A stretch of 64,000 bases of DNA, from the NCBI RefSeq assembly GCF_016906535.1, contig NC_057379.1, positions 806,001 through 870,000 on the forward strand, read 5' to 3'. The position numbers were made by a program, and so were the translations under genes. The notes under the pieces are model-generated. The model worked only from the letters and a program-made list of their open reading frames with translations. It ran no database searches and was not told where the DNA came from. This DNA is from Rhizoctonia solani (lineage: Eukaryota; Basidiomycota; Agaricomycetes; Cantharellales; Ceratobasidiaceae). Below, in pieces: positions 1-64,000 of the stretch (position 1 is its first letter; every line of letters begins with the position of its first letter).

Positions 1-283
1 GACCAGAATCAATTTCTCGGCCATCAATAACGCGTAGTTTCTTGGGGATTGGATGTATATAGGTTGGAAGTCGATAGGTTTCTACTAAAAGAGGGTGGAT
101 GAAGCAGGAAGTTGCCCCAGAATCAATCATGGCTTTTCCTTGAAACGGTTTAGCCAAAAAACTTGATTTTTGGGATTTGGGAGTCTCACACGGATTTGCA
201 GTAAACGACGCATATATTTGAGGTGAATTACATAAAGAAAGAATTTCTAGGTTGTTGTTTACATGATGCAAATCTGCTAGCAT
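1..283 (-). CDS. Retroelement pol, protease start (partial)
   Basis: N-terminal part of a pol polyprotein cut by the window edge. The minus strand is open from an ATG at 283 to base 1 in a frame different from gag. It encodes MIDSGATSCFIHP, the D-S-G-A active-site motif of retropepsin-type aspartic proteases, about 50 codons in. In Ty3/gypsy elements this protease matures the Gag-Pol precursor; reverse transcriptase, RNase H and integrase would follow outside the window. The ATG lies 21 bases beyond the gag stop, so pol could be a separate ORF or be reached by frameshifting; the frame is also open upstream across the gag end. No break is seen in the visible part. Confidence 0.8.
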   Translation of the reverse strand, partial: MLADLHHVNNNLEILSLCNSPQIYASFTANPCETPKSQKSSFLAKPFQGKAMIDSGATSCFIHPLLVETYRLPTYIHPIPKKLRVIDGREIDSG

Positions 284-303
284 ACAGCCAAGTGCCTTAC
301 TCC

Positions 304-1872
304 TTAATCGGCCTTGGCTTTCCCTTTTCCCGACTCTTCCTCATCAGAGACAACCTCAATTTGATTTTCTTCCTTGGGCCTTTCCCAAGACCATTCGATA
401 TCAGCCACATGTCCAGACATGGGCTTAGAGGGACAATTGCGCGCAAAATGGCCTTTACCTCCGCATACATGGCAGGTGAGATTTGCAAAGCCCCTTCCAT
501 CAAGGTCCATAGGACCTGGACCTTTAGAGCTTGAGGCCAAAACAGGTGTGGGAGCAATGATTGGTTTGATGGGGGCGGCTGCAGCAGGGCGTTCGTCCTT
601 TTTGAGAGATGGGAATGGGATCATTGTATCCTTTGTTTCCCCATTCCACCTGACATTGGGCATATTGCCAGAAGTTGTTTGTACAATTGAAGTAATAGCG
701 CCTTTCTTGGCGCGACGAGTAGTGGGATCAATCATATATACATTATCTCCCACATTTAGACGTGTACGAGTGGGAGTGGGGTTGGAACTGGAAGTGGGGA
801 CGGCAGAGGAAGGGGCACGAATAGTAGGGACCGACGGATTGGATAGGCGAGTGGATTCAATATGGTTTGCAATTTCCTCTGCCTTATCATAGACCTGTTG
901 GGCCGTAGCACAACGCCATTGGAACATCGTGGATAGCATAATGTCCTTGATGTCATTTTTGAGGCCGTCGTAGTACTTGTCACGTAAGGTTTCGTCACTG
1001 TAGCCCAAGGACACTGAATACTGCTGAAATTCACAAGTGTATTCTTGAACTGAAGCTTTCTGTCGTAGATTATTCCATTTTTGACGGTACTTTTCATCAC
1101 GGTTTGTGTCCACGTAATGCTTAGTAAATTCGGCCCAAAACACATCAACATTTTCCAAAAGTGGAACCGCCTCTCCCCTAAATACCTTCCTTTCCTTATA
1201 TGGGCGAACCCAATCTTCTGCTGCACCTTCAAAATACAATGTTATCCACAAGATTTTCTCCTCGTGAGATCTATTGGCTCCTTTTGCCCTTATATAGGCT
1301 TGACATGCAATAATGAAATTAAGGGCGTCTTCTTTTTTGCCACTAAACTTATTTGGCTTGGCAAATTTCAAATCGGAATTAGAAGATGTAGGGGCAGGTG
1401 GGGGATTGATAGTGGTGGCAGTGCCAGAAGGTGGAGGCGGTGGGGGTGGAACTGTGGAACGAGAGGAGGATTGGTGAAGAAGCTGGTCTTGTACGGCCTG
1501 GATGGAAGTAGCCGCCCCTTGAATTTGGTTTGAATAAAAAATATGTTGATTGCGCGATTGATCGCAATGTTCTTCAAGTTCCGCCCTTAGTAACGCTATT
1601 TGGTCATGTTGCGCTTCATAGGCGCCTTGTAATTGTGAGAATTCCTTTTTTAAAATAATCATATTTTGGGCAACCATATCAAGCACTTCGCGATCTGACA
1701 TCTGACTAAAGGACATGGGGGAATATACATGTGGTGGCTCAGCCACAGGAGCAGGAGTATGGGTACGAGAAGATGGGGCAGACCACCCCGATTGGATTTG
1801 GGGGGAAATCAGATTAGTCTCTCCCATTGCGCCCAAGCCAGGCGTTATCATATGAGACTGCAAAAAACTCAT
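304..1872 (-). CDS. Ty3/gypsy-type Gag
   Basis: Uninterrupted 522-residue Gag. The first 150 residues contain a heptad-rich stretch and a polyproline run. Residues about 170-330 form a retrotransposon Gag capsid region (FWAEFTKHYVD, then VQEYTCEFQQY and YYDGLKNDIKDIM). Near the C terminus sits one CCHC zinc knuckle, CHVCGGKGHFARNC, expected to bind element RNA. The tail is acidic and lysine-rich. Gag forms the virus-like particle in which reverse transcription takes place. It is followed by pol, which identifies the element, and its start overlaps the 3' end of a coiled-coil ORF by 59 bases. An intact gag frame suggests a young insertion, although whether the element can move cannot be judged from this end alone. 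Confidence 0.88.
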   Translation of the reverse strand: MSFLQSHMITPGLGAMGETNLISPQIQSGWSAPSSRTHTPAPVAEPPHVYSPMSFSQMSDREVLDMVAQNMIILKKEFSQLQGAYEAQHDQIALLRAELEEHCDQSRNQHIFYSNQIQGAATSIQAVQDQLLHQSSSRSTVPPPPPPPSGTATTINPPPAPTSSNSDLKFAKPNKFSGKKEDALNFIIACQAYIRAKGANRSHEEKILWITLYFEGAAEDWVRPYKERKVFRGEAVPLLENVDVFWAEFTKHYVDTNRDEKYRQKWNNLRQKASVQEYTCEFQQYSVSLGYSDETLRDKYYDGLKNDIKDIMLSTMFQWRCATAQQVYDKAEEIANHIESTRLSNPSVPTIRAPSSAVPTSSSNPTPTRTRLNVGDNVYMIDPTTRRAKKGAITSIVQTTSGNMPNVRWNGETKDTMIPFPSLKKDERPAAAAPIKPIIAPTPVLASSSKGPGPMDLDGRGFANLTCHVCGGKGHFARNCPSKPMSGHVADIEWSWERPKEENQIEVVSDEEESGKGKAKAD

Positions 1873-2308
1873 ATTCTTTGTAGTAGTGGATTCTCCCTTT
1901 TCCGTCTTGGGTGATATCCTGAATGGAGCAATGGAAATTATCTAGCTCAAGTTCCTTTTCAACTAAAAGGCGATCCCTTTCCTTGATAAGGCGTTCCTGC
2001 TCTTCAATGGTAAGGGCAAGATCGCGGTTATGTGCTTCGAGGTTGGCAATAAGGTTCCTTTGTTCTTGAAGATCTGTCTTGTAGATATTATTGAGACGCT
2101 CTGCAAATGACTTATGATGTTTGATATGGGCTATAGCTTGGACTAGCCCTGGTTCTTCAATGCAAGCAATATGTTCTTCAAGATTGTTGATGCGACCAAC
2201 TAAAATGTGGTTGATGTTGCTGATGGTTTTCTCGAGGTAGAGATAGCGGGTGACGATGGAGTAAGGCCAAAAGATGGCAAAGAGGATAAGGTCTAGAAAG
2301 TCAAACAC
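1814..2308 (-). CDS. Upstream coiled-coil ORF of the retroelement (no Met start)
   Basis: Open frame of about 164 codons between the probable LTR and gag, overlapping the gag start in another frame. It begins with a hydrophobic stretch (FLDLILFAIFWPYSIV) and continues as a long charged helix with heptad character (IEEQERLIKERDRLL). The frame has no ATG anywhere: the first codon given is GTG, and the frame stays open upstream to about base 2350 before a stop. It could be an N-terminal extension of Gag reached by frameshifting, a separate ORF with a non-AUG or spliced start, or a decayed reading frame. I do not recognise a family. Length and composition argue against chance, but function is unknown. 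Confidence 0.45.
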   Translation of the reverse strand: MFDFLDLILFAIFWPYSIVTRYLYLEKTISNINHILVGRINNLEEHIACIEEPGLVQAIAHIKHHKSFAERLNNIYKTDLQEQRNLIANLEAHNRDLALTIEEQERLIKERDRLLVEKELELDNFHCSIQDITQDGKGRIHYYKEYEFFAVSYDNAWLGRNGRD

Positions 2309-2907
2309 TAGGATGCGTTCCCAATATAGATTGGTACTCGGTCAGATAGATAATCAACGGATTTATAGTTCAAACTACTAACTGTTTGCCTTCCCACTAG
2401 CGTTAAACAATCCTTCTACTAAATCAACAGCTGTGTACAAGCGTGATATTAGTCAGGTTTTTTGTAAGCGGAGGTTCAGCTGACTAACAGCGTATGACTA
2501 AAGGTGCGGACACCCTGGTATGCGGACGATTGCTAGCAAGGGGCTATCCCGCGGTCTTACTGCTACTCGTATTCCTGTCTTTGATTATTACACAGGGGCT
2601 ACGATGCAATAGCTATTCAGACGTTGGTGCTTATCCAAGCGTAGGTCTCGTTTGTTGACAAGAGTACAAGTGAGAAAGACTTGACCTAGTGTCACGACTA
2701 AGCTTGGACCTATGATACAAGTAGGCTTAAAGTCCGTGGCCCTATCACCAATGGACTATGAGAACAAGAGGGGCGACAAAGGCCCAGGGGGTATGATTTA
2801 GGGTAGAGGGCAACAAAGGCCTGGTAGGTGATGCTTAAGTAAAGTGCACTAGGCTCAACAAGGGAGCAGGGCAATGGGTAGGTAAGAACTCAGGTGGATT
2901 GACGAAG

Positions 2908-2942
2908 AGGTCAAGTCTTGCTGTTTAGCGGCGACTTGACCT
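2908..2942. repeat. 10-bp inverted repeat in the LTR
   Basis: AGGTCAAGTC at 2908-2917 and GACTTGACCT at 2933-2942 are perfect inverted copies separated by 15 bases. A third copy, GACTTGACCT, lies at 2678-2687. Placed just downstream of the TATA-like box, the pair could form a hairpin near the 5' end of the element RNA or be paired protein-binding sites. Confidence 0.6.
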
Positions 2943-2944
2943 GG

Positions 2945-2956
2945 CTTATATACATG
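2945..2956 (-). promoter_or_regulatory. TATA-like box of the LTR
   Basis: TATATAAG on the minus strand about 180 bases inside the proposed LTR start and immediately upstream of an inverted repeat. Position and orientation fit transcription towards gag. Confidence 0.4.
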
Positions 2957-3226
2957 AGGAAAGCCACATCAAAAACAACAGTACTAAATAGTGAGTCATT
3001 TACAATTTCACATCATATATCAAATATATCACGTGATCTTGATGAGTCATAAATATATACCAAAAAAGGAAACTGTCTCAGAAAAAAGGTAGAAAATAGT
3101 AAAAAATCATGTCATGCCAATGAAGGTCATGACAGTATGGTATGCGTTTACTTGCTTAAAGTAATGAATACATTTGAATCTATTGTATATTTGTCATACA
3201 TGCAATACACGTGACCCAGGAGTAAG

Positions 3227-4167
3227 AGGACCCCCAATTACCCCGGTGGAGGCGTCTTCCCAAATCCGGCTGTCTACTAGTGTTCATATCCGGAAGCTTT
3301 TTGGCGGCTGCTCATATGACTCATGTCCGGAACCCAAAGATGCCTCGGACCCCAAACCATCGATGTCCGGAAGTTGAATGATGCCTTGGGCCGTATGCGC
3401 CCAGCGCTTAAATGGATTTATCTATACATATATATATATATATTTCTTTTACAATCCTCCCCAGTTTTTGAGCCCACTTGCGGTATACCAGCCTTCTCCA
3501 GCTTGGGTAACAGCCTAACTAACTAATCTCTCTCCTTGATAATGTGGCGATCCTCTGACTCCAAATCCTTGGTTTGCAAGGCCGGCGTGTTTACGAAGCC
3601 AACACACATCAAGAGCGCATTTGTTGGTACAAGTTGGTAGTAAGGGATCTCCATTGGCCAACCAAGGTGTATAGCACAGTACTTGGCCCGCAATCCAACC
3701 TTCTGATAGGTTTGGACAGCAACATATGAGATGTGGCCAAGATGGGTAGTCTGGGGGACCCATAGGTTCATCCCATTATATCCGCCCTCCTTGATGTATA
3801 TATCTGGGATTTTGAACTCAAAATGGGAGGTGAAAACAATAAATTCAATTTACAGTAGTAAATAAAATAGGCCAATATACTGGGAACGCGACCTGGCTCA
3901 CGAGTTGAACACCATTACATTTGAATTAGCTCTGTATAACAGCGTTAGCACCCGGAAAAACAATTACCCGGAGGAAGGACCCACGTGATGTCCGGAAGCC
4001 GAAGATGCCTTGGCCCACGGCGACCCCGTCATATCCGGAATTGCACGATGCCTACCCCCCTCCAACCATGGCCTCATGTCCGGAAAAAATGATGCCTCAC
4101 CCCTCCCGCCCACTAGGACCCATGTCCGGAAGCCGAAGACGCCTCCACCGGGATAATTGGGGGTCCT
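3227..4167. mobile_element. Short inverted-repeat DNA transposon, hAT-like, non-autonomous
   Basis: A 941-bp element. Its first 32 bases (3227-3258) match the reverse complement of its last 32 (4136-4167) with one mismatch, starting AGGACCCCCAATT. It is flanked by a perfect 8-bp direct repeat, GGAGTAAG, at 3219-3226 and 4168-4175, the target-site duplication. Eight-base duplications are typical of hAT elements; the terminal repeats are longer than many hAT termini, so the superfamily is tentative. Next to both ends lie arrays of a degenerate motif of the form TCCGGAAGCCGAAGATGCCT, with TCCGGA at 3289, 3326 and 3366 on the left and 3991, 4034, 4079 and 4125 on the right, all in one orientation and 37-46 bases apart. 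Such subterminal motifs are usually transposase-binding sites. No transposase is encoded; a short open frame lies inside on the minus strand. Confidence 0.85.
3523..3840 (-). pseudogene. Coding-like fragment inside the DNA transposon
   Basis: On the minus strand a frame runs from about 3840 to a stop at 3523, with an ATG at 3771 giving 82 residues. It reads like a real C-terminal exon (PDIYIKEGGYNGMNLWVP upstream of and around the ATG, then GLRAKYCAIHLGWPMEIPYY). I do not recognise the family, and nothing resembles an hAT dimerisation domain. It may be a fragment of the parent element's gene or a captured host exon. No other exon was found in the element. Confidence 0.35.
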
Positions 4168-4299
4168 GGAGTAAGTTACAGAGTTACTTATGACTGTGTT
4201 AGTAAGTATGTGTTTCTTACCTTGCAAGTAACCCGTCTGGAATTTCTAACGAAACCCTAACAGGTTCGCCTGTCTTCCACTTTGCTATCACCGCAACGC

Positions 4300-7200
4300 A
4301 TGGAAACCAAACAAACTCGTAGTGGTCCTAAACCCATGGGCGATACAATTCGCACCTTTTTTCCATGCTTTGGCCGACGTGCTAAACCAGACGCAGAGAT
4401 CCGTGTCTGTGATCGCGGCAGTAGTGAGCCCGTGGAGCTTGTTGATGTCGAAGCCAACTTGTCTGCAGCAGCAAAATCAGGACCTAATTGGAGTCTACTG
4501 GATACTGTATTGGCTGGACTGGAGAATGCGGTCGAGGTGTTTCCTCCTTTGCAAGCAGCACTTGGGGGATTGCGCGAGGTTGTAGGGAACACAAAGGTTA
4601 GATCGATTCAGCTTATCGGATATATGTCAAGTAGAGACTATCGGGTGAGTGACAGGTATCAGAGCGAAATCGGACTGAATACGAACAACTCGCATCGGAA
4701 TTGCAAGCACAAGTCAGGGTTCTGATCGACCACGTCGGTAGCGCCAACCCAACATGGATGCCTCACTCGATCTCTAAGATTGCATAGTGCGTAACTAGTG
4801 GCTGGCGGACCACACCTATTTTAACGTATGATCAGTTTAATCCAAGCGGAAATTGAGCTGATTAAGACGCAACAAGAAAAGGGTAAAATAAGTAGAATCA
4901 GAAATGCACTGGACGAGGAGACGGAGATACAAAGCTATCGAAAGGTTGACTCGCTTTTCCGGCAGCTTCAGGTGAGACTACGTATAAAAATGTATATTTG
5001 AGACGTTGTCTGAACAAAGAGTAGAGTGAGGTATCATTCAGCACATGGAGGTCCGTACAGGATCAGCATATGGTAAGCCCTGCAAGTTGAGACGATCAAA
5101 CACCACATGTTTAGGCAACTGGTTGTTCTCAGACATCCCTACTTCTCCCGGCGCCCAACGCCTGGTACGATGCCGCGCTTTCAGCAGAAGCATACCGTGG
5201 CGGCTGCACTCCTGGCACTCGCAAGCGTATCATCGACGACTTCTTAGACTGGGCAAGCAGTACTGATACCTTCCACCTCTACTGGATGAACGGCATGCCG
5301 GGCACTGGCAAGACCACCATCGCATACACCCTCTGCCAGCAGCTTGAGTCCACCAAGCAGCTCGGTGCTTGCTTCTTCTGCTCTCGTATCTCCCCCGACT
5401 GTCGAGACGTCAATCGCATATTCCCAACTATCGCATATCAACTCGCGCAGTACTCGAATCCCTACCGAAACAAGCTATTCGAGGTCCTGAGCGAAACTCG
5501 CAACATCGCACAGAGAAACATAAACGTCCAGTTTGAGAACCTGGTACTGAAGCCGCTTGCGTCGGTCAAGAAGGTGCTGCAGCGCGATGTTGTGGTCGTG
5601 ATAGACGCGCTTGACGAATGCTCGGACGGTGGGGAGCAGGTGCTGGCGTTGCTTGTCAAGGGTGCTGCGCAGCTGCCGATCAAGTTCATGGTCACCAGCC
5701 GACCGGACCCGAGTATCTCGCGACAGATGGACATAGCTCGGGCTAGCTTGACTCATCAAGTGTTCTATTTACATGAGATCGAGAGGTCGCTTGTTCAGGA
5801 TGATGTGATCATATACCTCCGACAGGCGTTTGAACAGAATGCGATTCCAGCTTCCGCCCAGGATATCGAGCAACTTGCCCGTTATGCGGGTAACCTATTT
5901 ATTGTAGCGGCCACAACTGTACGATACATCCTCGGAAACGGATCTATACTAGCTACTTCTCACTCTCTAGAGCGAATGGAAGCAGCCTTGAAGATGATCA
6001 AGACGGGGTCAGGTGCCAAAACCGCGTATGAGGTGATCGACTCATTGTACAGGGGAATACTGGAAGGTCTACTACAAAAGCTGGAATCAAATGAAAAGGA
6101 AGACGTATGCCGAGTGCTATGGGCTACGCTCTGTATACGCGAGCCAGTATCAGTCAGCACACTGTCAGCGGTAATTGGAATGCAAGCAAGCACCGTGGAG
6201 AGCATCGTCAAGCTGCTTCAGTCCGTGCTTTACCTGTCCAACTCCACTGGGATGGTATCAACCCTGCACGCATCATTTCCTGACTTCATGTTTAGCCAAG
6301 ATAGGGCCGCTCACTTGCACTGCGATAGAAACTTACAGGATGACATGCTCTCTCGTAGCTGCTTTGGCCTGATGGAAAGGCAGCTGAGGTTCAACATCTG
6401 CGGGCTGGAAACTTCATATAGACGGGACATGGATGTACCGGGCCTTCAGAATCGCGTGGACGAGTGTGTAAGCCCCGAGCTATTCTATGCGTGTCGATAT
6501 TGGGTGGACCACCTACGAAGTATACCAGTGTCGAAAGAAAGAGCGAGAATATTGAGAAGGTTCCTGTACGATCAGCTACTATACTGGATCGAGGTCCTCA
6601 GCCTCAAGGGCTGGGTGTCAAACGCTATGAGCTCGATGAGCGAGGCTGAAAGGTGGCTGTCGGTGCGTATGTCATAGCTTCATGAGTATGCTGTACTGAC
6701 AAACTACTAGGGCGACATGGATAAAAATGCTGAAACAACAAACCTACAAACTGCAGTCCATGACGCCCAGAGATTGATCATATCGTTCACAGCCAGTCCT
6801 GCCATAAAGAGCATGCCACATCTATACCTTTCGTCACTACCGGCTGCATCCAAAGATAGCGAAGTACTCAGATATCATCATAAGAGGTTTCGAGGGCTTT
6901 CAGACACACTGACAGGCCGTGCATCAGATATCAGAGGAAGAAATGATGCACTCGTAACATGGACGGTCGGACCTATAGGTGGGAGCACAGAGGTTTCTCG
7001 TGATGGTGCGCGCATTGCATCATATGGCACTGGTGGAAATATTCAGGTCTGGGACATTAGACGCGCTGAGGTGGTTCTTGATCTCGTCGGTGGCCACCCG
7101 CAGTCAGGATATATTCAGTCAGCTGCATTCTCCTCCAAAGGATCGCACCTTGCCTCAGGGTCCAGAGATGGGACCATATGCATATGGGACATTACCAGCG

Positions 7201-8988
7201 GGGGCCTTCTGACCACCACCATCCACTACCACCCTGGGTCAATTAATACACTTGCATTTTCTCCTAGCGATAGCATGCTAGCATCTGCTTCATTCGACGG
7301 CACCGTCTGCCTTTGGAACCTTCGACCCACTGAGCAGCCAAGCATAAAATTCGAGTACCATAATGGCGAGGGGGACGTCTGCTTCTCTCCGGATGGCACC
7401 CTCTTGGCGTCAGCTGGCCGTGGCCGTGTCATCTACATACGAAGCACACTGACCGGCGCACTTTCGATCAGCCCACTCCAAGGACACAATGCAGCTGTAG
7501 GCTGCGTGCGTTTCTCCCCAGACGGTCAGCGACTTGCATCATCGTCAAAGGACATGACAGTTCGTATGTGGAGTCCGCATGACGGCACTCTGCTTGCTGG
7601 TCCATTCCACGTGTCTATGGATGTCCACGGCTTTCAGCCAATCTCGTTCTCGCCAGACCCACAAGGCACGTTGCTTGCCTGTGCGATGAGCGATGCGACA
7701 ATACAAATCATCAACACACACCGGCGAGCTCACATATGGCCCATTTATAGGTCACACTTCCGTTATCAACTCGGTACATTTCTTGCCAGGTGGCACTCAG
7801 CTTATATCTAGCTCCGACGATGGCACGATCCGCATCTGGGAAGCTCAGCATAGTCATAAGCAATCCGACATCGCACGGAAAGGACACACCATGTACATCA
7901 ACTCGGTGGCAGTTTCGCCTGATGGCACGCTCGTTGTTTCCGGCTCGGACGATATGAGTATATGCATGTGGGATGCAGTATCTGGTGCACTCATTCGACA
8001 GATCCTATACGCACACGACGGCTACATCCAGTGTGTTGCGTTCTCTCTTGACGGCACAATGATCACATCAGGCTCGACTGATTGTAACATACGCATGTGG
8101 GACCCGTACAGCGGCGAGCCTATGGAAGATCTGCTCACCGGCCACACTGGTTGGGTTTGGGCCGTTAGCTTTTCGCCAGATGGACGCAAACTTGTCTCAG
8201 GGTCTAGTGATCAGACCATCCGAATATGGGGCCTGCAGAAAGACGAGGTGACGAGTAGCTGTTTATCTGGGCACAGAGATCTAGTTCATTCAGTCGTATT
8301 CTCATCCGATGGGACGCAAGTGGCCTCTGGGAGTGTAGATTGCCATGTCGGTCTATGGGATGCGCAGCAGTCGAGCTTGGTCTGGATGCGCAAGAGCCAC
8401 ACCGACACTGTTAACATCGTGAAATTCTCACCCAGCGGAGGTTTTGTTGCCTCTGGCTCGGATGATGGCATGATATTGCTGTGGGATGTGTCTGTTGGCA
8501 ACATAGCCGGTGCAATGTCAGCCGCGCAGGATCGCCGGGTTGAGTCCCTTTCGTTCTCTCCCGATGGCCACAGCATAGCTGTTGGATCATCCGACTATTC
8601 AATAGCCATATGGGACGTCGACTCAAGGTCGCTCAAGCAGTCGTTCGAGGGGTACAGTGGAGTTATGTCTGTCGCTTTCACTCCCGACGGCAGATATGTC
8701 ATTGCTGGCTCGGAAGATGCGTCTATACACAAGTGGGACACTACGGCTATACAAAACTCGACAAGCGAAGAAGCATCATGGGTTGCTCGTAAAGACGGAT
8801 GGGTGACCGACCAGAGCGATCGGCTACTGCTTTGGCTCCCGCATGACTTGAGAGGAAGGCTGTTCCTGGACCCGCGTAATGTGTTCACTATCCTGGCTGG
8901 CGAAGTCTTTGTCCCTAGAGCCCCCAGCCTTGATGACTTTTGCTTCGGGGATAGGTGGGAAGATTGTTACCTTGGGACGAAGCGATAG
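4300..8988 (+). CDS. NACHT-WD40 repeat protein (NLR-like)
   Basis: STAND-type signalling protein of the kind linked to fungal heterokaryon incompatibility and non-self recognition. Exons I infer: 4300-4596, 4665-4786, 4836-4971, 5025-5072, 5115-6662, then 6711 onward, all with GT-AG introns of 42-68 bases in phase. The NACHT domain starts near 5280 with the P-loop GMPGTGKTT; the Walker B stretch is VVVVIDALDEC and a sensor-like TSRPDPS follows. From about 6980 to 8750 there are roughly a dozen WD40 blades (typical endings IWD, MWD), then a conserved tail ending near YLGTKR. The frame changes inside the WD40 region near 7713-7722, in an AC dinucleotide run. Either two bases are missing, or a 70-base intron (7681-7750) is removed in frame at the cost of part of one blade. 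The start at 4300 is the first ATG in frame. Confidence 0.85.
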
Positions 8989-9615
8989 GAACGGTTGGTC
9001 ATGTCGCGTGTAATAAGGTGAGTGTCGGTCCTTGTTCATCGAATTTAACCTCGGTTCTAACTATATGGCAATATCAGAGTCATCTCTCTTATGACTGATT
9101 GAGATTTAGATATTAGCTACTGGTTTCTTAATTTTGGTATCAGGATGTCCTCGTGTATCGTTTTTACCTAGCAAGGAACGGCCAGTCGGTGATTTACCTG
9201 TTTGGCCGGTTCTTCATAAAATAGAACTCTCCTAGCCATCTTTTGTCAGTTTAGTACAGTACCCTATCAAATTCCGTACTTTCCGATGCTCCGTGTATTT
9301 TTGGGATTGTTTACAGTATTTAGTATATACCATGAAATGTATGACTCGAAGCCCAAGCGCACCAGCTCCGGCTTGGTTCAACCTAAATCTAACCGCTCAC
9401 ACACAGGGGAACACCTAGTCAAATGACTCTAAATTTCTTATCGCCCCATAAGCCATTATAAGTCTACCAGATCGTTATTTCCACTTTTCGGGTAGCGTCT
9501 GGGGGATTAATTCGTGAACGTGTGATCGGAAGTTTCTCCTAGTGGCTGTGCTCCACTGCCTTACCTCATCATCGTTGATCAATTGAAGTTATCAATTTCT
9601 GAGCTGCCGCCCCCA
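8989..9615. other. Intergenic, nothing recognised
   Basis: Non-coding, moderately AT-rich spacer between the NACHT-WD40 gene and the uS7m gene. It must hold the 3' end of the first and the promoter of the second. No clear TATA box, repeat or RNA gene was seen. Confidence 0.5.
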
Positions 9616-10393
9616 ATGTCAACGCTCATCCATAGACTCCGCCCTACCTCAAGGTCATGGGGGTTGCAAGCCCCCTACAAATCTATTCTCACTCACTTTC
9701 GGACAAACAGTACTCGATCATTAGCAGAGCCAACGACACCCGTTAGCACAACTGTGCCCACACCTAATTCGACGACAGCACCGTCTTTGCTCCCAGAGTC
9801 TTCGTTCGCCCAGAGATTCGCCGCTGAGAAATACGAGAAGCCCCCAGTGACGCCTTTTTCTGAATCCGATAGCCTATCTCCTACTCGACTCCCTGCCGGC
9901 ACTCGACTTCCGCCAATCTCTGACCCACTCCTCGACTTTACGGCCTCTCTCATCCAAAAGCACGGAGAGCGAACCAAGGCCGCACGAACAGTAGCACAAG
10001 TGCTGGAGCATATTCATATCCTGACCGGTGGTGCCCCTCCTTTGCCTATATACCGCGAAGCAATTCGACTGGTGAGCCCCAGCGTCAAAGTGGTAACTCT
10101 GAAGAAGCGCGCCAAGAATCTGCCGACGCCTCGACCGTTGACGGAACGGCAGCGAACGAGGACTGGTATATTAGCCATCTTTAAAGCGAGCGACAAACGG
10201 CCAGAGAAGCATGTGTGGGAACGAGTTGGGAGGGAATGTATAAATGTGCTGAGGGGTGAGAGTGATGCGATTAAGAAACTGGAAGAGGTGCACAGATTTG
10301 CTATGGCTAACCGGTGAGTAATTCGACAGCGATGGGCTTTGTAGAAAACTAATTACTTGCTCACTCAGTGCGAATGCGTCTGTTCGTGTATGA
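9616..10393 (+). CDS. Mitochondrial small-subunit ribosomal protein uS7m
   Basis: Two exons: 9616-10313 and 10369-10393, joined in phase so that the protein ends ANRANASVRV. The first 35-40 residues are rich in Arg, Ser and Thr without acidic residues, as in a mitochondrial import presequence. Residues from about 135 match the uS7 fold: LEHIHILTGGAPPLPIYREA, then SVKVVTLKKRAKN, LTERQRTRTGI and a C-terminal helix with VHRFAMANR, like the bacterial S7 end. uS7 binds the 3' major domain of small-subunit rRNA and organises the head of the mitoribosome. The ATG at 9616 is preferred over an upstream in-frame TTG. The tiny final exon is easily missed by gene callers. Identification is by visible similarity only. 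Confidence 0.8.
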
Positions 10394-11151
10394 TGTACCA
10401 GGCACGTTTAATCACAATGTCACTACTTTGTACCCCTTGCATCAGGATACTATTGCTTGTGCCAGAACTGCGATAAATGTTCACCCGGAGCACCCATGTG
10501 AGCTGATACAGTATATTTAAGGCGAAGATCGCGCTCCTTTGGCAGCTAGAATTTACATCAACAGGGCACACTGGCCAAATATCGGCATCAATCCAGTTTG
10601 AATTCCGGAGAGTCCTATAACGCCTGGTGCTAAAGCATGAGAGAGTGGGGCCGGAACTTGGTCAGTATTGACCCCCCTAATTAATGTGTTAATGCACTTT
10701 ATTCAGCTTAATAGAGCCAGACAACTGGGGTGAACTCCCAATATAGCATCACGGCACTCGACCCCCCACATCACTCGGTTAGACCTTACCCGGCTGGACC
10801 CCATCTCAGTAGCCATTTCTGAATAGAGAAGCTCCTTACCAGGGGCCAGCGCCTTAGCAAACACTTATTTTAGGAAACTTCTTGGCTGTACGTTTGATCA
10901 AACCGCGTTTGTCCCCTATCCCTCGGAAGAACTTCCATATGATAGTAATTACTCCGGATACTAAACTATATAAACACATTCGTTCGCTTAGACACACCGA
11001 ATGGGGTTGTATCCTAAAGAAGCATGTTCCCCGTCTACACCAACGGTTCTGTTGACTATATAGTGCCCGGGGTTATGTTCTTGGTGCGGGGAACCAGCCA
11101 CGACACTGGTGAACACACCACTTCTCAGTTCTTGTTGTTCCTTATTCCAAG
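10394..11151. other. Intergenic, promoter side of the sugar transporter
   Basis: No gene recognised. A TATA-like TATATAAA lies at 10967-10974, about 180 bases before the transporter start. Confidence 0.5.
10967..10974 (+). promoter_or_regulatory. TATA-like box upstream of the sugar transporter
   Basis: TATATAAA in the proper orientation about 180 bases before the ATG at 11152. Assignment rests on sequence and position only. Confidence 0.35.
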
Positions 11152-14139
11152 ATGGCCGGGGCAGTTGGAGGTGCTACTAGTTCGGCTGCGCTACAGAGGC
11201 GACGAGCTCTTGCCGGGAAATCTGGCTACGTGGGTGGCTTACGAATATTCACGCACAATTTTTACTGACTATGAAAACAGAGGGGTCTCGTCCAAAATAG
11301 TCGAGTCTTCTTAATTGCTGTTTTTGCATCTCTTGGTGGACTGTGAGTATCTGTCGTACTGTTGCGATGAGAAATCCTATGATTGACGTAAATCGTAGTC
11401 TCTATGGTTAGTACGATTGATAGAAGAAATTGATAGTTACGCATACAATATATTTTTGTCGTAATTTAGGTTACAATCAAGTAAGGAGCCCATTCCATAC
11501 CCGCACGCCTAATGCTAACCAAAGGGTAGGGTGTATTTTCTAGTGTACTGGACATGTATTCTTTCAATGCTCGTATGGCATCCGTAACCAACGACTCGGG
11601 AACAAAAGGTATCCAACCGTTTTAAATGAGTAAATTAATCAGAATCACTTATTGAAACTCCCCAGGTTGGCTCGTCGCAATTTTGGAACTCGGCGCTTGG
11701 TTTGGTGTTCTGTGCACCGGTCAACTTGCGGACAAACTCGGTCGTAAACGCACCATCCTGTTGGCCGTGGTGGTCTTCGTTATCGGTGTGATCATTCAAA
11801 CAGCGGCTTTCCAACCCGTCTCTATTTTCGTAGGCAAGTGGGAATATTAACGGTTCACAATGGCATGCTGATGATCGTGTACTCTAGGCCGTTTCGTGAC
11901 CGGTTTGGGCGTAGGTTCTCTTTCTATGGCTGTTCCGCTGTATAATGCCGAGTTGGCACCTCCCGAGGTTCGAGGGTACGTCATTTTTGCACCTCGGTAG
12001 AAATAGTTTACTCATGGGGATGTGTAGATCTTTGGTCGCCATGCAGCAAATGTCGATTGTAACGGGTACGTCATAATAGGATCAAGCCATATTTTTATCC
12101 TCGTGCTTATCATATCTCTAGGCATTATGATATCATTCTGGATTGACTACGGTTAGTGATGGCACCATGGTTGGCCGCCGTAAATTGAACGTTTGTCGGA
12201 CAGGGACGAATTATATCGGAGGACCTGGTGAAAACCAGTCTGAGGCCGCCTGGAGGATCCCTTTGGCCCTTCAACTTGTGCCTGCCCTCATTCTTGGTAT
12301 GTCATCACTGTGTGAATCACTTCGGTGTTACTAACTTACCAACCCTTATAAGGTATCGGTGTTATTTTCATGTTAGTTTACAGAGCTCCCACCTTTTCAG
12401 CAGCCAGTTTACCAATTTTTTAGGCCATACTCTCCTCGATGGCTCGTAGCACAAGGGCGTGATGAAGAGGCCATCAAGGTTCTTTGCATGACACGCGAGC
12501 TCCCCGCGGACTCAGATATCATCCAGATTGAATACCTGTGAGCTTGTATCTTCTCGACTTTTTCTGAGCTTCAATTCTGACTCTATATAGCGAAATCAAA
12601 GCCGAAGTTCTGTTCGAGGCGGAACTCGAACAGGCACGGTATCCCCAATATCAAGACGGTAGCAGATCCTCGCGTTTCAAGCTAGGACTCAGCAAGTATA
12701 CTAGCCTTATTACCAATCGAAGTACGTTGTTCTTTCTCTTTACCTACTTTTGTAACTGACAGTTCGTTAGCCTACCTCATTCGCGTTGCTGTTGGTTCCT
12801 TGACTATGTTCTTCCAACAATGGACCGGTATTAACGCAGTGCTCTATGTAAGTTTTATATCTGGCCAAGCATTTTAGTTGCGCTAACTATTGGTCCCAGT
12901 ATGCTCCCAGCATCTTCAGGTCGCTTGGCCTTAGCGGGAATACAATTTCGTTACTTGCTACTGGGGTTGTTGGCATAACGTGCGTAGTTTCATAACTTTC
13001 TACTCGAAGCCGTGATTTAACTTATTTGGCAATAGTATGTTCCTCACGACCATTCCAACTGTTATCTATATCGACCAAGTAGGAAGAAAGCCTGTGCTTG
13101 TTAGCGGGGCGATAATTATGGGTGTCTGCCACCTTATTATTGCGATCCTATCCGCCAGATTCAATGAATCTTGGCCATCGTAAGTTTCGTTCATACCTCT
13201 TTTGAAAGCAATGCTCTAATTCATAATAGGCATACTGGTAAGATAATTCTCGAAGCAAGATTCATCAAATCTAATTGTGTATCCCACAGCCGCTGGGTGG
13301 GTGGCGTGTGTTCTGGTCTGGATTTTTGCTGCTGCGTTCGGGTACTCTTGGGGTATGTTGATAGTTTGGGATGCGTGTGGATGCAACTGATTGGCCTATG
13401 TGGCTCATAGGACCGGCTGCATGGGTCCTTGTCGCTGAAATCTACCCTATCTCTGTACGTGGCCCAGGAATGTCAATCGCCGCGTCTTCAAACTGGGTGA
13501 GTGGCTTGTCCTCGACCTCTGTGTTTTTCTGACCGGCTCCCATGATGCTTGAATGACAGATGAATAACTTTATTGGTACGCCTCTCCAGAATTATCTTCC
13601 ATCAAATGCTTATTAGTATTCAAATTAGTTGGGCAAGTTACCCCGAGCATGATGGAGCAGTAAGTATCACCCATTTGCGCTTATCCTCTTATTGATTTGG
13701 GTTTCAGTATTACGTACGGCACTTTCATCTTCTTCGGCCTATTCTCTCTCGCGGGAGGAGCATTTGTTCACTTTTTAGTAAGTTTTTGAATATGAAGAGT
13801 GAAATAAAGCTTATATATGCGCATTTCTAGGTACCGGAGACTAAAGGGCTGTAAGCATGATGTGGAGCATATGTACTCTAGTTGACTCACCCTTCATCCT
13901 AGCACCCTTGAAGAGATGGATCTTGCATTTGGAGTGCGTTATTCCTATGGTTTGATTAAATCGCTTCTAATGTTTTACGGCGTGACCAGGATCACTCAGG
14001 CACTGCCGCGGCAGATCGCGAACGCATGACAGAGATATCCAATAGAATCGGTTTGTCGCGGCTTACAGGAGGAGCTGAAATAGGGCACGGGAAAGTAGAA
14101 AGCGCTGATGAGAAACACAGTGTGGAACACGCTGAATAA
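11152..14139 (+). CDS. MFS sugar transporter with microexons
   Basis: Twelve-helix sugar/H+ symporter of the plasma membrane, spread over about 20 short exons that I could join in phase from ATG 11152 to TAA 14137. Family marks: GGLLYGYNQG in the first helix, DKLGRK in the loop between helices 2 and 3, [17 protein letters not shown] with [14 protein letters not shown] (sugar-transporter signature), [14 protein letters not shown] in helix 7, GRKPVL, and VPETKGLTLEEMD at the end. Three microexons are needed: 8 nt at 11399-11406, 11 nt at 11470-11480 and 8 nt at 13230-13237. The intron at 11834-11887 starts with GC (GCAAGT) rather than GT. No frame break was found. The substrate cannot be told from sequence; hexose is likely. 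Confidence 0.88.
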
Positions 14140-14302
14140 AATTGACTTCTCGATTATCTTGTCTTCTCGTCCAGGTCTTGTAGGAATGTAGACCTAATTG
14201 TTGCTTTTGTTTAGGAATACGATTCTCTTGAATTCATTCAATATCTCATACTAACGCAGGAGAACGCGAGACATTTAACCGAGACAATCACTGAGACATT
14301 TG

Positions 14303-15434
14303 TTAACCTGAAAAGTACTCATGGAGTGCTGGAATAGAAGGAACAAAGAAATAGCATCCTGCTCGAGGATGGACGAAGTCTTTGGATATCTTCAGGCCAT
14401 CTATCCCATTACGCACACGGGCATCACCGGGCTTGTTGTTTTGGCCAATGATTCCATCAAACCCGGGGACTATTTCATGGAGGGGGTTAGGAGGGAAGTC
14501 TGGGTTATTCGCCCATTCTAAGGGAAGAAATTAGTGTGTTTAACGCTAGAACCCTGGAGTACAATTTTGTGCTCTCACGTTTCTGTTGTTCTATGAAACC
14601 CTCTTTTATAATACTCTGGTAGGCAACGAAAGCTAACCCTCGGTCGATTATCGTTCTGTTCTCTCTCTTTTCTTGTGAATCTTCTTTGATCTCTGTTCTG
14701 TTCGTGAGCGTACGTTCTCAAGTTACTGATTCAGTTACAGATGACCGACACGTACCTTCACCGTATGGGATACCAGCCCTTACTATACTTGAATTCACAG
14801 TAAAATTTCCGGGTAAGTCATTCCGAGGATTTGTCTTGCGTATATGAGCTGCAAACGGACAATTTGGCGACTTGACCTTTTTGTAATCGAAGGAATTGAG
14901 TTCATCTTCAGGTACGCCGCGATCTTCAGCAGGTTGCTTCTCCAGCGGAGTACCTGATCCCACCCGTCGAATGTGCTATATGACACTTGACAACTTTCGC
15001 ATTGCTGTACTCACCGGATGGCCAACGCCCAAACAATCGAGAACCAAATAACTTAGCCGCATTCGCCTGATTTTCATGTCCTATAACACCATCCTTTAAC
15101 GCGACGTCTACCAAAAATTGTTTAAACTCTGGAACAAATTGTTGAAGCTTTCGCCTTTGGCCCGTTCTGGGCGGGAGGATGCACGTAGATCGCCTTTGGC
15201 TCCCACTATGAGTATACCTGTACAAATAATAGCGATTAACATCGGTTTCATTTCGTACGCGCCGCTACTGTTAGAGTACACGCACCTGGAGGAATCTTTG
15301 TTTGTCCAGTTTGATATTTGTCAGTCGTGTATCCTTCGACGAAGGGTTGGGATATTCCGTCACGCCTGTAATCAAGGATTGTTTGAGAAGTAAAACCTCA
15401 CTTTTCTCACATACCATCCGAAATGTTCATTTTT
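14303..15434 (-). pseudogene. DyP-type peroxidase, 5'-truncated and frameshifted
   Basis: Minus-strand remnant of a dye-decolourising haem peroxidase. Exons in order from high to low coordinates: EHFGWRDGISQP with the GxxDG catalytic Asp motif; IPPGILIVGAKGD; KLQQFVPEFKQFL; LFGSRLFGRWPSG; CPFAAHIRKTNPRND carrying the expected proximal haem His; IVRAGIPYGE with the expected distal Arg; then DRGLAFVAYQS, WANNPDFPPNPL and the end FVHPRAGCYFFVPSI, stop at 14303. Introns join these in phase except near 15147-15160, where several codons before KLQQF are missing and the frame shifts to an early stop. No N-terminal half of the enzyme is visible upstream. Secreted DyPs oxidise aromatic substrates in wood- and litter-decay fungi. 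Much of the C-terminal two thirds is intact, so loss is probably recent. Confidence 0.78.
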
Positions 15435-15454
15435 CTGTTTTTAATGGATATAAG

Positions 15455-15600
15455 TATGTCTTCAGCAGGCTGCCTCTCAGGTGGAGAACCTAATCCTGCC
15501 CATCGAATATGTTATATAACACTTAACAATTTTTGCATTGCTGTAATCACCTGATGGCCAACGCTTAGATTAAATATTCGTGTGCTCGAAGTGAAAGATC
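15455..15600 (-). pseudogene. Duplicated DyP peroxidase fragment
   Basis: This stretch resembles 14920-15045, the exon junction of the adjacent DyP gene. The GCGTTGGCCATC(A/C)G donor context, the following intron and the start of the next exon (GSPPERQPAED here, GTPLEKQPAED there) are all recognisable, at visibly reduced identity. It lies immediately upstream of the preserved exons, so the locus probably arose from two tandem DyP copies that lost most of the first. Confidence 0.6.
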
Positions 15601-16544
15601 CCGGGTACGGGCAACTGGGCCCTACAGATAGCGCTATAGCAGAGTACCCATTTACCCACACAGCTTTCGCGAGTACCCCAGAAGTCCTAGGCGCTTCCTG
15701 AGCAAGTTTCTCTAGGATTCTGAAGCATTTTCTCAAGTTATTTAGACACGTAGTCGTGCACCGGTGCGCTATAGCCAGGTAAGGAGCAGAGCTGGGGCTT
15801 AGGTAAAGAACCTACGATTACTGCGCATACGTCCTGTATTATGACCCTCTGTAGGCTCCTTAATACAGCCTCTGTGAATTGAACCGGTCTCGCGCCACAT
15901 TCTCTCAAAATTCATCTCATGAACCCAAGATCGTGTTTCATTCAGGCGCGTTTTTCTTTGTCGTTAAGAGTAGGGTCTAGACTCGGAAATGTTCGTATCA
16001 TAGTCCGCCGGGAAGCCGGGTTAGCTTTCATAAATTGAGGTGTCCCTGTGAGTATCAGTTACAACTTGACACTTGACCGTTGCATGCACATGCATGGTAC
16101 CAGGAAATATTGGAATTGGTGTGCTCGGCGCTTAGCTCGCATGTACTGTACAGGACCAGAGAGTATCTTCCAAAGGTTTCCCCTCTCACTCGTGCACTTC
16201 AAAATTCTAACCCACTATGAGATCATCCTCGCCATAAATTCAATTTAGAAGGAAACTCACTTCTAGGTTGACGGTTACCATCGCGCTCCACAGACCTCTC
16301 CTGGTCTGGGACTACATTCTGATACCACAAGATGGATGAATGTACTTGGGATCTTGGATTCATGACCATAAAATGAACTGACGAGTTTCGATATCTTTTT
16401 GCGGCCACGAATTTGTTACCGGGTGGACACTCATCCATACTCCAAATTGTTTGAACAAAAAAAATCACATTGAGATGAGAGATAAAAAACATAAACAAAT
16501 CATTAAACCCATGACAAATTCATCCACACAATACACAACCAAAA
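15601..16544. other. Intergenic, nothing recognised
   Basis: Stretch between the DyP remnants and the 3' end of the OPT gene. Short open frames only; none resembles the missing N-terminal part of the DyP gene or another family I know. Confidence 0.45.
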
Positions 16545-19024
16545 TCATCCACAATAGGCATAACCAGGGCAAGCAACCGCCGACCCATAATGTTCTCCGC
16601 TCACTTTAACAATTGTCAAGAGCGCGCTGAGGACACCACCCATGCCCTCTCCGGCAATCAAACCAGCCGCGAGCGCAAAGATCCAAATCTCAGCGCTCTT
16701 GGGGCGTCGGGACTCCCAGGTGTAGGCGACGTGGGCACCGACGATCATGGCGATAGGGTAGTAGGTCTGAGGAACGACAAAGCCGAGACCGATACCGTTC
16801 CAGTTCGGGATCCACTTGTGGTACTTTTGTGGGATCCAGAGGTGCTTGACTACGACGGTTGCCGCGGCGGCGATACCGAGGGCAATGGCGCACATGCCGG
16901 AGGAGTGAGGGATGGGTAGAGTGGGGGCGGTGACGGCGATGGTGACCGAGCGCCATGCAGAGACAGCGGGCATACCGAAGCTCGTGCACGGGATCTCGAG
17001 ATCGGTCAAGCATGGGTAGGCGGTCGCGAAAAGGACGAAGAGGCCGACGGACAGCCAGATACCGATGAACGAGCCAGCGATCTGAGACCAGAACATCGCA
17101 GCGGGGGATGCGCGCAGGAGGTGGCCGGTCTTGAGATCACCAGTCATGTCGACAGCGTGCGATGCGGCTTGACCGGCGACGGAACCAGCGACCAAGTTGG
17201 CAAGTTGAGCCTCCTTGAGAGGGATGCCCTGAGCCTTGGTGATACCACCAATAACGAGTTGGGAGGCCTTGGCGATAACACCGACGGGGTTAACATCAGT
17301 GGTGCCCGAGGACTGGACACCGATAAAGGCGAACAAGAAGGCGAGGAGGAGGGAAACAATACCGACACCAGCATCGAGATGGAACTGGAAGTGACCGACG
17401 ACGAGGGTAGCGACGATGGAGAGAGCCAAACCGGTGACCCAGGCCCAGACAGGAACCTGCTCGTGTGGTGGTGCGGGATCTTCCATAGCCTCGTAACCCT
17501 CGGGCTTGGGCTCGTTGAATTCCTGGCCCTTGCGGCGAGCCTGAGTCTCGCGGAGCTTGTAGCGAGCATCCCTGTAGGCCGACTTCATCGCTGACCAGAA
17601 GATGGGAGCAGAGAATGCGATCTCAGCGAACGAGTAGCAGACCATCAGGAAAACACCAGGCCAAAGCAACCAGTAACGAGGGGAAGGACGGTTGATATAA
17701 TCCTTGGAGCTCATGGAGGTGTATGCCATCCAGCCTGGAATAGTCTCATCTTGAGGGACACCGAATGCCTTACCCTGCTTGACGAGGACGGGACCGATTA
17801 CACCCCAAGCGAGAATGGAGCCGAGCATGAAGGACCAGGACGCGTTGAGACCCGAAAGCATACCGGCACCGAAGAAGGCAGGAGTGAGCTCGATGACCCA
17901 ACCCCAGGACTCGGCGCTGATGATTCCCTTCCATCCCCAAGTGTACAGCCACCAGAAGATATGCCAGTCCCAGAGGATACCTGGAGCATACTGCGAGACG
18001 GTCTTGAAGGTCAAAGAACCGACAAACGAGATCGCAAGAATCTTGATCTTCTTGGCAGCAGCGATACGTGCAGCAGGGGTGGTGGTGTCATGGAGGGAGC
18101 GGATAGTGAACGCGGTAGCGGTTGGCGAAGGGAAGACCAAACGCTGTTTCACTATTGGAATAATTAGTCGAATTCAAGCAAACAAATTGTTAGACTTACG
18201 GATGTAGTATTTGCGCAGGGGAATAGCAAAGAACAATCCGTAAAAGGCAGTAATGATAGTGAGAGTGAACAAACGGCCGATATCCTCTTTGGGTGTCTTC
18301 ATGAGGCCGAGGTGGTACATGGCTGGTATAGTTGGTCAGTAATTGAAATGAGAGGATTTTTTTTCACCTACCGGGAACAGCAGCGACGAAAAGACCAGTC
18401 AAGCTACCAGCCGAGGTAGCTGCCGTTTGAACCACCGCGTTCTCTTTGGGACCGAAGTAACCACCGCTGCGGTCCAATTATTAGCTTATTTCAGAAATAG
18501 AAACGGAATACCGTACCCAAGCTTCTCAGGAAGAACGTGTGATAGAGGCTTGATGATGGCGAAACCAAAGATAGCACCGAATAGACCAGCACCAAAGGTG
18601 AAGCCCGTCTTGAGACCGAGATAAACGTTCGAGGCACCTTGGGGAACAATTTAATTTCGATGAGATGGGATGCTTGTGCATGACTTACCGACAATCAACC
18701 CAAGCAGACTACCAATGATAACCGCTCGCCAGGTGAGTTGGGCGGTTTCCTCTGGCAGATTGGGATCGACGGGGAAGGGAGAGCCATCGTTGACGATAGC
18801 GATCTGGCCGTCCTCCCTGTAAGCGCCGCTGGTCCGTGACTCGGAGTAAGCCAAGGCGGGGTCCTGCTTCTCGTCGAGGGGGATTCAATGTCTCGCTTCT
18901 CGTTCTGGGACACGATGGAAGGGACTTGGGCGAGAGGTGCGCCAGACTCAACGGTGCTCATGACAGCGACCGGAGGGTTAGCTTCAATACCCTCGCGGGT
19001 GGCATCGACCTGGGCGTGAACCAT
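16545..19024 (-). CDS. OPT-family oligopeptide/metal-chelate transporter
   Basis: Multi-spanning membrane protein of the OPT superfamily, which moves small peptides or metal-siderophore-like conjugates with protons. Exons from high to low: 18689-19024, 18517-18637, 18372-18466, 18200-18322, 16545-18151. Marks include NVYLGLKTGFTFGAG, NAVVQTAATSAGSLTG, RQ/KQ-LVFPSPTATA, the long GVGIVSLLLAFLFAFIGVQS segment followed by SSGTTDVNPVG, and GEGMGGVLSALL near the C terminus. The start at 19024 gives a hydrophilic N-terminal tail; an in-frame ATG at 19090 is possible. Exon 1 needs one extra base in a run of five C (plus-strand G at 18878-18882) to connect the tail with YSESRTSGAYRED and the first helix; otherwise it is frameshifted. 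The C-terminal 535 codons are a single open exon. Confidence 0.85.
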
Positions 19025-19090
19025 GGTGAGATGGTGTGGGGAAGCAGAGGGGATGGCCCGTGAAGAAGCACTGGTCCTAACTGGGCGCAT

Positions 19091-21390
19091 TTAAATCAGC
19101 TCGTACCGGTGGTACCGCATGCAGCGATCCGGCCCCTGGAGACCCAAGACTCTATGCACCACACATGTGCACAATATTGGGTACCAAACCGGGCCTTATC
19201 GCGTGATAACACTGATGCATGCAGTGCCCAGCCCCAGTGCCGACACATGAGCACACGTAGCTCCATGCTCCTGCATTTGGGAGGCCAAGAACCTATTCGA
19301 AGTCCCGGAAGTTCAGGATACCAATTCAAAGGTACTTGTGAAATGCTCTTGTAACCGGTCAATGTACTTGATATGTATTTCCTGAACTAAATGAACAACA
19401 CGTAGGTTAGGGAATCACGTACACGTATCGTATTTCCGTACAATCGACTTCCCATGCGTACTCATCCTTGTTGTTAAACTTTGGGAGCACATGGTCGCTG
19501 AGAATTCGAAATCACTGGGCGGAAGAAGCGCCCTTGGCATCAATCATTTTGCGTGACTTGACCCTGTTAATTTCCACCGATGGGTAATTATAGGCTCCAG
19601 TTGCGGGCACGCTACCACAAAACTCACTTCAATTCAGATCGCATTCTAGGCAACAAGAACGCATGAATCCACAACCGCCCCCAATCGGAGGATACCATGC
19701 TTCTCCATATCCTACTCTTGGCTCAACCAAGGTTCTCATTGGAGTATTCGCTATTCCCGGTACCGTTCCCGCATGCTTCGCGCCCTGGTCGCCCCTGGCC
19801 ATGCGTGCATCTCGCCAAAATCAACCAGCCCCGGTTCCGGCCCCGGCGGTCTTGAACATGGTGCGGGGGGGATCGGTGATATTCCTCCAGAGATGATACG
19901 CGGATTGATGGTTCGTGGTGCCTTGCAGCGTTAACGTTTTGGTCGAGATCAGGTATTGTGGCATACGCCGTTCTGTTCATCCGGTCAACAAGCCAATTTA
20001 GGATAGCGTACCATCTTGGGCACCAATAAGATCGACTTGACTCGTATCAGCTTATCTGCCCCATATTCGCCGAGATATGCTAGGGGATATGCGCACCAAC
20101 CCTTGCCACTCTGCGCATTATAGTATCGCACCCATGGATGCACGGGTAAATGTGGGACCCCAGTGGTATTGGTAACTCTTGGATATCCACACGCGCATAT
20201 GCTTTCCGATGATCGCCGGCACGCACTTGGTGGAGTCCTTGTAAAATACCTCCAAATAACGTTAGATGGCGAGCCAAGCCCATCGCAACCACAAGGTCTT
20301 CCTCCATGACGCACGAGAAGGGACTCATGGCGCACCTCTGCGAAGACGAAGGGCATACAATGGAATCATGAGGTCTGCCTCGGGGCCTGAGAGCGTCGGA
20401 TCATCTACACACAGTATCAAGGCGTTCAGTAAGTTTAGAAGTACCTTAATTCGCATAGCTGCCGTACCTATAAATTAGGGAACCCAGCCAAGGCTACATG
20501 CGGAATCTAATGGTGTATTTGCTTTTTATACTTGTCGGATATGTCAGTTTGCGATGAGTCCCACGTGGGGCGCGAAGCCAATGTTATAAACATCGAGAGC
20601 AGAAGGCACTCTATACGAAGTCTAACAATGAGCTCAGACACCCGTGCTACATAGGCCTATAAGAAGCAGCCCAATGGATGTTCACTCTTCTGATGCAGAG
20701 AATGTTGAACCAATCGGCAAAAGCCAATAACAACCGGTGTTGAGGGATTCACTCTATCTCGGAAAGTGTTGTTCATAAAAGGCATTTAAAAATTGAAAAT
20801 CCATAATACACTGTGGAAACGAAATCAGTAAACCAATATTCAAGCTCACAGCAATTCTGAGGTCTGGTGGTGGTGGTTTGACCCGGCCTTGTCCAACTAA
20901 TATTTTAGTTTATTTGTCTACACGTGACTGACGAGGGGATCTCGGGGATCAAACTTGAACCTCGAGGCTTTGAGCTCATGAGGTGACCAGTCTCCACTCC
21001 CTTTGAGTATTGGCTTGGCTCAATTATATCCTCCTTGTTTCCCTCGAAGACATCTCTTCTTTCTTCTTTCTTTCTTTTTTTTTAAAAAAAAAACGCTATT
21101 ACTGACTCGCCAACTTTTCTGACTTTCCCTTACTTGTTACACAAACATGAAATTGGACCAGTACACCCACCCAAGGTTAACATTGGTTAATGACCAAACG
21201 TAAGTAACCCTTGGCCAAATTGACATATCTTGTGTTTATCCGTCTCTATGGGAGGAAATTATGCAAAGTAGAGTTAATCACCTGATTCCCCTCAAGACTT
21301 TGATTGTGGAAGAGGCAGCGCTAGATACACATCGCATACATGGGCTGAATTGATAGACAAAAGTGCCAGGCGTGCCCTTGAAGTGTAGAT
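19091..21390. other. Long intergenic stretch, no recognised gene
   Basis: About 2.3 kb with several short open frames on both strands (for example 20080-20328 minus, with AMGLARHLTLFGGILQGL) but no family I recognise and no exon chain that joins well. A polypyrimidine/poly-T tract followed by poly-A lies at about 21051-21092. Promoter elements of the OPT gene should lie at the left end. Confidence 0.4.
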
Positions 21391-22589
21391 CTAGTGGCGA
21401 GCATCTTCTGAAGCACCCATTCGATTGTTAATATTTTTGGCCCCAATTCCCCTCGCATGTAACATCCTACGCAGAGCGTTGCATTGAACCCCCCACACCT
21501 CGGCGCCAAAACGCGCAAGCTTATTGAGCCCACCTTCGCTCATCACTTCGTCCCAATTCAAGATTGTATCCTCTTCTTCCCATGTGATCGCCCGACCGTG
21601 GCCTGTCTCTCCCTCAAAACTCATATTGTACCAAAGCCTTTCCAATGATTCGATCAAAATCCGGTAGTTTGTTGATTTAATAGATATTTGCTGCGCTATA
21701 ACGTAAAACGTCCCTCGAATAGCATGCAGCTGAGGCTTGATTGTTCGAACTGAGCGCGCAACACGGGATAAAGCTAGGAGTATGCGTGCTCCCAGCGCCT
21801 TTTCAAGATGGGAGAGCTTGAGGAAAATGGTCCCTCCAGCCGAGACAGCGCGCAATCCCATAAGAAGCTGAGAGATCAGTAGTCGTGTCCAGTTCCATGG
21901 TCTGTCCATGTTATCGGGATTGTTGCGCAATGAATGGCCGTCGCATACTACTAGATCGAAGCTGTTGAGTTCGAAAGGCAAGGTTCCTAGCTGGACAAAG
22001 AGTGTTTGTGGTTTAGGAATGGAGGGCGCAAGATCGAAATTGGTTAGATCTGCTGTGCGTAGCTCCATACGAGGAAGTAGATCAGCTGGGATTGCTAACC
22101 CGTGCCCTCCGTCCTCAAAAGGAAGCGATATGCCAAGCCCTGTAGCCAGTGGGCATTTCTGTAAAATGTACGTGGAATAACCGCCAGGGAAACAACTAGC
22201 GCATTTGTTTAGAACATTTTTAAATAAACTAATTCTTCGTTTACTTACCCAATATCTATGAACCGATTTGTGTGAATAAAGCGTTTCTGCCTATCCATTT
22301 GACTAAGGCTTTTGCACATCAGATGCAGCCACTTGGTATCATCTTCAGGAGACCTATTAGTATCTGCAGTCGTCCGCTGTGCGAGAAATACGCTATCCAA
22401 AGATTCCGATTCCCATCCCTATTGAAATTCGATTATAAAATATATATGCGTCGGACTTGTGCATCCTACCTGGCTTCGTAATGCCGCAAGTTCGGCCAGT
22501 ATCGCACAATCCGGGCGAGCTAGAAGAGCTTGAAGGAGCTCCTGGGATTTGAGAGCATGGATATCGAGAGACGGATCCTCGCTCATCAT
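21391..22589 (-). CDS. FtsJ-like methyltransferase, class B (copy B1)
   Basis: Three exons from high to low: 22470-22589, 22249-22418, 21391-22195, all in phase. The N-terminal helix ends ELLQALLARPDCAILAEL; a linker follows, then the FtsJ-type Rossmann domain. SAM loop (motif I): RFIDIGCFPGGYSTY. Motif IV: FDLVVCDGH, Asp kept. Motif VI: GTIFLKLSHL, Lys kept. At motif VIII the canonical S-x-E-x-Y is replaced by RGTFYVIAQ, with no Glu. The N-terminal Lys of the RrmJ tetrad is not apparent (helix CKSLSQMD). The C terminus has LERLWYNMSF and WEEEDTILNWDEVMS, shared with copies B2 and B3. RrmJ-type enzymes methylate RNA ribose 2'-OH; whether this protein does so is doubtful. Reading frame appears intact. 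Confidence 0.8.
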
Positions 22590-22749
22590 AGAATATACCA
22601 GCTCAGATATGTCAGGATCGGCGAGAGGGTACGCTGAAGGAGAGACGGGTATACTGAGGAAGAGACAGGCCGAACAAGTGGCTAATAGACCTCTTTATTG
22701 ATGCTGAAACCTACCAAACACGGGACATTCCGTAGCGCCCGGACATTGT

Positions 22750-23591
22750 TCAAGTGGCTATAGGGTAAGCCCCCAAGGTAACATGTGATTTATCATGATA
22801 GTCGACGAACTCATGAAGCACTCTGCGAAAGGAACTCGCTGTGGCTTTCCAGTTATGGATTATCGGCTTGATGATCTCCAGGAGATAAATGTCTTTCTCC
22901 TCCGATCGGAGGCCGTTCGGTATGTTCTCCGTGTGCCTCTGATGAGTCAATTAAATCCAGTAGTTTCTTCATAGTTGTTGATTGGGAGTGAGCTTGGACA
23001 GTTATCATATGGAGGAATCCTAGGACGAACACAGCCACTACTGATGGGCCAATTGGTCCTTAAGCCCCTTCAGAGCTAACCTTCTGTTTCTTTGAAACCA
23101 GTACAATGCACGATCTTTCACGTATCAACCACGCCGAGAGGGTGCTGCCACAACGATGAACTATGAACAAGCGCATCCCATTCAATGCCCCGGAACTTGC
23201 CTCATTCTGAGATGAATCTGTCATAGTACCAAACGCGGATATACCCCAACCACGAGGTAGACAGGAGGTCAGTTCACTATTTAGGAGTTCCAGGTCTGGT
23301 ACTTCGAGTTCAAGTTCTCCACGACTTTCATACCCCAAATACACTCGATATCCAACTGCTTCGAAGCGATTATTTAATAAGATGTCGCTCAAGTCCAAAG
23401 ATATGCGCAAACCTCTTCTAGCGCGCGTGAGCATTCTTTCTATTTCTCTATATAGGCAAGCGGAATGTAGCTTAATCAAATATGATATTGAACAGCCTGC
23501 AAGTGTTCGGTCTTCGAGCATATCATCCTCACGCAGTTCACTGTCATCATGGCACCCGGATGCCTCTGTGAGGCTCTTTATTGATAGGTGA
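22750..23591 (-). CDS. Hypothetical protein
   Basis: Minus-strand open frame from about 23591 to 23060 with protein-like content (RVYLGYESRGELELEVPDLE, LPRGWGISAFGTM, LSAWLIRERSCIVLVSKKQK). An intron with GT near 23078 and AG near 22928 joins it in phase to an exon encoding EKDIYLLEIIKPIIHNW and ending at the TGA at 22750. The true start is not clear: no ATG heads the long exon, and a possible upstream intron reaches towards 23640. I do not recognise the family. It lies 160 bases downstream of copy B1, whose start is at 22589, and in the same orientation, head to tail. Confidence 0.5.
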
Positions 23592-23618
23592 AGCAATAAT
23601 CTAATATTCGATTGAACT

Positions 23619-24068
23619 ATGACTTGTACTTACGTACGAACTATTGAATTTGCGGAACTTCTGTATAGGTCTCGCGATGTTAGCCCTTTCGACAACGAGT
23701 CGTCACTTGGAAGTGAGACGGACCTAACGAGTGGTCGCACTTCCCCTGAACCACGATACGATCTCTCGCCTGTCTCTTCTACCACGGCACAATGCAAAAC
23801 ACAGGCACTGAAGAATGATACAGATATCAAGCTTACAGATTTCACACCTGATATGCCCACCTCTGTGCTGGTCGCAGCTGCTCGGGATGCTGCCGCCGCA
23901 GTCGCCGCAGCCACGAACCCCGGCTCGTATTCGCCCATCGACGAGCCGGAGTTTTATGTTGGATTTGGTATTTTACCAAAGAAAGAGGTCACGTTTCGAA
24001 GACCGCGGCGTGCACGCGCAAATCGATGGGCATTGGCCACTCGCCGTTACGTGGATATCCTATCGTAG
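23619..24068 (+). CDS. Hypothetical protein, Ala-rich
   Basis: Single-exon ORF of 149 codons with an ATG. A Ser/Pro-rich N-terminal half is followed by VLVAAARDAAAAVAAATNPG, then EPEFYVGFGILPKKEV and a very basic C terminus (FRRPRRARANRW). No family recognised. An opposing frame exists on the minus strand over the same bases, so strand assignment is tentative; the plus reading has the better start and the more protein-like C terminus. Confidence 0.4.
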   Translation: MTCTYVRTIEFAELLYRSRDVSPFDNESSLGSETDLTSGRTSPEPRYDLSPVSSTTAQCKTQALKNDTDIKLTDFTPDMPTSVLVAAARDAAAAVAAATNPGSYSPIDEPEFYVGFGILPKKEVTFRRPRRARANRWALATRRYVDILS

Positions 24069-24397
24069 ACCCAGACAATCATCTCCGTGCATTTATCTGG
24101 ATAAATGCCATTAGCCCTTGTCACTGTATACTTATCATCATTTGTTCATGTATTTCGTCGATCTTTTGTATAGTTATTCATCTTTTCCATCTACCAAATG
24201 TTATCCTAAAAGTAGATCTTTCCGTTGCGTCATGAAATTCTATAAATCTCTTTAGCAAAGAACTGTAACACTGAAATGGGAGAGACTCGGTAATGGACCC
24301 TGAATAGATGACCGCTTACCTAAGGTAATCGACGCGCGTCCTTCATTGGTGCAAGTCTAACGCGTACAGTGATCCTAGCCAACCCCTCCACCACAAC

Positions 24398-27300
24398 ATG
24401 CCTGAAGTACCCCTCCCCGTAGCGCCCGTCACATCGGATGACCCCAAGAAAAAGGACGAGGAAAAGGCCAAGCAAGATGCTCAGGGTTCCGCTGGAAAGC
24501 CAAACGGCGACAAGAAGGAAGGTGAAGGCGAAGAGCTGGTAAGTGACTGCCTCTTGTAGTGGACCAGGGATCTGAACTGCTCCTTAAAGTCAGAGGAAGA
24601 TCAGCAACTTCGTAATGAGCTCGAGATGCTTGCAGAGCGCCTCAAGGTATGTAGGTTACATGGCTCGCTTACGAGCGCTAATAGGCGTGTAGGAACCCGA
24701 TACTTCCTTGTACAAACCGGCTCTGGAGACACTGAGGACCTTGATCCGAACGTCTACCTCTTCAATGACATCGGTCCCAAAACCCCTAAAGTTCTTGAGA
24801 CCTTTGTACCCGGAATTGCAAGAATTGTATGAGAAATGGCCCGCTTCAGACGACAAGGTGAGTAACCCTCCATCCAAAGCGCATATTCACCCTATTTATT
24901 GTGAATCATTGTTTAGAATCTATTCGCGGACATACTTTCCGTCCTTGCCATGACCTATTCGGATACTCAGCCTCGCGGGACCCTAAAATACCGCCTGGCA
25001 TCGACTGCCGCTTCTAAAACCCCCTCCGACCCAGGATCCTGGGGCCATGAATACATCAGACACCTGGCTGCTGAGCTTGGTGCAGAATATCTACTGCGTA
25101 CCGGTACAGGTGGGGAGCCTGGCCAAGAAAAGTTACCCGGGAAAGAGGGCGACGAGGGAATAGAAGAGCTCCGAGAGTTGGGTCTTACTTGTGCCAAGTT
25201 CTTGCTCAAGCATAACGCCGAAGCGGATGCTGTCGATCTATTACTTGAGCTGGAGTGCATAGACCGTATAACATCACTGGTGGATACGAACACTTACGCG
25301 AGGGTGTGTCTGTATATGGTTTCGTAAGTCTTCATTCTTTGCTTTAGCCACTCTTTGGATTAAACTTTGCGGTAGTTGCGTCAACTTGCTTCCTCCTCCC
25401 GATGATCTTGCTTTCCTCCGAACTGCACACGAGATTTACATCAACAACTCAAAATTCCCCGAAGCACTTGCACTGGCGATTAGGATAGGAGAACCCGAGC
25501 TAATTGCAAAGGATTTCAAGGCCCCGGGCAACGCGTGAGTGATTAAACACTGGGGTCTTCACAGTTTTTTAAGTGGCTTTGGTCTTATAGACTTATGAAA
25601 CGGCAACTCGCTTATATCCTGGCCCGGGCCCAAACACCAATTGACTGGGTGCAAGAACAGTCAGAGGATGAGAACGAGATGGATCCCGTAGAGATGCCGG
25701 AGGACCTATTGGAATGCTTAAGCAATACCAAATTATCGACGCACTTCAAGGCGTTCGGGAAGGAGGTTGGAGCCGAAGAGGCACGCACTTTGGAGGAAGT
25801 CTACAAGAGTCATCTTGAGCCTGCCCGTGAGTTTGGCCTGGGTTAATATTCGCGCATAAGCTTACTATTTATACCAGGATCAATGACCACCGTCGATTCG
25901 GCACGCGCGAATCTTGCTGGAACCTTTGTAAATGCGTTTGTGAACGCCGGATTTGGGAACGACAAGCTCATGGTCACGGCCGAAGAAGGCAACAGCTGGA
26001 TTTATAAGAATAAGGATCACGGTACGACAATGATTCACATATATTTGCTTAATAATTCAATTGCTCCCTTCAGGCATGCTCAGTGCTGCTGCCAGTCTTG
26101 GCCTCAGTTTACTATGGGATACTGACCTTGGGCTCAGCCAAGTCGATAAGTATACTTATGCCGAAGAAGAATATATCAAGGTAAACGGGACATCACAATG
26201 CGGCCGGGTTTCAACTTAACATGCCTTTGTAGGCTGGGGCCCTTCTGGCAACTGGTATCCTGCACTGCGGAATCCGTACCGAAACCGACGCAGTTATCGC
26301 GTTATTGGCAGATTATGTCGAGAACAAGAGCGTACCACTTAGGACATCTGCATCAATCGGGTTGGTATCTAGGTTTCTTTTATTCTTTGGTCACGGGGGC
26401 TGATTTATTTCGATGCGAAGTATTGGCATCGCATATGCAGGAGCATATCGCCAGAGCTTAGCAGAGCTATTGCTCCCACTCGTCGCTGATGAAACACTCA
26501 GTATGGAAGTCTCTTCCCTTGCAGCCCTTGCTATTGGCTTTATTTTCGTCGGAAGTTGCAACGGCGAGGTCGCGATGACCATCCTTCAAACCCTGATGGA
26601 GCGTGATGAGTCGGCGCTTAGCGACAAGTGGACCCGATTCATGATTCTGGGGCTGGCATTATTATACCTTGGTAAGTAGACAGATTCATGTGCGCTTGAA
26701 AGTGAAACTGAGGTAATTATTTTCGCAAAGGTCGACAGGATGCCTCGGATGCAACAATCGAGGCCTTGCGCGCTGTGTCCCATCCGGTTGCCAAACAGGC
26801 ACTTGTACTCGTTGAAATATGTTCGTTTGCCGGGACAAGTAATGTTCTCAAGGTCCAAAGGATGTTGCACGAATGCAATGATCACATCGAAGGGGACGAC
26901 TCCTTCCAGGCGTTTGCCGTCATTGGTATCGCCCTAGTTGCAATGGGCGAGGACGTTGGCGCCGAGATGTCGTTAAGACAATTCCAGCACTTGGTAAGAC
27001 ATCCAGCACTTTTCCAGAGCTACTCTTTAACCTCTATCGATAGATGCATTACGGCTCTCCGACTATTCGAAAGGCAGTTCCTCTGGCGTTGGGTCTCATC
27101 AGCGCATCCAATCCTCAGCTAAGCATCCTCGACACTCTTTCCAAATATAGCCACGACAACGACCTTGCCGTCGCCCTTAATGCCATATTCGCTATGGGTC
27201 TTGTCGGCGCCGGCACCAACAACGCAAGGCTTGCACAGATGCTGCGACAACTGGCTGGTTACTACCATAAGGAACCCGATTGCTTATTCATGGTGCGCAT

Positions 27301-27870
27301 TGCTCAGGGCCTGGTCCATATGGGCAAGGGTACTTTGAGTATCAACCCATTCTTCAACGACCGCAGTATCATGTCCAAGCCTGCTGTTGCTGGAATTCTT
27401 GCCACACTTATTGCATTTACGGATGCGAAAGCTTGTAAGCGCTGTGTATTGGATGTTAAATTGGCAAGATGCTGACCAGGGTAAACCACTGCAGTCATTC
27501 TCGATAAATCTCACTGGATGCTCTACTTCTTGGTTACCGCAATGTATCCTAGGTTTATGATTACTTTAGACGAGAAGCTCGAGAGCCTTCCGGTCACAGT
27601 GCGCGTTGGTCAGGTAAGTAGCTCGAATGGATATATATCACCGGAACTGGACCTCACCCTACGAACCAGGCTGTCGATGTCGTTGGCTTGGCAGGTAAAC
27701 CTCGAACCATATCTGGATTCCAAACACATCAGTCGCCTGTACGGTTGGGAACAACAGAACGTGCTGAGTTGGGCACAGAGGAGTATATTCCATACGCAGC
27801 GGTGCTGGAAGGCTTTGTTATTTTAGAAAAGAATCCTGGTTATGTGGACGAGTCAAAGATGGAAATGTGA
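24398..27870 (+). CDS. RPN1: 26S proteasome regulatory subunit RPN1
   Basis: Largest non-ATPase subunit of the proteasome base; it docks ubiquitin receptors and shuttle factors. About a dozen exons join in phase from ATG 24398 to TGA 27868. The N terminus is charged ([11 protein letters not shown]). Typical RPN1 blocks follow in order: [76 protein letters not shown], then proteasome/cyclosome repeats forming the toroid ([54 protein letters not shown]), and the conserved C terminus [19 protein letters not shown]. Length is about normal for the family. No frame break was found, which makes it a useful control against the many indels elsewhere in the window. Confidence 0.93.
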
Positions 27871-28829
27871 ACAGGTACAATACTGTAATAATGCATACTT
27901 TTTATTATCTTTCTATTATTTGTGAAATTATAGCTGTTACTCGTACGGCTCGATCAGGCCCAAATGGAGAATGGGAACAAGGCACTAGGAGTATTCGGGT
28001 TGCACACTGATATTGCATGTACTGAGGCACGAGAATTTCGCCTAGTTACGTTCATCTCAGTATCGATACTGTGCTTCAGGGCCTCTCTTGAGCGAGAGTA
28101 GCCCATGTATGCGGGTGCGTCTACATAGAAACGGCTTGCCGCCATGATACCGAGTGCAAAGCGATAGATGGGGAGACGCTGGAGCCAGGGCCCCTGAGAC
28201 GCAGTACGACTCATGGGCCGAGTGGGACATCTGCGCTCGACATCGTGGCAGAAGGGAAGTTAGGCGGCAAGAAAAAGACATGCAGCACATTGCTCAAGCC
28301 GTCTGTCTGCAAAACCCGGTCGATGCTCGCGATTGCTCAGCAAAGCGCTAGCGAAGTCGTGACCCCCTAGCCTTAGTCATGATCACGGCCTCAGTGGTGA
28401 TCGTGCCACTCCGCGGGCCACGTGGGTACCACTTCATATCACCCTCATTCTACTTTGAATAGCTAAATATTATAATCGCACGGATCCAGATACAAAACGC
28501 TGTGGTCAACGGACTTGGCCTTTGGTGGCAGAAACTGCCTTACAACCAATCTGTGTCACCTCCCCCCGTGTGCTTTTCTACCCTCTTTACCACATATGCC
28601 CTATATAGTTACACACATAACACGACATATAGCCCCCACATTACGAGTGTGCCCAGGCCAGCTATAGGTTATCATATTCTAATTCTTTTGAATGTCGTAT
28701 TGTGGAGCGTTCCATCGAAATCAAAATCGAGGTGCATGCATATGATAAGAATAGTACCCAGCTATAAATGGACAAAACGTTGTGTCCGTTCAGAATAAAT
28801 TTATGTTACTATGTATAGAAAGACGTGCT
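27871..28829. other. Intergenic, weak minus-strand ORF only
   Basis: Holds the RPN1 3' end. A minus-strand open frame at 27954-28214 (LPIYRFALGIMAASRFYVDA) reads somewhat like protein but joins nothing and belongs to no family I know. Confidence 0.35.
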
Positions 28830-29765
28830 TACCGTGGTAACAACTATACCAGCGATGGCCGTAGCTGGGGGATGAGCCGCCCAGGTATATACGATTATTC
28901 GAAGCATGAAAGTGTAGAATCCACTGCGATAAAACGTGGGTGAAATATTTTCTGAGAAATCATTACCTAAAGACAACAGGAACGGATAATCCCACAACCT
29001 TGGCCACTATATAGTCTCTCTTGCTTCCACAGCGCCCATCACATTTCGGGTGATTTGCCACTCTCTGAACGTCCGACTGAGCTTCTACATCACGTCTATC
29101 TTTCTTTCGTGCACACTCCCACCGGTACTCCAACAATCGGATCTGGTCACCCTTTAGTAGGCTACAGACATGTATTCACAGTATCGATATCCACTGCGAA
29201 TAATCGGAATTCTGGTTCTGACTTACCTGAACCGCCGAGCCGAAAGCAATGAGAGGGCAGCTCCAAAGGTTGATATCAAAAGGCCAATAATAAGTAGCGC
29301 ACTTGCGCCCTCTGAACATTTTGCGGCTCCGCAGGCTTCGTCGCAAAATAGCGACTTAGCCAGAGCATGTAGCGAGCAACGTGAGGACCGCTTCATGCCG
29401 TGTCGACTTGCGTCCGGCCTCCTCCGCCGTCTGGCCTCGTACACACCGAGTACTGCGGCACGCCTTTGCGTGTCGTTTTTATCCCACTCACCATCCCGTA
29501 GGTCACGAGAGCTGGTTTGGGCCGCCCAACCACGAGCCAGGCTCGCGGTCGAGCGCCCCCGGTCCACCCTCGCTGCTTCGCAGCCGCACGGGCTCCCCAG
29601 CCTCACCAGTCTGCATATCGTGGCCGACGCGGGCGAGCGGGCAGAGGATAAGTTCTGAATTTAGGATGATCGGGTATCTCTGAGACCAGCCCCAGGCATC
29701 GTTACTGAACCCCAGCAACAAAGGTCGAAGCGATGCCCGACGCCCAAAATCCTGATCAGGGTTAA
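28830..29765 (-). pseudogene. Decayed copy of the four-helix membrane protein at 32064-33199
   Basis: Minus-strand segments match the intact gene at 32064-33199 in the same order: STFVAGVQ, then a stop codon, then RCLGLVS; ASALLIIGLLISTFGAALSL; DQIRLLEYRWECARKK; SVPVVF; and the last helix SGFYTFMLRIIVYTW. Between the first and second blocks lies a GC-rich stretch of about 320 bp (roughly 29320-29660) absent from the intact gene, and the long charged loop is shortened. The in-frame stop and lost frames argue for a pseudogene. Confidence 0.65.
29320..29660. repeat. GC-rich insertion in the membrane-protein pseudogene
   Basis: Segment of higher GC than its surroundings that interrupts homology to the intact paralogue. 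At its left end an inverted repeat ATTTTGCG...CGCAAAAT (29318-29325 and 29342-29349) encloses 16 bases. It could be a small transposed segment; no clear target duplication was seen. Confidence 0.35.
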
Positions 29766-32063
29766 TGATTCAATTGGTATTATCTTTCAATTAAGCATAC
29801 CAACCCTACCTTCGACTGTCACCTATCAGATTCAATTCATAATTAATACATTATTGGAAATAAAAGAGTAAACTCGACAAATTCGAGTGCTCACATTTTG
29901 CTACCTTCTTCAACCTTGACTCGTCGGATGACATCCTCAGACTTGCTTCCCAGCTCATCTATAATCTTTATTACTGGTACTACTGGTTAACAATGTGCCT
30001 AAATTTTGTAGATTTGACTTAGGTGCTACTTGACAACTCTATGACAGAGCCGCAAGACATACTTGGTCCGCGACAGGTAGGGCAGCCTTCGTGCGACATA
30101 GTGTAAAGCTACAAAGCGAGCACGTCGAATAGCAGAAGAAGTATAATGAGCGTACATGCTAGATGCACGCCCTAGTTACATACCTTCGCATTCAGCCACA
30201 ATATCGATATACGCCAGGCTCAACGAGCCCTAGGGGTTTTCCGGAAGATTGGTTTGCTTCTTTCGACCTACAAAAATCTCCAGAGACTCCAATTGCAGTA
30301 ACGAAGGATAAAAACTTAGGACTTGCATTTGTTTTTAGATAGAGCATACTATATGAGATCCGCTGAACCCCGCGAGACTACAGCCCTCGTGGGGTGTAGG
30401 CGGTGTGGTCGTGGTTGCCTCTAGGCTTCTCGAAAATCGTGGGCTCACGAGCTGCGATGCATCCTCCTGAGTATCCCTATGCCCTGATATAGTAACCTGG
30501 CTATATGGATGTAAAGTCGCCCGTGGGCTAGGGGAGATGTGCATGTTCTCCAGATAAGGCTCTACCGGAATAATCGTGATTGGATTCTCTAAGGTATGGC
30601 TTTCTCAATAAGACTGTCCCGTCTCAAAGCGCTATTGATGATCAATAGGCTACATATATGCTACGCCATACAGCTTCCGTATGAAATTCTGAGTTGGAGT
30701 TGCACTGGTCAACTGAATTAAGGGTAATATAATGAATATCACAAAGTACAGCTTACCGCCGGCACTCAAGGCTGTTCGTGTTTGTCTATATCCGTCATTT
30801 CCATATAAAGCAGGTACCACCCAAACTTATCGAGCTTGATATGACAGCCCGTCGCTGTGGTGAGATGTGAGCCGGACTGATAGACAAAGGTCTGTAACGC
30901 CCCGTAACGGCTATAAATGAGGAATTAAACCTAGTTCAGGTGCAGAGTACCAACTGTAGAGTCTATAAATGCAACTTTGTCTGCGACAACTGCACTTCGT
31001 GCCGAGGTTCTGAGCCTCAAGTACGCAGCACGAACAACATGACAAGCGAACCCCTTTACTGAAGCAAACAGAATCAGGGGCCCTCTATTAGTTATCTATG
31101 CAGTCCTCTTCGTCCATTACACCACGTCGCACATCGATAGTCGTTTTACATAGAGAAAAGTGAGGTCCAGTTCTGGGGATGTACCCCGACTCATGTAAGT
31201 ATAGTCAAGAACCCTAGACACCTGACTCAGACTGATGCAACCAGCGAGGCGTACGTTTGCGTGAAAACACATATAAGCACTATGATTGTGGATCTAAAAA
31301 TAGTTTTCAGGTCGATGTAAGACAAGAACCATTACGAAGCGGTGCTGGTGGAATAAAACTGACCAGGTCCATCAATCACTCGGTCCAAGGGGCTGGTACT
31401 TGACATAAGTCTGCCAGTAGTCTGCCCAGAACCCCTGTGTTACAGGGCTACACCATCCGACTGTCGATATGCAACACGTTGTATCCGAAAATGGCGTAAA
31501 CATCCGCGACTAAGACTCAGCTGTGGAGTTCGGCGAGCGTCTTATTGACCGAGTCCGTATGGCTTAGCGCCTGCTACTGTAATGAAATAATTCTAGCTTT
31601 CAAGTGATACTGGCAGCGGAAGTAATGATTAGATAAATAGACGATTCAAGAATCCACTGTTGGAATTGTGGGTGTAGATGGAGCTCCCTGGCCGTCGAGG
31701 GTTCGGAAGGGTGGTCAAACAGTAGCAACAGTAGTGCCTACAAGAAATGGACGAATTTAGGCACTTTTGACGTCACCTTAGTGGCGACGAGAAGCACTCT
31801 GGGTCTTGTTGACTGTATGCTCTTATTTGGCTCTTAAGCCTTGGAACCTGCACTCATAATATGATTGAAGTAGGCTGAAGCATATACTAGGTGCATGTAT
31901 CGCATACATGTAAAGATTAGTGTACAAATGTTTGGCCAGCAGTATCTGACATTCTGTCTAACGGTATGCATGATCAGAGCTAAATAAATATCCGAGCCAT
32001 TGACAGAGGTGGCATAAATTCATACAGGAAGCGTCATTCTATCGAAGCAAACAAGCTGGAGTG
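29766..32063. other. Long intergenic stretch, nothing recognised
   Basis: About 2.3 kb without any reading frame above 70 codons that looks coding. No repeat, tRNA or transposon end was recognised. Confidence 0.5.
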
Positions 32064-33199
32064 TTACCATAGGACTAAAACGCAGATGCATGCAGAGAAT
32101 GAGGAATGTCCCCAACTGTTCAGAAAATTCATTGCGGCACTATTAAGTTCGCCCTGATGAAAAATGAGGAGAGTATGTACATACCGCAGCGACAATTGTG
32201 TTGGCAATGGCAGTAGCTAATTTATGGGCCAGCCAGGTATACAGTACCATTCCAACTATGAATGTGAAGAATCCACTGGTACCAATGGTTTGTAAGCTGA
32301 AACACAGAAATTTAGAAACGCGGCTGAAGAAAATATCTTACCAAAAAACAACAGGTACGGGCGAACGAATAGCAAAAGCCATTAAATTATCTCTCCAGCG
32401 AGCTCTCCAGTTACTAGCATTAAATTCGTCAATGTGCTTTCGTATGTTAGGTGTTGCCGTGTGGCTGTCTTTGAGACTGTCGTCCTTGGAAGCCTCTTTC
32501 GAAGTGGACTCTGCCTTTGAAGTGTCTCCTACTTTTGAATTATGTTTTTCCCTTCCAGCTTCTGCTTTTTTTACTGCACAATCCCATCGGTACTCTAGCA
32601 TCTTCAGTTGATCGGCCCTCAATAAGCTAATTGTCATCAACAAAATGGCCTTATTGAAAATAAATAAAGTTATTTTTAACTTACTCAAACCACCGAGCAG
32701 AAAGTAGTGAAAGGGCAGCTCCGAGCGTTGACAAAGATAGACCAATTAATAATAGTGCGCTTGAGGCCTCTCTAAGTCTTGGATGGTCGATTCCATTATA
32801 ATCGGAGACTAGCCCAATGCATTGCGATTCAACTCCAGCAATGAAGGTCGAGACGACGCCCAGAGTCCGATATCCTAATCAAGTTGAGCTATTGGACAGT
32901 GATTCATGAATAATTTACACACCCTCGACAGTTACCTAACGTGAACGGAGTACGGGAAACGGCTTTGTTAAACGTTCTGATTTACAAAACATATCTGGGT
33001 GCCCACCTCCTGTAGTCTATGTTTCTCATATGGACTTGGAGCTGTTTGGCCGGTTTGATTGACAAGAGTTTGGCCGGTAGAAAATGAATCTGCATGATTA
33101 ACATTGGCAGTTTGAGAGTTCTTTCTAATTATACACTAAGTAAGAAAGCTTACCGGCCCTCGGTGGGGTTGGAGGAACGGGCGATCGAGTTTCAGCCAT
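32064..33199 (-). CDS. Hypothetical four-helix membrane protein
   Basis: Minus-strand gene of about seven exons, ATG at 33199 and TAA at 32064. The N terminus is Pro/Thr/Gln-rich (RSPVPPTPPRAD). A 13-nt microexon (32923-32935) connects it to helix 1, GYRTLGVVSTFIAGVESQ. Then come ASSALLLIGLSLSTLGAALS (helix 2), LEYRWDCAVKKAEAG, a charged Ser/Lys/Asp loop, NWRARWRDNLMAFAIRS, helix 3 around PVPVVFCLQTIGTSGFF and helix 4 FIVGMVLYTWLAHKLATAIA. All joins are in phase. The pattern recalls a lineage-specific family of small membrane proteins of unknown function in Agaricomycetes; I know no function. A decayed copy lies 3 kb away. Confidence 0.65.
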
Positions 33200-33594
33200 T
33201 ACTGCTGGTCAAGAACACTTTTCGAAAACGCAATCGATAAATAGTGAATACCAGCGTCAATGGGAAATTGCAACGGCCAAAGTTGTAGGCAATCTGGTAG
33301 AGGTCTTTGGATAGGGAGGTGGCATTTATCTGTGCAGCATGCGAGGACACGCTGGGAACACGCACCATAATACTCGTGTTCAAACCCCTGTAAAAGAGGA
33401 TTAGGTATCGTAGATAGACGCTGGGGGTGTCTGGGGATACCCTGGTGACGAGCGGGGTAGATCGATGCATACTGGCAATTATCCTAGGAGCAGCAATTGC
33501 TATTGGCACAAATTGCGATAGCAAACTTGTTTAGTGACTTGTGAATGTAAGTTTAATGGATTAGGGAGACATTGTGCGAGGCATTAACAAGCGC
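33200..33594. other. Intergenic, nothing recognised
   Basis: Spacer between two minus-strand genes. It should contain the promoter of the membrane-protein gene and the 3' end of the sugar transporter; no distinct element seen. Confidence 0.45.
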
Positions 33595-36027
33595 TTAAAT
33601 CTGCCCATGTACGCCTGATCCAACTACCTCTCTTTCGACAATTTCGCCTTTGCTTAACCCCTCTTCGATCACCACATTGTCTCCGTGCGGGCAGTATCCA
33701 AACAACCTGTCCATGTCCTCAAGCGACACGCCCTTGGCTAAAATATTGTTAGTTTTGTCGCTCCATCGAATAAACACATGTCCCCTTACTCTCTGGAAGG
33801 ATGAAATACACCCAAGGAATCATCAATACCATGCATGATCCAAAAAACTGGTGATGATTAGCGCTACATACTTCACAGATATTACAGGGTCGGCATTACC
33901 AGGTATGTACCATATCCGATGTTCTTAATCATATAAGGTGTGGAACGCGCAATGACAAACTGCCATAACCACTGTGTGGCGGAAGTGATTGCCTGCCCGA
34001 GTGCACGCACACTGAGTGGGAAGATCTCCGAACAGATGATCCATGAGATCCCATTCCACGACATCTGTAAGATCAATCGATTTCAATCGGATCTGTGAAA
34101 ACCGCAGCCAGGTAACGGTACCCACACAAAACGCCACAGCGAAGATGTAGATGCATGCAGCAGCGAATTTGCCAGCGGGGCTAGGGCTTCCTACATTACT
34201 AGGCTTAGCGACGGCTACAAAGCCCGCGATGCTGTGACCATCATTAGCTGATAGGTGGAAATACCATCTGTCAATTAACTCACTAATACATAGCAAGCGC
34301 GCCGACCACAGCACCAGCAATCAATGGTTTTCGGCGCCCAACACGATCAACAAGCCAGACGAGAGCGATGAGCGTAGCTACCATTTTTACTACTCCATAA
34401 ATGCCCTGCACTGAATGTCAGCACGTTTCAAACAAACAACCTGAAGTGCATACAGTCGCAAATAGAGAGTTATTCGTCCCAGTTATACCAATCGAGCTAA
34501 AAATGGTGGGAGAATAATACTAAGAAATAGGTTAATCAGGTCTCTTTGGGTTCAGCCAAAAAGCCAACCGACATTGATGGCATTCATTCCTGTTATAGAG
34601 CTCAAATTAAGCATCTCGCGCCAACCCATAAAGCCACACTTACCAGTCAAATTCTGACACATCATTATACACATCCCTACCCCGAGCCTATTTCTGATCC
34701 CAGGTTTTGTTAGTTCCTTTAGTTTGGTCATAAATCCTCCGGTGCCATTTTCCTGCATTTCACGTTGAAACTGAGCTCGAATCCCTTCCATCTCTTGCTG
34801 AATATAAGGGTGGTCGGCGGGCAGATTTCTTATCCAGGATAAGTTCACGATAGCGTCATTAAGCTGCCCCTTGCGATACAACCAGCGCGGAGTTTCGCGA
34901 AGGGAAACAGACGCGACCAAAAGAAGACCACCAGGAACTTTGCGAGGTCAGACAAGTACTAGATAGAAGCTATGCGGGTTGCTTACTTAGTTGAACAGCC
35001 ACAGGAATATGCCATTGTTTTGACCCAAATGAGACATGCTCAGAAATACCAAAACTATAGACGGACAACAGCATGAGTGTCAAGTGTCCGATAATTGTGT
35101 GTAGGCGCTTACTTGATCCAAAATCCTACAACACCTCCTGCTTGTAGAAAAATCTCATAGAACCCAACTAGCTGACCACGTATGGAGGGAGGTGCAATTT
35201 CGGCAATGTAGAGTGCTATTTTAAAAAAGCTTACGCGTTAGGCGGATAATTTAATTGAACAGAGTACCACGTACGCGTTGCAAGTGACACCCCGCCCACA
35301 CCTAGTCCTCCGACAATGCGTCCAAGAAAAATCATTCCCAAGCTAAAGGTATTTTAATTCTACGCTGACGAAAAGTAGGTTGTCTACTTACGAATGCTTT
35401 GCCCCCAGCATCAGCCCAGCACCCAGACAAAATAGAGCGGATGAGCACTGTAGTGTTATTCTTCGTCCGAATGTTTCCACTATGAAGAAAGCAGCTATGC
35501 ACCCGAAAAAGCAACCTACAAAAGGCACATAAATTATCAGCAAATGGCAAGGAGATATAATCGGGTTTGATGGTTGATAAGCAGAGCGAAACCTAAGGAC
35601 CGATGCTACAACTGGTTGGATACATTCTTCGACTTACCGGCTTGGTACGTGGACACAATATTCGAACTTGTGAAGGCCAATTCGTCTTCACTCAGTTGAT
35701 CTAAACCAAACTGGGCTTGAAATGCAAGGAGCTCAATAGTTCCGCCAATGAATGCTGAATCATAGCTGCGGGTGCATACATATGCATTAGAAATTATGTT
35801 GAGAACTTCGAGCGAAAGAAAGACCGGGAGGTAGGGTACTGGAGTGAGACGATTAGATGATCGGGACTCACCCAAAGAGCACACCGCCCCATCCAGCAAT
35901 CAATGCGAGTAGATAAGGGCGCCAGTCTAAGGAAATCGATCTCAGCCGAAGTTAAAAAGCAAAAGCAAAAGCACTTACTGTAGACTTCCCTTGGAGTTGG
36001 CCGATCTTCGACCCGTTTTAGTGTCAT
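33595..36027 (-). CDS. MFS sugar/quinate-type transporter
   Basis: Second twelve-helix sugar porter, minus strand, ATG at 36027 (N terminus MTLKRVEDRPTPREVY) to the stop at 33595. Recognisable blocks: PYLLALIAGWGGVLFGYDSA in helix 1, SSNIVSTYQAGCFFG, GRRITLQCSSALF, RIVGGLGVGG, LYIAEIAPPSIRGQLVG, RETPRWLYRKGQ, GMNAINYYSPTIFSSIGI, DRVGRRKPL, MSWNGISWIICSEIFPLSVR and the end PETKGVSLEDMDRLFG once the last intron is removed. That C terminus is common in fungal hexose and quinate permeases. Many short introns were inferred; no frame break noticed. Substrate cannot be settled from sequence. Confidence 0.85.
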
Positions 36028-37127
36028 CCGGGAGCTAAGGGGTCGTAGGCAGGATGCAAAGCGAAACACGACCAGGTGCGCACACTCGTCCTATTGGAGA
36101 GCCCAGAGGTCTGAAGCAAACCGACTTGAGAGGGCAAACTTAAATGAATGGGCCAAGGTGAAGAAGTATAGGAAGAACCTTATTTCATGAGCTGAGATGC
36201 TCATAAGTGTGTCACAGGCTCTTCAGATAACAGGCTATGGGTTTGGCTCGGAGCTGGAAGTGCCTCGAAACGTGGCTTTCCGGATTTTAGGGAACTGTAA
36301 AAGTATCGGGGCACCCTAAAATAAGCCGCAGCAGACAGATCGGACTACCTCTCCGGTCTGTGGATTGGGAGTCATAAGCGATTATATGAATACATTGGAA
36401 AAAGGATACTTGAAAGGCTTAAAAGAAGCAGGGGGAATATAACGAAACCCACAGAATTCCGTCAAGGGTTAATTTGTCTAACCCATATGATGGTGAGAAG
36501 AGTGGAGGCCTGTCTCCTCGGTGGTGATAGGCGTAAACAGGACCAATATGTAGTGGCCGGTTGGGGGTGACGGATTCGCTCGTCAGGCTAATGGTGGTGT
36601 ATTACTTCTATTGAATTCTATAGAATCGAACTGGAAGCTACGAACATTCTATCTTGTGGTATGCGCGGCCCCTGCGGGATAACTCAAGTAGATAGACTGG
36701 AAGAGTTAAGATCCGTCCGTTGTGGATCATAATTAGAATGGGGATACCGCGAATTTAGAGCTAATAATAGAAGTCCTTTATGATATCAATGAGAGCCGTA
36801 GAACTGAGGAAGGCATGATAAGCACATGTGGTGCGGATCTGTAAGTTTCAATGTATAGTTGCATAGTAATTTGCTATCTTCAGCGAATAGAGTAGACAAT
36901 ATCCCCCGGAAAATTCAAACACGTTAATTTGAAAAGTCCAAGTCATGTCAGAGCGCGGTTAGTTGATGGTGATGGACATATAAGAACAGCATCCGGCGCT
37001 TCCCTTCATTCCAAATGCTGCACGTGATCTATTGCCCCCTCCCGCCAAATTTCGTGAGATTCAATACTTAATTGTTCTCATACGTTCAAAATAGGGTGGT
37101 CTAACTTATCCATAATAATCTTAAGTG
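36028..37127. other. Divergent intergenic region
   Basis: About 1.1 kb between divergently transcribed genes (sugar transporter and mitochondrial-type protein), so it should hold both promoters. No clear TATA box, repeat or RNA gene was recognised. Confidence 0.45.
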
Positions 37128-38479
37128 ATGAATGTGATCTGTACGGCTACATCTAGGAGTCTAGTTCGTCCGGTAGTGGGTCTGCGACCGCGCGCCGGAG
37201 GAGTCTCCCCGGTTGCAACCCGAGGCTTACATGTTACCAGCATCTGTAAGTCTATCTTGGCAGTGCCCAGCATACATTTCAACTGACAGGGATCATAAAG
37301 CCAACAAAAAGAAGCGGTCTACTCAGAACGATGGTGATGCGGATGATTTTGATAATGACGAAGATCTTTTTGCCAGTCCTAGTCAGGGCCAACCCGAGGC
37401 AAAAGGCACTAGGCCTGTAGCAAAAGGCTACGCGGAGAAGCTTGAATCGCGGCGTTCGGATAGGTTTCAATTGGCCAAGGCGACACTTATGGACCATCCT
37501 GCGTTTGCAGAGGCCTATACCCAGTATCATGCAGGTTCGTCTTTGACTTTACTCATAGGCTATACATAACTTTATACTTGTGGCATCGATAGACAGGGGA
37601 AGTAACTCATCCTCTGCACGAAGTCAAATAAATACTAGACGTTTGGAGTGGATGAAAAATCCTAAGAGAGCTCTCCTTGTGAAGATGATCACTCTCGCAG
37701 GTACTCGTGCAGAGCTTCTCGAATTTATTGATATATTCAAGATTTATCGTCAAAAGGGTTGGCACATTGATGATCTCGCTCGGATTGATTTCATAGGTGT
37801 GCAGTAGGACCAAATTTACAGACAGATTATTAACATTTCTCTAGGCAGATGCATTCATCTGAAATCACCGGATATTGCTCTCGCTCTCTTGTACCACCGG
37901 CCCATTTTTGGTTTCGATATCCCATCCCTCACTTCGGCACGTGCGCTTATGAAAAGCTTGCTTTCTGCGCCTTGTCCACCTCTTGATGCTGATAAAGCGC
38001 CTCTTCCTGAAGATATTGCACTGCCGACCGAAACGCCGCTCACGCACGCCCTATTATTGGCCAATTTATTCGACATGTATGCGCTTCCGCCTGCGGAAAA
38101 GGACAGTGTGGCACGAGCACTGTTATTAGGAGCGAGCGCAGGGGAATTGAAGGCAGGATCCGATACTGAAAATGCGAATACGATCATTGAGCGGATACAG
38201 GCGGTAACTGAAAGTCCAAGCACAACCCCTGAAGGCCCCACACTAGATAATCAGAATCCGAAAGTGAAGGACGGAAAACTTGTTGCAACGTCTCAAGCCC
38301 TCAAGGAACGGGGGAAGTCTACCTCTGAAGCCGCCAAGGCATGGACTGCACCGCTTTACACCGACCAATTGACCACTTCTGAGCGTACTTGGATCAATCG
38401 CCGCCTGGACCAATTCGTAAGGTGGTCCCAAAAGCAGGGGCAGGACGTGGCCTGGGTGGATAAACTAAGGGTTGCTTGA
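37128..38479 (+). CDS. Mitochondrial protein, possibly a mitoribosome small-subunit component
   Basis: Four exons joined in phase from ATG 37128 to TGA 38477. The first exon encodes an Arg/Ser/Val-rich, acid-free N terminus (SRSLVRPVVGLRPRAGG) typical of mitochondrial import signals. Then come a Lys-rich and an acidic patch, SRRSDRFQLAKATLMDHPAF, a helical block (GTRAELLEFIDIFKIYRQKG, CIHLKSPDIALALLYHRP) that looks like paired helical repeats, and a C terminus with TTSERTWINRRLDQFVRWS. The helical-repeat region and size recall mS27-like or Mrp13-like mitoribosomal proteins, but this is tentative. A DNA/RNA-binding mitochondrial factor is the alternative. It converges with SMC6, the two stops being about 275 bases apart. 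Confidence 0.5.
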
Positions 38480-38752
38480 AATTGTTAGAAGGAGCTGTAT
38501 TTAGCGGATTACACTGTCTTCCGAATGAGCGGTCACAGCCCTCCTGGTTGTGAAATAAATGTCATTTAAAGGATGCCAACACCGACCTCGGGCAAGTTGG
38601 TTAAATTAGCATTATTCGAAAAAAGTAGTATAAACAAATTGTAACGGTCAAGCGAAAGAACGACAACATAGAAGTAAATTAAATTACACGAAGATAATCG
38701 CCTAAGTTAAGATGAGCCGAGAACAACCACTTGAGAATGAGTACAAGTTTCG

Positions 38753-41700
38753 CTAAGCCGCAACGTAAGGCAGTTGGGTTTGGCCACGTTCTGGATCCGC
38801 CATCTTGTGAATTCTTACTCCCGCGGCTGCAGCACAAAAATGAATTGGCGTATAGGAGACAGCAGACAACACAGCTACCCACCAATATTTGAACTAACAT
38901 CGAGCGGGGTGATGATGATATATTGCTGCGGAGCTGTGTTAGTCATGATCAGCCAGAGACAAGTTCAAAACGCACCTTCTTGTCGCTTGCCTTAGCGGTT
39001 GAAACCTACGTGCCGCATTCGGTTAGCGTTGAAATCATACCCGCAGCTAAAATACCAATCTCACCATGGTTTGCATTGCAATATGTCGGTTTACCTGATC
39101 CATGAAGACGTCAAATTCGTCCAAACACCGAATTGGGCATCCAAGTGCCTCCCACAACGACATCAAAAGACAGATAGTTGAGAAGGACTTTTCACCTCCA
39201 GATAATGCCTTAGGATCTGTAGTTTATCCTGAGGTCAGGATAAGATACAAGAAATTCATAATTTAAAAATACCTTTATCTTTGGCATGTGGATTCGCCTC
39301 GTCCGTGATGACACGAAGGTCGAGGGTGTGTGACTTGTGGTCGAAATCAATGCTTCCACGGTACCCACGCTGCCCAAGATAATCTACCAAATACTGATCA
39401 GCCCAAATACTGACCATTTACCTCGAGCCGGCTTACAAGAAAACTGCTGCTTAGTACGCAAGGAAATATGCCGACGGAAGATGTGCCAAGTGTCGAGACG
39501 AAGGTTCATAGCAAGTTGTAGTCCCTTGTTGAAGGATTTAATTGACTTAAGTTCTACAGAATAGGTTCAGCACCAAACAGCGGTTTGGCAAGGGTAAATA
39601 ACTTTACCTTGTCTAGTCTTGTCCAGTGCTTCTTGAGTAGATTGGACTTCTTGGGCAATCTCCTCAATGCTCTGGCCATGTCTTTGCATCTGCGATCAAC
39701 TAGTGCTCGGCTTGGTCAGAAGAACAATTCACCTTCGCTCGCGATCCCTCAGAGCTTTCTTAATGATTTCTATTTCAGCATCAATACTTTCAGGGGTCCT
39801 ATCCGTCTCGATAGGCTGAGAAATTGTCAAAGCTTCTCGGAGCCACTCCTACACAATGAACGGTCAGTATTTACCCCATAGCATTTACGTTGTGACAATC
39901 GCACATCATATTCGGTCACCACAATTCCTTCCGCTTGAGCAGCTTCTTCTAAATCTTTCATGGCATCTTCGAGCTTCTTCTGATAGTGCTCTACTTTCTT
40001 GACAGCCATCAGACGACGTTCTAGTAACGGCTCCAGTTTCCGCTGAGTCAATAGTCAGCATAATGTATTGTTGGACTCGACATCCGAATCTAACCTTGTT
40101 TTCAATGTTCCGGCGCTCAGTCTGTTCGGCCTGTTTACGAATGTTATCGAGTTTCTCAACCAACGGTTTGAGTTCACTATTCAGCACTGCTTCGCGCTCG
40201 GCAACGGCCTTGAACTGGTCGAGGATAGATTGCTTGCGTTCCTCTTCTTCCTGTACTACTAGTTAGCACATGCATATATCATGCACTCGAACCACATACC
40301 TTGCGGGCTTCTTGGAGTCCCTGCACGCTAGCCGGAGCTTCTTCTTCTGCTTGCTCGTTCAACCTTGCACGCTCATCCTTGAGTTTGAATACCTTTGCAC
40401 GAATATTGGTCTCAGATTTCTACTCAATGGTATCCGATTAGCAACCGCAGTGATTCTTCATAGCAAACCAACCTGAAGTTCCCTGATCTTCATGGACATG
40501 GCCTTGCCCTCGGTATCTATTTCGTTTAACCTTGGCTCAATACTCTTATACTCTTCTTCCAGCGAAGCGAGCTTTTCCCTTTCGATCCTACCATCCAGTT
40601 TAGCATCTTATGCACCCAAAGAAGATAAGAAGCGTACCTGATTTGCTCATCAGAGCCTGTTGCAGTGAAATACCAATTCGCCCGATCCTCTGACCTCAAC
40701 TTGCGCATTCCGCTAGTGAAAAACCCTCCATCTGGATACTTCTGCGAACGCATCAAGTCTGCACTCAGAACAACGTTCACGCCCTGTACAGTATCAAGTA
40801 ATTGTTGAGCCTCAGCACGCGTCCGAGTTAAGCACGTTCTCTCGATGAAAGCGCTGTTAATCATAAGACGGATCACCCATTCGTGCTTCACCTACTCCAA
40901 GTATGAGCAGGGGGATATGAAGGAATAAAAGAAGACTTACAGTCAAAATCCGCAAAGGGGTAAGAACTTCTGCAGGTGGTTCTCCACGAGAGTAATCGAA
41001 CAAGTCTACTCCGCAACAATAATATTTGGTTGCCTTTGACTGATTTTAGTTACGTCCTATTGCGAACAAGCATCGGGAGACGTACGTGTTTCCGTGGTTT
41101 TGTAAGATTTTGCTCAAAGGCTCGCGATCTCTTGCATCGGTGACCGCAAAGCTAGCCATCAAACCACCTAAGTATATCCTCATGAGTTCCGCCCAGCGAC
41201 CGTCCTTGAGCTCGACATATTGACCCAAAGGCCCAAGAGGTTTTTGGCCCTTCCATGCGTGTCGGTCAATATCAACTAGTGCACGATGAAGATTCGACCC
41301 AAATCTGTTTATTGCGTTGCGTTGAGAGTCTTCCAGTCGCTTGATATTATGCTGTACCGAGGTAATGGCCTCTCGGAGTTTCTCCCTGCTGTCTATTACT
41401 TCGCGTCTTTCCGTTTGCTTGGTTTGGATTAACTGAGACAGATTCTTGATGTTCGCTTGGCACTCGCTGATGATTGAAAAGTCAACATAACTCAGGGTGG
41501 AATGTACATGAATGAAGTACCTAAGATTTGACTCCTCGATCTTGCTCTGCTTGGTCACGCGCTCCATGTCCGAATTCAATTTTTCACGTAGTCCACGACG
41601 ATCGTCTTGAAGCTTAGCTTCCTCGACGTTGATCTTTTCCGTTAACTCTTTAATTGCAGAGTTACATTGTTGTAGCGCGTTGTTCATTTCGGACATTTGG

Positions 41701-43611
41701 CTCTGCCATGGGTGGATATAAGTATTCATGCTCCAAGAGTGGGAGATAAGAAATCGTACCTTCGCCTCTCTTAAACGATCCTTCTTGCTCTTCATATCCT
41801 CTCTGATTCTCCTTCGCTGCTCTTCAAGGCTGCCGGCGTTGTCATCTTCTGCTTCTTGTTGATTCACTGAGTTTATCTCGTCTTCTGCTTTTTTGAGCTC
41901 ATTCTAAGGGCCACAACCTTAGTTAATGCCATGAGTCCAGAGAGGGTAATCGTACGAACCTTTGCACCATCAACATGCGACTGAGCCTTCTCCACGTTCT
42001 TCTTGCCAGTCTCGTGGTCCGTCACAAGAGCTTCCATTTGCTAACGCATAATCGGTCAGCAAAATCCCAAACTGCCTGTGGTACAAATAATGAGCGTAAG
42101 AAAACTCACAATCTTTTTCCTCTTCATATGTGCCCAGGCCAATTCTTTTTCGAGATCATCCACGCGCTGAGATTGCTGCTGAGCAGCCTGTGCCTCACGG
42201 TATTTGCCTTGTGCTTCGGTGAACTGGCGCTTGAGGTCGGGGACAACTGTTTGTTTGCTACCAAACGCATATTAGCTCCGGTCCACCACTTTTGCAAAGG
42301 CATCCAGTGTTTACCTTTGAAGAATAGTTTCCGTCTTTTTCAGACTCTCCAGAATGGTCTCATACTCGTCCGAGAGTTGTGTAAGAGAAGTTCCGTTAAG
42401 GAAGAACTGGTATTTGTCCTTTGGTTTACTCGAGGCAAGGAATTGGCGAGATGTGTCTTGAGTTAGCACTACAACAGGATTGTCCACCTATACACTCCTT
42501 GGGCATGCCATATGGAAACACTGTAGCAATGATGAGCGCACCTGCAGGTTCATGTGATCGGTAATATTTGTCAATTCTTCCCTTTTGCTGCTTATTGTCT
42601 TCTTAAACTTGTCCTTGGCGCCTTTGATCGCATAAGAACTCGACCCTGTTTTGGGCATTTAGTACAGCACCTAGTTCGCGCAATGAGACGCACCTTTATC
42701 TGTAAACCTTCTTGAGACGCGAATTGCCTCCCCATAAATATCAGGGCGATAGGCATCAGGCCCTTCGTTCTTGAGCGTGATAGCCACTTCCGCCGCACTG
42801 AATTATTTCCCCCAATGTCAATTTATCCCGAGAAAATTAAAAGCGCAAGCAGAACGTACTTCTCTCCCTCCTTGATAAAACTCTTCAAGCCCGTTCCTCG
42901 CCCAGTGCTCGCGGTTCTTCCACCCAACGCAATTGCAATCCCACTAAGCACTGCAGACTTGCCGGATCCGTTATGACCGATAACAAAGTTGATTTGGGGA
43001 CCAAATTGAACGGTCGTTCGCTGTAAATCCCAGGATTAATTGAGCATGTAGAAAAAGGTGTGAGTATTAGACAATGTCTTACAGCATGGCACATGAAATT
43101 GACGAGCTACAGTCGAATTGCCTAATTAGTACAGATTAAACCAGCATGCAAAATCGGCACACACCTCAATCTTCTCGATGATTCCGTACTCCGCGATTTC
43201 CTATCCCTTTCATTAGAAACCACTAACTCACAAAATAAAAGAGAACATACACCAGTCTTCTGTGCTCTCCTCGCACCCTTTTCCTCAATTTCTCTGCGGA
43301 CTTGATCTCGATACTTGGCCTCGAATGCTTCGTCGTCTCCGATAGCCAGGTCGCGCTGAGCTTGTGTCAACGTGGGTTGCGTAGAACGAGGTTCTTCTTC
43401 CTCATGTTCATCCTCCGAGTCGTGTGGTTGCTCTGTGTCAGAAATCAGTTTTGTTTTTTTGGTGGCGGGTCGTTATATATACCGTGTCTCGCTCTTTTAC
43501 TCTGAGAAAACACGCATTAATTAGGTATTATTATATTTTTAGTAATGTCAAACTTACCCCATGAACCGATTCAGCTTCTGATACAGCTCCGTTTGCTGCT
43601 CGTTTAGCCAT
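38753..43611 (-). CDS. SMC6: SMC6, Smc5/6 complex ATPase
   Basis: Minus-strand gene of many exons, ATG at 43611 and TAG at 38753. An acidic N-terminal tail is followed by VRQFDC, then the Walker A region INFVIGHNGSGKSAVLSGI. Two long coiled-coil arms flank the hinge (PLGPLGQYVELKDGRW, IYLGGLMASFAVTDARDREP). Near the end are the ABC signature LSGGEKSFSTICLL, Walker B PIRCLDEFDVFMD, then QYIIITPLDVS and DPERGQTQLPYV. These order and spacing features separate SMC6 from SMC5 and from cohesin or condensin subunits. SMC6 with SMC5 and Nse proteins acts in replication-fork repair and recombination in the nucleus. Introns are 50-70 bases and frames join at the ends I checked; the middle exons were checked less closely. 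Confidence 0.9.
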
Positions 43612-43919
43612 CTCGGGCGGTTGATGGGTGGAGAAGTGCGTCAAGTCACGTGGTCGTGATCGTCCTTTGAATTTGTCGTCGCGTCATGTGCCAATCATAC
43701 GATTCTCGACCTTCGAGTTTGCTTACACGTGCGAAATGATCCAAATTTGATGAACACAACAGGGAGGTGCAAACCATAAGATCATGAAAATCATTAATTT
43801 ACTGTGTGATTGCACAACAATCGAAAAGTACAAACGACAAGTTTGAATAACCATACATGCTCCCACTTGGCTCAAAGCAATAAACACACACACAGATGTC
43901 TTAATTTTGTTAGACTCGA
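43612..43919. other. Short intergenic region
   Basis: SMC6 promoter side and 3' end of the APC/C activator gene. Nothing distinctive seen. Confidence 0.4.
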
Positions 43920-45983
43920 CTACCGAATTAATCCAACGAAATTCCCAACACTTGTTTCTTCTCTCTTTCCAGCAGCACCCCACACGCTCCACATCACAAG
44001 TGCCTCAAAAGTTCCACCGGTCATGAGCCGGCTCCCATCAGGGCTTAAGCTCGCATGCGAGATTCGCATTCCGTGAAGATTAGGGACATGCGTCAGGCGG
44101 TTGAGTGAAGGGTACGTGTGGGTGATGATCGAGTTGGCGGTTTCTACTTCCTCTATCGGGTTGGACAAGGCCGATTCTGATGAGGGTTCAATGGCGAACG
44201 AGAGGGTGCCCGGAAACCATGTGTGGTGACGATTTCGCGGCAGACGGGGGAAAAGAATATGCTCGTAATCTGTGACCCGAGTGAAAGAGTGTGCTTTAAT
44301 GTTCCTGTTTGGGCAGACCAAAAGTTAACTGTCCCATCGGATTTTCCACCTCCAGATGCGAGGACGGTCGGCGACCATGGGCACCATGCTAACGCCTATT
44401 GGCCCGTGAGCATTGGCACTACAAGCAAAGAGTAGGACAAACGAGACAGACCTTGACGGCACTGCAATGTCCCTTCTTCTTCCACGCAACCCTCCCAGCG
44501 GTGCTTTTAATCAGAGGCTTCTTTAACGTCCTCATGTCCCAAACACACACAGCGTTATCGTCTCCGCTCGTAGCCAACATCTCACCATCTGGGCGCCATT
44601 TGATTCCACAGACTTTGTGTGGCCCGTGGGTAGTGAGTTTTGTTATCGGCTGACGCCCAGTAGAACGGGAAGGTTGCCGAATGTCCCATAAGAGTGCAGC
44701 TCCATCCAACCCAGCGGCCAACAAATTACCGGTCCAGCTCAAGGCGCAGATCTGAGACGAGTTGGGGCTGGAGGGAAGTAAAGCCGATGTTTGCCGTTTA
44801 GTGGCAGTATCGTATAGTGAGAGTGAACCGTCGGTCTGGCCAACCGCTGCAAAAGTTAACAGTCCCATCAATGTTGATTTGATTACCCACAGAGAAAGGA
44901 CGTACCCAGAGCGTTGTCGCACCATTCTACAGCGCTCTTCAAACCTGGAGCGCTACGTAACTGCTCAATGTTCAAGAGTCTGTTACCAGAAACTTTGCTG
45001 AAGAACAGCCGATCCCAATGCACACGCGAATGTGTCATTAGTTGACCATGCAAACGGCGACGAATAATAGTCCTGTTGGACCGAATGAATAAAGGAACTG
45101 AATAGCCGAGTAATGAACATACATTACCTCTAATATTTCTGGTGCATCGTATACATGAATTGGTGCTCTTTGCATATGAAACTGGCTTGAAGGCGAAGGA
45201 CCTCGAGTTTTCGGCGGCGCAATAAGGGAAGATGCAGAACGAAGCAGGAGAGCACGTTCGTGCGGAAGTTGTCGCAGGGTCGAAGCGATAGAGAGACGTG
45301 AGTCCGAATCGGACTGAAGGAAAGGATTCTGAGAGTCTCTTTCTCCGGCCTGCATAACCCGCCTTGCAAACGACTCTTCTCCAATATTCTCTGCTTGTTT
45401 AGACAGCCGCAATTTGGCAGTTGCCTTCTTCATCCTCTGTTCGAATGCTGGACCGCTTCCGTCAACAACGAATTCCACATGCCTCGCTAGTCGAGCGGAT
45501 CGGGGAGTGGACCTGAGTACTGAGTCGTCATGGCGTGGAATAAATCTATCTGGAGTACTATCGCCCCGGTTGTGGATAGTCTTCGCCCTGGGGTTATCAA
45601 TCTGGGTGAATCTGGAAGGCCAGTCGAAGCGTACGACATCCATTCGGACATGTATACTCGTGTCCGAGCTACCAGAGCTATCTCCCGTTTCATCTGCGTC
45701 GCAGGTCATATCGATGAATCCGCTCCCGCTCTGGACATATTTGCCCTTGACAAGTCGCCGAATATGTGATGGGATGCTCAAATCGAGCTCATGTTGGGGT
45801 AGAAGGTGGTTATCTGGAGAAACAGGTGATAAAACTCGAGTACGCTTGACCCTATGTGGTGTTTTGGGTTTCTCCACTGGTGAGCTCGCACGGTCCTCAT
45901 CTCTGTGGCCAAAAGAATAAATCGAAATGAACAAACTGCAACTTTCCTGTGTCAATGTTCACTCACCGTTTACGTCGCGGCAT
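43920..45983 (-). CDS. APC/C activator, Cdc20/Cdh1/Ama1 family
   Basis: Minus-strand WD40 co-activator that brings substrates to the anaphase-promoting complex. ATG at 45983 heads a short basic exon (MPRRKR), then a long disordered N-terminal region with the C-box DRFIPR (within STPDRFIPRHDDS) that contacts the APC/C. The WD40 domain follows YDAPEILEDYYSSPFAWS and includes GQTDGSLSLYD, LLWDIRQPS and SGDDNAVCVWDMR. The last residues are GLIR, the Ile-Arg tail used by this family to bind APC3. Sequence is divergent from ordinary Cdc20 and Cdh1, so a meiosis-type Ama1/Mfr1 relative is possible. Near 45000-45008 the frame shifts within the first blade (GSAV to FSKVSGNRL); two bases appear to be missing there or one extra. 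Confidence 0.75.
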
Positions 45984-47005
45984 ACTAATAATAAAAAAAG
46001 CACCAGGCAATAATAACACAACTATAAACAATGCAAGGATCTACTCGAGAGATGTTAACCAAGACAACGAGTATGATAAGGAGACGGACCTGGTATCGTT
46101 GGCCATGTGTTGGTCGCAATCAAGACAATTTCAGACCCCGATTGCAAGAGGTTGTTTCAGCAACACGTGATAAGCGCCACTACGACGAAGCGTCACCGGT
46201 CGATGAAGCAGGTATCGCCGAACTGTTCTCGAAAACCAGACGACTACTTCACGGTTGTGACTATGCGATTTGTGCAGACTCCCCATTGTATTAATACAGC
46301 TATCCAAGATCTGAAACAAGAGAACCAAGACGAAGATTGAAGGTCTGCGCGAGACTTGATGTTGTAAACCGATAATCCTCGGATGTACTGCACTCCTTGA
46401 ACACCCAGGTGACCAACTAGTTGCCCTAATGAGAGAGTAAAACTCAACGTTGCGCCTTGAATCCTGAAGATGACATACCGGTATCGGAACCTGGCGCTGC
46501 TTGCATATCGGACACGCGTATTGACGCTCACGATCCGGTATTGACTGATTCGGATTTACTATAGACATGCAATAGTCAAAAGCGCACTTGCTAGAAGGCA
46601 CCAGAAGCTTGGTCTAAAAGGGGATATGAATGGAAGTCTCTGTATATGCGCAGCTATGCCACCAATATAAATGACTCGAGTGGACTTGGTTCAAGATATA
46701 AAATAGGACCTCCTGCATTTCAATGATCCCCCCCCCCCAACCTTCTCACATCACCTACTGTCCTGACACATTATATATTTCTATCTTCACGCGGGTTACT
46801 CGTATATCTTATCTTGACGACACCTGCACTCGGCAAGACCAGTACGTCAAATTACATCATTATGTCCATATGCCATATTTGACTTCTGACCCTATATAGC
46901 AACTGGTGGAAATCTCCCTAAACCGGAACTGATCCGACTCCCAGTTTAGCCACAAATTCACGCCGCCACCTAGAAGCGCCAGAAAGCTTCATACGCACGA
47001 CCACG
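45984..47005. other. Divergent intergenic region with a weak RING-like ORF
   Basis: Lies between the APC/C activator (minus) and FtsJ-like copy A1 (plus). A minus-strand frame from an ATG at 46568 reads QYACPICKQRQ preceded by a Cys-containing stretch, like half of a zinc-binding RING or ribbon; no in-phase partner exon was found, so no gene is called. A run of ten C lies near 46728-46738. Confidence 0.35.
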
Positions 47006-48198
47006 ATGGTTGTTGGGCCATACTTTCCTAGCGATGTCCCTATACTCCCTCAGAATAACCCACCTACATATACCCCCAGCGACGCTTCAACCTACTCCCC
47101 TACTAGTACCTCCACATTCTCTGTTTTCCCTCATCCTGTCCCTCCACCTAGTAACTACTTGTCATGTCGATTTCATACCAATGGAATGAACATACAATGT
47201 ATAGATTGTTTAGTGCTGGCTGGATATGTTCTCCCTCCGTTTAATCCATACATCGTACCTGGATCAGGTCCGCCACCTAAGACAATCGGACTCAATAATA
47301 TGTTCTCGTCACATGAAGAAACGTATATGCACAAGATGAGATTTGCGCTAGAAGAAATGGATAGGAAGTACAGCTTTGTTCGAGACGGTTCTTTCTTGGA
47401 CCTCGGGTAAGTCAATTCAGCATTTAACTAGCTAATTGAACTGACGTGTTTTCGTCCAGTTGTTGTCCAGGCGGCTTTTCAACGTACATCCTAAGCAAAT
47501 ATCCCAACGCGCAAGGGATGGGCATATCCCTTCCAATCGAATACGGTGGACATTCGTTGGCCGTTCCACTTCATTTACGAGATCGGCTCCAGGTCCACTG
47601 GGCCGATGTGACCATGTTCGACCATGCTCCTTCGTTAGTTCAAGGGTTTTGGGATACAACCATATTTCAAACAAGTCCCGTTCCCACGCGAGCGTTCGAC
47701 TTTGTGATCGTAGACGGACACCAACCACCCTCCATGCTCGCTGGTGACCCCCGCGAATCTTGGGGCCGTGACAGACTGTTAATTTCGCAACTTTTGGCTG
47801 GATTGAGAGCGATCAAACCAACCGGAACCTTGTTTGCCAAGTTGAGTCTTCAAGTGTCAGTCCCGCTCATGGAGCGTATCGTCGTTGCCCTCAGTCGCCT
47901 CACCCCCATTCCGCTTCGCGCCGTCAAACCTACAAGTATATATGCTACGGCGGGAACATTCTATGTCCTTCTTCACGCACCGATCCCATACCTCTGTGAT
48001 CGACTCATTAGGATTTTAGAAGGTCTATGGTATTTTATGACATTTAGTGGACCAAACCATTTTGGAAGAGGGTTGAAGGAGAGCGATATGGACCTGATTG
48101 CCACATACGGAGAAGTATTGGCTGCGAAACCGAGGTTGAACCTCTTGTTTCAACCAATTGAGGAGATTAGGAAGGCTGCAAAGGCCGCTAGGAATTGA
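47006..48198 (+). CDS. FtsJ-like methyltransferase, class A (copy A1)
   Basis: Two exons, 47006-47406 and 47460-48198, joined in phase. The N-terminal 90 residues are Pro/Ser/Thr-rich and contain CRFHTNGMNIQCIDC, a CxxHx7CxxC motif that could bind zinc. A helix (MRFALEEMDRKY) precedes motif I, FLDLGCCPGGFSTYIL. Motif IV is FDFVIVDGHQPP (Asp kept) and motif VI is GTLFAKLSLQ (Lys kept). Where RrmJ has WFKLDEI with its catalytic Lys, this helix has RFALEEM, so Lys appears replaced by Ala. At motif VIII, YATAGTFYVLLHAP has no Glu. The C terminus carries LEGLWYFMTFSG, shared with the family. Two of four tetrad residues are therefore absent. SAM binding is likely; 2'-O-methyl transfer is uncertain. 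Reading frame intact. Confidence 0.82.
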
Positions 48199-48797
48199 TG
48201 ATTTTATTTGTGGGTAAAACAAAGTACCAAGCGGCAAGAATATATTCATATAAGATAATGCTAGATCTTGGATTTGGATTTCTTGAGAGCTTTAAGGCGT
48301 TGCTGGAACGGGGTCGTTTGGCAGCGCGCCCAAACGCCGTTTGAACGACGCCAAGAGTCTTGTGAAATCTACTATGCTCGTCGAACAAATGTAATACCAC
48401 AAATATGTTTCCTGCCTTTAATGTATAGTGAATGCTGAAATAGGATTTCGCGTGCTATTTAAAATACCCAATTCGTTCTGGTCGGCTTGCCCAAAGTTGT
48501 AGTCGGATAAGGACCCGATACAGGATCAATTTCATAAACCCGGCCCGCAGAATTTGAACCACGACCAGAGTAAGCAGGTTTATATTTACTCCCACTCCCT
48601 CATATATCATGGCGGCCTTCCTCTCTATTTCACCGCCGGTCGATACGAATACCATCGTTCTCGAAGATCCGAGATCCGAAATATCCGTTCTATGCTCAAA
48701 GGTTTAGCTATCCCGGCCTAGCTAGCAAACAACTCGACGTGTAATCTCTACTTAAATACAGTAATTGCTATCTGGTCAGAGTCCATCGTTCCTCGCT
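48199..48797. other. Intergenic, nothing recognised
   Basis: Spacer between FtsJ-like copy A1 and the dehydrogenase-like gene. No reading frame or repeat of note. Confidence 0.45.
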
Positions 48798-49918
48798 ATG
48801 GTGATTCCTACTCGAGACAAGCACTACCTTTTTGGGTACCCTGTCCTCCACTCTGCGTCCCCAGCATTCCATAACTTGATTTTCCAATCAATGAACACGA
48901 ACAAGACCTACGAATGCTGGTCCACCTCGCGCATTACCCAGGAGATGATGGATGTTATTCGTAGCCCCGATTTTGGGGGCTCGAGGTAAGCCATTCCAAA
49001 CGCTTCGAGTGAACCAGGCACGAACACAAGTCTAGTGTTACAATGCCCATGAAAGTCACGGTCATGAAATATTTAGATGAGATCACTCCCGAGGCCAAAG
49101 CTGTTGGAGCAGTGAACACGATCGTTCCTGTTCTCGATCTTTCAAGCGGCGTTATGAAGGCAGTTGGTACAAACACAGACTACTTAGGCGTTCGTAACTC
49201 TCTTTTACGACAACTCGGCCTACAGGTCAACCGTACATTTTCCTCATCCAACACATTCCCTCCTGGGCAGGCCGCGGCGCTATCTATTGGTGGAGGTGGT
49301 GCGGCCCATTCTGCAATTTACGCAATGCATTCAATGGGCCTCGCACCTATCTATCTGATGAACCGAGACCAATCCGAAATCGACGCTCTGTTCGAGTGCT
49401 TCCCTGGCCTCCCGTTGGTACATTTGAAGACTATTGCACAGGCAGAAAAGGAACTGGCTGGAGCGAATCGACCGCCCATCGTTGCGATTGTTGGGGCTAT
49501 CCCAGCTTATCTACCAGTCACAGACGCCGAGCGTGGTGTATACAACATGATCACACACGTGTTGACACAACCTTATACACCACCAACAGCTTCAGATGCT
49601 TCGAACCTTCCCCTCCCACACCAACGCTTGTTCCTTGATATGGCCTATCGCCCGCGAAATACACCGCTCTTACAAATCGCGGCTGCATTGAACTGGGAAC
49701 CCATCGGAGGTATTCAAGCTATGATCGAACAAGGATTGGCTCAAAGCAGAATGTGGCAGTCCGGAGATGCTTCAGTTGATGTTGCGTGTGGAGACAGAAT
49801 TGGAGATGATGTTATGACCAAGGCGAGGGATTTTGTTGAACAGATGGCAGATGTAGTCGTGGTAGGGAAGGAGTACGATCGTGCGCAGGATTCTCCGGAT
49901 GCTCCCTTTCGGGTATGA
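48798..49918 (+). CDS. Shikimate/quinate dehydrogenase-like protein
   Basis: Two exons, 48798-48985 and 49036-49918, joined in phase (S-V-T-M-P-M-K). AroE/YdiB-type oxidoreductase: substrate loop GYPVLHSASPAFHN, VTMPMK with the catalytic Lys, GAVNTIV, and NTDYLGV with the catalytic Asp. The nucleotide-binding domain follows with SIGGGGAAHSAIYAM and the loop LMNRDQSE. About 357 residues, longer than bacterial AroE, and not part of a pentafunctional AROM protein. Standalone fungal members usually act in quinate/shikimate catabolism or as sensor relatives. The sugar/quinate-type transporter at 33.6-36.0 kb is 13 kb away with unrelated genes between, so no pathway cluster is claimed. The ATG at 48798 is chosen over an upstream in-frame TTG. 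Confidence 0.82.
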
Positions 49919-50497
49919 TATCTTCTTTGTATTCAACTTTGGTATCTCTGCATCTCTCACTTTGTATTATGCTCATGAATGCAGACTTTGATTCCGTACA
50001 GATTGGTTCGATCGATATGAATTTAGGCGGTTCACGGGTGGCTAAGAAATACTTTATCTTGGGATGATTTCATTCACGACCTACCAGTTACGGTTCATTC
50101 ACCCAGTGGCGGGTACAGAATCATATGCCCCACTCGTAGCCACCCGAATATTGGGGCCATGTTGATCGGGCGTCTATCCGGGTGACATGCCGATAAACCC
50201 ACAGCGTTCCACCGCATTCGTTACCTAGCACCACCAGCAGACTCAATTATTGTTCCCCATCTATGGCACACGACACCGGTTCAACGCGGGAACAATGAGG
50301 CGGCGTTGAACCTCTGTACCTTTTTGACCAATTCTTCTCTCTGTGCTACATCGTCACGTCAACCTCTTGAGGAGAAGAATAACCGGGGATGGTTAGTCGC
50401 CGTCAAGTGGCTAAACTGGTGTCCACATTTATGGCGTTGGGTGTTACCTTTGCGCTCCATCGTCACTCACCATCTGTATTGAAGAGCGACAGATGCA
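49919..50497. other. Intergenic, nothing recognised
   Basis: Spacer upstream of FtsJ-like copy B2; no distinct element seen. Confidence 0.45.
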
Positions 50498-51632
50498 ATG
50501 GCAGCTACTCTCGACACATTTTCATGGCACTCAGAGACGCTTTCCCGGGCTCTTGTAGCGCGCTCCGACTGCGATACCCTTACGGACCTCATAGTGCTGC
50601 GTGATCAGGTGAGTCAGTGCTCTCAACCCTTTATGATTGCCTCTCAACCTGATACACCAGGGAAGTGGGTCAGAAAATATTGATAATTATTTCTCGAAAG
50701 AACGGCAAAAGGCCCATGATGCAAACAACGTTGAGAGGTCTTTGCGTTTGCATTTGAGAAGTCCATGGAGAATATGAATCGAAGTGTATGGATTCCGCGC
50801 ACATACAGCTTCTTGGATCTTGGGTACGATATTATCAAGTTCGCTAGTTTCCTTCGCTCACTCTCGCTACAGATGTGCCCCAGGAGGCTTTGCGCAATAC
50901 CTTTTACGGAATAATAAGAGAGCTTACGGGATCGGAATTTCCTTACCCGATGAACAAGGCGGCAGTAGGTTCGGTGTTACATATCCCGATTACCTTGCAC
51001 GGTACGAACTTCATTGGGCCGACCTGACTATGTTCGACCTCGCGCCGAGTATTCCCAAACCGGTCAATTCCCTCCACGACTACCCTCCGCTTCCTTTTAA
51101 ACTTTGTTCTCGGGACTTGGTTGTATGCGATGCCCAATGGGTGCTCAACCCCGACAACCTCAACCGGCCCTGGAATTGGACCCGACTGATTGTTTCCCAG
51201 CTCTTGATTGCTCTACACGCAGTCTCGCCTCACGGAAACATATTCATTCGCCTTTCATGCGTCGAGCGCACCCTTACCGGTCGAATTCTCCTTGCATTGT
51301 GCCGAATTTCAGATCTGGTTCGCACGGTCAAGTCTGACCGGTTTCAGTCAATGCGAAGTTATTTTTATGTTCTCGCTCAGCGCGTAAACCGTCAGTCCAG
51401 TGAATTCAGGAACTTGGTCGTCGCCCTTGAGCGACTATGGTATATAATGACTTTTGAGGGAGAGAACGGGTACGGACGGGACATTGGCGCCGAGGACGAA
51501 GAGTTGATTACGACTGATGAGGAAATACTGAGTGAAGAGGGCCTCTCGACGATCGTTCAGCTTGGTACACCGATATGGGCGATACAGTATGATGCTCTGT
51601 GTTATTTTTTGACCAATCGTGGTGTAGTTTAG
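50498..51632 (+). CDS. FtsJ-like methyltransferase, class B (copy B2), frameshifted
   Basis: Exons 50498-50608, 50661-50823 and 50873-51632. The N-terminal helix LSRALVARSDCDTLTDL marks class B. Motif I after splicing is SFLDLGCAPGGFAQYLL. Motif IV is RDLVVCDAQW, Asp kept but Gly lost. Motif VI is GNIFIRLSC, with Arg in place of Lys. At motif VIII, RSYFYVLAQ has no Glu. The C terminus has LERLWYIMTFEGENGYGRD. In exon 2 the frame shifts near 50744-50752: the upstream frame gives VERSLRLHL, while the family helix (FAFEKSMENMN) continues one base out of register. One missing base would explain it; a recently broken copy is the alternative. With Lys and Glu both changed, catalysis of the RrmJ kind is unlikely. 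Confidence 0.75.
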
Positions 51633-52053
51633 TCGCGTGATTCATGGGGTTTTTGCTTGTTCCTGGCATACAATGACATCGACAAGTGTGAAAATTAAAT
51701 GCAAATCGTCACATTCCGTGTCATTCGATCCGTTCGCACTCCGCAGTCCCTTTAGCCAATAGGCAAAACATCGCTTGACTCGAAGTACACGAGGATCAAA
51801 AACGTGTTTCTGTGCACATGTATCTACCAAATCGGTCCTATCGAGGCACGTTTGACGGCATTTCCAGCACATTCCAGATATGTTATCACGCCGTAGCCAC
51901 CTTCTCACGGGCCGTGGCAAGGGTATGGGGTGGCTAGAATCGTAGCCACGGTATGATTTAAGAGCTCGAACCAGTTTTCTCCCCTCGTTCTTTACCCCTC
52001 CGCCCTTGCTTTGCTATCATCGCTATCATATATTCGCTATCGCACCTCATACT
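51633..52053. other. Intergenic, nothing recognised
   Basis: Spacer between FtsJ-like copies B2 and B3. No reading frame or repeat of note. Confidence 0.4.
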
Positions 52054-53228
52054 ATGTCTTCCCTCACCCCTAAGCCTGCGCTGGACGCTGTAGCCGAAGC
52101 CGAGGCCAAGTGGTTGACTGATGCACTGCTTGGCCGCCGCGACTGCGACACCTTTCGCAAGCTCAAGGATCTCTGTCGCCACGTACGTTCTTCCTTTACT
52201 CTTCCGAAGTACTTAGCTCAAGGGATCGCCGTGCAGCTACGCGGGAGTGCTATCCCCCTCGCTTCCGCTCCCCTCCCCCTGCGGGCCAAGAACGCATCAC
52301 CCAGTGCGCGGACGCTATGTATCGGATCTTTCAATCTATGCATCAGGGCTCGGATCCGTACAGTTTTGCGCGCCGCGCGCGCTGTTTCTTGGAAGTCGGG
52401 TCTGTACAATAGCACGTTCTATGCAATCGAGTCACATCTAATTTGTTGATTGAAATTTTCGTTGTTATATGCAGTTCCAACCCCGGCGGGTTTACGAGGT
52501 TCCTCCTCGAGCAACCTCATACGCACGGAGTAGGCGTCACCCTCCCCGTCGACGAGGGCGGGATCGGCCGGGCCATCCCGCCCAACGATCGTTTCGAGCT
52601 CCACGAGCTCAACTTACTCGACCTGGTGTCACATTACATATCGTCCGGCACGCTGCCTTTCACTCGCACGACGTTCGATTCCATTATACTTGACGTAGAC
52701 CACTCGTCACCTCGACTCCTAGTCGCACAATTACTGCTTGCCTTATCCACCATCCATGATGGTGGTCAGATCCTTCTGACACTTTCCTGTATCGAGCGGC
52801 CCCAAGCCGCCCGCATCCTGATCGCCTTCTCGAAAGTAGCTGATTATATCAGCCTTTCGTCACCACCCCAGGCCCAGACCTGGGGTGTGTTTTATTTGCA
52901 TGCACAAACCGTTAGGGTAAATACCCCGGCTTACCGTAAACTTATAGACAACCTGAAAAGGTTGTGGTACCGAATACACAGCACACACACAAGAGATCCC
53001 ACATGGGATGAAGAAGATTTAATTACCCCCTGGGAGGAAGTGATGAAAAAGTCCAATATGGACTTGATAGCTAAATTAGGAAACCCCGTATGGGAGACTC
53101 AACTTAAAGCCCTATATAGGGTTTTGAGGTTGATTCTAACCAGTCTGATTATCAAATATAAATATGTTTTATGCATTGTAATTATCGACTTTTACATATG
53201 TTTTACATGTATATGCTTTATGTCTTAG
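52054..53228 (+). CDS. FtsJ-like methyltransferase, class B (copy B3)
   Basis: First exon from ATG 52054 ends near 52182 and encodes AKWLTDALLGRRDCDTFRKL, the class B helix. A middle exon of about 180 bases and a third exon starting near 52483 follow. Motif I is degenerate: CFLEVGSNPGGFTRFLL. Motif IV is FDSIILDVDHSS; motif VI is GQILLTLSCI, with Thr in place of Lys; motif VIII region is WGVFYLHAQ, without Glu. The C terminus keeps LKRLWYRIHS and WDEEDLITPWEEVM, then a hydrophobic tail. The first intron cannot be joined to the needed frame of exon 2 with the best splice sites, so a one-base indel or an unusual junction must lie near 52180-52230. This is the most diverged of the five copies and probably not a canonical methyltransferase. 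Confidence 0.7.
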
Positions 53229-54723
53229 GTTGTATGCCCCATGTTGTATGTAGTATGGAGAGAGAGGAGGCGGTGGGGATGTTTTAGGGCACCAAACAAC
53301 TTAAGTAAGGCTGCTGTACGTAGCACAAGGTTGGGCCTTAAGCCCGGCTTTCATTGTTCAAATATCATATATACAAATTGCCATCGCATATCGAGCGGCG
53401 AATATTCGAAGCAAGATAAAACAAGACTGAGTGTTCCGACTTCGACGCGATCGTGGTACTTTGAGATAAACTATAATACGACCCTCATCGAGTAGGGAGA
53501 AAACAGCGCGAATGTAATGCCGTCCAGATGCTTCAGTGTATTGCGAACAATACCACTCACCAATATAGCTCGTCGCATAGAGATACAGCCAATCGATAAA
53601 GTGTTATCCCAGTCGTTCTCCCTCCTCTCCCTTGGCCTCGTCGCCCAACCCTCGCGTGTCGGTACAGCACCGTACTATTCTGTTGGATACCAATTAAGAC
53701 CAATTTAACTGACGAACTCATATAACGTACGGCATGGTTGGATAAGCCTCATGCAGCGCTATCGCACGACGGTGATTGGTAGGCCAAGCATCCCACAGTC
53801 CACTCGGCACGATTGGAGGTCTCATCATTGCGATGGACAGGGGTAATGATGGAGAAGCCAAGGTACCGAGGACCAAGATTGCCGTATAGACACGTAATAA
53901 TTCGAGTCAGGTTTAAGTGTGAAAAGGGCTCGAGGGTGTTATCCACACGCGGGGATAGACATAGGGGAGATGTACGGCCGAGATAATGATCGAGGATCGT
54001 CGTAAAAGATACGGTTGGGTCGCCAAGTCGATGCTGGGCAACGAGACGAGACATACTTGTGCAGATAATGCCATGCACCATACCTTGAGTAGAAGTGTTG
54101 GAGCCACGCGAGCAGAAGAAGATCAAGTTGGAAAGATGAAAAGTGGCATGTGTCGTCTCGTGAAACTAAAGTCCGTCAGGTATCGGTGAAGCGGGAAATT
54201 CGCTGCCTAAAATAACCAACGAGCGGATATTAGTGAGATATCTCGGTTATTTCGACCGAAATAGTAACCTCTGCCATACCGTGCTTGATGTCATGAGGAG
54301 TGTACGCACGCTAGAGCCTGGTGGATGGTCGTTACAGGCTGGGGAACTGATTAGAGGAAGCACAATCATGTGATATTCAGGGTGCATCAGCCCTGAATTT
54401 ACGTGGCTATACGAAGAGTCTTATCTCTTGCAAATTCAGTTCTCTTCGCTGACGCGGGGTAGTCGGTTTGTATGCGCGACTTTTCCGTGCCTTGGCAGCG
54501 ATGAATAAAAGACAGAGGAGCGCAGTTACGGGCGTCTAGCATTATACCTTTCTTCTACCTTCCCTTCTCACCCTCGCAGTGAGCCCGGGGCGCTCGGAGC
54601 CAGCTTGACCGCTCATATCAACATAACCGTTATCAAGAGCCAAGCCGAACTGTCACTTCAAGGCACTATCTTTTAGGCCTGATAAATAAGGCTCTCACCC
54701 CGGTTTCACAAGCACATCTCGCC
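53229..54723. other. Long intergenic stretch, nothing recognised
   Basis: About 1.5 kb before the ammonium transporter. The longest frame (53749-54126, minus, 125 codons) has no recognisable similarity and no exon partners. Promoter of the transporter should lie at the right end. Confidence 0.4.
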
Positions 54724-56417
54724 ATGCCGAACATCACCTATAGTGTTTGTAAGTTGGTTCTCTACCTACTTAGCTCGTCTGACCGGCGACTTTAGCCAAT
54801 GATATCGAGTATTATGATGCTGCGAGCGGAGAAACTGTTGTTTACAACCTGGGTGACATTGCCTGGGTGCTTGCATGCACGGCCCTCGTCTGGATCATGA
54901 TTCCGGGCGTCGGATTCTTCTATTCTGGTCTATTGCGTCGTAAAAACGCGCTGAGCATGATTTATTTCAGTATGCTATCACTCGCAGTCGTTCCTTCCAA
55001 TGGTTTTTCTGGGGATATTCGCTCGCATTTTCCGATGGCGCGAGTGCATTCATTGGCGACTTGAAGTACTTTGCACTCAAGGGCGTTCTTGACCAACCTT
55101 CCATGGGCTCTACACGTATCCCAGCCCTCGTATTCTGCGTCTACCAGCTCATGTTCGCGGCCATTACACCCATGCTCGCACTGGGTGGCTTTGCTGAACG
55201 CTGCCGTCTCGGTCCCGTCGCACTGTTCGTTTTCGTCTGGACCACGTCGTATACGATCCCATTGCATGCTGGACTTGGAACGGAGCCGGTTGGAGTTTTG
55301 TGATGGGTGGCCTTGACTTTGCAGGAGGAACTCCGGTTCACATTTCGTCAGGTACCGCTGCCCTCGCCATTTCCATCTATCTTGGCAAGCGTTCTGGATA
55401 CGGGACCGAGCGCCTCGCCTACAAGCCCCATAATACCACCTACGTCGTCCTCGGCACTGTATTCCTCTGGTTCGGTTGGTTCGGATTCAATGGAGGCTCT
55501 GCCCTCTCTGCCAACCTGCGCGCTGCTCAAGCTTGTATTGTCACCAACCTTGCTGCCAGCGTCGGAGGCCTCACTTGGATGTTGTGGGATTACAGGTTGG
55601 AGAAGAAGTGGTCCGTCGTGGGCTTCTGCTCCGGCGCCATCTCCGGCCTTGTCGCCATTACGCCCGCGTCCGGCTACGTTGGTGCCCCTGCCGCTGTTGC
55701 ATTTGGCGTTGTAGCTGGCACCGCATGCAACTTCGCGACCCAACTCAAGTTCTTGCTCCACTACGACGAATGTCTCGATGTAAGTCCAGCATCAAGCATA
55801 TAGAATTCATCTAACGCTTTCACAGGTCTTTGCTTCTCATGGAATTGGTGGCATGGTCGGTAACATCATGACGGCTCTGTTCGCCCAATCGTCTGTTGCT
55901 GCGTTTGATGGATTCTCCGAGATTCCCGGAGGCTGGTTCGATCACCACTATAGTGCGTCTAAACTTCTATCTCTACCTGAAGCACCCCCTAATGATGTTG
56001 CGCAGTCCAACTTGGATACCAAATCGCTGACTCTCTTGCTGGTTTCGGTTATTCATTTGTCATGACCGTACGTTCACTTCTATCTCTGTTTAAATATGAC
56101 CTCACCCTCGCGCTTCATAGACGCTCATATGCTGGATCTTCCACTTCATCCCCTTCCTGTGTCTCCGTACCACCGAGGCGGCCGAGGCTCTCGGAATGGA
56201 CGACGCCGAGATGGGCGAATTCGCCTATGATTATGTTGGCCTTGATGCCGAGCACGGCTTCCCATCTGAACGTGGCGCTCTTCCTCCCATTTCCGGAGCC
56301 GCCGCCAACCACGAGTTGGGCTCGGGCGTAGGTGGACGTGAAGGTCCTCACCAGCGTATCTCTGCCGACAAGGGTCGCGGAAGTGTTGGTTCCAGCAACG
56401 AAAAGATTCGTGGCTAG
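54724..56417 (+). CDS. Ammonium transporter, Amt/Mep family
   Basis: Eleven-helix ammonium channel/transporter of the plasma membrane, and in fungi sometimes an ammonium sensor for filamentous growth. A short first exon (MPNITYSV) is followed by DIAWVLACTALVWIMIPGVG, FFYSGLLRRKNALS, FSDGASAFIGDL, GGFAERCRLGP, YDPIACWTWNGAGW, GGTPVHISSGTAAL with the first pore His, WFGWFGFNGGSALSAN, SHGIGGMVGNIMTALFA with the second pore His, and a hydrophilic C-terminal tail (EALGMDDAEMGEFAYDYVG). Two breaks are visible: near 54990-54994, where the frame for SFQWFFWGYSLAFS is one base off, and near 55243-55249, just before YDPIACW. Each needs one added base. Downstream exons splice in phase to the TAG at 56415. 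Confidence 0.88.
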
Positions 56418-57844
56418 GCGACTACTTGATAGTGCAATATCATCCTTTGTTTTTGTAGTCTGTTTTGTCTCTGTAGTTTCATCTTTCGGTGTTTTGGGTA
56501 TTGTTTCCCCCCACCCTTGTCGCTCTTTACAAGTAATTATAGACTCGAATGTTACCCCGTTTGTAAGATTGTTAATAGTGACAGCTGGAATAATAAGAAT
56601 TATGCTCCTTTTGAATGTCAACTTGCCCTAGGCACGTGGATACATTGGGTTCGCAAAATTCTTGAGTATCTGGCGAATGGGGGCACAATGAGGTCATCAG
56701 GCACAAAGGTTTTCCAAACTTAAGTTTGACTTTGTTCGCAGTTTTAACTTTTGGCGCTACCATGGTTCGTGACATCTAAAATAGAGCTCCTCGACTGACC
56801 AAAGTCTATAAAATAGTACACTATGGTGCGGTAAGCTGAAAACCTTGCTAAAGAAATTCAATGTGTATTTCTCGCCTCATCAACTTGAACCCTATGAAGA
56901 CCTCACCCTCCATCTTTCTCGATCAATGTTCCTCTCTTTTTATCTCGATCAACTCCCCTCCCTTTTTTCTCGATCAAGACGCCGGTCTCCATAACTCATC
57001 GTTCTATGAGAAGATTTGCTTGGCACCAGATTAGATGGCCCGATCCCCGGGGCCTGTCCATATATGCATACGAACTTATCCAAGCGCGCATATGTACATG
57101 TAAGCTGATCGCACTTGCATGCCTCGGGCATGGACAAAGCACCGCAATATTTCCGTGGGTCAAATTTATGAGAAGGAGTCGAGTTAGTTGTCCAGTATTA
57201 TTATCGCCGCCTGGCATTATCGTCGAAAGGACGCGCATATAGTCTAACTCTTGGGAGTGCATGTATTCAAATATCATTATTATGAACTATCAACCATTTG
57301 CCACTATCCTCGTAGTTTCGTCTGGTTTAATAGTATAATGCACAAAAAATCTATGCGAGAAAGCGATGCCAATTGGATCAGTTGACATTAATTAACGTCA
57401 ATTGTTGATACGTCAAAGACGCTGGGAACGACGGCTCTTGAAAGACGGGCTCCCTTGTTTTTGTGTGGTTCTGAGGAAACATACATTGAAGCCCAATTAT
57501 ATCAAGCAGCTCATATATTGCGTGCAACATCTGTTTGGATTTGCCTTGCACCAGTGTGCCCGCGGAGAGTGCCTTCCAAAAGTTTATTGGAAGATCATGT
57601 GACTGTCTGGCTTCACCTCTTTTCTCCTCGACGTCGATCGCGGCATCCTTTGGGAAAGATTCTGAGCGAATCTGACATTGTCTTTATTCTAACACGAAAT
57701 ACCCCACCCTCACTCCGCGTTTATATTTTACGATCTAATGTTGCTGTACCTGATTTGTTTGGGTTGATCTCGTTGGACGAAACACTGGTGGCAACACAAT
57801 GTGTGGTTATATTGATCAACGAGCCTGTGCTAGAGTGGCCTAAA
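56418..57844. other. Intergenic with 26-bp repeats and a long open frame
   Basis: Holds three 26-bp repeats (56917-56986), a near-palindrome TTGACATTAATTAACGTCAA at 57382-57401, and an open frame from 57455 that runs into FtsJ-like copy A2 but has no ATG before 57845. Confidence 0.45.
56917..56986. repeat. Three 26-bp tandem repeats
   Basis: TCTCGATCAA recurs at 56917, 56943 and 56969, exactly 26 bases apart, separated by pyrimidine-rich spacers. A short degenerate tandem array. Confidence 0.6.
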
Positions 57845-59185
57845 ATGGCGATTGCTTCTACGCAGCCCCAGGTTCTAAATAGATTATTCCCCCACGTTCA
57901 CGCTGGGTGGCTACAGAGTCCTCGTGGTCTAGTCCTATTAAATCACAGCACAGACAGCGACGGCCATTCGAGACTTGGTATCTACCACGACACTCATGCT
58001 TGCCTACCAACGATCTGGTCCAAACATGCCCCGCTCGCCATCCTCTGCCTTCTACCCAAATTCACGGGGGGCTTCATCGCCCTGTGTCTTTCACCGGCGC
58101 TAAGCCCCCCTGTCCAGTGCCAACACCATGCTGTGCCTAATCCACGATGCCTTGGGTGCCGGATGGCTATGGGCGGACAAGCTGACAGTTACATGGCTTC
58201 GGAAGACTTTTCGGTTCAACAGTGTTATTATTCTGACAAGCCGCCGGTAGATGTACCAGCTGTCGAAGAGTTCGCGCCGTTATCTCCAACTAGCGAAAGC
58301 AGTGATTTCACGAGTCCCATACCAGGAGAATCAGATGAAGAGTCATACTTGCTAAGAATGCGTTTTGCCATGCAAGAGCTGGATAACCAAGTCGAGTTCG
58401 TGGTCGGCAATCGTTTCTTGGACCTTGGGTACGTATCAACTTGATTGTGGGTGTGGGATAGATATTAATGGACATGCGATAGGTGTTGCCCAGGAGGCTT
58501 TTCAACATACGTCTTAAGCAAGTTACCCTCGATTGTGGGTGACGGCGTCTCTTTGCCCGTTGAACTTGGTGGGCATTCGTTGGCTGTTCCCCAGGCGCTC
58601 CGTTCCAGATTTACGGTACACTGGGGTGACATCACTCGATTCAACCACGCAAGTGGACATGCTGGGTCCGGCCAATTCAATAGATTAGCCACATTTCCCA
58701 TCCCACCAAACACATACGATCTCGTTATTGCCGACGGACACCGTCCACCCATTATCCTGAAACAAGTAGGCCACGAACAACGCTACGCTCGTGACTTGCT
58801 GCTCGTTTCCCAACTGCTTGCCGCAATAAAGGCCGTCAAAGTCGGTGGGTCCATTCTCGTCAAACTCAGCTTGTCTCTGGCGAACCAGACGTTGGACGGG
58901 TTTATGCACCGGGTCGTTGTTGCGCTCGGAGAACTTTCGAGTCGTGTGCCTTTGGTCGCGCTTAAACCTAAGAGTATTTACGCCACCGCTGGGTCTTTTT
59001 ATGTGCTCGTTCGAGGGGTCGAGGCCGTTCCACGGCGTGGACTAGAACTCAATTGGAAGCGCTGTGGATTAACTTGCTTGGGGGTGGGGCGATCAATACC
59101 AAAGCGATCAATAAATAGTCTCCGCAAAGGAAACAAGAAACAAGAAGGAATGGTTGCGGCGTTGTTGGCCTGTGCAAGATATTAG
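57845..59185 (+). CDS. FtsJ-like methyltransferase, class A (copy A2), frameshifted near the end
   Basis: Exon 1 ends at 58428, exon 2 starts at 58483, joined in phase. The N-terminal region contains CQHHAVPNPRCLGC, a CxxHx6CxxC motif matching copy A1, then an acidic Ser-rich linker. The helix MRFAMQELDNQV leads to motif I, FLDLGCCPGGFSTYVL. Motif IV is YDLVIADGHRPP; motif VI GSILVKLSLS keeps Lys; motif VIII region is TAGSFYVLVRG, with no Glu. Near 59058-59061 the frame departs from the family: the conserved LWxxxx helix is found one base out of register (LWINLLGGG), followed by a nearby stop, while the open frame runs to 59183. The start is uncertain: 57845 is the first ATG, but the frame is open back to 57455. 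Confidence 0.75.
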
Positions 59186-59429
59186 GCGGGAGCCAAGGAG
59201 GCAAGGGGGCAGTGAAAGAACTCGTACACTGGTACATTGACACTTGATTTTGTTGATTTTCGGTTTTGTTGTTTCCTGTACTATATTTTCACTGGGAATT
59301 TAAGCGTATGTCCGCGTTTCTTTAATCTACTGGGGCGCCCCTCATGCAACTGAAGGTGCTTGTATGCTTTTGAATCCAAGCCGTGTGCTGAATTTAGCTG
59401 AGTAGAAGCGAGAATCAATCAACGACTTG

Positions 59430-61211
59430 TCAGTGTAAGATGTATTTTACAGACGAACCGCTGTTGTGATACCTGGAAGAAGCCGGACGATTGTCAGTAG
59501 TGTAAACTAATGAAACAGGTAGACAGGACACATACATCGGGTCAATGATAGGTCCGGCGCGTTCGAAGACCTGGGTGGCAGGGAAACCTTGTTCATGGAA
59601 CGACTGGAAGCAGACACATTAACAAGGTCATGGTGCCGAATGTTTTACTTAATCATACCTGGTGATCACTGCACAGGCCTAAATAGGTCGAGGGATTAGT
59701 ATAGAGCAACGAGGGCAATGTTTGACATCACATACTGCAGAAAGTCCCACTGTCAGCTCGGGAGCATAAATCTTCGAAACGTTCGCGACTAGGTACCCAG
59801 CCTCGGGGAGACCGATGCTACAAAGTTGCACGCATCAATATCAGTGACAGGCAGGGGTGCCACCGTCAACATACAATTCAGGAAGTCCTAGCTGAAGGGG
59901 CTCAGAAGGATCACGGTAAGCCAGCATGTCGGCCTGGATCATGAGTGTAATGTTGGCATCGACTTGACGTAACTCGGCTGCCGTATATTGTATGAGGTTA
60001 CGAAATAGTAATTGCGCGACAGCGACAAGTTACTCACCAGCGTAAGCACGACTGCCGAGTAAGCCTTGCTCCTCTCCTGCAAATGCTACCAGCTCGACAT
60101 TGGTATTGAAGCTAATCTTGTTATCCGAGATGGCTTGAGCGATGGCGAGAACATGGGTAACGCCAGAGCCGTCGTCATCACCACCCGGAGCACGAACTGA
60201 ACCAAAGCTTCCTCTCGAATCTACACTTCCAATCAGTCTTGTGGCCGCCAACGAGTCATACATGACTTACCATAGTGACCACTCAGTATCACCATCCGGT
60301 TGTGTTATCAGTTCCTTTGAACCGACAGACAACGTTGGGGAAAAGCCTTCCAAGAAGGGCTTCTGCTTGCACTTTCCGCCCGCAGCCTCAAACTTGCCTT
60401 GGATCCAATCTGCGGCAACTCGAGCTCCTGGGCTGAAGCTGTGCCGGCTAATAATAGGAGACTTCGAATCTTCTCCGGTAAGCCAGCGAATGTTGTCTTG
60501 CATCTTGTCCAAGGAAAGCGAAGATGTAAGGCGCGAGATATCCGGGTTGAATCGAAGGTTGCTGAGGACCTTATTGAGGTATTTGGCACTATGCTTGGTT
60601 TTCTCCGCCATAAGAGGGAGAGGAGTTGTTGGGAGCATGGTTGGGTTGATATACTGAGGCAGTATCTTGTCGAGTTCATGAAGTAGGGATGGAGAGAGGG
60701 AGACGAGTGTGCCGGTATTAGATGGAGAGAGGGAGACGAGTGTGCCGGTATTAGTGCTGTATAGAATCGAGGCAACTTCCGACTCTTCGTCGTTCACGAG
60801 CACCTGGCCTGCAGCGAGGTTACGCCCTGCTTCATTGACGCGTCTCACAAAGTCGGAGATACTCTCCCTGGCCGACTTTATGCCAGCGGGACGGATGGCG
60901 TTGTCCAAGAGCGCCTCTTCAAGCCAAAACAACATCTTGTGCTCCTCGTCTTCCTTGGCTTCTCGAACAGCAGAAGTGTGGGCAGACTCTGTAAGGTAAG
61001 GCTGGATAGTGCTGAGGCATTCGGGTTCCGAGACGAAAACATGGGTCAAGTCTTGGCCATATGTTCCGTAGTACGAGGTGGATAAACAGTCCGAGTATTG
61101 GGAAATTCGTTCAGGAAAGCCGGTGTCCCGTTGAGTAATCCATATCGAGCGAGCAGAGGCCCCTGCAGAGAGAGCAGATGCGAATACTAAACTTCCCAGA
61201 CTGCGACGCAT
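59430..61211 (-). CDS. Secreted M28 aminopeptidase
   Basis: Minus-strand zinc metallopeptidase with a signal peptide (RRSLGSLVFASALSAGASA). A propeptide-like region of about 200 residues precedes the catalytic domain. Zinc-site motifs: SGHYDSRG (His), GGDDDGSG (bridging Asp), FAGEEQGLLGS (catalytic and ligand Glu), IQADMLAYR (Asp) and DHQSFHEQGFPA (His); the protein ends near YHNSG and TGA 59430. Secreted M28 leucine aminopeptidases release N-terminal residues from extracellular peptides. Two one-base losses are apparent, both at C runs in the gene: near 60337-60340 (before VVCRFKGT) and near 60295-60299 (before MVILSGHY). A perfect 33-bp tandem duplication in the propeptide adds SNTGTLVSLSP twice. 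Confidence 0.82.
60688..60753. repeat. 33-bp perfect tandem duplication within the M28 gene
   Basis: Bases 60688-60720 are repeated exactly at 60721-60753. The unit is in frame and duplicates eleven residues (SNTGTLVSLSP) in the propeptide-like region. Perfect identity points to a recent event or an assembly artefact. Confidence 0.9.
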
Positions 61212-61371
61212 TGTAAAAAAAAAAAAAAACGGTATGTGGGTGGGAGTATGTGGAGGTCCGCTGCACTCGAGGCGCCAGGCGTTCCTATAGCTTACGTAAC
61301 CGAGGGCCTCATTTATCTGTCATCAAGATATCTCTTCTGGCTTTGACGGTCAAATCAACCTATCCATCGCC
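61212..61371. promoter_or_regulatory. Divergent promoter region
   Basis: 160-base spacer between the M28 peptidase (minus) and the snurportin-like gene (plus). It contains a run of 14-15 A at about 61215-61229, of the type that disfavours nucleosomes, close to the peptidase start. Confidence 0.45.
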
Positions 61372-62867
61372 ATGGCCCATCGCAATCGTCTCAAAACACC
61401 ACCATATTACGTCCAGGGGCTTCACAAGAAGCGAGGAGACAGCGTGCATTAGAGGAGCAACGTAAGGTATCGTTCATTTAAGATGGCTGGGGGCTATGCC
61501 TTGCGGTTGAGGGAGATATAATTGACTTTGTTCCCAACAGAATCGGGCTTTGCGAATAGATGCCGCTCGGAACATCGACTTATTTGCTGGACTTCCTTGA
61601 GCGAACCGAATGCAGATGGCAATGATTCCAGTAGTGAGGACGAGAGCAATGTCCTTCCCCAGTCGTCCCTAGGCGTAGCGCGTTTCTTGACCCAAAGGAA
61701 CAACCAGGCCCTTCCCCCCCACTCGGCAAAGACACAAACCCATCACCTTCATCCGGTCTCAACGGATCACCCGATACGCTACTGCATCCCCCAGCCAATT
61801 ATAAATATCCCAAATACAAGACCACTGGTTCGAATGTCAAATCCAAGTCCAAACGGTCCAAACAACGCAAAGCGACCAAATGGGCGGACAAATGCATGTA
61901 CGCGGAGCTTCTCGAGATGCGCGACTCGGACCACCCCATGGGAAGACGGCCTGCCCAAAGATTTAGAGCGCGAGTGGGTCGCATTGGCACCCATACCCAA
62001 AGGCAAAAGGTGCATTGCTGTATCCTTTGCGCCGTCACTCTCCGGTCCAGACGAACGTGAGTCTCATATAGATTTACTTCTGATTTCTCCCCCCCCCCCT
62101 ATTTGTGATTCGGAGGACTGATGATTGAAGGGGAACTCAGCTGCGGCGACTTACAGGCAAACACTGCACTCCATTCTCGTGTCAAGGGGCTCGCGTTTAT
62201 GCGATTCCCGGGCCGTTGCCTCCTGACACTGTATTAGACTGCATTTTGGATGATGACGTTACGCAAACGGGAGTGCTTCACATTCTTGATGTTATAAGGT
62301 GGCGGGGTACCGATGTGGCACAGTGCGAGGCGGACTTTAGGTAGGTCAAATTAGTAGTGTGTGTCATCATATCTGTGATGCTACTATATTGCTTCAGGTT
62401 TTGGTTCCGTGATGCGCGACTAGCAGAGCTGGCCCCTCAACCAGAACCTACCCGGACAATTGCCGGGGCGAGACCGTACCCGCATCGTTTCCTAGGGGTG
62501 CCTTACTACCTCCCTCCTCTTACACCTACCGTCTTCCTCCAAACAATCATTCCCATCGCCCAGGTCGCACAATCAGAGGCGAACTTCGACGGATATGGAA
62601 ATGGATACCGGGGAAGGATCGGCAGGAGGAACCAAATCTGACGGTATTTTGTTGTACGTGCGCGAGGCGGGTTATACTCCCGGGGAAACCCCACTGAGCT
62701 GTTGGATTCCTGCGACGCCCCTGAACGATACGATGGATAGCCAACCTCCGCTAGAATTATTTCAACGGTACGTTCCCCCCTGGGTCATACACAATGTCAT
62801 TCGACTCTAATCAACCTCTGCCAGCCTGATTTCGAAACGAGCATCTGAATCGGACATGATGCAATAA
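61372..62867 (+). CDS. Snurportin-1-like m3G-cap import adaptor, multiply frameshifted
   Basis: Snurportin binds the trimethylguanosine cap of spliceosomal snRNAs and hands snRNPs to importin beta. Family blocks are visible in order: an N-terminal basic helix (RRQRALEEQRK, like the importin-beta-binding region), WADKCMYAELLEM, DLEREWVALAPIPKGKRCIA, HSRVKGLAFMRFPG, VLDCILDDDV, HILDVIRWRGTDVAQCEADF, RFWFRDARL, FLGVPYYLPPLTP and DGILLYVREAGYTPGETPLS; it ends near TAA 62865 after a last small exon. The frame changes near 61400, 61597-61600, 61671-61680, 61938-61944 and 62598, each consistent with one base. Either the sequence has several indel errors or the gene is dead. The ATG at 61372 is the first after the divergent promoter. 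Confidence 0.72.
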
Positions 62868-62972
62868 AATCAATTATTCACGGTCTAGCAATTGTACATC
62901 ATCCTCTGACCTCTCCAACACTTGTGCAATTACGGATGTATAATACAGCTCTATTCATATCAGAATATACTA

Positions 62973-64000
62973 CTATTCGACCTGTGTCACGCTCTTCCCT
63001 CGAGATTGCTTGTTTCGTCGCTTTCGTATACTGGTTGGTGTAACGGGCCGCTCAATCAATTCGGCAGATGTTACGGCGCTCGATGGTTTCTCGGATAACG
63101 ATGTTGGACTCGAGGGCTGGGATTTCTTGATCTTGGTCTTGAAGCTCGGGAGCGGTCCATTCCACCAGGTTCGAAGAACGAACAAAGTGACTAGGATGAC
63201 TATGCACAGGAGCGAGCATCCGTGTGAGTCCAAGCCTCGAGAGCGACGGGCTTCTCATCCGATCGCTTGGGGGCTCCCGAGCCGAGATCTCGAATGAATA
63301 TTGGCCCAAAACGGTTGATTCTGGGAAGACTGGACCAGGAATGAGAGGGGAGCGGGAAGAGGGTTGAGATGTGGGTGAATCGCTCGGACATGTGCAGTCT
63401 CTGGGTGTGTGCTTACCCGCCAGTGCGTGAGCGAAGCCCAGAACGCGGTGATCACCGGCGCCGTCCACAGATCGACAGCCGTCCAACCCCAAGGTAAAGC
63501 TTCTGGCGGTGTTCGGTCAACTCTCCACCCGCGAGGATCGAGCATATTCAAGAGGTTAACGAAAAAGAATCCGCCGTTTGTGAGGACCTAGAAGTTGTTG
63601 CATATAAAATGATTTAATATGTTCGATGACGAAACGACATGCAGAAATCTTACCCCAGATGTAATCAAAAGGGCCAATGGCGAGTTTGCGACGACGGGAT
63701 CTGGATGTTTTGCAATCAAGCTGGGGGCAAGTCGCATAACAGAAGCGCGCGACCGAATGCGTCAAAGACTGCGAGCGGGAGTTCGACTGAGAACCGGAAC
63801 GCGGGCGGCCTTTGTGTATACAAGGGTAAACTCGGATAATAAGCAATCCAAGCTGATCAGTGAGATGAGTCCGATTTGACCCACTCGGGAATAACCTCGT
63901 TTACGAGGACCTGAACGCCCATGAATAAAGTGTGATATTAGGGTATGTAAGGAAGCCTGGGTCAAGGAAAGTTGGGAACCTATTCGATGTGGGTTAATAT
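62973..64000 (-). CDS. Partial hypothetical membrane protein
   Basis: Minus-strand gene that appears to enter from beyond the right edge. Protein-like exons: VLVNEVIPEWVKSDS near 63880-63950, KLAIGPFDYIW near 63650-63700, then FFFVNLLNMLDPRGWRVD followed by LPWGWTAVDLWTAPVITAFW at 63400-63590, and a last exon with a hydrophobic helix (SLLCIVILVTLFVLRTWW) and a Ser/Lys/Arg-rich tail ending at 62973. Not all joins are in phase; at least one base seems missing near 63595-63655. I do not recognise the family. Several Trp/Pro-rich hydrophobic stretches suggest a multi-spanning membrane protein. Confidence 0.45.

What the first reader, a model, noticed from the sequence alone, without database searches (positions are those of the whole stretch)
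21391..59185. Local family of five FtsJ-like proteins with a degenerate catalytic tetrad
Five copies (21.4, 47.0, 50.5, 52.1 and 57.8 kb) share motif I (xGxxPGG), a motif IV Asp, a LWYxM-type C-terminal helix and a conserved intron splitting the motif I glycine codon. Canonical RrmJ/FtsJ enzymes use K-D-K-E. Here motif VIII lacks Glu in all five (GTFYV, YFYVL, VFYLH, GSFYV), and the N-terminal Lys position looks like Ala or Ser in most. A SAM-binding fold kept through a local expansion, with altered chemistry, suggests a distinct fungal clade. Possible roles are a changed RNA methyltransferase, a regulatory pseudoenzyme, or part of a rapidly evolving defence set. Function is inference.
Basis: partly seen in the sequence, partly recalled or inferred. 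Interest (0 to 1): 0.8.

Follow-up and report, generated by a model that had tools for sequence, protein, structure and literature searches.

The report
Fungal cap-methylase relatives with altered catalytic site
A cluster of five genes in the fungus Rhizoctonia solani encodes proteins predicted to fold like the enzyme that finishes the cap on animal messenger RNA, but two of the four standard catalytic residues are missing in them and in the mushroom relatives examined, so the family either does the chemistry differently or has stopped doing it.

Summary
The observation largely holds: five FtsJ-like genes, each with a phase-2 intron in the motif I glycine codon, none with Glu at motif VIII, none with Lys at the motif X position. 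Three corrections. (1) It is not a recent local quirk. In an 85-row alignment of relatives the motif X Lys is 0/85 and the Glu 0/85, while motif IV Asp is 79/85 and motif VI Lys 75/85; in the 51 rows not assigned to Ceratobasidiaceae three His positions are also 51, 50 and 47 of 51. (2) By sequence profile and predicted fold the nearest solved protein is the cap-1 methyltransferase CMTR1, not RrmJ. (3) B2 and B4 carry frame breaks in this assembly, the B3 exon join is unresolved, and B2 and B3 lack the motif VI Lys too. I favour a remodelled CMTR1-type RNA methyltransferase family with kept SAM motif and Asp/Lys pair, degenerating in some Rhizoctonia copies; a non-catalytic SAM- or cap-binding role is the main rival. 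A further relative in this genome (contig C9) has lost all four residues, yet its relatives are 69-91% identical: a likely conserved pseudoenzyme. No activity was tested.

The parts
21391..22589 (-). Copy A1: exons 22470-22589, 22249-22418, 21391-22195; 364 aa; S-D-K-T in place of K-D-K-E; open frame
   Evidence: gene model; PF01728 51.4 bits; 98% to R. solani P0001; intron; AlphaFold model of P0001 (not of A1 itself) mean pLDDT 87.9
47006..48198 (+). Copy B1: exons 47006-47406, 47460-48198; 379 aa; A-D-K-T; open frame
   Evidence: PF01728 40.1 bits; deposited protein P0047 (361 aa, 100% over residues 95-379) on a contig of the same length as C10; model of P0047 mean pLDDT 83.2
50498..51632 (+). 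Copy B2: exons 50498-50608, 50661-50823, 50873-51632; S-D-R-Y; frame break inside exon 2 in this assembly
   Evidence: frames; 344-aa R. solani relative P0033 without the break; PF01728 38.6 bits on the part after the break
52054..53228 (+). Copy B3: exon 1 52054-52182, exon 2 within 52237-52399 (join unresolved), exon 3 52475-53228; S-D-T-V; long-branch, odd C-terminal tail
   Evidence: PF01728 22.1 bits, below cut-off; end branch 1.21
58169..59185 (+). Copy B4: in-frame part of exon 58169-58428 (true 5' end lies upstream, uncertain) and exon 58483-59185; A-D-K-S; frame break before the C-terminal helix in this assembly
   Evidence: PF01728 47.6 bits; relative P0069 (R. solani AG-1 IA) reads on in frame

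Best explanation
The five genes belong to an old fungal (Agaricomycete) family of proteins, mostly 320-400 aa, of the same stock as the CMTR1-type cap 2'-O-methyltransferases. The SAM-binding side (motif I, GCxPGGFxxYxL) and the Asp (motif IV) and Lys (motif VI) of the active site are kept in most relatives; the motif X Lys is Val/Ile/Ala/Ser and the motif VIII Glu is Thr/Ser in nearly all of them. I propose that the family is still a SAM-dependent RNA methyltransferase, acting near the 5' end or on another 2'-OH, with the motif VI Lys as base beside the Asp, and with conserved histidines (GGH after motif II, DGH at motif IV, KPxxxH before motif VIII) or a shifted Lys/Arg in the motif X helix taking over the lost roles. 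In Ceratobasidiaceae the family multiplied; A1, B1 and B4 keep Asp/Lys, B2 and B3 have gone further and are probably non-catalytic or decaying. Shown here: family extent in the lists seen, residue counts, predicted fold, intron, orthologues. Inferred: that it is an enzyme, its substrate, and the role of the histidines.
Against: Mutation K239A is reported to abolish human CMTR1 function (PMC13129544, passage), so loss of that Lys would be expected to kill a canonical enzyme. In the 34 Ceratobasidiaceae rows H286 is Y in 15 and Q in 4, and the motif VI Lys is lost in 8, so the proposed site is not kept there as a whole. The C9 relative shows that this fold is retained in the clade without any tetrad residue. 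No cap-binding residue was checked, identity to CMTR1 is 15-17%, and the fold is a prediction.
Confidence: 0.48

Rival explanations
1. A family of pseudoenzymes: the fold binds SAM and/or capped RNA but does not transfer methyl, serving as a reader, scaffold or competitor.
For: Two of four catalytic residues absent in 85/85 rows; K239A abolishes human CMTR1 (PMC13129544, passage); the C9 relative has A-A-V-A in 12 of 12 rows that cover all four sites (of 13) with motif I intact and 69-91% identity to the 13 relatives listed; B2 and B3 have lost a third residue.
Against: In rows not assigned to Ceratobasidiaceae Asp 48/51 and motif VI Lys 49/51 are kept, which a pure binding protein would not need.
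Confidence: 0.33
2. An ordinary K-D-K-E type enzyme whose first Lys is displaced by one turn or one residue in the motif X helix (position 105 or 108), with Glu dispensable.
For: K/R at position 105 in 46 of 85, at 107 in 58 of 85 and at one or more of 105, 107, 108 in 72 of 85; A1 has K108, which the VIA range against RrmJ puts opposite K38.
Against: No single position is Lys/Arg in all rows; 105 and 107 rank 259 and 138 of 346 columns in conservation in the 51 rows. The 2plw and Spb1-like profile alignments and the B1 ranges put the Lys opposite position 109; RlmE aligns ambiguously, with a five-residue gap.
Confidence: 0.12
3. A rapidly evolving defence or RNA-discrimination gene set.
For: Clustered paralogues, frame breaks, and a NACHT-WD40 gene about 12 kb from A1.
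Against: Orthologues in other R. solani groups are about 70-90% identical, the cluster seems old, and the NACHT-WD40 gene is only a neighbour; nothing seen links the proteins to virus or element control.
Confidence: 0.04

Closest known systems
[quoted passage not shown]
   Same: Best sequence-profile and best fold match, with helices before and after the Rossmann core (P0001 model 39-379 on CMTR1 177-520); Asp364 and Lys404 equivalents kept in A1, B1, B4
   Different: Lys239 and Glu441 equivalents absent; mostly 320-400 aa, and in the ten proteins scanned Pfam gives FtsJ as the only domain over its cut-off in nine (B3 none); 15-17% identity; substrate unknown
RrmJ/RlmE and eukaryotic Mrm2, Trm7, Spb1
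   Same: PF01728 Rossmann methyltransferase domain, motif I, KP before motif VIII
   Different: Lower profile and fold scores; K-D-K-E in those enzymes (recalled for the family; the E. coli RlmE and Spb1-like sequences were printed); TIGR00438 cut-off far from met (26.3 against 300.15 bits)
ASFV EP424R methyltransferase (PDB 9iq4, 9w7f)
   Different: Viral, about 14% identity; its tetrad was not examined here
'Ribosomal RNA methyltransferase FtsJ domain-containing protein' records of Agaricomycetes (UniProt/NCBI names)
   Same: These are the family itself, named by domain only
   Different: I found no characterised one in the papers searched

Membership tests
PF01728 FtsJ | score over the curated cut-off (24.1 bits) | tested here: met
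   A1 51.4, B1 40.1, B2 38.6, B4 47.6; B3 22.1 fails
CMTR1-type cap-1 methyltransferase | fold of the catalytic domain | tested here: met
CMTR1-type cap-1 methyltransferase | catalytic tetrad K-D-K-E complete | tested here: not met
   motif X K 0/85 and motif VIII E 0/85
CMTR1-type cap-1 methyltransferase | motif IV Asp and motif VI Lys | tested here: met
   79/85 and 75/85; in the window Asp 5 of 5, Lys 3 of 5 (B2 R, B3 T)
CMTR1-type cap-1 methyltransferase | binding of m7G cap and transfer to first-nucleotide 2'-OH | not testable with these tools
   needs biochemistry; cap-binding residues not checked
RrmJ/RlmE equivalog TIGR00438 | score over 300.15 bits | tested here: not met
   3 of 6 proteins given had a hit at E<=0.01, best 26.3 bits (P0047)
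Trm7/Spb1/Mrm2 | complete K-D-K-E tetrad | tested here: not met
   0/85 K and 0/85 E at the two positions; these families also score below CMTR1 by profile and fold
Trm7/Spb1/Mrm2/CMTR1 | position inside the clade in a tree with reference sequences | not tested
   too few reference sequences held; the tree holds family members only

The most novel reading that the evidence does not exclude
An Agaricomycete-wide lineage of cap-1 methyltransferase stock works with a different active site, a D-K pair plus conserved histidines and no K-D-K-E, and so methylates RNA by altered chemistry in a group of organisms for which I found no report of such an enzyme.
Probability: 0.2. Interest if true: 0.8.

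Novelty: new variant of a known kind. Interest (0 to 1): 0.5.

Why it matters
If members are active, they show that the K-D-K-E site, which a 2022 alignment of animal, protist and viral cap methyltransferases reports as strictly conserved (PMC9479742, passages seen), can be rebuilt. If they are inactive, a large group of mushroom-forming fungi keeps an inactive cap-methylase fold for another purpose. Either outcome is directly testable with small proteins. It also questions the database label 'ribosomal RNA methyltransferase' for many fungal proteins.

Tried and rejected
Relatives in viral contigs: one scan with profile A2, two pattern matches, none confirmed, so no viral source was seen at that sensitivity. 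Canonical CMTR1/CMTR2 or Trm7 in the same genome: PF01728 at E<=10 gave ten matches: a Spb1-like gene (C12:409735), two exons of a Mrm2-like gene (C7), four rows that are family members (three in the window, one the C9 relative), a C6 match that by eye is another type of methyltransferase, and two weak fragments below the cut-off. The names Spb1-like and Mrm2-like are by eye from recalled motifs. The search reads exon by exon, so absence of other genes is not shown. A tree with Trm7/Spb1/Mrm2/CMTR1 clades was not made, as I held too few reference sequences; the ranking rests on profile and fold scores. dN/dS was not possible: no DNA of related strains was held. Recent local expansion: rejected, B1-B4 are 31-48% identical to A1 and A1, B1, B2 and B4 each have their own orthologues. 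In one search I had counted the unnamed protein P0081 with Ceratobasidiaceae; one search repeats the count without it (34 and 51 rows; the 51 include unnamed metagenome proteins). The tree is a quick LG+G4 tree with SH-aLRT only, still has P0081 in the wrong label group, and warns of the long branches of B3 and P0044. The 85 rows of A3 were picked by me from 157 proteins (129 were 290-420 aa with PGG). While checking I corrected an earlier view that the C12 relative has a stop: its main exon is open. Literature: searches, judged from listings, showed no paper on this fungal family; passages were read in PMC9479742, PMC13129544, PMC9496149, PMC12061695, PMC12142624 (one FtsJ-like gene of Beauveria, an ascomycete, named in an expression list) and PMC13299246. 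Werner 2011 (PMC3113572) and the CMTR1 structure paper (10.1038/ncomms4004) are not held. In PMC9479742 'fungi' matches only 'fungicide'.
Full report
What is there. The window is G000:C10:806001-870000 of a 40.7 Mb, 16-contig genome. A1 is 98% identical to a Rhizoctonia solani protein, and the deposited R. solani protein P0047, identical to B1 over the searched region, lies on a contig of the same length as C10 (2,166,229), so the source is R. solani (Basidiomycota, Agaricomycetes, Ceratobasidiaceae). Five FtsJ-like genes are present: A1 on the minus strand, B1-B4 on the plus strand. Each has a GT..AG intron between the second and third base of the motif I glycine codon. The relatives on contigs C15, C16 and C12 share that intron position, so 8 of 8 such genes do; the C9 relative has no intron there (one open frame).

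Gene health. A1 and B1 have open models of 364 and 379 aa. B2 has a frame break in exon 2; P0033 (344 aa, a cluster of 8 member sequences) is open there, and the model deposited on the contig of this length (P0038) lacks that stretch. B4 changes frame before the C-terminal helix, while P0069 of R. solani AG-1 IA reads on. For B3 the first two exons do not join in phase at the expected acceptor. These could be assembly errors or real decay; reads are needed. The C16 relative shows internal stops and frame changes. The C12 relative is open in its main exon but has lost the PGG of motif I and, by eye, the motif IV Asp.

Extent of the family. Search with B1 gave 136 proteins at E<=0.001, of which the best 120 are listed; the named ones are Ceratobasidiaceae and, as far as I recognise the names, other Agaricomycetes such as Mycena, Gymnopilus, Armillaria, Gloeophyllum, Trametes and Irpex. 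Most carry the name 'FtsJ' or 'ribosomal RNA methyltransferase FtsJ domain' or 'hypothetical protein'; [quoted passage not shown] A quick tree of 68 rows puts 34 Ceratobasidiaceae rows, the six rows for this genome and three C9-type proteins on one side of a branch (SH-aLRT 98), apart from the other Agaricomycetes and the unnamed P0081; A1, B1, B2 and B4 each sit with their own orthologues. Close spacing seems kept elsewhere: P0002, P0032, P0049 and P0073 (A1, B2, B1, B4 types) all list a longest contig of 96,989 bases, and locus tags such as RSOLAG22IIIB_06811/06805 and OPQ81_000942/000951/000955 are near one another. So this looks like an old clustered family, not a recent burst.

Active site. 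Positions are those of P0001. Of 85 rows, motif X (109) is V33 A21 S16 I9 L3 D1 T1 and one gap: no Lys. Motif IV (214) is D in 79 (G 4, A 1, E 1). Motif VI (255) is K in 75, R 4, T 3, G, E and L once each. Motif VIII (291) is T 57, S 22, I 2 and C, N, Y, K once each: no Glu. Split by group: in 51 rows not assigned to Ceratobasidiaceae D214 48, K255 49, H160 50, H216 47, H286 51, K282 51, Y293 51; in 34 Ceratobasidiaceae rows D214 31, K255 26, H160 30, H216 28, H286 15 (Y 15, Q 4). The altered site therefore predates the Rhizoctonia copies, and the Ceratobasidiaceae lineage has loosened it further. Window copies read S-D-K-T (A1), A-D-K-T (B1), S-D-R-Y (B2), S-D-T-V (B3), A-D-K-S (B4).

Placing the motif X Lys. 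The profile alignments to 2plw and to the genome's own Spb1-like protein, and the fold ranges of the B1 model on CMTR1 (8w8f, 8p4e, 4n49, 4n4a: offset 143 in each; 4n48_B not usable) and on RrmJ (offset 58), all put the Lys opposite position 109, which is Ala96 in B1. Against this, RlmE aligns with a five-residue gap, and the P0001 range on RrmJ is shifted by one, opposite K108. A displaced Lys/Arg is thus possible: 72 of 85 rows have one at 105, 107 or 108, but no single position has it in all rows. The tool gives only first and last residues of a range, so 'ungapped' is an assumption.

C9, a conserved tetrad-less relative. The 502-aa protein on contig C9 has 13 relatives at E<=0.01, 69-91% identical over 45-100% of the query, the named ones from Rhizoctonia and Ceratobasidium. 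In 12 of 12 rows that cover all four sites (13 in all) it reads A-A-V-A, with D127, G129, PGG and Y138 of motif I intact. This suggests that the clade keeps a FtsJ/CMTR-type protein without the known catalytic residues, and it raises the odds of the pseudoenzyme rival for the window copies. It joins the tree by a long branch (2.67), so its exact place is unsure.

Judgement. Observation largely real, meaning shifted: CMTR1-like predicted fold, loss of two tetrad residues in all relatives aligned, retained SAM motif and, in most, the Asp/Lys pair. I put 0.48 on a remodelled RNA methyltransferase, 0.33 on a pseudoenzyme family, 0.12 on a displaced but ordinary site, 0.04 on a defence set. Function remains untested.

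Noticed in passing
G000:C9:1125011-1125883 (loci L020, L005): Intronless 502-aa FtsJ-type protein with all four catalytic positions replaced (A-A-V-A in 12 of 12 rows covering them) yet 69-91% identical to 13 relatives from Rhizoctonia, Ceratobasidium and unnamed sources: a likely conserved pseudoenzyme.
   Followed up: partly
window 5286-8988 (+): NACHT domain followed by WD40 repeats in neighbouring open frames: an NLR-like gene about 12 kb from A1.
   Followed up: no
window 304-1872 (-): Retrotransposon gag with CCHC zinc knuckle.
   Followed up: no
window 49043-49918 (+): Shikimate dehydrogenase-like gene between B1 and B2 (Shikimate_dh_N hit).
   Followed up: no
G000:C16:3323068-3324292 and G000:C12:1000654-1001325: Two further family members that look degenerate: frame changes and stops in C16; loss of the motif I PGG and of the motif IV Asp in C12, whose main exon is open.
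   Followed up: partly
P0117, P0143, P0145 and other database records: Most named relatives are called FtsJ or ribosomal RNA methyltransferase, three are called cap-specific mRNA methyltransferase; the predicted fold supports the latter kinship, but neither name is tested.
   Followed up: partly
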